From the NCBI GenBank assembly GCA_009760855.2, contig WPIO01000372.1, forward strand, positions 1-64,000: DNA of 64,000 nucleotides. The letters are read 5' to 3'. Source of the stretch: Cristatella mucedo. Taxonomy: Eukaryota; Bryozoa; Phylactolaemata; Cristatellidae. The notes below the pieces were generated by a model. That model saw nothing but the letters and a program-made list of their open reading frames with translations. It made no database searches and was not told where the DNA came from. Position 1 is the stretch's first letter. The number at the start of each line of letters is the position of its first letter. Position numbers and translations under genes: made by a program. Below are positions 1 to 64,000 of this stretch, one piece after another.

Positions 1-850
1 CCGACATGCAGATTTGAAGTTTCAAGTTATTCTGCGATCTGCTGCGAACTCGTGCGAAGAGTGTTTTTTACGTGCGAAAGCCTTGAAACAAGCTGCAGCA
101 CTTTGCTGCCAGCCAGCCCACGCTCCGACATGCAGATTTGAAGTTTCTACATATTCCGCGATCTGCTGCGATCTCGTGCGAAACGTGTTATTTACGTGCG
201 AAATGCTTGAAACAAGGTGCAGCACTCTGTTGCCAGCCAGCTCACGCTCCGACATGCAGATTTGAAGTTTCTAGATATTCCGGGATCTTCTGGGAACTCG
301 TGCGAAATGTGTTATTTACGTGCGAAAAGCTTAAAACAAGGTGAAGCACTCTGCTGCCAGCCAGCCCACGCTCCGACATGCAGATTTGAAGTTTCTAGAC
401 ATTCCGCGATCTGCTGCGAACTCGTGCGAAATGTGTTATTTTCGTGCGAAATACTTGAAACAACGTGCAGCACTCTGCTGCCAGCAAGCTCACGCTCCGA
501 CATGCAGCTTTAAAGTTCCTAGATATTCCGCGATCTGCTGCGAACTCGTGCGAAATGTGTTATTTCCGTTCAAATCGCTTAAACCACGTGCAGCACTCTG
601 TTGCTAGCCAGCACACACTCCGACATGCAGATTTAAAGTTTCTAGATATTCCGGGATCTGCTGGGAACTCGTGCGAAATGTGTTATTTACACGCCAAATG
701 CTTGAAACAAGGTGAAGCACTCAGGTGACAGCCAGCTCACACTCCGACATGCAGATTTAAAGTTTCTAGATATTCCGGGATCTGCTGGGAACTCGTGCGA
801 AATGTGTTATTTACGTGCGAAAAGCTAGAAACAAGGTGAAGCACTCAGGT
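1..850. repeat. Six-unit composite module, copy 1
   Basis: Matches 4465-5314 at a constant offset of 4464, exactly 36 units. Unit order by diagnostic motif: AAGCTGCAGCACTTTGCTG; a unit with CTCTGTTGCC; CCGGGATCTTCTGGGAAC; AAATACTTGAAACAACG with CAGCAAGCTCA and GCAGCTTTAAAG; TTCAAATCGCTT with CCACGTGCAG; CCGGGATCTGCTGGGAAC with CTCAGGTGACA. Relatives lie at about 12.7-13.2, 25.5-25.85, 38.55-39.4 and 57.2-57.95 kb. Confidence 0.87.
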
Positions 851-2739
851 GACAGCCAGCGCACACTCCGACAAGCAGATTTAAAGTTTCTAGATATTCC
901 GGGATCTGCTGGGAACTCGTGCGAAATGTGTTATTTACGTGCGAAAAGCTAAAAAAACAAGGTGAAGCACTCTGGTGACAGCCAGCGCACGCTCCGACAT
1001 GCAGATTTGAAGTTTCTAGATATTCCGCGATCTGCTGCGAACTCGTGCGAAATGTGTTATTTACGTGCCAAATGCTTGAAACAAGGTGAAGCACTCAGGT
1101 GACAGCCAGCGCACACTCCGACATGCAGATTTAAAGTTTCTAGATATTCCGCGATCTGCTGCGAACTCGTGCGAAATGTGTTATTTCCGTGCGAAAAGCT
1201 TGAAACAAGGTGAAGCACTCTGCTGCCAGCCAGCTCACGCTCCGACATGCAGATTTAAAGTTTCTAGATATTCCGCGATCTGCTGCGAACTCGTGCGAAA
1301 TGTGTTATTTACGTGCGAAATGCTTGAAACAAGGTGAAGCACTCTGCTGCCAGCCAGCCCACGCTCCGACATGCAGATTTGAAGTTTCTAGACATTCCGC
1401 CATCTGCTGCTGGAACTCGTGCGAAATGTGTTATTCGAGTGGGAAATGCTCAAAACAAGGTGCAGCACTCTGCTGCCAGCCAGCTCACGCTCCGACATGC
1501 AGATTTGAAGTTTCTAGATATTCCGCGATCTGCTGCGAACTCGTGCGAAATGTGTTATTTACGTGCGAAAAGCTAGAAACAAGGTGAAGCACTCAGGTGA
1601 CAGCCAGTGCACGCTCCGACATGCAGATTTGAAGTTTCTAGATATTCCGGGATCTGCTGGGAACTCGTGCGAAATGTGTTATTTACGTGCGAAAAGCTAG
1701 AAACAAGGTGAAGCACTCAGGTGACAGCCAGCGCACGCTCCGACATGCAGATTTGAAGTTTCTAGATATTCCGCGATCTGCTGCGAACTCGTGCGAAATG
1801 TGTTATTTACGTGCGAAATGCTTGAAACAAGGTGAAGCACTCAGGTGACAGCCAGCACACGCTCCGACATGCAGATTTTAACTTTCTAAATATTTAGCGA
1901 TCTGCTACGAACTCGTGCAAAATGTGTTATTCGAGTGCGAAATGCTCAAAACAAGGTGCAGCACTCTGCTGCCAGCCAGCTCACGCTCCGACATGCAGAT
2001 TTAAAGTTTCTAGATATTCTGCGATCAGCTGCGAACTCGTGCGAAATGTTTTATTTACGTGCAAAAAGCTTGAAACAAGATGAAGCCCTTTGGTGACAGC
2101 CAGCGCGCGCTCCAACATGTAGATTTAAAGCTTCTAGATATTCCGTGATCTGCTGGGAACTCGTGCAAAATGTGTTATTTGAGTGCGAAATGCTTAAAAC
2201 AAGGTACAGCACTCTGCTGCCAGCCAGCGCACGCTCCGACATGCAGATTTGAAGTTTCTAGATTTCCGCGATCTGCTGCGAACTCGTGCGAAATGTGTTA
2301 TTTACGCGCCAAATGCTTGAAACATGATGCAGCACTCTGCAGCTAGCCAGCTCACACTCCGACACCTAGATTTGAAGTTTCTAGATATTCCGCGATCTGC
2401 TGCGAAATCGTGCAAAATGTGTTATTTCCGTGCAAAATGCTTAAAACAAGGAGCAGCACTCTGCTGCCAGCCAGCTCACGCTGCGACATGTAGATTTGAA
2501 GTTTCTAGATATTCCGCGATCTGCTGCAAACTCGTGCGAAATGTGTTTTTTACGTTCAAAACGCTTGAACCAGGTGCAGCACTCTGTTGGCAGCCAGCGC
2601 ATGCTCCGACATGCAGATTTGAAGTTTCTAGATATTCCGCGATCTGCTGCAAACTCGTGCGAAATGTGTTATTTACGTTCAAAACGCTTGAACCAGGTGC
2701 AGCACTCTGTTGCCAGCCAGCACACACTCCGACATGCAG

Positions 2740-4470
2740 ATTTAATGTTTCTGGTTATTCAGCGATCTGCTGCGAACTCGTGCGAAATGTGTTATTCGAG
2801 TCCGAAATGCTCAAAATAAGGTGCAGCACTCAGCTGCCAGCCAGCTCACGTTCCGACATGTAGATTTGAAGTTCCTAGATATTCGGCGTTCTACTGTGAA
2901 CTCGTGCGAAATGTGTTATTTACTTGCGAAATGCTTGAAACGAGGTGCAGTACTTTGCAGCCAGCCAGCGCACGCTCCGACAAGCAGATTTGAAGTTTCT
3001 GGATATTCCGCGATCTGCTGCGAACTCGTACGAAATGTGTTATTCGAGTGGGAAATGCTCAAAACAAGGTGAAGCACTCTGCTGCCAGCCAGCCCACGCT
3101 CCGACATGCAGATTTGAAGTTTCAAGATATTCTGCGATCTGCTGCGAACTCGTGCGAAATGTGTTATTTACGTGCGAAATACTTGAAACAAGGTGCAGCA
3201 CTCTGCTGCCAGCAAGCTCACGCTCCGACATGCAGATTTAAAGTTCCTAGATATTCCTCGATCTGCTGCGAACTCGTGCGAAATGTGTTATTTACGTTCA
3301 AAACGCTTGAACCAGGTGCAGCACTCTGTTGCCAGCCAGCACACACTCCGACATGCAGATTTAAAGTTTCTAGATATTCCGGGATCTGCTGGGAACTCGT
3401 ACGAAATGTGTTATTTACGTGCGAAAATCTAGAAACAAGGTGAAGCACTCTGGTGATAGCCAGCGCACGCTCCGACATGCAGATTTGAAGTTTCTAGATA
3501 TTCCGCGATCTGCTGCGAACTCGTGCGAAATGTGTTATTCAAGTGCGAAATGCTCAAATCAAGGTTCGGCACTCTGCTGCAAGCCGGCGCACACTCCGAC
3601 ATGCAGATTTGAAGTTTGTAGATATTCAGCGATCTGCTGCGAACTCGTGCGAAATGTGTTATTTACGTGCGAAAAGCTTAAAACAAGGTGAAGCCCTTAC
3701 GTGACAGCAAGCTCACGCTCCGACATGCAGATTTAAAGTTCCTAGATATTCCGCGATCTGCTGCAAACTCGTGCGAAATATGTTATTTCCTTGCGAAAAG
3801 CTTGAAACAAGGTGAAGCACTCTGCTGTCAGCCAGCACACGCTCCGACGAGAAGAATTTGAAGTTTCTAGTTATTCCGCGATCTGCTGCGAACTCGTGCG
3901 AAATGTGTTATTCGAGTCCGAAATGCTCAAAATAAGGTGCAGCACTCAACATCCAGCCAGCTCACGCTCCGACATGTAGATTTGAAGTTCCTAGATATTC
4001 GGCGTTCTACTGTGAACTCGTGCGAAATGTGTTATTTACGTGCGAAATACTTGAAACAAGGTGCAGCCCTATGCTGTCAGCCAGCACACGCTCCGATGAG
4101 CAGATTTGAAGTTTCTAGTTATTCCGCGATCTGCTGCGAACTCGTGCGAAATGTGTTATTCGAGTCCGAAATGCTCAAAATAAGGTGCAGCACTCAACAT
4201 CCAGCCAGCTCACGCTCCGACATGTAGATTTGAAGTTCCTAGATATTCGGCGTTCTACTGTGAACTCGTGCGAAATGTGTTATATACGTGCGAAATGCTT
4301 GAAACAAGGTGCAGTACTTTGCAGCCAGCTAGCTCACGCTCCGACGAGCAGATTTGAAGTTTCTGGATATTCCGCGATCTGCTGCGAACTCGTGCGAAAT
4401 GTGTTATTCGAGTGCGAAATGCTCAAAACAAGGTGCAGCACTCTGCTGCCAGCCAGCTCACGCTCCGACA
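2740..4470. repeat. 1.7-kb segmental duplication, copy 1
   Basis: Matches 25176-26783. The offset is 22436 from 2755 to about 3400 and 22311-22312 from about 3690 onwards. The change is about one unit, so one unit was lost from the distal copy or gained here. It spans the GCAGTACTTTGCAGCC markers (2946, 4310), the GGTTCGGCAC marker (3563) and the 248-bp dimer at 3838-4333. Confidence 0.82.
3838..4333. repeat. 248-bp dimer repeat, two copies
   Basis: Alternating unit types: one with CTAGTTATTCCGCG and TTCGAGTCCGAAATGCTC, the other with CATGTAG and TTCGGCGTTCTACTGTGAAC. The pair repeats at 248-249 bp, and both copies share the unusual arm CTCAACATCCAGCC. Confidence 0.85.
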
Positions 4471-5314
4471 TGCAGATTGGAAGTTTCAAGTTATTCTGCG
4501 ATCTGCTGCGAACTCGTGCGAAGAGTGTTTTTTACGTGCGAAACGCTTGAAACAAGCTGCAGCACTTTGCTGCCAGCCAGCCCACGCTCTGACATGCAGA
4601 TTTGAAGTTTCTAGATATTCCGCGATCTGCTGCGATCTCGTGCGAAATGTGTTATTGACGTTCGAAATGCTTGAAACAAGGTGCAGCACTCTGTTGCCAG
4701 CCAGCTCATGCTCCGACATGCAGATTTGAAGTTTCTAGATATTCCGGGATCTTCTGGGAACTCGTGCGAAATGTGTTATTTACGTGCGAAAAGCTTAAAA
4801 CAAGGTGAAGCACTCTGCTGCCAGCCAGCCCACGCTCCGACATGCAGATTTGAAGTTTCTAGACATTCCGCGATCTGCTGCGAACTCGTGCGAAATGTGT
4901 TATTTACGTGCGAAATACTTGAAACAACGTGCAGCACTCTGCTGCCAGCAAGCTCAGGCTCCGACATGCAGCTTTAAAGTTCCTAGATATTCAGCGATCT
5001 GCTGCGAACTCGTGGGAAATGTGTTGTTTACGTTCAAATCGCTTGAACCACGTGCAGCACTCTGTTGCTAGCCAGCACACACTCCGACATGCAGATTTAA
5101 AGTTTCTAGATATTCCGGGATCTGCTGGGAACTCGTGCGAAATGTGTTATTTACGCGCCAAATGCTTGAAACAAGGTGAAGCACTCAGGTGACAGCCAGC
5201 GCACACTCCGACATGCAGATTTAAAGTTTCTAGATGTTCCGGGATCTGCTGGGAACTCGTGCGAAATGTGTTATTTACGTGCAAAAAGCTAGAAACAATG
5301 TGAAGCACTCAGGT
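4465..5314. repeat. Six-unit composite module, copy 2
   Basis: Partner of 1-850. After 5314 it diverges: copy 1 continues with CCGGGATC units, while this copy passes into CCGCGATC canonical units that open territory C1. Confidence 0.87.
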
Positions 5315-5345
5315 GACAGCCAGCGCACCCTCCGACATGCAGATT

Positions 5346-7465
5346 TGAAGTTTCTAGATATTCCGCGATCTGCTGCGAACTCGTGCGAAATGTGTTATTC
5401 GAGTGCGAAATGCTTGAAACAAGGTGCAGCACTATGCTGCCAGCCAAAGCACGCTCCGACATGCAGATTTAAAGTTTCTAGATATTCTGCGATCAGCTGC
5501 GAACTCGTGCGAAACGTGTTATTTACGTGCGAAATGCTTGAAACAAGGTGCAGCACTCTGCTGCCAGCCAGCGCACGCTCCGACATGCAGATTTAAAGTT
5601 TCTAGATATTCCGTGATCTGCTTGCGAACTCGTGCGAAATGTGTTATTTACGTGCGAAATGCTTGAAACAAGGTGCAGCACTCTGCTGCCAGCCAGCGCA
5701 CGCTCCGACATGCAGATTTGAAGTTTCTAGACATTCCGCGATCTGCTGCGAACTCGTGCGAAATGTGTTATTTACGTGCGAAATGCTTGAAACAAGGTGC
5801 AGCACTCTGCTGCCAGCCAGCGTACGCTCCGACAAGCAGATTTGAAGTTTCTAGATATTCCGCGATCTGCCGCGAACTCGTGCGAAATGTGTTATTTACG
5901 TGCGAAATGCTTTAAACAAGGTGCAGCACTCTGCAGCCAGCCAGCGCACGCTCCGACATGCAGATTTGAAGTTTCTAGATATTCCGCGATCTGCTGCGAA
6001 CTCGTGCGAAATGTGTTATTTACGTGCGAAATGCTCAAAACAAGGTGCAGCACTCTGCTGCCAGCCAGCGCACGCTCCGACATGCAGATTTGAAGTTTCT
6101 AGATATTCCGCGATCTGCTGCGAACTCGTGCGAAATGTGTGTTATTCGAGTGCGAAATGCTCAAAACAAGGTGCAGCACTCTGCTGCAGCCAGCGCACAC
6201 TCCGACATGCAGATTTGAAGTTTCTAGATATTCAGCGATCTGCTGCGAACTCGTGCGAAATGTGTTATTTACGTGCGAAATTCTTGAAACACAAGGTGCA
6301 GCACTCTGCTGCAGTGCTAGCCAGCCAGCGCACGCTCCGACGAGCAGATTTGAAGTTTCTGGTTATTCCGCGATCTGCTGCGAACTCGTGCGAAATGTGT
6401 TATTCGAGTGCGAAATGCTCAAAACAAGGTGCAGCACTCTGCTGCCAGCCAGCTCACGCTCCGACATGCAGATTTGAACTTTCTAGATATTCGGCGATCT
6501 GCTGCGAACTCGTGCGAAACGTGTTATTTACGTGCGAAATTCTTTACACAAGGTGCAGCACTCTGCTGCTGCCAGCCAGCGCACGCTCCGACGAGCAGAT
6601 TTGAAGTTTCTGGATATTCCGCGATCTGCTGCGAACTCGTGCGAAATGTGTTATTCGAGTGCGAAATGCTCAAAACAAGGTGCAGCACTCTGCTGCCAGC
6701 CAGCGCACGCTCCGACATGCAGATTTGAAGTTTCTAGATATTCAGCGATCTGCTGCGAACTCGTGCGAAATGTGTTATTTACGTGCGAAATGCTTGAAAC
6801 AAGGTACAGCACTCTGCTGCCAGCCAGTGCTCACTCCGACATGCAGATTTAAAGTTTCTAGATATTCCGCGATCTGCTGCGATTTCGTGCGAAATGTGGT
6901 ATTTACGTGCGAAATGCTTGAAACAAGGTGCAGCACTCTGCTGCCAGCCAGCGCACGCTCCGACATGCAGATTTGAAGTTTCTAGATATTCCGCGATCTG
7001 CTGCGAACTCGTGCGAAATGTGTTATTTACGTGCGAAATGCTTGAAACAAGGTACAGCACTCTGCTGCCAGCCAGCGCTCACTCCGACATGCAGATTTAA
7101 AGTATCTAGATATTCCGGGATCTGCTGGGAACTCGTGCGAAATGTGTTATTTGCGTGCGAAATGCTTGAAACAAGGTGCAGCACTCTGCTGCCAGCCAGC
7201 GCACGCTCCGACATGCAGATTTGAAGTTTCTGGATATTCCGCGATCTGCTGCGAACTCGTGCGAAATGTGTTATTTACGTGCGAAATGCTTTAAACAAGG
7301 TGCAGCACTCTGCTGCCAGCCAGCTCACGCTCCGACATGCAGATTTGAAGTTTCTAGATATTCCGCGATCTGCTGCGAACTCGTGCGAAACGTGTTATTT
7401 ACGTGCGAAATGCTTTAAACAAGGTGCAGCACTCTGCTGTCAGCCAGAGCACGCTCCGACAAGAA
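5346..7465. repeat. Homogeneous territory C1
   Basis: About 17 units, most with the canonical right arm GCAGCACTCTGCTGCC and left arm CCGCGATCTGCTGCGAAC. A recurrent linker variant is TTCGAGTGCGAAATGCTC, often with GACGAGCAG and TCTGG in the following unit (about 6.13-6.7 kb). One TCTGCGATCAGCTGCGAAC unit lies near 5486. Units in this stretch carry small insertions such as CTGCTGCTGCC near 6565. Confidence 0.75.
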
Positions 7466-8230
7466 GATTTGAAGTTTCTAATTACTCGGCGATCTACTGC
7501 GAACTCGTGCGACATGTGTCATTCGAGTCCGAAATGCTCAAAATAAGGTGCAGCACTCAGCTGCCAGCCAGCTCACGCTCCGACATGTAGATTTGAAGTT
7601 CCTAGATATTCGGCGTTCTACTGTGAACTCGTGCGAAATGTGTTATTTACGTGCGAAATGCTTAAAACAAGGTGAAGCCCTTTGGTGACAGCCAGCCCAC
7701 TCTCCGACGAGCAGATTTGAAGTTTCTAGATATTACGTGATCTGCTGGGAACTCGTGCAAAATGGGTTAATCGAGTGCGAAAAGCTTGAAACAAGGTACA
7801 GCACTCTGCTGCCAGCCAGCCCACACTCCGACACCGAGATTTGAAGTTTCTAGATATTCCGGGATCTGCTGGGAACTCGTGCGAAATGTGTCATTTACGT
7901 GCGAAAAGCTTGAAACAAGGTGAAGCACTCTGGTGACAGCCAGCTCACGCTCCGACGTGCAGATTTGAAGTTTCTAGATATTCCGCGATCTGCTGCGAAC
8001 TCGTGCGAAATGTGTTATTCGAGTGCGAAATGCTTGAAACAAGGTGCAGCACTCTGCTGCCAGCCGGCGCACGCTCCGACATGCAGATTTAAAGTTTCTA
8101 GATATTTTGCGATCAGCTGCGAACTCGTGCGAAACGTGTTATTCGAGTGCGAAATGCTCAAATCAAGGTTTGGCACTCTGCTGCAAGCCGGCGCACACTC
8201 CGACATGCACATTTGAAGTTTGTAGATATT
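7466..8230. repeat. Third, shorter copy of the 13.7/27.9-kb block
   Basis: Matches 14177-14941 at offset 6711 (54 units plus 15 bp) and 28402-29166. It keeps GGGTTAATCGAG, the GACGTGCAG unit, TATTTTGCGATCAGC and the GGTTTGGCAC marker (8167). It lacks the upstream dimer units of the longer copies. It has CACCGAGATTT where the others have CACCTAGATTT. Confidence 0.87.
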
Positions 8231-8457
8231 CAGCGATCTGCTGGGAACTCGTGCGAAATGTGTTATTTACGTGCGAAAAGCTTGAAACAAGGTGCAGCAC
8301 TCTGCTGCCAGCCAGCTCACGCTCCGACATGCAGATTTGAAGTTTCTAGATATTCCGCGATCTGCTGCGAACTCGTGCTAAATGTGTTATTTACGTGCGA
8401 AAAGCTTGAAACAAGGTGAAGCACTCTGCTGTCAGCCAGCGTACGCTCCGACAAGCA

Positions 8458-8544
8458 GATTTAAAGTTTCTGGTTATTCAGCGATCTGCTGCGCAAAACA
8501 AGGTGCAGCACTCTGCTGACAGCCAGCGCACGCTCCGACATGCA
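8458..8544. repeat. Shortened unit, 87 bp
   Basis: CTGCTGCG is joined directly to CAAAACAAGG, removing 37 bp covering the AACTCGTGCGAAATG region and the linker. The deleted parent was of the TTCGAGTGCGAAATGCTC type, judged from the CAAAAC that remains. Confidence 0.93.
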
Positions 8545-8870
8545 GATTTAAAGTTTCTAGATATTCCGCGATCTGCTGCGAACTCGTGCGAAATGTGTTA
8601 TTCGAGAGCGAAATGCTTGAAACAAGGTGCAGCACTCTGCTGCCAGCCAGCTCACGCTCCGACATGCAGGTTTAAAGTTTCTAGATATTCTGCGATCTGC
8701 TGGGAACTCGTGCGAAATGTGTTATTTACGTGCGAAAGGCTTGAAACCAGGTGCAGCACTCTGCAGCCAGCCAGCACCCGCTCCGACATGCAGATTTGAA
8801 GTTTCTAGATATTCCGCGATCTGCTGCTAACTCTTGCGAAACGTGTTATTTACGTGCGAAATGCTTTAAA

Positions 8871-11800
8871 AAAGGTGCAGCACTCAGCTGCGAGCAAGCG
8901 CACGCTCCGACATGCAGATTTGAAGTGTCTACATATTCCGCGATCTCCTGCGAACTCGTGCGAAACGTGTTATTTACGTGCGAAATGCTTTAAACAAGGT
9001 GCAGCACTCTGCTGCCAGCCAGCGCACGCTCCGACATGCAGATTTGAAGTTTCTAGATATTCCGCAATCTGCTGCGAACTCGTGCGAAACGTGTTATTTA
9101 CGTGCGAAATGCTTTAAACAAGGTGCAGCACTCTGCTGCCAGCCAGCGCACGCTCCGACTTGCAGATTTGAAGTTTCTAGATATTCCGCAATCTGCTGCG
9201 AACTCGTGCGAATCGTGTTATTTACGTGCGAAATGCTTTAAACATGGTGCAGCACTCTGCTGCCAGCCAGGGCACGCTCCGACAAGCAGATTTGAAGTTT
9301 CTACATATTCCGCGATCTGCTGCGAACTCGTGCGAAATGTGTTTTTTGCGTGCGAAATGCTTTAAACAAGGTGCAGCACTCTGCTGCCAGCCAGCGCACG
9401 CTCCGACATGCAGATTTGAAGTTTCTAGATATTCCGCGATCTGCTGCGAACTCGTGCGAAATGTGTTATTTACGTGCGAAATGCTTTAAACAAGGTGCAG
9501 CACTCTGCTGCCAGCCAGCGCACGCTCCGACATGCAGATTTGAAGTTTCTAGATATTCCGCGATCTGCTGCGAACTCGTGCGAAACGTGTTATTTACGTG
9601 CGAAATGCTTTAAACATGGTGCAGCACTCTGCTGCCAGTCAGCGCACGCTCCGACAAGCAGATTTGAAGTTTCTACATATTCCGCGATCTGGTGCGAACT
9701 CGTGCGAAACGTGTTATTTACGTGCGAAATGCTTCAAAACAAGGTGCAGCACTCTGCTGCCAGCCAGCTCACGCTCCGACATGCAGATTTGAAGTTTCTA
9801 GATATTCCGCGATCTGCTGCGAACTCGTGCGAAATGTGTTATTTACGTGCGAAATGCTTGAAACAAGGTGCAGCACTCTGCTGCCAGCCAGCACACGCTC
9901 CGACATGCAGATTTGAAGTTTCTAGATGTCTGCGATCTGCTGCGAACTCGTGCGAAATGTGTTATTTACGTGCGAAATGCTTGAAACAAGGTGCAGCACT
10001 CTGCTGCCAGCCAGCTCACGCTCCGACATGCAGATTTGAAGTTTCTAGATATTCGGCGATCTGCTGCGAACTCGTGCGAAATGTGTTATTTACGTGCGAA
10101 ATGCTTAAAACAAGGTGCAGCACTCTGCAAAATGTGTTATTTACGTGCGAAATGCTTGAAACAAGGTGCAGCACTCTGCTGCCAGCCAGCCCACGCTCCG
10201 ACATGCAGATTTGAAGTTTCTAGATATTCCGGGATCTGCTGGGAACTCGTGCGAAATGTGTTATTTACGTGCGAAAAGCTGGAAACAAGGTGAAGCACTC
10301 TGCTGACAGCCAGCTCACGCTCCGACATGCAGATTTGAAGTTTCTAGATATTCCGCGATCTGCTGCGAACTCGTGCGAAATGTGTTATTTACGTGCGAAA
10401 TGCTTGAAACAAGGTGCAGCACTCTGCTGCCAGCCAGCGCACGCTCCGACATGCAGATTTAAAGTTTCTAGATATTCCGCGATCTGCTGCGAACTCGTGC
10501 GAAATGTGTTTTTTACGTGCAAAATGCTCAAAACAAGGTGCAGCACTCTGCTGCCAGCCAGCGCACACTCCGACATGCAGATTTGAAGTTTCTAGATATT
10601 CCGGGATCTGCTGGGAACTCGTGCGAAATGTGTTATTTACGTGCGAAAAGCTTGAAAACAAGGTGCAGCACTTTGCTGCCAGCCAGCTCACGCTCCGACA
10701 TGCAGATTTGAAGTTTCTAGATATTCCGCGATCTGCTGCGAACTCGTGCGAAATGTGTTATTTACGAGTGCGAAATGCTTGAAACAAGGTACAGCACTCT
10801 GCTGCCAGCCAGCTCACGCTCCGACATGCAGATTTGAAGTTTCTAGATATTCCGCGATCTGCTGCGAACTCGTGCGAAATGTGTTATTTACGTGCGAAAT
10901 GCTTGAAACAAGGTGCAGCACTCTGCTGCCAGCCAGCTCACGCTCCGACATGCAGATTTAAAGTTTCTAGATATTCCGCGATCTGCTGCGAACTCGTGCG
11001 AAATGTGTTATTTACGTGCGAAAAGCTTGAAACAAGGTGCAGCACTCTGCTGCCAGCCAGCGCACGCTCCGACAAGCAGATTTGAAGTTTCTGGATATTC
11101 TGCGATCTGCTGCGAACTCGTGCGAAATGTGTTATTCAAGTGCGAAATGCTCAAAACAAGGTGCAGCACTCTGCTGCCAGCCAGCGCACGCTCCGACATG
11201 CAGATTTGAAGTTTCTAGATATTCCGCGATCTGCTGCGAACTCGTGCGAAATGTGTTATTTACGTGCGAAATGCTAGAAACAAGGTGCAGCACTCTGCTG
11301 CCAGCCAGCGCACGCTCCGACATGCAGATTTGAAGTTTCTAGATATTCCGCGATCTGCTGCGAACTCGTGCAAAACGTGTTATTTACGTGCGAAATGCTT
11401 TAAACAAGGTGCAGCACTCTGCTGCCAGCCAGCGCACGCTCCGACATGCAGATTTGAAGTTTCTAGATATTCCGGGATCTTCTGGGAACTCGTGCGAAAT
11501 GTGTTATTTACGTTCAAAACGCTTGAACCAGGTGCAGCACTCTGTTGCTAGCCAGCGCACACTCCGACATGCAGATTTAAAGTTTCTAGATATTCCGGGA
11601 TCTTCTGGGAACACGTGCGAAATGTTTTATTTACGTGCGAAAAGCTAGAAACAAGGTGAAGCACTCTGCTGCCAGCCAGCTCACGCTCCGACATGCAGAT
11701 TTAAAGTTTCTAGATATTCCGCGATCTGCTGCGAACTCGTGCGAAATGTGTTATTTACGTGCGAAATGCTTGAAACAAGGTGCAGCACTCTGCTGCCAGC

Positions 11801-11999
11801 CAGCGCACGCTCCGACATGCAGATTTGAAGTTTCTAGATATTCCGCGATCTGCTGCGAACTCGTGCGAAATGTGTTATTTACGTGCGAAATGCTTGAAAC
11901 AAGGTGCAGCACTCTGCTGCCAGCCAGCTCACGCTCCGACATGCAGATTTAAAGTTTCTAGATATTCCGGGATCTGCTGGGAACTCGTGCGAAATGTGT
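8871..11999. repeat. Homogeneous territory C2
   Basis: Near-consensus units. The first part (about 8870-9720) is a run in which consecutive units share the linker GCTTTAAACAAGG and frequent AAACGTGTTATT, which looks like local amplification of one lineage. A shortened pair lies at 10033-10207. A small island near 11.46-11.65 kb carries CCGGGATCTTCTGGGAAC and TTCAAAACGCTTGAACCAGG units that are otherwise typical of mixed territories. Confidence 0.75.
10033..10207. repeat. Fused pair of units, 175 bp
   Basis: The right arm GCAGCACTCTGC is joined to AAAATGTGTTATTTACG of the next unit, removing 73 bp across a unit boundary. Both deletion ends can be placed at TGC, so a 3-bp microhomology is possible. 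Confidence 0.92.
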
Positions 12000-12289
12000 T
12001 ATTTACGTGCGAAAAGCTAGAAACAAGGTAAAGCACTCAGGTGACAGCCAGCTCACGCTCCGACATGCAGATTTGAAGTTTCTAGATATTCCGCGATCTG
12101 CTGCGAACTCGTGCGAAATGTGTTATTTACGTGCGAAATGCTTAAAACAAGGTGAAGCACTCTGGTGACAGCCAGCGCACGCTCCGACATGCAGATTTAA
12201 AGTTTCTAGATATTCCGGGATCTGCTGGGAACTCGTGCGAAATGTGTTATTTACGTGCGAAAAGCTTGAAACAAGGTGAAGCACTCTGC

Positions 12290-12550
12290 TGCCAGCTAGC
12301 GCACGCTCCGACATGCAGATTTAAAGTTTCTAGATATTCTGCGATCAGCTGCGAACTCGTGCGAAATGTTTTATTTACGTGCAAAAAGCTTGAAACAAGA
12401 TGAAGCCCTTTGGTGACAGCCAGCGCGCGCTCCGACATGTAGATTTAAAGTTTCTAGATATTCCGTGATCTGCTGGGAACTCGTGCAAAATGTGTTATGT
12501 GAGTGCGAAATGCTTAAAACAAGGTACAGCACTCTGCTTCCAGCCAGCTC
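12290..12550. repeat. Two-unit block shared with 31718-31978
   Basis: Constant offset of 19428. Shared derived variants are GCCAGCTAGCGCACGCTCC, ATGTTTTATTTACGTGC, AACAAGATGAAGCCC and CTCTGCTTCCAGCC (12533, 31961). Confidence 0.8.
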
Positions 12551-12555
12551 ACGCT

Positions 12556-12830
12556 CCGACTTGCAGATTGGAAGTTTCAAGATATTCTGCGACCTGCTGC
12601 GAACTTGTGCGAAATCTGTTATTTACGTTCGAAATGCTTGAAACATTTTGCAGCACTCTGCTGCCGGCCAGCTCACGCTCCAACATGCAGATTTGAAGTT
12701 TCTAGATTTCAGCGATCTGCTGCGAACTCGTGCAAAGTGTGTTTTTTACGGGCGAAATGCTTGAAACAAGCTGCAGCACTTTGCTGCCAGCCAGCCCACG
12801 CTCTGACATGCAGATTTGAAGTTTCTAGAT
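12556..12830. repeat. Two-unit block shared with 15461-15735
   Basis: Constant offset of 2905. Four changes that are rare elsewhere are shared: CTTGCAGATTGGAAG, CATTTTGCAGCAC, CTGCCGGCCAGC and TTTTTTACGGGCG. Their joint presence indicates copying of the segment and not independent mutation. Confidence 0.85.
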
Positions 12831-13724
12831 GTTCTGCGATCTGCTGCGAACTCGTGCGAAATGTGTTATTGACGTTCGAAATGCTTGAAACAAGGTGCAG
12901 CACTCTATAGCCAGCCAGCTCACGCTCCGACATGCAGATTTGAAGTTTCTAGATATTCCGGGATCTTCTGGGAACTCATGCGAAACGTGTTATTTACGTG
13001 CGCAAAGCTTGAAACAAGGTGAAGCACTCTGCTGCCAGCCAGCCCACGCTCCGACATGCAGATTTGAAGTTTCTAGACATTCCGCGATCTGCTGCTAACT
13101 CGTGCGAAATGTGTTATTTACGTGCGAAATACTTGAAACAAGGTGCAGCACTCTGCTGCCAGCAAGCTCACGCTCCGACATGCAGCTTTAAAGTTCCTAG
13201 ATATTCCGCGATCTGCTGCGAACTCGTGCGAAATGTGTTATTTACGTGCGAAATGCTTGAAACAAGGTGCAGCACTCTGCTGCCAGCCAGCTCACGCTCC
13301 GACATGCAGATTTGAAGTTTCTAGATATTCTGCGATCAGCTGCGAACTCGTGCGAAATGTGTTATTTACGTGCAAAAAGCTTGAAACAAGGTGAAGCCCT
13401 TTGGTGACAGCCAGCGCGCGCTCCGACATGCAGATTTAAAGTTTCTAGATATTCCGGGATCTGTTGGGAACTCGTGCGAAATGTGTTATTTACGTGCGAA
13501 AAGCTAGAAACAAGGTGAAGCACTCAGGTGACAGCCAGCTCACACTCCGACATGCAGATTTAAAGTTTCTAGATATTCCGGGATCTGCTGCGAACTCGTG
13601 CGAAATGTGTTATTTACGTGCGAAAAGCTTGAAACAAGGTGAAGCACTTTGGTGACAGCCAGCGCACGCTCCGACTTGCAGATTTGAAGTTTCTAGATAT
13701 TCCGCGATCTGCTGCGATTTCGTG

Positions 13725-14945
13725 CGAAATGTGGTTTTCGAGTGCGAAATGCTTGAAACAAGGTACAGCACTCAGCTGCCAGCCAGCTCACGCTCCGACA
13801 TGTAGATTTGAAGTTCCTAGATATTCGGCGTTCTACTGTGAACTCGTGCGACATGTGTTATTTCCGTGCGAAATACTTGAAACACGGTGCAGCACTCTGC
13901 TGTCAGCCAGCGCACGCTCCGACAAGCAGATTTGAAGTTTCTGGTTATTCGGCGATCTACTGCGAACTCGTGCGACATGTGTTATTCGAGTCCGAAATGC
14001 TCAAAATAAGGTGCAGCACTCAGCTGCCAGCCAGCTCACGCTCCGACATGTAGATTTGAAGTTCCTAGATATTCGGCGTTCTACTGTGAACTCGTGCGAA
14101 ATGTGTTTTTTCCGTGCGAAATACTTGAAACAAGGTGCAGCACTCTGCTGTCAGCCAGCGCACGCTCCGACAAGCAGATTTGAAGTTTCTGGTTATTCGG
14201 CGATCTACTGCGAACTCGTGCGACATGTGTTATTCGAGTCCGAAATGCTCAAAATAAGGTGCAGCACTCAGCTGCCAGCCAGCTCACGCTCCGACATGTA
14301 GATTTAAAGTTCCTAGATATTCGGCGTTCTACTGTGAACTCGTGCGAAATGTGTTATTTACGTGCGAAATGCTTAAAACAAGGTGAAGCCCTTTGGTGAC
14401 AGCCAGCCCACTCTCCGACGAGCAGATTTGAAGTTTCTAGATATTACGTGATCTGCTGGGAACTCGTGCAAAATGGGTTAATCGAGTGCGAAAAGCTTGA
14501 AACAAGGTACAGCACTCTGCTGCCAGCCAGCCCACACTCCGACACCTAGATTTGAAGTTTCTAGATATTCCGGGATCTGCTGGGAACTCGTGCGAAATGT
14601 GTCATTTACGTGCGAAAAGCTTGAAACAAGGTGAAGCACTCTGGTGACAGCCAGCTCACGCTCCGACGTGCAGATTTGAAGTTTCTAGATATTCCGCGAT
14701 CTGCTGCGAACTCGTGCGACATGTGTTATTCGAGTGCGAAATGCTTGAAACAAGGTGCAGCACTCTGCTGCCAGCCGGCGCACGCTCCGACATGCAGATT
14801 TAAAGTTTCTAGATATTTTGCGATCAGCTGCGAACTCGTGCGAAACGTGTTATTCGAGTGCGAAATGCTCAAATCAAGGTTTGGCACTCTGCTGCAAGCC
14901 GGCGCACACTCCGACATGCAGATTTGAAGTTTGTAGATATTCAGC
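13725..14945. repeat. 1.2-kb segmental duplication, copy 1
   Basis: Matches 27945-29165 at offset 14220 rising to 14225, through small insertions at about 28274 and 28490. Both begin at GTGGTTTTCGAGTGCG (13731 and 27951), contain dimeric TTCGGCGTTCTACTGTGAAC units, a TACGTGATCTGCTGGGAAC unit with GGGTTAATCGAG, and end with the GGTTTGGCAC marker (14878, 29103). Confidence 0.87.
13763..14340. repeat. 248-bp dimer repeat, about 2.3 copies
   Basis: The TTCGGCGTTCTACTGTGAAC unit alternates with a unit carrying AAATACTTGAAAC, GACAAGCAG, CTGGTTATTCGGCG and GATCTACTGCGAAC. CCGTGCGAAATACTTG recurs at 248 bp. The same structure is carried in the partner block at 27987-28565. Confidence 0.85.
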
Positions 14946-15167
14946 GATCTGCTGCGAACTCGTGCGAAATGTGTTATTTACGTGCGAAAAGCTTGAAACA
15001 AGGTGAAGCCCTTTGGTGACAGCCAGCGCACGCTCCGACATGCAGATTTGAAGTTACTAGATATTCCGCGATCTGCTGCAAAGTCGTGCGAAATGTGTTA
15101 TTTACGCTTAAAACGCTTGAACCAGGTGCAGCACTCTGTTGCCAGCCAGCAATCACTCCGACATGCA

Positions 15168-15222
15168 GATTTAAAGTTTCTAGATATTCCGCGATCCCAG
15201 CCGGTTCACACTCCGACACCTA
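15168..15222. repeat. Shortened unit, 55 bp
   Basis: CCGCGATC is joined to CCAGCCGGTTCACACTCC, removing about 69 bp including the conserved centre and the linker. The following unit carries CACCTAGATTT. Confidence 0.92.
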
Positions 15223-18200
15223 GATTTGAAGTTTCTAGATATTCCGCGATCTGCTGCGAACTCGTGCGAAATGTGTTATATACGAGCGAAATGCTTGAAA
15301 CAAGGTGCAGTACTTTGCAGCCAGCCAGCGCACGCTCCGACGAGCAGATTTGAAGTTTCTGGATATTCCGCGATCTGCTGCGAACTCGTGCGAAATGTGT
15401 TATTCGAGTGCGAAATGCTCAAAACAAGGTGCAGCACTCTGCTGCCAGCCAGCTCACGCTCCGACTTGCAGATTGGAAGTTTCAAGATATTCTGCGACCT
15501 GCTGCGAACTTGTGCGAAATGTGTTATTTACGTTCGAAATGCTTGAAACATTTTGCAGCACTCTGCTGCCGGCCAGCTCACGCTCCAACATGCAGATTTG
15601 AAGTTTCTAGATTTCAGCGATCTGCTGCGAACTCGTGCAAAGTGTGTTTTTTACGGGCGAAATGCTTGAAACAAGCTGCAGCACTTTGCTGCCAGCCAGC
15701 CCACGCTCTGACATGCAGATTTGAAGTTTCTAGATATTCTGCGATCTGCTGCGAACTCGTGCGAAATGTGTTATTTACGTTCAAAACGCTTGAATCAGGT
15801 GCAGCACTCTGTTGCTAGCCAGCACACACTCCGACATGCAGATTTAAAGTTTCTAGATATTCCGGGATCTGCTGGGAACTCGTGCGAAATGTGTTATTTA
15901 CGTGCGAAATGCTTGAAACAAGGTGAAGCCCTTTAGTGACCGCCAGGGCATGCTCCGACGAGCAGATTTGAAGTTACTGGATATTCCGCGATCTGCTGCG
16001 AACTCGTGCGAAATGTGTTATTCGAGTGCAAAATGCTCAAAACAAGGTGCAGCACTCTGCTGCCAGCCAGCTCACGCTCCGACATGCAGATTTGAAGTTA
16101 CTAGATATACCGCGATCTGCGTCAAACTCGTGCGAAATGTGTTATTTACGTTCAAAACGCTTGAACCAGGTGCAGCACTCTGTTGCCAGCCAGCTCACAC
16201 TCCGACATGCAGATTTAAAGTTTTTAGATATTCTGCGATCTGCTGCGAACTCGTGCTAAATGTGTTATTTACGCGCGAAAAGCTTGAAACAAGGTAAAGC
16301 ACTCTGCTGCCAGCCAGCCCACGCTCCGACATGCTGATTTGAAGTTTCTAGACATTCCGCGATCTGCTGCGAACTCGTGCGAAATGTGTTATTTACGTGC
16401 GAAATACGTGAAACAAGGTGCAGCACTCTGCTGCCAGCAAGCTCACGCTCCGACATGCAGCATTTGAAGTTTCTAGATATTCCGGGATCTTCTGGGAACT
16501 CGTGCGAAATGTGTTATTTACGTTCAAAACGCTTGAATTAGGTGCATCACTCTGTTGCTAGCCAGCACACACTGCGACATGCAGATTTAAAGTTTCTAGA
16601 TATTCCGCGATCTGCTGCGAACTCGTGCGAAATGTGTTATTCGAGTGCGAAATGCTCAAAACAAGGTGCAGCACTCTGCTGCCAGCCAGCTCACGCTCCG
16701 ACATGCAGATTTGAAGTTTCTAGATATTCCGCGATCTGCTGCGAACTCGTGCGAAATGTGTTATTTACGTGCGAAAAGCTTGAAACAAGGTGAAGCACTC
16801 TGGTGACAGCCAGCGCACGCTCCGACATGCAGATTTGAAGTTTCTAGATATTCCGCGATCTGCTGCGAAGTCGTGCGAAATGTGTTATTTACGCTTAAAA
16901 CGCTTTAAAACAAGGTGAAGCACTCAGGTGACAGCCAGCAATCACTCCGACATGCAGATTTAAAGTTTCTAGATATTCCGCGATCTGCTGCGAACTCGTG
17001 CGAAATGTGTTATTTCCGTGCGAAATGCTTGAAACAAGGTGAAGCACTCTGCTGTCAGCCAGCACACGCTCCGACATGCAGATTTGAAGTTTCTAGATAT
17101 TCCGCGATCTGCTGTGAACTCGTGCGAAATGTGTTATTTACGTGCGAAATGCTTGAAACAAGGTGCAGCACTCTGCTGCCAGCCAGCTCACGCTCCGACA
17201 TGCAGATTTGAAGTTTCTAGATATTCCGCGATCTGCTGCGAACTCGTGCGAAATGTGTTATTTACGTGCGAAATGCTTGAAACAAGGTGCAGCACTCTGC
17301 TGCCAGCCAGCACACGCTCCGACATGCAGATTTGAAGTTTCTAGATATTCCGCGATCTGCTGCGAACTCGTGCGAAATGTGTTATTTACGTGCGAAATGC
17401 TTTAAAACAAGGTGCAGCACTCTGCTGCCAGCCAGCGCACGCTCCGACATGCAGATTTGAAGTTTCTAGATATTCCGCGATCTGCTGCGAACTCGTGCAA
17501 AACGTGTTATTTACGTGCGAAATGCTTTAAACAAGGTGCAGCACTTTGCTGCCAGCCAGCGCACGCTCCGACATGCAGATTTGAAGTTTCTATATATTCC
17601 GCGATCTGCTGCGAACTCGTGCGAAACGTGTTATTTACGTGCGAAATGCTTGAAACAAGGTGCAGCACTCTGCTGCCAGCCAGCGCACGCTCCGACATGC
17701 AGATTTGAAGTTTCTAGATATTCCGCGATCTGCTGCGAACTCGTGCAAAATGTGTTATTTACGTGCGAAATGCTTTAAACAAGGTGCAGCACTCTGCTGC
17801 CAGCCAGCTCACGCTCCGACATGCAGATTTGAAGTTTCTAGATATTCCGCGATCTGCTGCGAACTCGTGCGAAATGTGTTAATCGAGTGCGAAATGCTTG
17901 AAACAAGGTGCAGCACTCTGCTGCCAGCCAGCGCACGCTCCGACATGCAGATTTGAAGTTTCTAGATATTCCGCGATCTGCTGCGAACTCGTGCGAAATG
18001 TGTTATTTTACGTGCGAAATGCTGCGAAAAACACAGGTGCAGCACTCTGCTGCCAGCCAGCTCACGCTCCGACATGCAGATTTGAAGTTTTAGATATTCC
18101 GCGATCTGCTGCGAACTCGTGCGAAATGTGTTATTTACGTGCGAAATGCTTGAAACAAGGTGCAGCACTCTGCTGCCAGCCAGCGCACGCTCCGACATGC

Positions 18201-19879
18201 AGATTTGAAAGGTGCTAGATCTTCCGCGATCTGCTGCGAACTCGTGCGAAATGTGTTATTTACGTGCGAAATGCTTTAAACAAGGTGCAGCACTCTGCTG
18301 CCAGCAAGCGCACGCTCCGACATGCAGATTTAAAGTTTCTAGATATTCCGCGATCTGCTGCGAACTCGTGCGCGAAATGTGTTATTTACGTTCAAAATGC
18401 TTGAAACAAGGTACAGCACTCTGCTGCCAGCCAGCGCACACTCCGACATGCAGATTTAAAGTTTCTAGATATTCCGCGATCTGCTGCGAACTCGTGCGAA
18501 ATGTGTTATTTACGTGCGAAATGCTTGAAACAAGGTGCAGCACTCTGCTGCCAGCCAGAGCACGCTCCGACATGCAGATTTGAAGTTTCTAGATATTCCG
18601 CGATCTGCTGCGAACTCGTGCGAAATGTGTTATTTACGTGCGAAATGCTAAAAACAAGGTGCAGCACTCTGCTGCCAGCCAGCGCACGCTCCGACATGCA
18701 GATTTGAAGTTTCTAGATATTCCGCGATCTGCTGCGAACTCGTGCGAAATGTGTTATTTACGTGCGAAAATACTTGAAACAAGGTGCAGCACTCTGCTGC
18801 CAGCCAGCGCACGCTCCGACATGCAGATTTAAAGTTTCTACATATTCCGCGATCTGGTGCGAACTTGTGCGAAAATTGTTATTTACGTGCGAAATGCTTT
18901 AAACATGGTGCAGCACTCTGCTGCCAGCCAGCCCACGCTCCGACATGCAGATTTGAAGTTTCTAGATATTCCGCGATCTGCTGCGAACTCGTGCAAAATG
19001 TGTTATTTACGTGCGAAAATGCTTTAAACAAGGTGCAGCACTCTGCTGCCAGCCAGCGCACGCTCCGACATGCAGATTTGAAGTTTCTAGATATTCCGCG
19101 ATCTGCTGCGAACTCGTGCGAAATGTGTTATTTACGTGCGAAATGCTTGAAACAAGGTGCAGCACTCTGCTGCCAGCCAGCTCACGCTCCGACATGCAGA
19201 TTTGAAGTTTCTAGATATTCCGCGATCTGCTGCGAACTCGTGCGAAATGTGTTATTTACGTGCGAAATGCTTAAAACAAGGTGCAGCACTCTGCTGCCAG
19301 CCAGCCCACGCTCCGACATGCAGATTTGAAGTTTCTAGATATTCCGCGATCTGCTGGGAACTCGTGCGAAATGTGTTATTTACGTGCGAAATGCTTTAAA
19401 CAAGGTGCAGCACTCTGCTGCCAGCCAGCCCACACTCCGACATGCAGATTTGAAGTTTCTACATATTTCGCGATTTGCTGTGAACTCGTGCGAAATGTGT
19501 TATTTACGTGCGAAAAGCTAGAAACAAGGTGAAGCACTCTGGTGACAGCCAGCGCACGCTCCGACATGCAGATTTGAAGTTTCTAGATATTCCGCGATCT
19601 GCTGCGAACTCGTGCGAAATGTGTTTATTCGAGTGCGAAATGCTTGAAACAAGGTGCAGCACTCTGCTGCCAGCCAGCGCACGCTCCGACATGCAGATTT
19701 GAAGTTTCTAGATATTCCGCGATCTGCTGCGAACTCGTGCGAAATGTGTTATTCGAGTGGGAAATGCTCAAAACAAGGTGAAGCACTCTGCTGCCAGCCA
19801 GCCCACGCTCCGACATGCAGATTTGAAGTTTCTAGATATTCCGCGATCTGCTGCGAACTCGTGCGAAATGTGTTATTTA

Positions 19880-19906
19880 CGTGCGAAAAGCTCCGTGCGA
19901 AAAGCT
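19880..19906. repeat. 14-bp tandem duplication inside a unit
   Basis: CGTGCGAAAAGCT occurs twice in direct succession (starts 19880 and 19894), lengthening this unit by 14 bp. It resembles replication slippage on the internal CGTGCGAAA motif. Confidence 0.9.
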
Positions 19907-20458
19907 TGAAACAAGGTGCAGCACTCTGCTGCCAGCCAGCTCACGCTCCGACATGCAGATTTGAAGTTTCTAGATATTCCGCGATCTGCTGCGAACTCGT
20001 GGGAAATGTGTATTTATTTACGTGCGAAATGCTTGAAACAAGGTGCAGCACTCTGCTGCCAGCCAGCTCACGCTCCGACATGCAGATTTGAAGTTTCTAG
20101 ATATTCCGCGATCTGCTGCGAACTCGTGCGAAATGTGTTATTTACGTGCGAAAAAGCTTGAAACAAGGTGCAGCACTCTGCTGCCAGCCAGCCCACGCTC
20201 CGACATGCAGATTTGAAGTTTCTAGATATTCCGCGATCTGCTGCGAACTCGTGCGAAATGTGTTATTTACGTGCGAAATGCTTGAAACAAGGTGCAGCAC
20301 TCTGGTGCCAGCCAGCGCACGCTCCGACATGCAGATTTGAAGTTTCTAGATATTCCGCGATCTGCTGCGAACTCGTGCGAAATGTGTTTTTATACGTGCG
20401 AAATGCTTTAAACAAGGTGCAGCACTCTGCTGCCAGCCAGCGCACGCTCCGACATGCA

Positions 20459-20528
20459 GATTTGAAGTTTCTAGATATTCCGCGATCTGCTGCGAACTCG
20501 TGCGAAATGTGTTATTTACTGACATGCA
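20459..20528. repeat. Shortened unit, 70 bp
   Basis: GTGTTATTTAC is joined to TGACATGCAG, removing about 54 bp including the dyad arm. It lies inside the homogeneous territory C3, with normal units on both sides. Confidence 0.92.
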
Positions 20529-23500
20529 GATTTGAAGTTTCTAGATATTCCGCGATCTGCTGCGAACTCGTGCGAAATGTGTTATTTACGTGCGAAATGC
20601 TTGAAACAAGGTACAGCACTCTGCTGCCAGCCAGCGCACGCTCCGACATGCAGATTTGAAGTTTCTAGATATTCCGCGATCTGCTGCGAACTCGTGCGAA
20701 ATGTGTTATTTACGTGCGAAATGCTTGAAACAAGGTGCAGCACTCTGCTGCCAGCCAGCTCACGCTCCGACATGCAGATTTGAAGTTTCTAGATATTCCG
20801 CGATCTGCTGCGAACTCGTGCGAAACGTGTTATTTACGTGCGAAATGCTTTAAACAAGGTGCAGCACTCTGTTGCCAGCCAGCGCACGCTCCGACATGCA
20901 GATTTGAAGTTTCTAGATATTCCGCGATCTGCTGCGAACTCGTGCGAAATGTGTTATTTACGTGCGAAATGCTTGAAACAAGGTGAAGCACTCTGCTGCC
21001 AGCCAGCGCACGCTCCGACATGCAGATTTAAAGTTTCTAGATATTCCGCGATCTGCTGGGAACTCGTGCGAAATGTGTTATTTACGTGCGAAATGCTTGA
21101 AACAAGGTGCAGCACTCTGCTGCCAGCCAGCTCACGCTCCGACATGCAGAATTGAAGTTTCTAGATATTCCGCGATCTGCTGCGAACTCGTGCGAAATGT
21201 GTTATTTACATGCGAAAAAGCTAGAAACAAGGTGAAGCACTCTGGAGCCAGCCAGCTCACGCTCCGACATGCAGATTTAAAGTTTCTAGATATTCCGGGA
21301 TCTGCTGGGAACTCGTGCGAAAATGTGTGTTATTTACGTACAAAATGCTTAAAACAAGGTGCAGCACTCTGCTGCCAGCCAGCTCACGCTCCGACATGCA
21401 GATTTGAAGTTTCTAGATATTCCGCGATCTGCTGCGAACTCGTGCGAAATGTGTTATTTACGTGCGAAATGCTTGAAACAAGGTGCAGCACTCTGCTGCC
21501 AGCCAGCTCACGCTCCGACATGCAGATTTGAAGTTTCTAGATATTCCGCGATCTGCTGCGAACTCGTGCGAAATGTGTTATTTACGTGCGAAATGCTTTA
21601 AACAAGGTGCAGCACTCTGCTGCCAGCCAGCCCACGCTCCGACATGCAGATTTGAAGTTTCTACATATTCCGCGATCTGCTGCGAACTCGTGCGAAACGT
21701 GTTATTTACGTGCGAAATGCTTTAAACATGGTGCAGCACTCTGCTGCCAGCTAGCTCACGCTCTGACAAGCAGATTTGAAGTTTCTAGATATTCCACGAT
21801 CTGCTGCGAACTCGTGCGAAATGTGTTATTCGAGTGCGAAATGCTCAAAACAAGGTGCAGCACTCTGCTGCCAGCCAGCTCACGCTCCGACATGCAGATT
21901 TGAAGTTTCTAGATATTTCCGCGATCTGCTGCGAACTCGTGCGAAATGTGTTATTTACGTGCGAAATGCTTGAACCAAGGTGCAGCACTCTGCTGACAGC
22001 CAGCGCACGCTCCGACATGCAGATTTGAAGTTTCTAGATATTTCGCGATCTGCTGCGAACTCGTGCGAAATGTGTTTTTATTCGAGTGCGAAATGCTGAA
22101 ATCAAGGTGCAGCACTCTGCTGTCAGCAAGCGCACACTCCGACATGCAGATTTGAAGTTTCTACAGATTTCGCGATCTGCTGCGAACTCGTGCGAAATGT
22201 GTTATTTACGTGCGAAAAGCTTGAAACAAGGTGAAGCACTCTGCTGCCAGCCAGCGCACGCTCCGACATGCAGATTTGAAGTTTCTAGATATTCCGCGAT
22301 CTGCTGCGAACTCGTGCGAAATGTGTTATTGACGTGCGAAATGCTTGAAACAAGGTGCAGCACTCTGCTGCCAGCCAGCTCACGCTCCGACATGCAGATT
22401 TGAAGTTTCTAGATATTCCGCGATCTCTGCGAACTCGTGCGAAATGTGTTATTTACGTGCGAAATGCTTGAAACAAGGTGCAGCACTCTGCTGCCAGCCA
22501 GCCCACGCTCCGACAAGCAGATTTGAAGTTTCTAGATATTCCGCGATCTGCTGCGAACTCGTGCGAAATGTGTTATTTACGTGCGAAAATGCTTAAATTA
22601 AGGTGCAGCACTCTGCTGCCAGCCAGCGCACACTCCGACATGCAGATTTGAAGTTTCTAGATATTCCGCGATCTGCTGGGAACTCGTGCGAAATGTGTTA
22701 TTTACGTGCGAAAAGCTTGAAACAAGGTGAAGCACTCTGCTGCCAGCCAGCGCACGCTCCGACATGCAGATTTGAAGTTTCTAGATATTCCGCGATCTGC
22801 TGCGAACTCGTGCGAAATGTGTTATTTACGTGCGAAATGCTTGAAACAAGGTGCAGCACTCTGCTGCCAGCCAGCGCACGCTCCGACATGCAGATTTGAA
22901 GTTTCTAGATATTCCGCGATCTGCTGCGAACTCGTGCGAAATGTGTTATTTACGTGCGAAATGCTTGAAACAAGGTGCAGCACTCTGCTGCCAGCCAGCA
23001 CACGCTCCGACATGCAGATTTAAAGTTTCTAGATATTCCGCGATCTGCTGCGAACTCGTGCGAAATGTGTTATTTACGTGCGAAAAGCTTGAAACAAGGT
23101 GAAGCACTCTGGTGACAGCCAGCTCACGCTCCGACATGCAGATTTGAAGTTTCTAGATATTCCGCGATCTGCTGCGAACTCGTGCGAAATGTGTTATTTA
23201 CGTTCAAAATGCTTGAAACAAGGTGCAGCACTCTGCTGCCAGCCAGCTCACGCTCCGACATGCAGATTTGAAGTTTCTAGATATTCCGCGATCTGCTGCG
23301 AACTCGTGCGAAATGTGTTATTTACGTGCGAAAATGCTTGAAACAAGGTGCAGCACTCTGCTGCCAGCCAGCTCACGCTCCGACATGCAGATTTGAAGTT
23401 TCTAGATATTCCGCGATCTGCTGCGAACTCGTGCGAAATGTGTTATTTACGTGCGAAAAGCTTGAAACAAGGTGCAGCACTCTGCTGCCAGCCAGCTCAC

Positions 23501-24069
23501 GCTCCGACATGCAGATTTGAAGTTTCTAGATATTCCGCGATCTGCTGCGAACTCGTGCGAAATGTGTTATTTACGTGCGAAATGCTTGAAACAAGGTGCA
23601 GCACTCTGCTGCCAGCCAGCGCACGCTCCGACAAGCAGATTTGAAGTTTCTAGATATTTCGCGATCTGCTGGGAACTCGTGCGACATGTGTTATTCGAGT
23701 GCGAAATGCTTGAAACAAGGTACAGCACTCTGCTGCCAGCCAGCGCACGCTCCGACATGCAGATTTGAAGTTTCTAGATATTCCGCGATCTGCTGCGAAC
23801 TCGTGCGAAATGTGTTATTTACGTGCGAAAAGCTAGAAACAAGGTGAAGCACTCTGGTGACAGCCAGCGCACGCTCCGACATGCAGATTTGAAGTTTCTA
23901 GATATTCCGCGATCTGCTGCGAACTCGTGCGAAATGTGTTATTCGAGTGCGAAATGCTTGAAACAAGGTGCAGCACTCTGCTGCCAGCCGGCGCACACTC
24001 CGACATGCAGATTTGAAGTTTGTAGATATTCAGCGATCTGCTGCGAACTCGTGCGAAATGTGTTATTTA

Positions 24070-25020
24070 CGTGCGAAAAGCTTGAAACAAGGTGAAGCAC
24101 TCAGGTGACAGCCAGTGCACGCTCCGACATGCAGATTTGAAGTTTCTAGATATTCCGCGATCTGCTGCGAACTCGTGCGAAATGTGTTATTGACGTTCGA
24201 AATGCTTGAAACAAGGTGCAGCACTCTGTAGCCAGCCAGCTCACGCTCCGACATGCAGATTTGAAGTTTCTAGATATTCCGGGATCTTCTGGGAACTCGT
24301 GCGAAATGTGTTATTTACGTGCGACAGGCTTAAAACAAGGTGAAGCACTCTGCTGCCAGCCAGCCCACGCTCCGACAAGCAGATTTAAAGTTTCTAGATA
24401 TTCCGGGATCTGCTGGGAACTCGTGCGAAATGTGTTATTTACGTGCGAAAGGCTTAAAACAAGGTGAAGCACTCAGGTGACAGCCAGCTCACACTCCGAC
24501 ATGCAGATTTAAAGTTTCTAGATATTCCGGGATCTGCTGGGAACTCGTGCGAAATGTGTTATTTACGTGCGAAAAGCTAGAAACAAGGTGAAGCACTCTG
24601 GTGACAGCCAGCGCACGCTCCGACATGCAGATTTGAAGTTTCTAGATATTCCGCGATCTGCTGCGAACTCGTGCGAAAAGTGTTATTTACGTGCGAAATG
24701 CTTGAAACAAGGTGAAGCCCTTTGGAGACAGCCAGCGCACTCTCCGACATGTAGATTTAAAGTTTCTAGATATTCCGTGATCTGCTGGGAACTCGTGCAA
24801 AATGTGTTATTTGAGTGCGAAATGCTTGAAACAAGGTACAGCACTCTGCTGCCAGCCAGCTCACGCTCCGACATGCAGATTTAAAGTTTCTAGATATTCT
24901 GCGATCAGCTGCGAACTCGTGCGAAATGTTTTATTTACGTGCAAAAAGCTTGAAACAAGATGAAGCCCTTTGGTGACAGCCAGCGCGCGCTCCGACATGT
25001 AGATTTAAAGTTTCTAGATA
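24070..25020. repeat. 0.95-kb duplication, copy 1
   Basis: Matches 30938-31888 at a constant offset of 6868 (55 units plus 48 bp). Shared variants: CTCAGGTGACAGCCAGTGCA, TTGACGTTCGAAATGCTTG with CTCTGTAGCC, the AGGCTTAAAAC linker after CCGGGATCTTCTGGGAAC, GCGAAAAGTGTTATT, GCCCTTTGGAGACAGCC, and the GATCAGC unit with ATGTTTTATTTACG. Confidence 0.85.
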
Positions 25021-25125
25021 TTCCGCGATCTGCTGCGAACTCGTGCGAAATGTGTTATTCGAGTGCGAAAAGCTTGAAACAAGGTGCAGCACTCTGCTGC
25101 AAGCCAGCGCACGCTCCGACATGCC

Positions 25126-25174
25126 GATTTGAAGTTTCTAGATATTCTCCAGCCAGCGCACGCTCCGACATGCA
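25126..25174. repeat. Shortened unit, 49 bp, at a duplication edge
   Basis: TAGATATTC is joined to TCCAGCCAGCGCACG, removing about 75 bp. The block shared with 2740-4470 starts immediately to the right, so this is a plausible scar of the event that placed that block. Confidence 0.9.
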
Positions 25175-25175
25175 G

Positions 25176-26783
25176 ATTTGAAGTTTCTGGTTATTCAGCG
25201 ATCTGCTGCGAACTCGTGCGAAATGTGTTATTCGAGTCCGAAATGCTCAAAATAAGGTGCAGCACTCAGCTGCCAGCCAGCTCACGCTCCGACATGTAGA
25301 TTTAAAGTTCCTAGATATTCGGCGTTCTACTGTGAACTCGTGCGAAATGTGTTATTTACTTGCGAAATGCTTGAAACAAGGTGCAGCACTTTGCTGCCAG
25401 CCAGCTCACGCTCCGACAAGCAGATTTGAAGTTTCTGGATATTCCGCGATCTGCTGCGAACTCGTGCGAAATGTGTTATTCGAGTGGGAAATGCTCAAAA
25501 CAAGGTGCAGCACTCTGCTGCCAGCCAGCCCACGCTCTGACATGCAGATTTGAAGTTTCTAGATATTCCGCGATCTGCTGCGAACTCGTGCGAAATGTGT
25601 TATTTACGTGCGAAATACTTGAAACAAGGTGCAGCACTCTGCTGCCAGCCAGCTCACGCTCCGACATGCAGATTTAAAGTTCCTAGATATTCCGCGATCT
25701 GCTGCGAACTCGTGCGAAATGTGTTATTTACGTTCAAATCGCTTGAACCACGTGCAGCACACTGTTGCTAGCCAGCACACACTCCAACATGCAGATTTAA
25801 AGTTTCTAGATATTCCGGGATCAGCTGGGAACTCGTGCGAAATGTGTTATTCAAGTGCGAAATGCTCAAATCAAGGTTCGGCACTCTGCTGCAAGCCGGC
25901 GCACACTCCGACATGCAGATTTGAAGTTTGTAGATATTCAGCGATCTGCTGCGAACTCGTGCGAAATGTGTTTTTTACGTGCGAAAAGCTTGAAACAAGG
26001 TGAAGCCCTTAGGTGACAGCCAGCTCACGCTCCGACATGCAGATTTGAAGTTTCTAGATATTCCGCGATCTGCTGCGAACTCGTGCGAAATGTGTTATTT
26101 CCGTGCGAAAAGCTTGAAACAATGTGCAGCGCTCTGCTGTCAGCCAGCACACGCTCCGACATGCAGATTTGAAGTTTCTAGTTATTCCGCGATCTGCTGC
26201 GAACTCGTGCGAAATGTGTTATTCGAGTCCGAAATGCTCAAAATAAGGTGCAGCACTCAGCTGCCAGCCAGCTCACGCTCCGACATGTAGATTTGAAGTT
26301 CCTAGATATTCGGCGTTCTACTGTGAACTCGTGCGAAATGTGTTATTTACGTGCGAAATACTTGAAACAAGGTGCAGCACTCTGCTGTCAGCCAGCACAC
26401 GCTCCGACGAGCAGATTTGAAGTTTCTAGTTATTCCGCGATCTGCTGCGAACTCGTGCGAAATGTGTTATTCGAGTCCGAAATGCTCAAACTAAGGTGCA
26501 GCACTCAGCATCCAGCCAGCTCACGCTCCGACATGTAGATTTGAAGTTCCTAGATATTCGGCGTTCTGCTGTGAACTCGTGCGAAATGTGTTATTTACGT
26601 GCGAAATGCTTGAAACAAGGTGCAGTACTTTGCAGCCAGCCAGCTCACGCTCCGACGAGCAGATTTGAAGTTTCTGGATATTCCGCGATCTGCTGCGAAC
26701 TCGTGCGAAATGTGTGTTATTCGAGTGCGAAATGCTCAAAACAAGGTGCAGCACTCTGCTGCCAGCCAGCTCACGCTCCGACA
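25176..26783. repeat. 1.6-kb segmental duplication, copy 2
   Basis: Partner of 2740-4470. Its left edge abuts the internally deleted unit at 25126-25174, which therefore probably marks the joining point of the block. Its right edge passes into near-canonical units around 26.78 kb. Confidence 0.82.
26166..26660. repeat. 248-bp dimer repeat, two copies
   Basis: The same two alternating unit types as at 3838-4333, with TTCGAGTCCGAAATGCTC near 26223 and 26471. One copy has CTCAGCTGCCAGCC and the other CTCAGCATCCAGCC, so the two halves are not identical. Confidence 0.83.
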
Positions 26784-27944
26784 TGCAGATTTGAAGTTTC
26801 TAGATATTCTGCGATCTGCTGCGAACTCGTGCGAAATGTGTTATTTACGTGCGAAATGCTTGAAACAAGGTGCAGCACTCTGCTGCCAGCCAGCTCACGC
26901 TCCGACATGCAGATTTGAAGTTTCTAGATATTCAGCGATCTGCTGCGAACTCGTGCGAAATGTGTTTTTTACGTGCGAAATGCTTGAAACAAGCTGCAGC
27001 ACTCTGCTGACAGCCAGCCACGCTCCGACATGCAGATTTGAAGTTTCTAGATATTCCGTGATCTGCTGCGAACTCGTGCTAAATGTGTTATTGACTTTCG
27101 AAATGCTTGAAACAAGGTGCAGCACTCTCTAGCCAGCCAGCTCACGCTCCGACATGCAGATTTAAAGTTTCTAGATATTCCGGGATCTTCTGGGAACTCG
27201 TGCGAAATGTGTTATTTACGTGCGAAAAGCTTAAAACAAGGTGCAGCACTCTGCTGCCAGCCAGCCCACGCTCCGACATGCAGATTTGAAGTTTCTAGAT
27301 ATTCCGCGATCTGCTGCGAACTCGTGCGAAATGTGTTATTTACGTGCGAAATGCTTGAAACAAGGTGCAGCACTCTGCTGCCAGCCAGCTCACGCTCCGA
27401 CATGCAGATTTAAAGTTTCTAGATATTCCGCGATCTGCTGCGAACTCGTGCGAAATGTGTTATTTACGTTCAAAACGCTTGAACAAGGTGCAGCACTCTG
27501 TTGCCAGCCAGCACACACTCCGACATGCAGATTTAAAGTTTCTAGATATTCCGCGATCTGCTGCGAACTCGTGCGAAATGTGTTATTTACGTGCGAAAAG
27601 CTAGAAACAAGGTGAAGCACTCAGGTGACAGCCAGAAAACACTCCGACAAGCAGATTTTAGTTTCTAGATATTCCAGGATCTGCTGGGAACTCGTGCGAA
27701 ATGTGTTATTTACGTGCGAAAAGCTAAAAACAAGGTGAAGCACTCAGGTGACAGCCAGCGCACGCTCCGACATGCAGATTTGAAGTTTCTAGATATTCCG
27801 CGATCTGCTCAGATTTCGTGCGAAATGTGGTATTTACGTGCGAAAAGCTTGAAACAAGGTGAAGCCCTTTGATGACAGCCAGCACACGCTCCGACATGTA
27901 GATTTGAAGTTTCTAGATATTCCGTGATCTGCTGGGAACTCGTG

Positions 27945-29165
27945 CAAAATGTGGTTTTCGAGTGCGAAATGCTTGAAACAAGGTACAGCACTCAGATGCC
28001 AGCCAGCTCACGCTCCGACATGTAGATTTGAAGTTCCTAGATATTCGGCGTTCTACTGTGAACTCGTGCGAAATGTGTTATTTCCGTGCGAAATACTTGA
28101 AACAAGGTGCAGCACTCTGCTGTCAGCCAGCGCACGCTCCGACAAGCAGATTTGAAGTTTCCGGTTATTCGGCGATCTACTGCGAACTCGTGCGACATGT
28201 GTTATTCGAGTCCGAAATGCTCAAAATAAGGTGCAGCACTCAGCTGCCAGCCAGCTCACGCTCCGACATGTAGAGATTTAAAGTTTCTAGATATTCGGCG
28301 TTCTACTGTGAACTCGTGCGAAATGTGTTATTTCCGTGCGAAATACTTGAAACAAGGTGCAGCACTCTGCTGTCAGCCAGCGCACGCTCCGACAAGCAGA
28401 TTTGAAGTTTCTGGTTATTCGGCGATCTACTGCGAACTCGTGCGACATGTGTTATTCGAGTCCGAAATGCTCAAAATAAGGTGCAGCACTCTCAGCTGCC
28501 AGCCAGCTCACGCTCCGACATGTAGATTTGAAGTTCCTAGATATTCGGCGTTCTACTGTGAACTCGTGCGAAATGTGTTATTTACGTGCGAAATGCTTAA
28601 AAACATGGTGAAGCCCTTTGGTGACAGCCAGCCCACTCTCCGACGAGCAGATTTGAAGTTTCTAGATATTACGTGATCTGCTGGGAACTCGTGCAAAATT
28701 GGTTAATCGAGTGCGAAAAGCTTGAAACAAGGTACAGCACTCTGCTGCCTGCCAGCCCACACTCCGACACCTAGATTTGAAGTTTCTAGATATTCCGGGA
28801 TCTGCTGGGAACTCGTGCGAAATGTGTCATTTACGTGCGAAAAGCTTGAAACAAGGTGAAGCACTCTGGTGACAGCCAGCTCACGCTCCGACGTGCAGAT
28901 TTGAAGTTTCTAGATATTCCGCGATCTGCTGCGAACTCGTGCGACATGTGTTATTCGAGTGCGAAATGCTTGAAACAAGGTGCAGCACTCTGCTGCCAGC
29001 CGGCGCACGCTCCGACATGCAGATTTAAAGTTTCTAGATATTTTGCGATCAGCTGCGAACTCGTGCGAAACGTATTATTCGAGTGCGAAATGCTCAAATC
29101 AAGGTTTGGCACTCTGCTGCAAGCCGGCGCACACTCCGACATGCAGATTTGAAGTTTGTAGATAT
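27945..29165. repeat. 1.2-kb segmental duplication, copy 2
   Basis: Partner of 13725-14945. At its right edge the unit switches from TTTGTAGATATTC to CCGGGATCTGCTGGGAAC, whereas copy 1 continues with CAGCGATCTGCTGCG. The breakpoint therefore falls inside a unit, near 29165. Confidence 0.87.
27987..28565. repeat. About 250-bp dimer repeat, about 2.3 copies
   Basis: Partner of the dimer at 13763-14340. Two-base insertions (TGTAGAGATTTAAAG near 28272 and GCACTCTCAGCTGCC near 28487) lengthen the spacing and are specific to this copy, so they arose after the block was duplicated. Confidence 0.83.
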
Positions 29166-30937
29166 TCCGGGATCTGCTGGGAACTCGTGCGAAATGTGTC
29201 ATTTACGTGCGAAAAGCTTGAAACAAGGTGAAGCCCTTTGTTGACAGCGAGCTCACGCTCCGACATGTAGATTTGAAGTTTCTAGATATTCCGTGATCTG
29301 CTGGGAACTCGTGCAAAATGTGTTATTCGAGTGCGAAATGCTTGAAACAAGGTACAGCACTCTGCTGCCAGCCAGCTCACGCTCCGACATGCAGATTTGA
29401 AGTTTCTAGATTTCCGCGATCTGCTGCGAACTCGTGCGAAATGTGTTATTTACGCGCCAAATGCTTGAAACAAGGTGCAGCAGTCTGCTGCCAGCCAGCT
29501 CACGCTCCGACACCAAGATTCAAAGTTTCTAGATATTCCGCGATCTGCTGCGAACTCGTGCTAAATGTGTTATTTACGTGCGAAAAGCTTGAAACAAGGT
29601 GCAGCACTCTGCTGCCAGCCAGCTCACGCTCCGACAAGCAGATTTGAAGTTTCTGGATATTCTGCGATCTTCTGCAAACTCGTGCGAAATGTGTTATTTA
29701 CGTGCGAAATACTTGAAACAAGGTGCAGCACTCTGCTGTCAGCCAGCGTACGCTCCGACAAGCAGATTTGAAGTTTCTGGTTATTCAGCGATCTGCTGGG
29801 AACTCGTGAGACATGTGTTATTCGAGTGCGAAATGCTCAAATCAAGGTTCGGCACTCTGCTGCAAGCCGGCGCACACTCCGACATGCAGATTTGAAGTTT
29901 CTAGACATTCCGCGATCTGCTGCGAACTCGTGCGAAATGTGTTATTTACGTGCGAAAAGCTAGAAACAAGGTGAAGCACTCTGGTGACAGCCAGCGCACG
30001 CTCCGACATGCAGATTTGAAGTTTCTAGATATTCAGCGATCTGCTGCGAACTCGTGCGAAATGTGTTATTCGAGTGCGAAATGCTCAAATCAAGGTTCAG
30101 CACTCTGCTGCAAGCCGGCGCACACTCCGACATGCAGATTTGAAGTTTGTAGATATTCAGCGATCTGCTGCGAACTCGTGCGAAATGTGTTATTTACGTG
30201 CGAAAAGCTTGAAACAAGGTGAAGCCCTTTGATGACAGCCAGCGCACGCTCCGACATGCAGATTTGAAGTTTCTAGATATTCCGTGATCTGCTGGAAACT
30301 CGTGCAAAATGTGTTATTCGAGAGCGAAATGCTCGAAACAAGGTACAGCACTCTGCTGCCAGCCAGCAACGCTCCGACATGCAGATTTGAAGTTTGTAGA
30401 TATTCAGCGATCTGCTGCGAACTCGTGCGAAATGTGTTATTTACGTGCGAAATGCTTGAAACAAGGTACAGCACTCTGCTGCCAGCCAGCTCACGCTCCG
30501 ACATGCAGATTTGAAGTTACTAGATATTCCGCGATCTGCTGCAAACTCGTGCGAAATGTGTTATTTACGTTCAAAACGCTTGAACCAGGTGCAGCACTCT
30601 GTTGCCAGCCAGCACACACTCCGACATGCAGCTTTAAAGTTCCTAGATATTCTGCGATCTGCTGCGAACTCGTGCGAAATGTGTTATTTACCTTCAAAAC
30701 GCTTGAACCAGGTGCAGCACTCTGTTGCTAGCCAGCGCACACTCCGACATGCAGATTTAAAGTTTCTAGATATTCCGGGATCTGCTGGGAACTCGTGCGA
30801 AATGTGTTATTTACGTGCGAAAAGCTAGAAACAAGGTGAAGCACTCAGGTGACAGCCAGCGCACACTCCGACAAGCAGATTTAAAGTTTCTAGATATTCC
30901 GGGATCTGCTGGGAACTCGTGCGAAATGTGTTATTTA

Positions 30938-31888
30938 CGTGCGAAAAGCTAGAAACAAGGTGAAGCACTCAGGTGACAGCCAGTGCACGCTCCGACATGC
31001 AGATTTGAAGTTTCTAGATATTCCGCGATCTGCTGCGAACTCGTGCGAAATGTGTTATTGACGTTCGAAATGCTTGAAACAAGGTGCAGCACTCTGTAGC
31101 CAGCCAGCTCACGCTCCGACATGCAGATTTGAAGTTTCTAGATATTCCGGGATCTTCTGGGAACTCGTGCGAAATGTGTTATTTACGTGCGAAAGGCTTA
31201 AAACAAGGTGAAGCACTCTGCTGCCAGCCAGCCCACGCTCCGACAAGCAGATTTAAAGTTTCTAGATATTCCGGGATCTGCTGGGAACTCGTGCGAAATG
31301 TGTTATTTACGTGCCAAATGCTTAAATTAAGGTGAAGCACTCAGGTGACAGCCAGCGCACACTCCGACATGCAGATTTAAAGTTTCTAGATATTCCGGGA
31401 TCTGCTGGGAACTCGTGCGAAATGTGTTATTTACGTGCGAAAAGCTAGAAACAATGTGAAGCACTCAGGTGACAGCCAGCGCACGCTCTGACATGCAGAT
31501 TTGAAGTTTCTAGATATTCCGCGATCTGCTGCGAACTCGTGCGAAAAGTGTTATTTACGTGCGAAATGCTTGAAACAAGGTGAAGCCCTTTGGAGACAGC
31601 CAGCGCACTCTCCGACATGTAGATTTAAAGTTTCTAGATATTCCGTGATCTGCTGGGAACTCGTGCAAAATGTGTTATTTGAGTGCGAAATGCTGTATAC
31701 AAGGTACAGCACTCTGCTGCCAGCTAGCGCACGCTCCGACATGCAGATTTAAAGTTTCTAGATATTCTGCGATCAGCTGCGAACTCGTGCGAAATGTTTT
31801 ATTTACGTGCAAAAAGCTTGAAACAAGATGAAGCCCTTGGGTGACAGCCAGCGCCCGCTCCGACATGTAGATTTAAAGTTTCTAGATA
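30938..31888. repeat. 0.95-kb duplication, copy 2
   Basis: Partner of 24070-25020. From about 31718 this copy also matches 12290-12550, sharing GCCAGCTAGCGCAC and CTCTGCTTCCAGCC, and that match runs on past the end of the 24-kb match. The region is therefore a junction of two differently derived segments. Confidence 0.85.
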
Positions 31889-32613
31889 TTCCGTGATCTG
31901 CTGGGAACTCGTGCAAAATGTGTTATTTGAGTGCGAAATGCTTAAAACAAGGTACAGCACTCTGCTTCCAGCCAGCGCACGCTCCGACATGCAGATTTGA
32001 AGTTTCTAGATATTCCGCGATCTGCTGCGAACTCGTGCGAAATGTGTTATTTCCGTGCGAAAAGCTTGAAACAATGTGCAGCACTCAGCTGCCAGCCAGC
32101 TCACGCTCCGACATGCAGATTTGAAGTTTCTAGATATTCCGCGATCTGCTGCGAACTCGTGCGAAACGTGTTATTTACGTGCGAAATGCTCAAATCAAGG
32201 TGCAGCACTCTGCTGCCAGCAAGGGCACGCTCCGACATGCAGATTTGAACTTACTAGATATTCGGCGATCTGCTGCGAACTCGTGCGAAACGTGTTATTT
32301 ACGTGCGAAATTCTTTACACAAGGTGCAGCACTCTGCTGCCAGCAAGCGCACGCTCCGACATGCAGATTTGAAGTTTCTACATATTCCGCGATCTGCTGC
32401 GAACTCGTGCGAAACGTGTTATTTACGTGCGAAATGCTTTAAACAAGGTGCAGCACTCTGCTGCCAGCCAGCCCATGCTCCGACATGTAAATTTGAAGTT
32501 TCTACATATTCCGCGATTTGCTTCGAACTTGTGCGAAACGCGTTATTTACGTGCGAATAGCTTTGAACATTGTGCAGCACTCTGCTGCCAGCCAGCTCAC
32601 GCTCCGACGTGCA

Positions 32614-32656
32614 GAAGCAGCACTCTGCTGCCAGCCAGCTCACGCTCCGACATGCA
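32614..32656. repeat. Shortened unit, 43 bp, shortest seen
   Basis: GACGTGCAGA is joined to AGCAGCACTCTGCTGCC, leaving only the right arm and boundary of the unit; about 81 bp are missing. Confidence 0.92.
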
Positions 32657-32780
32657 GATTTGAAGTTTCTAGATATTCCGCGATCTGCTGCAAACTCGTG
32701 CGAAATGTGTTATTTACGTGCGAAATGCTTTAAACATGGTGCAGCACTCTGCTGCCAGCCAGCGCACGCTCCGACATGCA

Positions 32781-32831
32781 GAGAACCAGGTGCAGCACTC
32801 TGTTGCCAGCCAGCGCACACTCCGACATGCA
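32781..32831. repeat. Shortened unit, 51 bp
   Basis: CATGCAGA is joined to GAACCAGGTGCAGC, removing about 73 bp. The remnant GAACCAGG with CTCTGTTGCC is of the TTCAAAACGCTTGAACCAGG subtype, otherwise rare in C4. The event therefore joined a canonical unit to a mixed-type one. Confidence 0.92.
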
Positions 32832-35800
32832 GATTTAAAGTTTCTAGATATTCCGCGATCTGCTGCGAACTCGTGCGAAAATGTGTTATTTTACGTGCGA
32901 AAATGCTTGAAACAAGGTGCAGCACTCTGCTGCCAGCCAGCTCACGCTCCGACATGCAGATTTGAAGTTTCTAGATATTCCGCGATCTGCTGTGAACTCG
33001 TGCGAAATGTGTTATTTACGTGCGAAATGCTTGAAACAAGGTGCAGCACTCTGCTGCCAGCCAGCGCACGCTCCGACATGCAGATTTGAAGTTTCTAGAT
33101 ATTCCGCGATCTGCTGCGAACTCGTGCGAAATGTGTTATTCGACGTGCGAAATGCTTGAAAACAAGGTGCAGCACTCTGCTGCCAGCCAGCAGCCACGCT
33201 CCGACATGCAGATTTGAAGTTTCTAGATATTCCGCGATCTGCTGCGAACTCGTGCGAAATGTGTTATTTACGTGCGAAATGCTTGAAACAAGGTGCAGCA
33301 CTCTGCTGCCAGCCAGCTCACGCTCCGACATGCAGATTTGAAGTTTCTAGATATTCCGCGATCTGCTGCGAACTCGTGCGAAATGTGTTATTTACGTGCG
33401 AAATGCTTAAAACAAGGTGCAGCACTCTGCTGCCAGCCAGCACACGCTCCGACATGCAGATTTGAAGTTTCTAGATTTCCGCGATCTGCTGCGAACTCGT
33501 GCGAAATGTGTTATTTACGTCCGAAAATGCTTGAAACAAGGTGCAGCACTCTGCTGCCAGCCAGCTCACGCTCCGACATGCTGATTTGAAGTTTCTAGAT
33601 ATTCCGCGATTTGCTGCGAACTCGTGCGAAATGTGTTATTTTACGTGCGAAATGCTTTAAACAAGGTGCAGCACTCTGCTGCCAGCCAGCGCACGCTCCG
33701 ACATGCAGATTTGAAGTTTCTAGATATTCCGCGATCTGCTGCGAACTCGTGCGAAATGTGTTTTTTACGTGCGAAATGCTGAAAACACAAGGTGCAGCAC
33801 TCTGCTGCCAGCCAGCGCACGCTCCGACATGCAGATTTGAAGTTTCTAGATATTCCGCGATCTGCTGCGAACTCGTGCGAAATGTGTTATTTACGTGCGA
33901 AAAGCTTGAAACAAGGTGCAGCACTCTGCTGCCAGCCAGCGCACGCTCCGACATGCAGATTTGAAGTTTCTAGATATTCCGCGATCTGCTGGGAACTCGT
34001 GCGAAATGTGTTATTCGAGTGCGAAAAGCTCAAAACAAGGTGCAGCACTCTGCTGCCATCCAGCTCACGCTCCGACATGCAGATTTGAAGTTTCTAGATA
34101 TTCCGCGATCTGCTGCGAACTCGTGCGAAACGTGTTATTTACGTGCGAAATGCTTGAAACATGGTGCAGCGCTCTGCTGCCAGCCAGCGCACGCTCCGAC
34201 ATGTGGATTCGAAGTTTCTACATATTCCGCGATCTGCTGCGAACTCGTGCGAAATGTGTTATTTACGTGCGAAATGCTCAAAACAAGGTGCAGCACTCTG
34301 CTGCCAGCCAGCGCACGCTCCGACATGCAGATTTGAAGTTTCTAGATATTCCGCGATCTGCTGCGAACTCGTGCGAAAAGTATTATTTACTGTGCGAAAT
34401 GCTTGAAACAAGGTGCAGCACTCTGCTGCCAGCCAGCGCACGCTCCGACATGCAGATTTGAAGTTTCTAGATATTCCGCGATCTGCTGCGAACTCGTGCG
34501 AAATGTGTTATTACGTGAGAAATGCTTGAAAACAAGGTGCAGCACTCTGCTGCCAGCCAGCTCACGCTCCGACATGCAGATTTGAAGTTTCTAGATATTC
34601 CGCGATCTGCTGCGAACTCGTGCGAAATGTGTTATTTACGTGCGAAATGCTTGAAACAAGGTGCAGCACTCTGCTGCCAGCCAGCTCACGCTCCGACATG
34701 CAGATTTGAAGTTTCTAGATATTCCGCGATCTGCTGCGAACTCGTGCGAAATGTGTTATTTTACGTGCGAAATGCTTGAAACAAGGTGCAGCACTCTGCT
34801 GCCACGAACCACACGCTCCGACATGCAGATTTGAAGTTTCTAGATATTCCGCGATCTGCTGCGAACTCGTGCGAAAACGTGTTATTTACGTGCAAAATTC
34901 TTTAAACAAGGTGCAGCACTCTGCTGCCAGCCAGCGCACGCTCCGACATGCAGATTTAAAGTTTCTAGATATTCCGCGATCTGCTGCGAACTCGTGCGAA
35001 ATGTGTTATTTACGTGCGAAATGCTTGAAACAAGGTGCAGCACTCTGCTGCCAGCCAGGGCACGCTCCGACATGCAGATTTGAAGTTTCTAGATATTCCG
35101 CGATCTGCTGCGAACTCGTGCGAAATGTGTTATTTACGTGCGAAATGCTTGAAACAAGGTGCAGCACTCTGCTGCCAGCCAGCGCACGCTCCGACATGCA
35201 GATTTGAAGTTTCTAGATATTCCGCGATCTGCTGCGAACTCGTGCGAAATGTGTTATTTACGTGCGAAATGCTTGAAACAAGGTGCAGCACTCTGCTGCC
35301 AGCCAGCTCACGCTCCGACATGCAGATTTGAAGTTTCTAGATATTCCGCGATCTGCTGCGAACTCGTGCGAAATGTGTTATTTACGTGCGAAATTCTTTA
35401 AACAAGGTGCAGCACTCTGCTGCCAGCCAGCGCACGCTCCGAGATGCAAATTTGAAGTTTCTAGACATTCCGCGATCTGCTGCGAACTCGTGCGAAATGT
35501 GTTATTTACGTGCGAAATGCTTGAAACAAGGTGCAGCACTCTGCTGCCAGCCAGCGCACGCTCCGACATGCAGATTTGAAGTTTCTAGATATTCCGCGAT
35601 CTGCTGCGAACTCGTGCGAAACGTGTTTATTACGTGCAAAAATGCTTGAAACAAGGTACAGCACTCTGCTGCCAGCCAGCACACGCTCCGACATGCAGAT
35701 TTGAAGTTTCTAGATATTCCGCGATCTGCTGCGAACTCGTGCGAAATGTGTTATTTACGTGCGAAATGCTTGAAACAAGGTGCAGCACTCTGCTGCCAGC

Positions 35801-37462
35801 CAGCCCACGCTCCGACATGCAGATTTGAAGTTTCTAGATATTCCGCGATCTGCTGCGAACTCGTGCGAAATGTGTTATTTACGTGCGAAATGCTTTAAAC
35901 AAGGTGCAGCACTCTGCTGCCAGGAAGCGCACGCTCCGACATGCAAATTTGAAGTTTCTACATATTCCGCGATCTGCTGCGAACTCGTGCGAAATGTGTT
36001 ATTTACGTGCGAAATGCTAGAACAACATGGTGCAGCACTCTGCTGCCAGCCAGCTCACGCTCCGACATGCAGATTTGAAGTTTCTAGATATTCCGCGATC
36101 TGCTGCGAACTCGTGCGAAACGTGTTATTTACGTGCGAAAATGCTCAAAACAAGGTGCAGCACTCTGCTGCCAGCCAGCTCACGCTCCGACATGCAGATT
36201 TGAAGTTTCTAGATATTCCGCGATCTGCTGCGAACTCGTGCGAAATGTGTTATTTACGTGCGAAATGCTTGAAACAAGGTGCAGCACTCTGCTGCCAGCC
36301 AGCGCACGCTCCGACATGCAGATTTGAAGTTTCTAGATATTCCGCGATCTGCTGCGAACTCGTGCGAAATGTGTTATTTACGTGCGAAATGCTTGAAACA
36401 AGGAGTGCAGCACTCTGCTCAGCAGCCAGCGCACGCTCCGACATGCAGATTTGAAGTTTCTAGATATTCCGCGATCTGCTGCGAACTCGTGCAAAACTTG
36501 TTATTTGCGTGCGAAAATGCTAGAAACAAGGTGCAGCACTCTGCTGCCAGCCAGCTCACGCTCCGACATGCAGATTTGAAGTTTCTAGATATTCCGCGAT
36601 CTGCTGCGAACTCGTGCGAAATGTGTTATTTACGTGCGAAATGCTTGAAACAAGGTGCAGCACTCTGCTGCCAGCCAGCGCACGCTCCGACATGCAGATT
36701 TGAAGTTTCTAGATATTCCGCGATCTGCTGCGAACTCGTGCGAAATGTGTTATTTACGTGCGAAATGCTTGAAACAAGGTGCAGCACTCTGCTGCCAGCC
36801 AGCTCACGCTCCGACATGCAGATTTGAAGTTTCTAGATATTCCGCGATCTGCTGCGAACTCGTGCGAAATGTGTTATTTACGTTCGAAATGCTTGAAACA
36901 AGGTGCAGCACTCTGCTGCCAGCCAGCTCACGCTCCGACATGCAGATTTGAAGTTTCTAGATATTCCGCGATCTGCTGCGAACTCGTGCGAAATGTGTTA
37001 TTTACGTGCGAAATGCTTGAAACAAGGTGCAGCACTCTGCTGCCAGCCAGCGCACGCTCCGACATGCAGATTTGAAGTTTCTAGATATTCCGCGATCTGC
37101 TGCGAACTCGTGCGAAATGTGTTATTTACGTGCGAAATGCTTGAAACAAGGTGCAGCACTCTGCTGCCAGCCAGCGCACGCTCCGACATGCAGATTTAAA
37201 GTTTCTAGATATTCCGCGATCTGCTGCGAACTCGTGCGAAATGTGTTATTCGAGTGCGAAATGCTCAAAACAAGGTGCAGCACTCTGCTGCCAGCCAGCG
37301 CACACTCCGACATGCAGATTTGAAGTTTCTAGATATTCAGCGATCTGCTGCGAACTCGTGCGAAATGTGTTATTTACGTGCGAAAAGCTTGAAACAAGGT
37401 GAAGCCCTTAGGTGACAGCCAGCTCAGGCTCCGACATGTAGATTTGAAGTCTCTAGATATTC

Positions 37463-37900
37463 CGTGATCTGCTGGGAACTCGTGCAAAATGTGTTATTTG
37501 AGTGCGAACTACTTGAAACAAGGTACAGCACTCTGCTGCCAGCCAGCTCACGCTCCGACATGCAGATTTGAAGTTTCTAGATTTCCGCGATCTGCTGCGA
37601 ACTCGTGCGAAATGTGTTATTTACGCGCCAAATGCTTGAAACAAGGTGCAGCACTCTGCTGCTAGCCAGCTCACACTCCGACACCTAGATTTGAAGTTTC
37701 TAGATATTCCGCGATCTGCTGGGAACTCGTGCAAAATGTGTTATTTGAGTGCGAACTACTTGAAACAAGGTACAGCACTCTGCTGCCAGCCAGCTCACGC
37801 TCCGACATGCAGATTTGAAGTTTCTAGATTTCCGCGATCTGCTGCGAACTCGTGCGAAATGTGTTATTTACGCGCCAAATGCTTGAAACAAGGTTCAGCA
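37463..37900. repeat. 247-bp dimer repeat, nearly two copies
   Basis: The pair of units carrying GAGTGCGAACTACTTGAAAC (37500, 37747) and CTAGATTTCCGCG plus ACGCGCCAAATGC recurs after 247 bp, two units minus the single base missing from GATTTCC. I noticed the rare GAACTACTTG linker only here. Confidence 0.85.
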
Positions 37901-39960
37901 CTCTGCTGCCAGCCAGCTCACGCTCCGACATGTAGATTTGAAGTTTCTAGATATTCCGCGATCTGCTGCAAACTCGTGCGAAATGTGTTATTGATGTTCG
38001 AAATGCTTGAACCAGGTGCAGCTCTCTGTTGGCAGCCAGCACATGCTCCGACATGCAGATTTGAAGTTTCTTGATATTCCGCGATCTGCTGCAAACTCGT
38101 GCGAAATGTGTTATTGATGTTCGAAATGCTTGAACCAGGTGCAGCACTCTGCTGCCAGCCTGCTCACGCTCCGACATGTAGATTTGAAGTTTCTAGATAT
38201 TCCGCGATCTGCTGCGAACTCGTGCGAAATGTGTTATTTCCGTGGGAAAAGCTTGAAACAAGGTGAAGCACTCTGCTGCCAGCCAGCCCACGCTCCGACA
38301 TGCAGATTTGAAGTTTCTAGACATTCCGCGATCTGCTGCGAACTCGTGCGAAATGTGTTATTTACGTGCGAAATACTTGAAACAAGGTGCAGCGCTCTGC
38401 TGTCAGCCAGCGCACGCGCCGACGAGCAGATTTAAAGTTTCTAGATTTCAGCGATCTGCTGCGAACTCGTGCGAAGTGTGTTTTTTACGTGCGAAATGCT
38501 TGAAACAAGCTGCAGCATTTTGCTGCCAGCCAGCCCACGCTCTGACATGCAGATTTGAAGTTTCTAGATTTCAGCGATCTGCTGCGAACTCGTGCGAAGT
38601 GTGTTTTTTACGTGCGAAATGCTTGAAACAAGCTGCAGCACTTTGCTGCCATCCAGTCCACGCTCTGACATGCAGATTTGAAGTTTCTAGATATTCCGCG
38701 ATCTGCTGCGAACTCGTGCGAAATGTGTTATTGACGTTCGAAATGCTTGAAACAAGGTGCAGCACTCTGTAGCCAGCCAGCCCACGCTCCGACATGCAGC
38801 TTTAAAGTTCGTAGATATTCCGCGATCTGCTGCGAACTCAAGCGAAATGTGTTATTGACGTTCGAAATGCTTGAAACAAAGTGCAGCACTCTGTAGCCAG
38901 CCAGCCCACGCTCCGACATGCAGCTTTAAAGTTTCTAGATATTACGGGATCTTCTGGGAACTCGTGCGAAATGTGTTATTTACGTGCGAAAAGCTTGAAA
39001 CAAGGTGAAGCACTCTGCTGCCAGCCAGCCCACGCTCCGACATGCAGATTTGAAGTTTCTAGACATTCCGCGATCTGCTGCGAACTCGTGCGAAATGTGT
39101 TATTTACGTGCGAAATACTTGAAACAAGGTGCAGCACTCTGCTGCCAGCAAGCTCACGCTCCGACATGCAGCTTTAAAGTTCCTAGATATTCCGCAATCT
39201 GCTGCGAACTCGTGAGAAATTTGTTATTTACGTTCAAAACGCTTGAAGCAGGTGCAGCACTCTGTTGCTAGCCAGGGCACACTCCGACATGCAGATTTAA
39301 AGTTTCTAGATATTCCGGGATCTGTTGGGAACTCGTGCGAAATGTGTTATTTACGTGCGAAAAGCTAGAAACAAGGTGAAGCACTCAGGTGACTGCCAGG
39401 GCACGCTCCGACATACAGATTTGAAGTTTCTAGATATTCCGCGATCTGCTGCGAACTCGTGCGAAATGTGTTATTCGACTGCGAAATGCTTGAAACAAGG
39501 TGCAGCACTCTGCTGCCAGCCAGCGCACGCTCCGACATGCAGATTTAAAGATTCTAGATATTCTGCGATCAGCTGCGAACTCGAGCGAAATGTGTTATTC
39601 GAGTGCGAAAAGCTCAAATTAAGGTTCGGCACTCTGCTGCAAGCAGGAGCACACTCCGACATGCAGATTTGAAGTTTCTAGATTTCCGCGATCTGCTGCG
39701 AACTCGTGCGAAATGTGTTATTTACGCGCCAAATGCTTGAAACAAGGTGCAGCACTCTGCTGCTAGCCAGCTCACACTCCGACACCTAGATTTGAAGTTT
39801 CTAGATATTCCGCGATCTGCTGCGAAATCGTGCAAAATGTGTTATTTACGTGCAAAATGCTTGAAACAAGGTGCAGCACTCTGCTGCCAGCCAGCTCGCG
39901 CTCCGACATGTAGATTTGAAGTTTCTAGATATTCCGCGATCTGCTGCAAACTCGTGCGAA
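37900..39960. repeat. 2.1-kb segmental duplication, copy 1
   Basis: Matches 56393-58577. The offset is 18493 up to about 38420 and 18617 afterwards; the difference is exactly 124, so one unit was lost here or gained there near 38420/56930-57040. Shared rare features: GCAGCTCTCTGTTGGCAGCC, GCCTGCTCACG, CCATCCAGTCCACGCTCTGA, two successive TTTCAGCGATC units, CTCAAGCGAAATG, and GCAGGAGCACACTCC. Confidence 0.83.
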
Positions 39961-42900
39961 ATGTGTTATTTACGTTCAAAACGCTTGAACCAGGTGCAGC
40001 ACTCTGTTGCCAGCCAGCACACGCTCCGACATGCAGATTTGAAGTTTCTAGATATTCCGCGATCTGCTGCGAACTCGTGCGAAATGTGTTATTTACGTGC
40101 GAAATGCTTGAAACAAGGTGCAGCACTCTGCTGCCAGCCAGCCCACGCTCCGACATGCAGATTTAAAGTTTCTAGATATTCTGCGATCTGCTGCGAACTC
40201 GTGCGAAATGTGTTATTTACGTGCGAAATGCTCAAAACAAGGTGCGGCACTCTGCTGCCAGCCAGCGCACGCTCCGACATGCAGATTTGAAGTGTCTACA
40301 TATTCCGCGATCTGCTGCGAACTCGTGCGAAATGTTTTATTTACGTGCGAAATGCTTGAAACAAGGTGCAGCACTCTGCTGCCAGCCAGCTCACGCTCCG
40401 ACACCTAGATTTGAAGTTTCTAGATATTCCGCGATCTGCTGCGAACTCGTGCAAAATGTGTTATTTACGTGCAAAATGCTCGAAACAAGGTGCAGCACTC
40501 TGCTGCTAGCCAGCTCACGCTCCGAAATGCAGATTTGAAGTTTCTAGATTTCCGCGATCTGCTGCGAACTCGTGCGAAATGTGTTATTTACGTTCGAAAA
40601 TGCTTGAAACAAGGTGCAGCACTCTGCTGCCAGCCAGCTCACGCTCCGACATGCAGATTTGAAGTTTCTAGATATTCCGCGATCTGCTGGGAACTCGTGC
40701 AAAATGTGTTATTTGAGTGCGAAATGCTTGAAACAAGGTGCAGCACTCTGCTGCCAGCCAGCTCACGCTCCGACATGCAGATTTGAAGTTTCTAGATATT
40801 CCGCGATCTGCTGCGAACTCGTGCGAAATGTGTTATTTACGCGCCAAATGCTTGAAACAAGGTGCAGCACTCTGCTGCCAGCCAGCTCACGCTCCGACAT
40901 GCAGATTTGAAGTTTCTAGATATTCCGCGATCTGCTGCAAACTCGTGCGAAATGTGTTATTGATGTTCGAAATGCTTGAAACAAGGTGCAGCACTCTGCT
41001 GCCAGCCAGCACATGCTCCGACATGCAGATTTGAAGTTTCTAGATATTCCGCGATCTGCTGCAAACTCGTGCGAAATGTGTTATTGATGTTCGAAATGCT
41101 TGAACCAGGTGCAGCACTCTGCTGCCAGCCAGCTCACGCTCCGATATGCAGATTTGAAGTTTCTACATATTCCGCGATCTGCTGCGAACTGGTGCGAAAC
41201 GTGTTATTTACGTGCGAAAAGCTTGAAACAAGGTGCAAGCACTCTGCTGCCAGCCAGCCCACGCTCCGACATGCAGATTTGAAGTTTCTAGATATTCCGC
41301 GATCTGCTGCGAACTCGTGCGAAATGTGTTATTTACGTGCGAAATGCTTGAAACAAGGTGCAGCACTCTGCTGCCAGCCAGCGCACGCTCCGACATGCAG
41401 ATTTAAAGTTTCTAGATATTCAGCGATCTGCTGCGAACTCGTGCGAAATGTGTTATTTACGTGCGAAATGCTTGAAACAAGGTGCAGCACTTTGCTGCCA
41501 GCCAGCGCACGCTCCGACATGCAGATTTGAAGTTTCTAGATATTCAGCGATCTGCTGCGAACTCGTGCGAAATGTGTTATTTTACGTGCGAAATGCTCAA
41601 AACAAGGTGCAGCATTTTGCTGCCAGCCAGCTCACGCTCCGACATGCAGATTTGAAGTTTCTAGATATTCCGCGATCTGCTGCGAACTCGTGCGAAATGT
41701 GTGTTATTGACGTGCGAAATGCTTGAAACAAGGTGCAGCACTCTGTAGCCAGCCAGCGCACTCTCCGACATGCAGATTTGAAGTTTTCTAGATATTCCGC
41801 GATCTGCTGCGAACTCGTGCGAAATGTGTTATTGACGTTCGAAATGCTTGAAACAAAGTGCAGCACTCTGTAGCCAGCCAGCCCACGCTCCGACATGCAG
41901 ATTTAAAGTTTCAAGATATTCCGCGATCTGCTGGGAACTCGTGCGAAAAGTGTTATTGACGTTCGAAAATCTTGAAACAAGGTGCAGCACTCTGCTGCCA
42001 GCCAGCTCACGCTGCGACAAGCAGATTTGAAGTTTCTGGATATTCCGCGATCTGCTGCGAACTCGTGCGAAATGTGTGTTTTACGTGCGAAATGCTTGAA
42101 ACAAGCTGCAGCACTCTGCTGCCAGCCAGCTCACGCTCCGACATGCAGATTTAAAGTTTCTAGATATTCCGCGATCTGCTGCGAACTCGTGCGAAATGTG
42201 TTATTTACGTTCGAAATGCATGAAACATTGTGCAGCACTCTGCTGCCAGCCAGGCACGCTCCGACATGCAGATTTGAAGTTTTTAGTTATTCCGCGATCT
42301 GCTGCGAACTCGTGCGAAACGTGTTATTTACGTGCGAAATGCTTTAAACAAGGTGCAGCACTCTGCTGCCAGCAAGCTTAGGCTTCGACATGCAGATTTG
42401 AAGTTTCTACATATTCCGCGATCTGCTGCAAACTCGTGCGAAGTGTGTGTTTTACGTGCGAAATGCTTGAAACAAGGTGCAGCACTCTGCTGCCAGCCAG
42501 CGCACGCTCCGACATGCAGATTTGAAGTTTCTAGATATTCCGCGATCTGCTGCGAACTCGTGCGAAATGTGTTATTCGCGTGCGAAATGCTCAAAACAAG
42601 GTGCAGCACTCTGCTGCCAGCCAGCACACGCTCCGACATGCAGATTTGAAGTTTCTAGATATTCCGCGATCTGCTGCGAACTCGTGCGAAACGTGTTATT
42701 TCCGTGCGAAATGCTGAAAAACAAGGTGCAGCACTCTGCTGCCAGCCAGCTCACGCTCCGACATGCAGATTTGAAGTTTCTAGATATTCCGCGATCTGCT
42801 GCGAACTCGTGCGAAATGTGTTATTTACGTGCGAAATGCTTTAAACATGGTGCAGCACTCTGCTGCCAGTCAGCGCACGCTCCGACATGAAGATTTGAAG

Positions 42901-43303
42901 TCTCTACATATTCCGCGATATGGTGCGAACTCGTGCGAAACGTGTTATTTACGTGCAAAATGCTTGAAACATGGTGCAGCACTCTGCTGCCATTCAGAGC
43001 ACGCTCCGACATGAAGATTTGAAGTTTCTACATATTCCGCGATCTGCTGCGAACTCGTGCGAAACGTGTTATTTACGTGCGAAATGCTTGAAACAAGGTG
43101 CAGCACTCTGCTGCCAGCCAGCGCACGCTCCAACATGCAGATTTGAAGTTTCTAGATATTCCGCGATCTGCTGCGAACTCGTGCGAAATGTGTTATTCGA
43201 GTGCGTAATGCTTGAAACAAGGCGCAGCACTCTGCTGCCAGCCAGCGCACGCTCCGACATGCAGATTTGAAGTTTCTAGATATTCCGCGATCTGCTGCGA
43301 ACT

Positions 43304-43334
43304 CGTGCGAAATGTGTTATTTACGTGCGAAATG
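43304..43334. repeat. Internal 11-bp direct repeat within each unit, example copy
   Basis: CGTGCGAAATG occurs at unit positions 41-51 and 61-71, exactly 20 bp apart. The first copy sits in the most conserved part of the unit. The second is the variable linker, where subtypes read GTGCGAAAAGC, GTTCGAAATGC, GTTCAAAACGC or GTCCGAAATGC. Confidence 0.88.
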
Positions 43335-43347
43335 CTTGAAACAAGGT

Positions 43348-43362
43348 GCAGCACTCTGCTGC
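43348..43362. other. Dyad (potential hairpin) in the right arm, example copy
   Basis: GCAGCA and TGCTGC are perfect reverse complements around the triplet CTC, giving a 6-bp stem in each canonical unit (unit positions 85-99). Subtypes change it: CTCTGTTGC leaves one G-T wobble, CACTTTGCTGC only alters the loop, CACTCAGCTGC leaves five pairs with a longer loop, and GAAGCACTCAGGTGACA destroys it. Any function is inference. Confidence 0.75.
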
Positions 43363-43635
43363 CAGCCAGCTCACGCTCCGACATGCAGATTTGAAGTTTC
43401 TAGATATTCCGCGATCTGCTGCGAACTCGTGCGAAATGTGTTATTTACGTGCGAAATGCTTGAAACAAGGTGCAGCACTCTGCTGCCAGCCAGCTCACGC
43501 TCCGACATGCAGATTTGAAGTTTCTAGATATTCCGCGATCTGCTGCGAACTCGTGCGAAATGTGTTATTCGAGTGCGAAATGCTCGAAACAAGGTGCAGC
43601 ACTCTGCTGCCAGCCAGCTCACGCTCCGACATGCA

Positions 43636-43693
43636 GATTTGAAGTTTCTAGATATTCCGCGATGTAGCCAGCCAGCTCACGCTCCGACATGCA
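43636..43693. repeat. Shortened unit, 58 bp
   Basis: CCGCGAT is joined to GTAGCCAGCCAGCTCACG, removing about 66 bp. The GTAGCC remnant is the arm of the TTGACGTTCGAAATGCTTG subtype, so this junction too joins two different subtypes. Confidence 0.92.
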
Positions 43694-44519
43694 GATTTGA
43701 AGTTTCTAGATATTCCGCGATCTGCTGCGAACTCGTGCGAAACGTGTTATTCGACGTGCGAAATGCTTGAAACAGGGTGCAGCACTCTGCTGCCAGCCAG
43801 CTCACGCTCCGACATGCAGATTTGAAGTTTCTAGATATTCCGCGATCTGCTGCGAACTCGTGCGAAATGTGTTATTTACGTGCGAAATGCTTGAAACAAG
43901 GTGCAGCACTCTGCTGCCAGCCAGCGCACGCTCCGACATGCAGATTTGAAGTTTCTAGATATTCCGCGATCTGCTGCGAACTCGTGCGAAATGTGTTATT
44001 TACGTGCGAAATGCTTGAAACAAGGTGCAGCACTCTGCTGCCAGCCAGCTCACGCTCCGACATGCAGATTTGAAGTTTCTAGATATTCCGCGATCTGCTG
44101 CGAACTCGTGCGAAACGTGTTATTTACGTGCGAAAAATGCTTTACACAAGATGCAGCACTCTGCTGCCAGCCAGCGCACGCTCCGACATGCAGATTTGAA
44201 GTTTCTAGATATTCCACGATCTGCTGCGAACTCGTGCGAAACGTGTTTATTACGTGCGAAATGCTTTAAACAAGGTGCAGCACTCTGCTGCCAGCAAGTG
44301 CACGCTCCGACAAGCAGATTTGACGTTTCTACATATTCCGCGATCTGCTGCGAACTCGTGCGAAACGTGTTATTTACGTGCGAAATGCTTTAAACAGGTG
44401 CAGCACTCTGCTGCCAGCCAGCTCACGCTCCGACATGCAGATTTGAAGTTTCTAGATATTCCGCGATCTGCTGCGAACTCGTGCGAAATGTGTTATTTAC
44501 GTGCGAAATGCTTGAAACA

Positions 44520-45400
44520 AGGTGCAGCACTCTGCTGCCAGCCAGCCCACGCTCCGACATGCAGATTTGAAGTTTCTAGACATTCCGCGATCTGCTGCGA
44601 ACTCGTGCGAAATGTGTTATTTACGTGCGAAATACTTGAAACAAGGTGCAGCGCTCTGCTGTCAGCCAGCGCACGCTCCGACGAGCAGATTTAAAGTTTC
44701 TGGTTATTCAGCGATCTGCTGCGAACTCGTGCGAAATGTGTTATTCGAGTCCGAAATGCTCAAAATAAGGTGCAGCACTCAGCTGCCAGCCAGCTCACGC
44801 TCCGACATGTAGATTTGAAGTTCCTAGATATTCGGCGTTCTACTGTGAACTCGTGCGAAATGTGTTATTTACGTGCGAAATGCTTGAAACAAGGTGCAGT
44901 ACTTTGCAGCCAGCCAGCACACGCTCCGACGAGCAGATTTGAAGTTTCTGGATATTCCGCGATCTGCTGCGAACTCGTGCGAAATGTGTTATTCGAGTGG
45001 GAAATGCTCAAAACAAGGTGCAGCACTCTGCTGCCAGCCAGCTCACGCTCCGATATGCAGATTTGAAGTTTCAAGATATTCTGCGACCTGCTGCGAACTT
45101 GTGCGAAATGTGTTATTTACGTTCGAAATGCTTGAAACATTGTGCAGCACCCTGCTGCCAGCCAGCTCACGCTCCAACATGCAGATTTGAAGTTTCTAGA
45201 TTTCCGCGATCTGCTGCGAACTCGTGCGAAGTGTGTTTTTTACGTGCGAAATGCTTGAAACAAGCTGCAGCACTTTGCTGCCAGCCAGCCCACGCTCTGA
45301 CATGCAGATTTGAAGTTTCTAGATATTCCGCGATCTGCTGCGAACTCGTGCGAAATGTGTTATTGACGTTCGAAATGCTTGAAACAAGGTGCAGCACTCT
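44520..45400. repeat. Seven-unit module, first of three copies
   Basis: Matches 48740-49620 (offset 4219-4220, that is 34 units plus 4 bp) and 58857-59736. Distinctive shared variants are GCAGTACTTTGCAGCC, TTCGAGTGGGAAATGCTC, GCTCCGATATGCAG and CATTGTGCAGCACCC. Shorter or more diverged relatives lie at about 4.16-4.75, 15.25-15.75 and 54.17-54.62 kb. Confidence 0.83.
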
Positions 45401-45440
45401 GTAGCCAGCCAGCTCACGCTCCGACATGCAGATTTGAAGT
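44520..45440. repeat. Mixed-subtype territory M6, an isolated seven-unit module
   Basis: A compact block with canonical units on both sides, shared with 48740-49620 and 58857-59736. Order of diagnostic units: AAATACTTGAAACAAGG; TTCGAGTCCGAAATGCTC; TTCGGCGTTCTACTGTGAAC; GCAGTACTTTGCAGCC (44896); TTCGAGTGGGAAATGCTC; GCGACCTGCTGCGAACTTG with CATTGTGCAGCACCC; AAGCTGCAGCACTTTGCTG; TTGACGTTCGAAATGCTTG. Confidence 0.85.
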
Positions 45441-47804
45441 TTCTAGATATTCCGGGATCTGCTGGGAACTCGTGCGAAATGTGTTATTTACGTGCGAAAT
45501 GCTTGAAACAAGGTGCAGCACTCTGCTGCCAGCCAGCGCACGCTCCGACATGCAGATTTGAAGTTTCTAGATATTCCGCGATCTGCTGCGAACTCGTGCG
45601 AAATGTGTTATTTACGTGCGAAATGCTTGAAACAAGGTGCAGCACTCTGCTGCCAGCCAGCGCACGCTCCGACATGCAGATTTAAAGTTTCTAGATATTC
45701 CGCGATCTGCTGCGAACTCGTGCGAAATGTGTTATTTACGTGCGAAATGCTCAAAACAAGGTGCAGCACTCTGCTGCCAGCCAGCGCACGCTCCGACATG
45801 CAGATTTGATGTTTCTACATATTCCGCGATCTGCTGCGAACTCGTGCGAAATGTGTTGTTTACGTGCGAAATGCTTTAAACATGGTGCAGCACTCTGCTG
45901 CCAGCCAGCGCACGCTCCGACATGCAGATTTGAAGTTTCTAGATATTCCGCGATCTGCTGCGAACTCGTGCGAAATGTGTTATTCGAGGGCGAAATGCTC
46001 ACAACAAGGTGCAGCACTCTGCTGCCAGCCTGCTCACGCTCCGGCATGTAGATTTTGAAGTTTCTAGACATTCCGCGATCTGCTGCGAACTCGTGCGAAA
46101 TGTGTTATTTACGTGCGAAATGCTTGAAACAAGGTGCAGCACTCTGCTGCCAGCCAGAGCACGCTCCGACATGCAGATTTGAAGTTTCTAGATATTCCGC
46201 GATCTGCTGCGAACTCGTGCGAAATGTGTTATTTACGTGCGAAATGCTTGAAACAAGGTGCAGCACTCTGCTGCCAGCCAGCTCACGCTCCGACATGCAG
46301 ATTTGAAGTTTCTAGATATTCCGCGATCTGCTGCGAACTCGTGCGAAGTGTGTTTTTTACGTTCGAAATGCTTGAAACAAGGTGCAGCACTCTGCTGCCA
46401 GCCAGCTCACGCTCCGACATGCAGATTTGAAGTTTCTAGATATTCCGCGATCTGCTGCGAACTCGTGCGAAATGTGTTATTTACGTGCGAAATGCTTGAA
46501 ACAAGGTGCAGCACTCTGCTGCCAGCCAGCTCACGCTCCGACATGCAGATTTGAAGTTTCTAGATATTCCGCGATCTGCTGCGAACTCGTGCGAAATGTG
46601 TTATTCGCGTGCGAAATGCTTGAAACAAGGTGCAGCACTCTGCTGCCAGCCAGCTCACGCTCCGACATGCAGATTTGAAGTTTCTAGATATTCCGCGATC
46701 TGCTGCGAACTCGTGCGAAATGTGTTTTTCTCGTGCGAAATGCTTGAAACAAGGTGCAGCACTCTGCTGCCAGCCAGCGCACGCTCCGACATGCAGATTT
46801 GAAGTTTCTAGATATTCCGCGATCTGCTGCGAACTCGTGCGAAATGTGTTATTTACGTGCGAAATGCTTGAAACAAGGTGCAGCACTCTGCTGCCAGCCA
46901 GCTCACGCTCCGACATGCAGATTTAAAGTTTCTAGATATTCCGCGATCTGCTGCGAACTCGTGCGAAATGTGTGTTATTTACGTGCGAAATGCTTGAAAC
47001 AAGGTGCAGCACTCTGGTGCCAGCCAGCACACGCTCCGACCTGCAGATTTAAAGTTTCTAGATATTCCGCGATCTGCTGCGAACTCGTGCGAAATGTGTT
47101 ATTTACGTGCGAAATGCTTGAAACAAGGTGCAGCACTCTGCTGCCAGCCAGCGCACGCTCCGACATGCAGATTTGAAGTTTCTAGATATTCCGCGATCTG
47201 CTGCGAACTCGTGCGAAATGTGTTATTTGAGTGGGAAATGCTTGAAACAAGGTGCAGCACTCTGCTGCCAGCCAGCCCACGCTCCGACATGCAGATTTGA
47301 AGTTTCTAGATATTCCGCGATCTGCTGCGAACTCGTGCGAAATGTGTTATTTGAGTGCGAAATGCTTTAAACAAGGTGCAGCACTCTGCTGCCATCCTGC
47401 TCACGCTCCGACATGCAGATTTGAAGTTTCTAGATATTCCGCGATCTGCTGCGAACTCGTGCGAAGTGTGTTTTTTACGTGCGAAATGCTTGAAACAAGC
47501 TGCAGCACTTTGCTGCCAGCCAGCCCACGCTCTGACATGCAGATTTGAAGTTTCTAGATATTCCGCGATCTGCTGCAAACTCGTGCGCGAAATGTGTTAT
47601 TTACGTGCGAAATGCTTAAAACAAGGTGCAGCACTCTGCTGCCAGCCAGCTCACGCTCCGACATGCAGATTTGAAGTTTCTAGATATTCCGCGATCTGCT
47701 GCGAACTCGTGCGAAATGTGTTATTTACGTTCGAAATGCTTGAAACAAGGTGCAGCACTCTGCTGCCAGCCAGCTCACGCTCCGACATGCAGATTTGAAG
47801 TTTC
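45441..47804. repeat. Homogeneous territory C6
   Basis: About 19 near-consensus units between two mixed territories. One unit carries the AAGCTGCAGCACTTTGCTG arm (about 47.45-47.55 kb), embedded singly among canonical units. This suggests occasional leakage of mixed-type units into the homogenised stretch. Confidence 0.75.
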
Positions 47805-50250
47805 TAGATATTCCGGGATCTTCTGGGAACACGTGCGAAATGTTTTATTTACGTGCGAAAAGCAAGAAACAAGGTGAAGTTCTCTGGTGACAGCCAGGGC
47901 ACGCTCCGACATGCAGATTTGAAGTTTCTAGATATTCCGCGATCTGCTGCGAACTCGTGCGAAATGTGTTATTCGAGTGCGAAATGCTTGAAACAAGGTG
48001 CAGCACTCTGCTGCCAGCCAGCTCACGCTCCGACACGCAGGTTTAAAGTTTCTAGATATTCTGCGATCAGCTGCATACTCGTGCGAAATGTGTTATTCGA
48101 GTGCGAAATGCTCAAATTAAGGTTCGGCACTCTGCTGCAAGCCGGAGCACACTCCGACATGCAGATTTAAAGTTTGTAGATATTCAGCGATCTGCTGCGA
48201 ACTCGTGCGAAATGTGTTATTTACGTGCGAAATGCTTGAAACAAGGTGCAGCACTCTGCTGCCAGCCAGCTCACGCTCCGACACCTAGATTTGAAGTTTC
48301 TAGATATTCCGCGATCTGCTGCGAAATCGTGCAAAATGTGTTATTTACGTGCAAAATGCTTGAAACAAGGTGCAGCACTCTGCTGCCAGCCAGCTCACGC
48401 TCCGACATGTAGATTTGAAGTTTCTAGATATTCCGCGATCTGCTGCAAACTCGTGCGAAATGTGTTATTGATGTTCGAAATGCTTGAACCAGGTGCAGCA
48501 CTCTGTTGGCAGCCAGCGCATGCTCCGACATGCAGATTTGAAGTTTCTAGATATTCCGCGATCTGCTGCAATTTCGTGCGAAATGTGTTATTTACGTGCA
48601 AAATGCTTGAAACAAGGTGCAGCACTCTGTTGCCAGCCAGCACACACTCCGACATGCAGATTTAAAGTTTCTAGATATTCCGCGATCTGCTGCGAACTCG
48701 TGCGAAATGTGTTATTTCCGTGCGAAAAGCTTGAAACAAGGTGAAGCACTCTGCTGGCAGCCAGCCCACGCTCCGACATGCAGATTTGAAGTTTCTAGAC
48801 ATTCCGCGATCTGCTGCGAACTCGTGCGAAATGTGTTATTTACGTGCGAAATACTTGAAACAAGGTGCAGAGCTCTGCTGTCAGCCAGCGCACGCTCCGA
48901 CGAGCAGATTTAAAGTTTCTGGTTATTCAGCGATCTGCTGCGAACTCGTGCGAAATGTGTTATTCGAGTCCGAAAATGCTCAAAATAGGGTGCAGCACTC
49001 AGCTGCCAGCCAGCTCACGCTCCGACATGTAGATTTGAAGTTCCTAGATATTCGGCGTTCTACTGTGAACTCGTGCGAAATGTGTTATTTACGTGCGAAA
49101 TGCTTGAAACAAGGTGCAGTACTTTGCAGCCAGCCAGCGCACGCTCCGACGAGCAGATTTGAAGTTTCTGGATATTCCGCGATCTGCTGCGAACTCGTGC
49201 GAAATGTGTTATTCGAGTGGGAAATGCTCAAAACAAGGTGCAGCACTCTGCTGCCAGCCAGCTCACGCTCCGATATGCAGATTTGAAGTTTCAAGATATT
49301 CTGCGACCTGCTGCGAACTTGTGCGAAATGTGTTATTTACGTTCGAAATGCTCGAAACATTGTGCAGCACCCTGCTGCCAGCCAGCTCACGCTCCAACAT
49401 GCAGATTTGAAGTTTCTAGATTTCAGCGATCTGCTGCGAACTCGTGCGAAGTGTGTTTTTTACGTGCGAAATGCTTGAAACAAGCTGCAGCACTTTGCTG
49501 CCAGCCAGCCCACGCTCTGACATGCAGATTTGAAGTTTCTAGATATTCCGCGATCTGCTGCGAACTCGTGCGAAATGTGTTATTGACGTTCGAAATGCTT
49601 GAAACCAGGTGCAGCACTCTGTTGCCAGCCAGCGCACGCTCCGACATGCAGATTTAAAGTTTCTAGATATTCCGCGATCTGTTGGGAACTCGTGCGAAAT
49701 GTGTTATTTACGTGCGAAAAGCTAGAAACAAGGTGAAGCACTCAGGTGACAGCCAGCGCACGCTCCAACATGCAGATTTGAAGTTTCTAGATATTCCGCG
49801 ATCTGCTGCGAACTCGTGCGAAATGTGTTATTCGAGTGCGAAATGCTTGAAACAAGGTGCAGCACTCTGCTGCCAGCCAGCGCACGCTCCGACATGCAGA
49901 TTTAAAGTTTCTAGATATTCTGCGATCAGCTGCGAACTCGTGCGAAATGTGTTATTCGAGTGCGAAATGCTCAAATCAAGGTTCGGCACTCTGCTGCAAG
50001 CCGGCGCACACTCCGACATGCAGATTTGAAGTTTGTAGATATTCAGCGATCTGCTGCGAACTCGTGCGAAATGTGTTATTTACGTGCGAAAAGCTTGAAA
50101 CAAGGTGAAGCCCTTAGGTGACAGCCAGCTCAGGCTCCGACATGTAGATTTGAAGTCTCTAGATATTCCGTGATCTGCTGGGAACTCGTGCAAAATGTGT
50201 TATTTGAGTGCGAAATGCTTGAAACAAGGTACAGCACTCTGCTGCCAGCC
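47805..50250. repeat. Mixed-subtype territory M7, copy 1 of the 2.45-kb duplication
   Basis: Aligns by eye from end to end with 57923-60365. The offset changes only from 10118/10119 at the left to 10115 at the right, through single-base length differences. Shared rare variants include AAATTAAGGTTCGGCAC (48113-48129), GCAGTACTTTGCAGCC (49116), AATAGGGTGCAGCAC (about 48984) and GTTGGGAACTCG (49681). It ends with CCCTTAGGTGACAGCC and a CCGTGATCTGCTGGGAAC unit, after which the array turns canonical. Confidence 0.85.
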
Positions 50251-53200
50251 AGCGCACGCTCCGACATGCAGATTTGAAGTTTCTAGATATTCCGCGATCT
50301 GCTGCGAACTCGTGCGAAATGTGTTATTTACGTGCGAAATGCTTAAAACAAGGTGCAGCACTCTGCTGCCAGCCAGCTCACGCTCCGACATGCAGATTTG
50401 AAGTTTCTAGATATTCTGCGATCTTCTGCGAACTCGTGCGAAATGTGTTATTTTACGTGCGAAATGCTTTAAACATGGTGCAGCACTCTGCTGCCAGCCA
50501 GCTCACGCTCCGACATGCAGATTTGAAGTTTCTAGATATTCCGCGATCTGCTGCGAACTCGTGCGAAATGTGTTATTTACGTGCGAAATGCTTGAAACAA
50601 GGTGCAGCACTCTGCAGCCAGCCAGCTCACGCTCCGACGAGCAGATTTGAAGTTTCTGGATATTCCGCGATCTGCTGCGAACTCGTGCGAAATGTGTTAT
50701 TTACGTTCGAAATGCATGAAACATTGTGCAGCACTCTGCTGCCAGCCAGCTCATGCTCCAACATGCAGATTTGAAATTTCTAGATTTCAGCGATCTGCTG
50801 CGAACTCGTGCGAAATGTGTTATTGATGTTCGAAATGCACAAAATAGGGTGCAGCACTCAGCAGCCAGCCAGCTCACGCTCCGACATGTAGATTTGAAGT
50901 TCCTAGATATTCGGCGTTCTGCTGCGAACTGGTCCGAAATGTGTTATTTGACGTGCGAAATGCTTGAAACAAGGTGCAGCACTCTGCTGCCAGCCAGCTC
51001 ACGCTCCGACATGCAGATTTGAAGTTTCTAGATATTCCGCGATCTGCTGCGAACTCGTGCGAAATGTGTTATTTACGTGCGAAATGCTTGAAACAAGGTG
51101 CAGCACTCTGCTGCCAGCCAGCTCACGCTCCGACATGCAGATTTGAAGTTTCTAGATTTCAGCGATCTGCTGCGAACTCGTGCGAAATGTGTTTTTTACG
51201 TGCGAAATGCTTGAAACAAGGTGCAGCACTCTGCTGCCAGCCAGCTCACGCTCCGACATGCAGATTTGAAGTTTCTAGATATTCCGCGATCTGCTGCGAA
51301 CTCGTGCGAAATGTGTTATTTTACGTGCGAAATGCTTGAAACAAGGTGCAGCACTCTGCTGCCAGCCAGCCCACGCTCCGACATGCAGATTTGAAGTTTC
51401 TAGATATTCCGCGATCTGCTGCGAACTCGTGCGAAATGTGTTATTTACGTGCGAAATGCTTGAAAACAAGGTGCAGCACTCTGCTGCCAGCCAGCCAGCT
51501 CACGCTCCGACATGCAGATTTGAAGTTTCTAGATATTCCGCGATCTGCTGCGAACTCGTGCGAAATGTGTTATTTCCGTGCGAAATGCTCAAAACAAGGT
51601 GCAGCACTCTGCTGCCAGCCAGCTCACGCTCCGACATGCAGATTTGAAGTTTCTAGATATTCCGCGATCTGCTGCGAACTCGTGCGAAGTGTGTGTTTTA
51701 CGTGCGAAATGCTTGAAACAAGCTGCAGCACTTTGCTGCCAGCCAGCTCACGCTCCGACATGCAGATTTGAAGTTTCTAGATATTCCGCGATCTGCTGCG
51801 AACTCGTGCGAAATGTGTTATTATACTGCGAAATGCTTGAAACAAGGTGCAGCACTCTGCTGCCAGCCAGCGCACGCTCCGACATGCAGATTTGAAGTTT
51901 CTAGATATTCCGCGATCTGCTGCGAACTCGTGCGAAATGTGTTATTTCCGTGCGAAAAGCTTGAAACAAGGTGAAGCACTCTGCTGCCAGCCAGCCCACG
52001 CTCCGACATGCAGATTTGAAGTTTCTAGATATTCCGCGATCTGCTGCGAACTCGTGCGAAATGTGTTATTTACGTGCGAAATGCTTGAAACAAGGTGCAG
52101 CACTCTGCTGCCAGCCAGCGCACGCTCCGACATGCAGATTTGAAGTTTCTAGATATTCCGCGATCTGCTGCGAACTCGTGCGAAATGTGTTATTTACGTG
52201 CGAAATGCTTGAAACAAGGTGCAGCACTCTGCTGCCAGCCAGCTCACGCTCCGACATGCAGATTTGAAGTTTCTAGATATTCAGCGATCTGCTGCGAACT
52301 CGTGCGAAATGTGTTATTTACGTGCGAAATGCTTGAAACAAGGTGCAGCACTCTGCTGCCAGCCAGCTCACGCTCCGACATGCAGATTTGAAGTTTCTAG
52401 ATATTCCGCGATCTGCTGCGAACTCGTGCGAAATGTGTTATTTACGTGCGAAATGCTTGAAACAAGGTGCAGCACTCTGCTGCCAGCCAGCTCACGCTCC
52501 GACATGCAGATTTGAAGTTTCTAGATATTCCGCGATCTGCTGCGAACTCGTGCGAAACGTGTTATTCGACGTGCGAAAATGCTTGAAACAAGGTGCAGCA
52601 CTCTGCTGCCAGCCAGCACACGCTCCGACATGTTGATTTAAAGTTTTTAGATATTCCGCGATCTGCTGCGAACTCGTGCGAAATGTGTTATTTACGTGCG
52701 AAATGCTTGAAACAAGGTGCAGCACTCTGCTGCCAGCCAGCTCACGCTCCGACATGCAGATTTGAAGTTTCTAGATATTCCGCGATCTGCTGCGAACTCG
52801 TGCGAAATGTGTTATTTACGTTCGAAATGCATGAAACATTGTGCAGCACTTTGCTGCCAGCCAGCTCACGCTCGGACATGCAGATTTGAAGTTTCTGGAT
52901 ATTCCGCGATCTGCTGCGAACTCGTGCGAAATGTGTTATTCGAGTGGGAAATGCTCAAAACAAGGTGCAGCACTCTGCTGCCAGCCAGCTCACGCTCCGA
53001 CATGCAGATTTGAAGTTTCTAGATATTCCGGGATCTTCTGGGAACTCGTGCGAAATGTGTTATTTACGTGCGAAATGCTTGAAACAAGGTACAGCACTCT
53101 GCTGCCAGCCAGCGCACGCTCCGACATGCAGATTTAAAGTTTCTAGATATTCCGCGATCTGCTGCGAACTCGTGCGAAATGTGTTATTCGAGTGCGAAAT

Positions 53201-54169
53201 GCTTGAAACAAGGTGCAGCACTCTGCTGCCAGCCAGCTCACGCTCCGACACGCAGATTTAAAGTTTCTAGATATTCCGCGATCTGCTGCGAACTCGTGCG
53301 AAATGTGTTATTCGAGTGCAAAAATGCTTTAAACATGGTGCAGCACTCTGCTGCCAGCCAGCTCACGCTCCGACATGCAGATTTGAAGTTTCTAGATATT
53401 CAGCGATCTGCTGCGAACTCGTGCGAAATGTGTTATTTTTACGTGCCAAATGCTTGAAACAAGGTGCAGCACTCTGCTGCCAGCCAGCTCACGCTCCGAC
53501 ATGCAGATTTGAAGTTTCTAGATATTCCGCGATCTGCTGCGAACTCGTGCAAAATGTGTATTTACGTGCGAAATGCTTGAAACAAGGTGCAGCACTCTGC
53601 TGCCAGCCAGCTCACGCTCCGACATGCAGATTTGAAGTTTCTAGATATTCCGCGATCTGCTGCGAACTCGTGCGAAATGTGTTATTTACGTGCGAAATGC
53701 TTTAAACAAGGTGCAGCACTCTGCTGGCAGCCAGCTCACGCTCCGACATGCAGATTTGAAGTTTCTAGATATTCCGCGATCTGCTGCGAACTCGTGCGAA
53801 ATGTGTTATTTACGTGCGAAAATGCTTGAAACCAGGTGCAGCTCTCTGCTGCCAGCCCGAGCACGCTCCGATATGCAGATTTAAAGTTTCTAGATATTCC
53901 GCGATCTGCTGCGAACTCGTGCGAAATGTGTTATTCGAGTCCGAAATGCTCAAAATAAGGTGCAGCACTCAGCTGCCAGCCAGCTCACGCTCCGACATGT
54001 AGATTTGAAGTTTCTAGATATTCCGCGATCTGCTGCGAACTCGTGCGAAATGTGTTATTTACGTGCGAAATGCTTGAAACAAGGTGCAGCACTCTGCTGC
54101 CAGCCAGCAGCACGCTCCGACATGCAGATTTGAAGTTTCTAGATATTCCGCGATCTGCTGCGAACTCGT

Positions 54170-54615
54170 GCGAAATGTGTTATTCGAGTGGGAAATGCTC
54201 AAAACAAGGTGCAGCACTCTGCTGCCAGCCAGCTCACGCTCCGACATGCAGATTTGAAGTTTCAAGATATTCTGCGATCTGCTGCGAACTTGTGCGAAAT
54301 GTGTTATTTACGTTCGAAATGCATGAAACATTGTGCAGCACTCTGCTGCCAGCCAGCTCATGCTCCAACATGCAGATTTGAAGTTTCTAGATTTCAGCGA
54401 TCTGCTGCGAACTCGTGCGAAGTGTGTTTTTTACGTGCGAAATGCTTGAAACAAGCTGCAGCACTTTGCTGCCAGCCAGCCCACGCTCTGACATGCAGAT
54501 TTGAAGTTTCTAGATATTCCGCAATCTGCTGCGAACTCGTGCGAAATGTGTTATTGACGTTCGAAATGCTTGAAACAAGGTGCAGCACTCTGTAGCCAGC
54601 CAGCTCACGCTCCGA
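54170..54615. repeat. Partial seven-unit module inside C7
   Basis: Matches 44979-45424 at a constant offset of 9191 (TTCGAGTGGGAAATGCTC, TTTCAAGATATTCTGCGA, CTCCAACATGCAG, AAGCTGCAGCACTTTGCTG, TTGACGTTCGAAATGCTTG). It differs by GCATGAAACATTGTGCAGC in place of GCTTGAAACATTG. Confidence 0.8.
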
Positions 54616-56120
54616 CATGCAGATTTGAAGTTTCTAGATATTCCGCGATCTGCTGCGAACTCGTGCGAAATGTGTTATTTACGTTCGAAATGCATGAAAA
54701 CATGGTGCAGCACTCTGCTGCCAGTCAGCGCACGCTCCGACATGCAGATTTGGAGTTTCTAGATATTCCGCGATCTGCTGCGAACTCGTGCGAAATGTGT
54801 TATTTACGTGCGAAATGCTTTAAACAAGTGTGCAACACTCTGCTGCCAGCCAGCTCACGCTCCGACATGCAGATCTAAAGTTTCTAGATATTCCGCGATC
54901 TGCTGCGAACTCGTGCGAAATGTGTTATTTACGTGCGAAATGCTTGAAAACAAGGTGCAGCACTCTGCTGCCAGCCAGCTCACGCTCCGACATGCAGATT
55001 TGAAGTTTCTAGATATTCCGCGATCTGCTGCGAACTCGTGCGAAATGTGTTATTTACGTGCGAAATGCTTGAAACAAGGTGCAGCACTCTGCTGCACAGC
55101 CAGCTCAGCACGCTCCGACATGCAGATTTGAAGTTTCTAGATATTCCGCGATCTGCTGCGAACTCGTGCGAAATGTGTTATTTGACGTGCGAAATGCTTG
55201 AAACAAGGTGCAGCACTCTGCTGCCAGCCAGCTCACGCTCCGACATGCAGATTTAAAGTTTCTAGATATTCCGCGATCTGCTGCGAACTCGTGCGAAATG
55301 TGTTATTTACGTGCGAAATGCTTGAAACAAGGTGCAGCACTCTGCTGCCAGCCAGCGCACGCTCCGACATGCAGATTTGAAGTTTCTAGATATTCTGCGA
55401 TCTGCTGCGAACTCGTGCGAAATGTGTTATTTACGTGCGAAATGCTTGAAACAAGGTGCAGCACTCTGCTGCCAGCCAGCTCACGCTCCAACATGCAGAT
55501 TTGAAGTTTCTAGATATTCCGCAATCTGCTGCGAACTCGTGCGAAATGTGTTATTGACGTTCGAAATGCTTTAAACAAGGTGCAGCACTCTGCTGCCAGC
55601 CAGGGCACGCTCCGACATGCAGATTTGAAGTTTCTAGATATTCCGCGATCTGCTGCGAACTCGTGCGAAATGTGTTATTTACGTGCGAAATGCTTGAAAC
55701 AAGGTGCAGCACTCTGCAGCCAGCCAGCTCACGCTCCGACATGCAGATTTGAAGTTTCTAGATATTCCGCGATCTGCTGCGAACTCGTGCGAAATGTGTT
55801 ATTCGACGTGCGAAATGCTTGAAACAAGGTGCAGCACTCTGTTGCTGCAGCCAGGGCACGCTCCGACATGCAGATTTAAAGTTTCTAGATATTCCGCGAT
55901 CTGCTGCGAACTCGTGCGAAATGTGTTATTTACGTGCGAAAAGCTTGAAACAAGGTGAAGCACTCTGCTGCCAGCCAGCCCACGCTCCGACATGCAGATT
56001 TGAAGTTTCTAGATATTCCGCGATCTGCTGCGAACTCGTGCGAAACGTGTTATTCGAGTGCGAAATGCTTGAAACAAGGTGCAGCACTCTGCTGCCAGCC
56101 AGCGCACGCTCCGACATGCA

Positions 56121-56179
56121 GATTTAAAGTTTCTAGATATTCCGCGATCTGCTGCGAACTCGGCATGCTCCGACATGCA
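56121..56179. repeat. Shortened unit, 59 bp
   Basis: GCGAACTCG is joined to GCATGCTCCGACATG, removing about 65 bp including the linker and dyad arm. It lies about 200 bp before the left edge of territory M8. Confidence 0.92.
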
Positions 56180-56392
56180 GATTTGAAGTTTCTACATATT
56201 CCGCGATCTGGTGCGAACTCGTGCGAAACGTGTTATTTACGTGCGAAATGCTTGAAACATGGTGCAGCACTCAGCTGCCAGCCAGCCCAAGCTCCGACAT
56301 GCAGATTTGAAGTTTCTAGATATTCCGCGATCTGCTGCGAACTCGTGCAAAATGTGTTATTTACGTGCGAAATGCTTGAAACAAGGTGCAGC

Positions 56393-58577
56393 ACTCTGCT
56401 GCCAGCCAGCTCACGCTCCGACATGTAGATTTGAAGTTTCTAGATATTCCGCGATCTGCTGCAAACTCGTGCGAAATGTGTTATTGACGTTCGAAATGCT
56501 TGAACCAGGTGCAGCTCTCTGTTGGCAGCCAGCGCATGCTCCGACATGCAGATTTGAAGTTTCTAGATATTCCGCGATCTGCTGCGAACTCGTGCGAAAT
56601 GTGTTATTTCCGTGGGAAATGCTTGAACCAGGTGCAGCACTCTGCTGCCAGCCTGCTCACGCTCCGACATGTAGATTTGAAGTTTCTAGATATTCCGCGA
56701 TCTGCTGCGAACTCGTGCGAAATGTGTTATTTACGTGCGAAAAGCTTGAAACAAGGTGAAGCACTCTGCTGCCAGCCAGCCCACGCTCCGACATGCAGAT
56801 TTGAAGTTTCTAGATATTCCGCGATCTGCTGCGAACTCGTGCGAAATGTGTTATTTACGTGCGAAATGCTTGAAACAAGGTGCAGCGCTCTGCTGTCAGC
56901 CAGCGCACGCTCCGACGAGCAGATTTAAAGTTTCTGGTTATTCAGCGATCTGCTGCGAACTCGTGCGAAATGTGTTATTCGAGTCCGAAATGCTCAAAAT
57001 AAGGTGCAGCACTCAGCTGCCAGCAAGCTCACGCTCCGACATGTAGATTTAAAGTTTCTAGATTTCAGCGATCTGCTGCGAACTCGTGCGAAGTGTGTTT
57101 TTTACGTGCGAAATGCTTGAAACAAGCTGCAGCACTTTGCTGCCAGCCAGCCTACGCTCTGACATGCAGATTTGAAGTTTCTAGATTTCAGCGATCTGCT
57201 GTGAACTCGTGCGAAGTGTGTTTTTTACGTGCGAAATGCTTGAAACAAGCTGCAGCACTTTGCTGCCATCCAGTCCACGCTCTGACATGCAGATTTGAAG
57301 TTTCTAGATATTCCGCGATCTGCTGCGAACTCGTGCGAAATGTGTTATTGACGTTCGAAATGCTTGAAACAAGGTGCAGCACTCTGTAGCCAGCCAGCCC
57401 ACGCTCCGACATGCAGCTTTAAAGTTCGTAGATATTCCGCGATCTGCTGCGAACTCAAGCGAAATGTGTTATTGACGTTCGAAATGCTTGAAACAAGGTG
57501 CAGCACTCTGTAGCCAGCCAGCCCACGCTCCGACATGCAGCTTTAAAGTTTCTAGATATTCCGGGATCTTCTGGGAACTCGTGCGAAATGTGTTATTTAC
57601 GTGCGAAAAGCTTGAAACAAGGTGAAGCACTCTGCTGCCAGCCAGCCCACGCTCCGACATGCAGATTTGAAGTTTCTAGACATTCCGCGATCTGCTGCGA
57701 ACTCGTGCGAAATGTGTTATTTACGTGCGAAATACTTGAAACAAGGTGCAGCACTCTGCTGCCAGCCAGCTCACGCTCCGACATGCAGATTTGAAGTTTC
57801 TAGATATTCCGCGATCTGCTGCAAACTCGTGCGAAATGTGTTATTTACGTTCAAAACGCTTGAAGCAGGTGCAGCACTCTGTTGCTAGCCAGGGCACACT
57901 CCGACATGCAGATTTAAAGTTTCTAGATATTCCGGGATCTGTTGGGAACTCGTGCGAAAAGTGTTATTGACGTTCGAAAATCTTGAAACAAGGTGCAGCA
58001 CTCTGCTGACTGCCAGGGCACGCTCCGAATGCAGATTTGAAAGTTTCTAGATATTCCGCGATCTGCTGCGAACTCGTGCGAAATGTGTTATTTACGTGCG
58101 AAATGCTTGAAACAAGGTGCAGCACTCTGCTGCCAGCCAGCGCACGCTCCGACATGCAGATTTAAAGTTTCTAGATATTCTGCGATCAGCTGCGAACTCG
58201 TGCGAAATGTGTTATTCGAGTGCGAAAAGCTCAAATTAAGGTTCGGCACTCTGCTGCAAGCAGGAGCACACTCCGACATGCAGATTTGAAGTTTCTAGAT
58301 TTCCGCGATCTGCTGCGAACTCGTGCGAAATGTGTTATTTACGCGCCAAATGCTTGAAACAAGGTGCAGCACTCTGCTGCTAGCCAGCTCACACTCCGAC
58401 ACCTAGATTTGAAGTTTCTAGATATTCCGCGATCTGCTGCGAAATCGTGCAAAATGTGTTATTTACGTGCAAAATGCTTGAAACAAGGTGCAGCACTCTG
58501 CTGCCAGCCAGCTCGCGCTCCGACATGTAGATTTGAAGTTTCTAGATATTCCGCGATCTGCTGCAAACTCGTGCGAA
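56393..58577. repeat. 2.1-kb segmental duplication, copy 2
   Basis: Partner of 37900-39960. It contains one extra unit of the TTCGAGTCCGAAATGCTC type near 56.94-57.06 kb, and a replaced patch at about 57956-58009. Beyond 58577 it follows the 48.5-50.25 kb block instead. Confidence 0.83.
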
Positions 58578-60365
58578 ATGTGTTATTGATGTTCGAAATG
58601 CTTGAACCAGGTGCAGCTCTCTGTTGGCAGCCAGCGCATGCTCCGACATGCAGATTTGAAGTTTCTAGATATTCCGCGATCTGCTGCAATTTCGTGCGAA
58701 ATGTGTTATTTACGTTCAAAACGCTTGAACCAGGTGCAGCACTCTGTTGCCAGCCAGCACACACTCCGACATGCAGATTTAAAGTTTCTAGATATTCCGC
58801 GATCTGCTGCGAACTCGTGCGAAATGTGTTATTTCCGTGCGAAAAGCTTGAAACAAGGTGAAGCACTCTGCTGCCAGCCAGCCCACGCTCCGACATGCAG
58901 ATTTGAAGTTACTAGACATTCCGCGATCTGCTGCGAACTCGTGCGAAATGTGTTATTTACGTGCGAAATACTTGAAACAAGGTGCAGAGCTCTGCTGTCA
59001 GCTTGCGCACGCTCCGACGAGCAGATTTAAAGTTTCTGGTTATTCAGCGATCTGCTGCGAACTCGTGCGAAATGTGTTATTCGAGTCCGAAATGCACAAA
59101 ATAGGGTGCAGCACTCAGCTGCCAGCCAGCTCACGCTCCGACATGTAGATTTGAAGTTCCTAGATATTCGGCGTTCTACTGTGAACTCGTGCGAAATGTG
59201 TTATTTACGTGCGAAATGCTTGAAACAAGGTGCAGTACTTTGCAGCCAGCCAGCGCACGCTCCGACGAGCAGATTTGAAGTTTCTGGATATTCCGCGATC
59301 TGCTGCGAACTCGTGCGAAATGTGTTATTCGAGTGGGAAATGCTCAAAACAAGGTGCAGCACTCTGCTGCCAGCCAGCTCACGCTCCGATATGCAGATTT
59401 GAAGTTTCAAGATATTCTGCGACCTGCTGCGAACTTGTGCGAAATTTGTTATTTACGTTCGAAATGCTTGAAACATTGTGCAGCACCCTGCTGCCAGCCA
59501 GCTCACGCTCCAACATGCAGATTTGAAGTTTCTTGATTTCAGCGATCTGCTGCGAACTCGTGCGAAGTGTGTTTTTTACGTGCGAAATGCTTGAAACAAG
59601 CTGCAGCACTTTGCTGCCAGCCAGCCCACGCTCTGACATGCAGATTTGAAGTTTCTAGATATTCCGCGATCTGCTGCGAACTCGTGCGAAATGTGTTATT
59701 GACGTTCGAAACGCTTGAACCAGGTGCAGCACTCTGTTGCTAGCCAGGGCACACTCCGACATGCAGATTTAAAGTTTCTAGATATTCCGGGATCTGTTGG
59801 GAACTCGTGCGAAATGTGTAATTTACGTGCGAAAAGCTAGAAACAAGGTGAAGCACTCACGTGACAGCAGGCGCACGCTCCGACATGCATAGTTGAAGTT
59901 TCTAGATATTCCGCGATCTGCTGCGAACTCGTGCGAAATGTGTTATTCGAGTGCGAAATGCTTGAAACAAGGTGCAGCACTCTGCTGCCAGCCAGCGCAC
60001 GCTCCGACATGCAGATTTAAAGTTTCTAGATATTCTGCGATCAGCTTCGAACTCGTGCGAAATGTGTTATTCGAGTGCGAAATGCTCAAATCAAGGTTCG
60101 GCACTCTGCTGCAAGCCGGCGCACACTCCGACATGCAGATTTGAAGTTTGTAGATATTCAGCGATCTGCTGCGAACTCGTGCGAAATGTGTTATTTACGG
60201 GCGAAAAGCTTGACACAAGGTGAAGCCCTTAGGTGACAGCCAGCGGAGGCTCCGACATGTAGATTTGAAGTCTCTAGATATTCCGTGATCTGCTGGGAAC
60301 TCGTGCAAAATGTGTTATTTGAGTGCGAACTGCTTGAAACAAGGTACAGCACTCTGCTGCCAGCC
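57923..60365. repeat. Copy 2 of the 2.45-kb segmental duplication
   Basis: Partner of 47805-50250, about 10.12 kb away. That distance is not a whole number of units (81 units plus about 72 bp), which means at least one partial-unit event lies between the copies. Single-base differences account for the gradual change in offset. Its left 650 bp is also shared with 39.3-39.96 kb at a constant offset of 18617. Confidence 0.85.
58265..58880. repeat. Five-unit block shared with 63345-63960
   Basis: Constant offset of 5080 (41 units minus 4 bp). Order: GCGCCAAATGCTTG; GCTAGCCAGCTCAC with CACCTAGATTT; AAATCGTGCAAAATG; CAGCTCGCGCT with CATGTAG; TTGATGTTCGAAATGC with GCAGCTCTCTGTTGGCAGCC; TTCAAAACGCTTGAACCAGG. 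Related copies lie at 39.66-40.0, 48.25-48.65 and, more diverged, 2.3-2.8 kb. Confidence 0.84.
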
Positions 60366-60380
60366 AGCGCACGCTCCGAC

Positions 60381-63040
60381 ATGCAGATTTGAAGTTTCTA
60401 GATATTCCGCGATCTGCTGCGAACTCGTGCGAAATGTGTTATTCGAGTGGGAAATGCTCAAAACAAGGTGCAGCACTCTGCTGCCAGCCAGCTCACGCTC
60501 CGATATGCAGATTTGAAGTTTCTAGATATTCCGCGATCTGCTGCGAACTCGTGCGAAATGTGTTATTTACGTGCGAAATGCTTGAAACAAGGTGCAGCAC
60601 TCTGCTGCCAGCCAGCTCACGCTCCGACATGCAGATTTGAAGTTTCTAGATTTCCGCGATCTGCTGCGAACTCGTGCGAAATGTGTTTTTTACGTGCGAA
60701 ATGCTTGAAACAAGCTGCAGCACTTTGCTGCCAGCCAGCCCATGCTCTGACATGCAGATTTGAAGTTTCTAGATATTCAGCGATCTGCTGCGAACTCGTG
60801 CGAAATTTGTTATTGACGTTCGAAATGCTTGAAACAAGGTGCAGCACTCTGCTGCCAGCCAGCTCACGCTCCGACATGCAGATTTGAAGTTTCTAGATAT
60901 TCCGCGATCTGCTGCGAACTCGTGCGAAATGTGTTATTTACGTGCGAAATGCTTTAAACATGGTGCAGCACTCTGCTGCCAGTCAGCGCACGCTCCGACA
61001 TGCAGATTTGAAGTTTCTTGATATTCCGCGATCTGCTCCGAACTCGTGCGAAATGTGTTATTGATGTGCGAAATGCTTGAAACAAGGTGCAGCACTCTGT
61101 TGCCAGCCAGCACACGCTCCGACATGCAGATTTGAAGTTTCTAGATATTCCGCGATCTGCTGCGAACTCGTGCGAAATGTGTTATTGATGTTCGAAATGC
61201 TTGAAACAAGGTGCAGCACTCTGCTGCCAGCCAGCTCACGCTCCGACATGTAGATTTGAAGTTTCTAGATATTCCGCGATCTGCTGCGAACTCGTGCGAA
61301 ATGTGTTATTTACGTGCGAAAAGCTTGAAACAAGGTGCAGCACTCTGCTGCCAGCCAGCTCACGCTCCGACATGCAGATTTGAAGTTTCTAGATATTCCG
61401 CGATCTGCTGCGAACTCGTGCGAAACGTATTATTTTACGTGCGAAATACTTGAAACAAGGTGCAGCACTCTGCTGCCAGCCAGCTCACGCTCCGACATGC
61501 AGATTTGAAGTTTCTAGATATTCCGCGATCTGCTGCGAACTCGTGCAAAATGTGTTATTTACGTGCGAAATGCTTGAAACAAGGTGCAGCACTCTGCTGC
61601 CAGCCAGCTCACGCTCCGACATGTAGATTTGAAGTTTCTAGATATTCCGCGATCTGCTGCAAACTCGTGCGAAATGTGTTATTTATGTGCGAAATGCTTG
61701 AAACAAGGTGCAGCTCTCTGCTGCCAGCCAGGGCACGCTCCGACATGCAGATTTGAAGTTTCTAGATATTCCGCGATCTGCTGTGAACTCGTGCGAAATG
61801 TGTTATTTACGTTCGAAATGCATGAACATAGGTGCAGCACTCTGCTGCCAGCCAGCACACACTCCGACATGCAGATTTAAAGTTTCTAGATATTCCGCGA
61901 TCTGCTGCGAACTCGTGCGAAATGTGTTATTTACGTGCGAAATGCTTGAAACAAGGTGAAGCACTCTGCTGCCAGCCAGCTCACGCTCCGACATGCAGAT
62001 TTGAAGTTTCTAGATATTCCGCGATCTGCTGCGAACTCGTGCGAAATGTGTTATTTGAGAGCGAAATGCTTGAAACAAGGTGCAGCACTCTGCTGCCAGC
62101 CAGCTCACGCTCCGACATGCAGATTTGAAGTTTCTAGATATTCCGCGATCTGCTGCGAACTCGTGCGAAATGTGTTATTTACGTGCGAAATGTTTGAAAC
62201 AAGGTGCAGCACTCTGCTGCCAGCCAGCTCACGCTCCGACATGCAGATTTGAAGTTTCTAGATATTCCGCGATCTGCTGGGAACTCGTGCGAAATGTGTT
62301 ATTTGAGTGCGAAATGCTTGAAACAAGGTGCAGCACTCTGCTGCCAGCCAGCTCACGCTCCGACATGCAGATTTGAAGTTTTCTAGATTTCCGCGATCTG
62401 CTGCGAACTCGTGCGAAATGTGTTATTTACGTGCGAAATGCTTGAAACAAGGTGCAGCACTCTGCTGCCAGCCAGCTCACGCTCCGACATGCAGATTTGA
62501 AGTTTCTACATATTCAGCGATCTGCTGCGAACTCGTGCGAAACGTGTTATTTACGTGCGAAATGCTTTAAACAAGGTGCAGCACTCTGCTGCCAGCCAGC
62601 CCACGCTCCGACCTGCTGATTTGAAGTTTCTAGACATTCCGCGATCTGATGCGAACTCGTGCGAAATGTGTTATTTACGTGCGAAATACGTGAAACAAGG
62701 TGCAGCACTCTGCTGCCATCCTGCTCACGCTCCGACATGCAGATTTGAAGTTTCTAGATATTCCGCGATCTGCTGCGAACTCGTGCGAAACGTATTATTT
62801 ACGTGCGGAAAATGCTTGAAACAAGGTGAAGCACTCTGCTGCCAGCCAGCCCACGCTCCGACATGCAGATTTGAAGTTTCTAGATATTCCGCGATCTGCT
62901 GCGAACTCGTGCGAAATGTGTTATTTACGTGCGAAATGCTTGAAACAAGGTGCAGCACTCTGCTGCCAGCCAGCTCACGCTCCGACATGCAGATTTGAAG
63001 TTTCTAGATATTCCGCGATCTGCTGCGAACTCGTGCGAAA
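60381..63040. repeat. Homogeneous territory C8
   Basis: Near-consensus units with scattered mixed-type arms: AAGCTGCAGCACTTTGCTG at 60.71 kb, TTATTGATGTTCGAAATGC linkers near 61.18 kb, and a GCATGAACATAGGTG linker near 61.82 kb. GACCTGCTGATTT near 62.61 kb resembles CATGCTGATTT near 16.33 kb, and both share the AAATACGTGAAAC linker. Confidence 0.7.
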
Positions 63041-64000
63041 TGTGTTATTTCCGTGGGAAAAGCTTGAAACAAGGTGAAGCACTCTGCTGCCAGCCAGCCC
63101 ACGCTCCGACATGCAGATTTGAAGTTTCTTGATATTCCGCGATCTGCTGCAAACTCGTGCGAAATGTGTTATTGATGTTCGAAATGCTTGAACCAGGTGC
63201 AGCACTCTGCTGCCAGCCTGCTCACGCTCCGACATGTAGATTTGAAGTTTCTAGATATTCCGCGATCTGCTGCGAACTCGTGCGAAATGTGTTATTTCCG
63301 TGCGAAAAGCTTGAAACAAGGTGAAGCACTCTGCTGCCAGCCAGCCCACGCTCCGACATGCAGATTTGAAGTTTCTCGATTTTCGCGATCTGCTGCGAAC
63401 TCGTGCGAAATGTGTTATTTACGCGCCAAATGCTTGAAACAAGGTGCAGCACTCTGCTGCTAGCCAGCTCACCATCCGACACCTAGATTTGAAGTTTCTA
63501 GATATTCCACGATCTGCTGCCAAATCGTGCAAAATGTGTTATTTACGTGCAAAATGCTTGAAACAAGGTGCAGCACTCTGCTGCCAGCCAGCTCGCGCTT
63601 CGACATGTAGATTTGAAGTTTCTAGATATTCCGCGATCTGCTGCAAACTCGTGCGAAATGTGTTATTGATGTTCGAAATGCTTGAACCAGGTGCAGCTCT
63701 CTGTTGGCAGCCAGGGCATGCTCCGACATGCAGATTTGAAGTTTCTAGATATTCTGCGATCTGCTGCAAACTCGTGCGAAATGTGTTATTTACGTTCAAA
63801 ACGCTTGAACCAGGTGCAGCACTCTGTTGCCAGCCAGCACACACTCCGACATGCAGATTTAAAGTTTCTAGATATTCCGCGATCTGCTGCGAACTCGTGC
63901 GAAATGTGTTATTTCCGTGCGAAAAGCTTGAAACAAGGTGAAGCCCTTAGGTGACAGCCAGCTCAGGCTCCGACATGTAGATTTGAAGTCTCTAGATATT
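63041..64000. repeat. Mixed-subtype territory M9, cut by the window end
   Basis: 63098-63373 matches 38040-38315 (offset 25058, shared rare TTTCTTGATATTCC and GCCTGCTCACG). 63345-63960 matches 58265-58880 (offset 5080). The final 60 bases begin another copy of the CCCTTAGGTGACAGCC and AAGTCTCTAGATATT unit seen at 37401, 50107 and 60222. The order of blocks differs from M8, so M9 is rearranged relative to it. Confidence 0.82.

Follow-up and report, generated by a model that had tools for sequence, protein, structure and literature searches.

The window analysed here, bases 1-64,000 of contig C302 (66,002 bp), is filled from end to end by a 124-bp satellite, and this array switches with sharp borders between ordered, varied blocks of units and plain stretches in which no order was detected. 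Much of the varied (mixed) compartment is made up of pieces from a few higher-order repeat (HOR) cassettes that were copied as blocks within the contig. Units of the plain (near-consensus) compartment look as if drawn from a pool that is mixed across 64 kb or more, and variants found among them predominate in other arrays. The best overall reading, to which we give a probability slightly above even, is that HOR islands lie inside an unordered, well-mixed background of near-consensus monomers; that background has variants in common with other arrays, which were probably passed by exchange of short tracts.

Results

The window holds 514 copies of the unit head to tail, and was parsed into 518 units, all in one orientation; long arrays of one unit in this arrangement are satellite DNA. 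Beyond the window the satellite continues to base 66,002, such that the contig ends inside the array. The genome that contains it measures 572 Mb in 688 contigs, and one 20-mer of the unit has 2,667 exact matches across it. Among the matches listed and the stretches covered, the family extends to contig ends in C222 (15.8 Mb), C199 (4.8 Mb) and C59 (0.88 Mb) and also occurs on the small contigs C301, C338, C369, C390, C484 and C616; further contigs may carry it. Next to the array on C222 lie at least 16 kb of diverged relatives, about 30% diverged where measured. This architecture, with satellite reaching the ends of the multi-megabase contigs C222 and C199 and a diverged flank on C222, is suggestive of a centromeric satellite. 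No RNA genes were found in positions 1-10,000 at Rfam gathering scores, and positions 17,000-19,500 had no match in a plasmid collection, a comparison that is uninformative for animal sequence. The mitochondrial cox1 gene gives a good reading when TGA codes for tryptophan and AGA/AGG for serine, the invertebrate pattern. Among open-licence papers we found no report of this satellite, none containing three short strings of the unit, and none on a bivalve satellite with a 124-bp monomer; one match on "124 bp" concerned, in the available text, a chimeric beetle element rather than a 124-bp satellite unit.

Differences from the consensus were counted for 510 of the 518 units, with eight truncated or partial units and the hypervariable column 118 left out. 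A two-state negative-binomial HMM, with means of 3.65 and 9.28 differences per unit, described these counts better (ln L -1352.7, 6 parameters, BIC 2743) than a smooth AR(1) latent-rate model (ln L -1381.3, 4 parameters, BIC 2787), and its BIC was also below that of one, three or four states. A separate two-state fit reached -1364.1, against a mean of -1436.2 and a best value of -1431.5 in 20 shuffles of unit order. An earlier sequence-only reading of the window had proposed two compartments with sharp borders, a proposal that smoothly varying divergence would have undone, and the model comparison bears it out; smooth drift is ruled out in this way for the window and for C390, not for C484. 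That reading counted nine mixed and eight near-consensus territories; the HMM divides the window into 11 mixed and 10 near-consensus segments of 0.6-6.9 kb with 20 borders (Table 1). The 16 border positions of that reading proved accurate, lying a median of 96.5 bp, less than one unit, from the nearest HMM border; random borders were on average about 1134 bp away, and none of 2000 random draws came as close. Two of the 16 missed by over 500 bp (32.1 kb, HMM 32.8; 56.4 kb, HMM 56.9). When half of the columns set the border and the other half measured it, the step kept a width of one unit in two splits out of three, the third being blurrier.

Table 1. Segments of the window as assigned by the two-state HMM, with the block copies found in them
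Positions	Strand	Compartment	Units	Remarks	Basis
1-5455	+	mixed	44	mean 9.2 differences; internal block copy, 1-867 with 4465-5331	HMM, block alignment
5456-6076	+	near-consensus	5	short, weakly supported	HMM
6077-6711	+	mixed	5	short, weakly supported	HMM
6712-7455	+	near-consensus	6	short, weakly supported	HMM
7456-8906	+	mixed	12	copies of 7456-8199 at 14167-14910 and 28389-29135	HMM, block alignment
8907-11935	+	near-consensus	24		HMM
11936-16946	+	mixed	41	13795-14910 is a copy of 28015-29135 and also matches C616	HMM, block alignment
16947-23875	+	near-consensus	56	mean 3.2 differences	HMM
23876-26777	+	mixed	23	24124-24991 matches 30992-31859	HMM, block alignment
26778-27396	+	near-consensus	5	short, weakly supported	HMM
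27397-32821	+	mixed	44	27520-29630 (17 units) matches three places of the C616 tandem HOR	HMM, C616 comparison
32822-37182	+	near-consensus	35		HMM
37183-40025	+	mixed (segment X)	23	37925-40025 matches 56418-58765	HMM, block alignment
40026-44677	+	near-consensus	38		HMM
44678-45296	+	mixed	5	within the 7-unit cassette 44554-45420	HMM, block alignment
45297-47781	+	near-consensus	20		HMM
47782-50260	+	mixed (segment Y)	20	48030-50260 matches 58149-60375 (18 units)	HMM, block alignment
50261-56911	+	near-consensus	54		HMM
56912-60499	+	mixed (segment Z)	29	matches X then Y, directly joined	HMM, block alignment
60500-63105	+	near-consensus	21		HMM
63106-64000	+	mixed		at window end; satellite continues to 66,002	HMM

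Two subtype markers had been said to occur almost only in mixed blocks, and all 24 of their matches do fall in mixed segments (TTCGGCGTTCTACTGTGAAC, 16 matches at up to one mismatch; GGTTCGGCAC, 8 exact matches), a placement that is partly circular because the markers themselves add to divergence. The word homogenised is relative here, as near-consensus units still differ pairwise at 6.5 of 124 positions. Several further ideas were rejected. Register breaks (10 breaks, from 13 odd-length units after merging two adjacent pairs and dropping the last partial unit) lie a median of 1084 bp from a border, compared with 1024 for random positions. Decay at CpG is not the source of divergence either, the C-to-T and G-to-A rates at CpG and at other C/G sites being similar within each state (0.052 vs 0.040 mixed; 0.017 vs 0.013 near-consensus). 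A 6-bp dyad in columns 95-109, considered as a selected box, ranks only 66th of 124 in conservation in near-consensus units and 115th in mixed ones; in C338 it ranks first.

Block copies were sought by local alignment weighted towards rare variants, which recovered copies of up to 18-19 units (Table 1 gives examples, among them those of segments X and Y and of 13795-14910). The best score was 330.7, against 63.5 as the best in four within-state shuffles, and copies above the null maximum covered 155 of 254 mixed units and 6 of 264 near-consensus units, which strongly supports the block duplication postulated for the mixed compartment. Repeated four-unit words of minor types numbered 37 (mean 0.01, maximum 2 in 200 shuffles), which is not the random scatter of subtypes that would have told against that reading. 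Part of segment X (37431-38418) also matches C302:64001-64956, past the window end. In segment Z the X and Y matches overlap by about 0.6 kb, and the 7.8-kb spacer that separates X from Y, mostly near-consensus, is missing. The 7-unit cassette at 44554-45420 appears again at 48773-49640 and partly at 58890-59632, and also in C222, C484 and C390.

Clustering of 1,068 units from the window and related contigs into type strings showed the same ordered cassettes recurring: a PJFCKGB-like cassette is common to C302, C390, C222 and C484, and a longer one to C302 and C616. The latter contig is an HOR in tandem: at a lag of 31 units it matches itself along 27 units, with 0.81 differences per unit, and at a lag of 39 units along 22 units, with 0.55. 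The matching window stretch 27,520-29,630 differs from it by 0.82-1.06 per unit. Ordered distinct monomers repeated as a high-identity block, the mark of an HOR, are thus present, the window itself holding fragments only. HOR-like lags were also seen in C484 (12 and 2), C222 (20), C390a (6) and C338 (3), and no window cassette was found, at the score used, in C301, C338, C369, C199 or C59 (6-20 kb each). Mixed units show extra likeness at lag 2 (0 of 500 shuffles as low) and none at lag 1 (51 of 500). Nine of 34 common mixed variants are the majority base of the C222 flank, and the 34 have a mean frequency there of 0.23 compared with 0.044 for other bases at the same columns; because they are commoner in the flank than those bases, part of the mixed variation is old.

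The near-consensus compartment has little local structure. Its 260 units have a mean pair distance of 6.51, near twice the distance to the consensus (7.39), and 45 of them share one haplotype outside column 118. The mean distance is 6.42 within blocks and 6.53 between blocks. Immediate neighbours resemble each other no more than shuffled units do (6.35 vs 6.42, sd 0.08; 91 of 500 within-block shuffles as low), and among variants with at least 12 carriers none is locally clustered at |z| > 3, whether at a distance of 1 unit or of up to 10. Four lags were compared, and only lag 6 (6.2 vs 6.40; 18 of 500 shuffles as low) shows a small dip. Had 5% of adjacent pairs been recent copies, the neighbour mean would have fallen to 6.08 (z -4.3). 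Eleven other stretches likewise showed no lag-1 effect (z from -1.1 to 1.9), some of them having HOR-like lags. Adjacent units more alike than distant ones, the signature of short-range single-unit exchange, were accordingly not found, and the homogenisation of this kind that the sequence-only reading placed in the near-consensus stretches is contradicted for recent events. Nor were block copies seen: the best 6-unit match scored -4.0, like shuffles (mean -4.8, maximum 7.2), and planted 8-unit copies were recovered in 40 of 40 trials, a result that holds for an array only partly assembled, in which copies derived from unassembled parts would go unnoticed. Singletons in the window make up 39 of 961 variant occurrences (4%) in near-consensus units, 63% coming from variants with at least 30 carriers.

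Four variants are commoner in near-consensus than in mixed units (26C, 60C, 85T and 91T). The first three have frequencies of 0.07-0.15 in near-consensus and 0.01-0.04 in mixed units, and reach 1.0 in C301a, 0.85-0.91 in C338 and 0.67-0.90 in C199; 91T is at 0.03 in C301a, but common in C199 (0.60). All eight combinations of 26C, 60C and 85T are present. These C301 markers co-occur 2.8- to 4-fold above chance and 38 of 60 carriers have one alone, so that the carriers look like broken-up haplotypes. Four-gamete conflicts at matched sample sizes, fractions that vary with sample make-up, amounted to 0.33 in near-consensus units, 0.49 in C301 and 6 of 57 (0.11) in context-verified mixed copies; random mixed units without context matching gave 0.30, about the near-consensus value, hence the background is not set apart by shuffling in itself, which is low only in context-matched copies. 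Excess co-occurrence is strong only at 1-2 bp, but some linkage among the C301 markers persists over about 60 bp, and the length of the tracts is therefore poorly defined.

Reversion to consensus was considered as proof of conversion and rejected as such. First estimates put it 20-fold over mutation; in context-verified mixed copies, 74 reversions against 8 third-base changes gave 18.5-fold over third-base changes and 26-fold over mutation, a count inflated because a variant arising inside the family tree looks identical. Comparison with a neutral spectrum reduces the excess to about 2.2-fold (31% vs 14%). Of what would be expected of a satellite homogenised by gene conversion, shuffling and the lack of clustering are seen alongside this small excess, and crossover could give within-unit recombination too.

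We also considered whether near-consensus units form the newest layer over an old mixed one, and rejected this: in the first 120 units of each, likeness to the C222 flank is 0.700 for near-consensus and 0.675 for mixed units, and flank-majority bases occur among the mixed variants as given above. For 83 block-copy anchors, 162 of 166 ends could be classified, with mixed units on both sides in 100, mixed and near-consensus in 55, and near-consensus on both sides in 7, compared with about 7.3 under independence by hand calculation; the anchors overlap one another, making these figures approximate, and the flank-likeness test rests on 3-7 pairs per offset. A fixed HOR phase for near-consensus tracts, plausible at 50.26 and 60.5 kb, was rejected in that the anchors show no excess of shared borders over independence.

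Other contigs were scored with the window HMM parameters unchanged. The sharp pattern recurs in C390 and not clearly in C222 or C484. In C390 (235 units, first 30,000 of 43,206 bp) two states gave -641.4, the smooth model -655.8 and the best of 200 shuffles -670.4, and one mixed run takes up 106 units. C616 (108 units; -306.0 vs -318.1) is nearly all mixed, with 102 units followed by 6. The C222 value (126 units; -338.8 vs -341.0) is inside the shuffled range (best -331.3), and in C484 (151 units) order is non-random (best shuffle -406.8), the smooth model (-391.3) beating two states (-401.6).

Discussion

Under the reading of HOR islands in a mixed monomeric background, near-consensus units would swap short stretches array-wide and with other arrays, by gene conversion or a conversion-like repair. 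The mixed islands may be too divergent to take part in such short exchange as much, and would spread only by long-tract duplication, either break-induced replication or unequal exchange. As copies seldom have borders in common, near-consensus tracts would have come to interrupt the HOR order either later than the block copying or separately from it. A bolder version, which we consider rather unlikely, sets two exchange systems side by side with borders one unit wide, a genome-wide pool trading patches and largely cut-off HOR islands moving only as intact blocks; if true, sequence likeness itself would be the switch between the regimes.

The main rival is a past burst, itself unlikely, in which a single monomer was amplified rapidly (e.g., by rolling circle with reinsertion) into an older HOR array, the resulting near-consensus tracts having since gained scattered variants with no homogenisation now. 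The nearly star-like distances, the shared haplotype of 45 units, the lack of local structure and borders that seem to interrupt HOR order independently in different copies would all follow. However, most near-consensus variants are not new and occur in other compartments or arrays too, such that exchange is still required. Consensus states also resemble the flank at least as closely as mixed ones do, which speaks against a recent wave on top of an older mixed layer. The mechanism put forward in the sequence-only reading, with near-consensus units kept alike by short-range single-unit duplication or unequal exchange and mixed units by block duplication, accounts for the sharp two-state structure, the block copies, the differing lengths of near-consensus between otherwise matching blocks and perhaps the dip at lag 6. 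We nonetheless regard it as quite improbable: neighbour likeness is absent here and in the 11 other stretches, no common variant is locally clustered, and recent adjacent copies at 5% would have been visible, so that it would hold only if neighbour likeness were erased by exchange more quickly than duplication creates it.

It should also be considered that chimeric read joins from separate HOR and monomeric arrays could mimic the alternation. C302 is an all-satellite piece of 66 kb that ends within the array, and two of three other contigs of this kind (C222 and C484) lack a clear sharp pattern. Such an artefact is nevertheless highly improbable, as the same cassettes adjoin near-consensus units in C390, C222 and C484, C222 is a 15.8-Mb contig running into the array, C390 shows the two-state pattern again, and the rarity of singletons, 109 among 3,432 variant occurrences, makes base quality look high.

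Satellites with HORs, homogeneity domains, monomeric flanks and conversion are already known from primates, as far as the excerpts of the literature compared go. Human alpha-satellite has ordered HORs and domains of differing homogeneity marked by diagnostic variants, with variants passed by conversion, and whether crossover or conversion is the homogenising force there is disputed (PMC2853522, in part). Schindelhauer and Schwarz 2002, as cited in the parts of PMC2853522 and PMC9549924 available, favoured conversion over unequal crossing over for human X alpha-satellite. Human arrays with interspersed minor HOR variants, an intermixed-HOR layer at centromere 8 and a proposal of break-induced replication for HORs are covered in an excerpted review (PMC8997354). 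The array described here resembles the human HOR arrays of PMC2853522, so far as that account extends, in its ordered monomers and in having domains of unlike homogeneity within one array. It differs in its unit of 124 bp (about 171 in human), with a mitochondrial code reading AGA/AGG as serine that points to an invertebrate, and in that the uniform part is made of unordered monomers and the HOR fragments are divergent, whereas the homogeneous human arrays are HORs. A divergence gap, and a diverged flank at C222, recall the homogeneous and divergent human compartments (PMC9549924 and PMC8997354, in the portions seen); there the divergent ones lie flankward, whereas here the two alternate every 0.6-7 kb inside the array. 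The near-consensus compartment suggests the same process as in the conversion proposal for the human X, but that proposal, in its excerpted form, concerns an HOR array, and here an unordered monomeric background lies beside block-copied HOR islands. Such fine interleaving of ordered and unordered tracts is not described in the parts of the primate literature compared.

Whether crossing over or conversion keeps satellite arrays alike is an old dispute, and this array places block-copied islands no more than a few kilobases from a background that shows neither order nor clustering. The neighbour-similarity test with a planted-copy power check is simple and usable on any assembled array. Near-consensus stretches that look homogenised need not stem from recent local duplication, and the data suggest that different parts of one array may change by different routes.

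Composition of the satellite unit and its relatives

Column 118 of the aligned 124-bp unit is hypervariable in the mixed and near-consensus compartments alike, with T in 214, G in 198, C in 64 and A in 38 of the 518 units of the window, and the difference counts used in the two-state HMM exclude it. Self-match across the whole window peaks at offsets of 10, 20, 30 and 40, that is at multiples of 10 bp, and GTGCGAA-like motifs recur within the unit; taken together, these features give a hint that the satellite unit may have arisen by growth from shorter repeats.

C301, another contig of the family, carries a highly homogeneous array of a different subfamily (see table). 26C, 60C, 85T and 114A are the majority bases in both of its stretches, though not in the window, and at position 51 two bases share the column, again in both stretches. 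Within the array of C369, a further contig of the family, the orientation of the satellite flips.

Features located in other contigs
Contig	Position	Feature	Detail
C222	15,768,001 to about 15,784,000	Diverged unit relatives adjoining young array	At least 16 kb
C484	1-10,000	Diverged flank, itself a HOR	12 units, 1,488 bp (91% matches)
C301	30,001-40,000	Subfamily array	2.15 differences per unit from own consensus
C301	50,001-60,000	Subfamily array	3.14 differences per unit from own consensus
C369	up to 8,945	Satellite units	Minus strand
C369	8,945-9,068	Orientation flip
C369	from 9,068	Satellite units	Plus strand
C166	4,375,626-4,376,390	Partial cox1-like match	Internal TGA, no other stops
C83	2,826-3,735	Partial cox1-like match	Internal TGA and other stops
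C549	2,641,741-2,642,010	Partial cox1-like match	Internal TGA, no other stops
C299	634,220-634,540	Partial cox1-like match	Internal TGA and other stops

Cox1-like matches

The best cox1-like match lies on contig C688 (21 kb). The partial matches on four other contigs are probably nuclear copies of mitochondrial DNA.

Diverged flanks and a conserved stretch of the unit

The C222 flank meets the young array at a sharp step. Its divergence is about 30% across the 8 kb closer to the array, relatives beyond that being detected as lax matches only, and it is more disordered than the flank at C484.

Unit columns 47-68 form a conserved region in the cassette-bearing contigs and in this old flank. Among 15-bp windows, conservation is highest in those with a first column of 47-54, and this holds for the mixed units, for contigs C222, C484, C390 and C616, and for the old flank; in near-consensus units, C301, C338 and C199 the best-conserved windows start elsewhere. 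Conservation of columns 47-68 could mark a protein-binding box.
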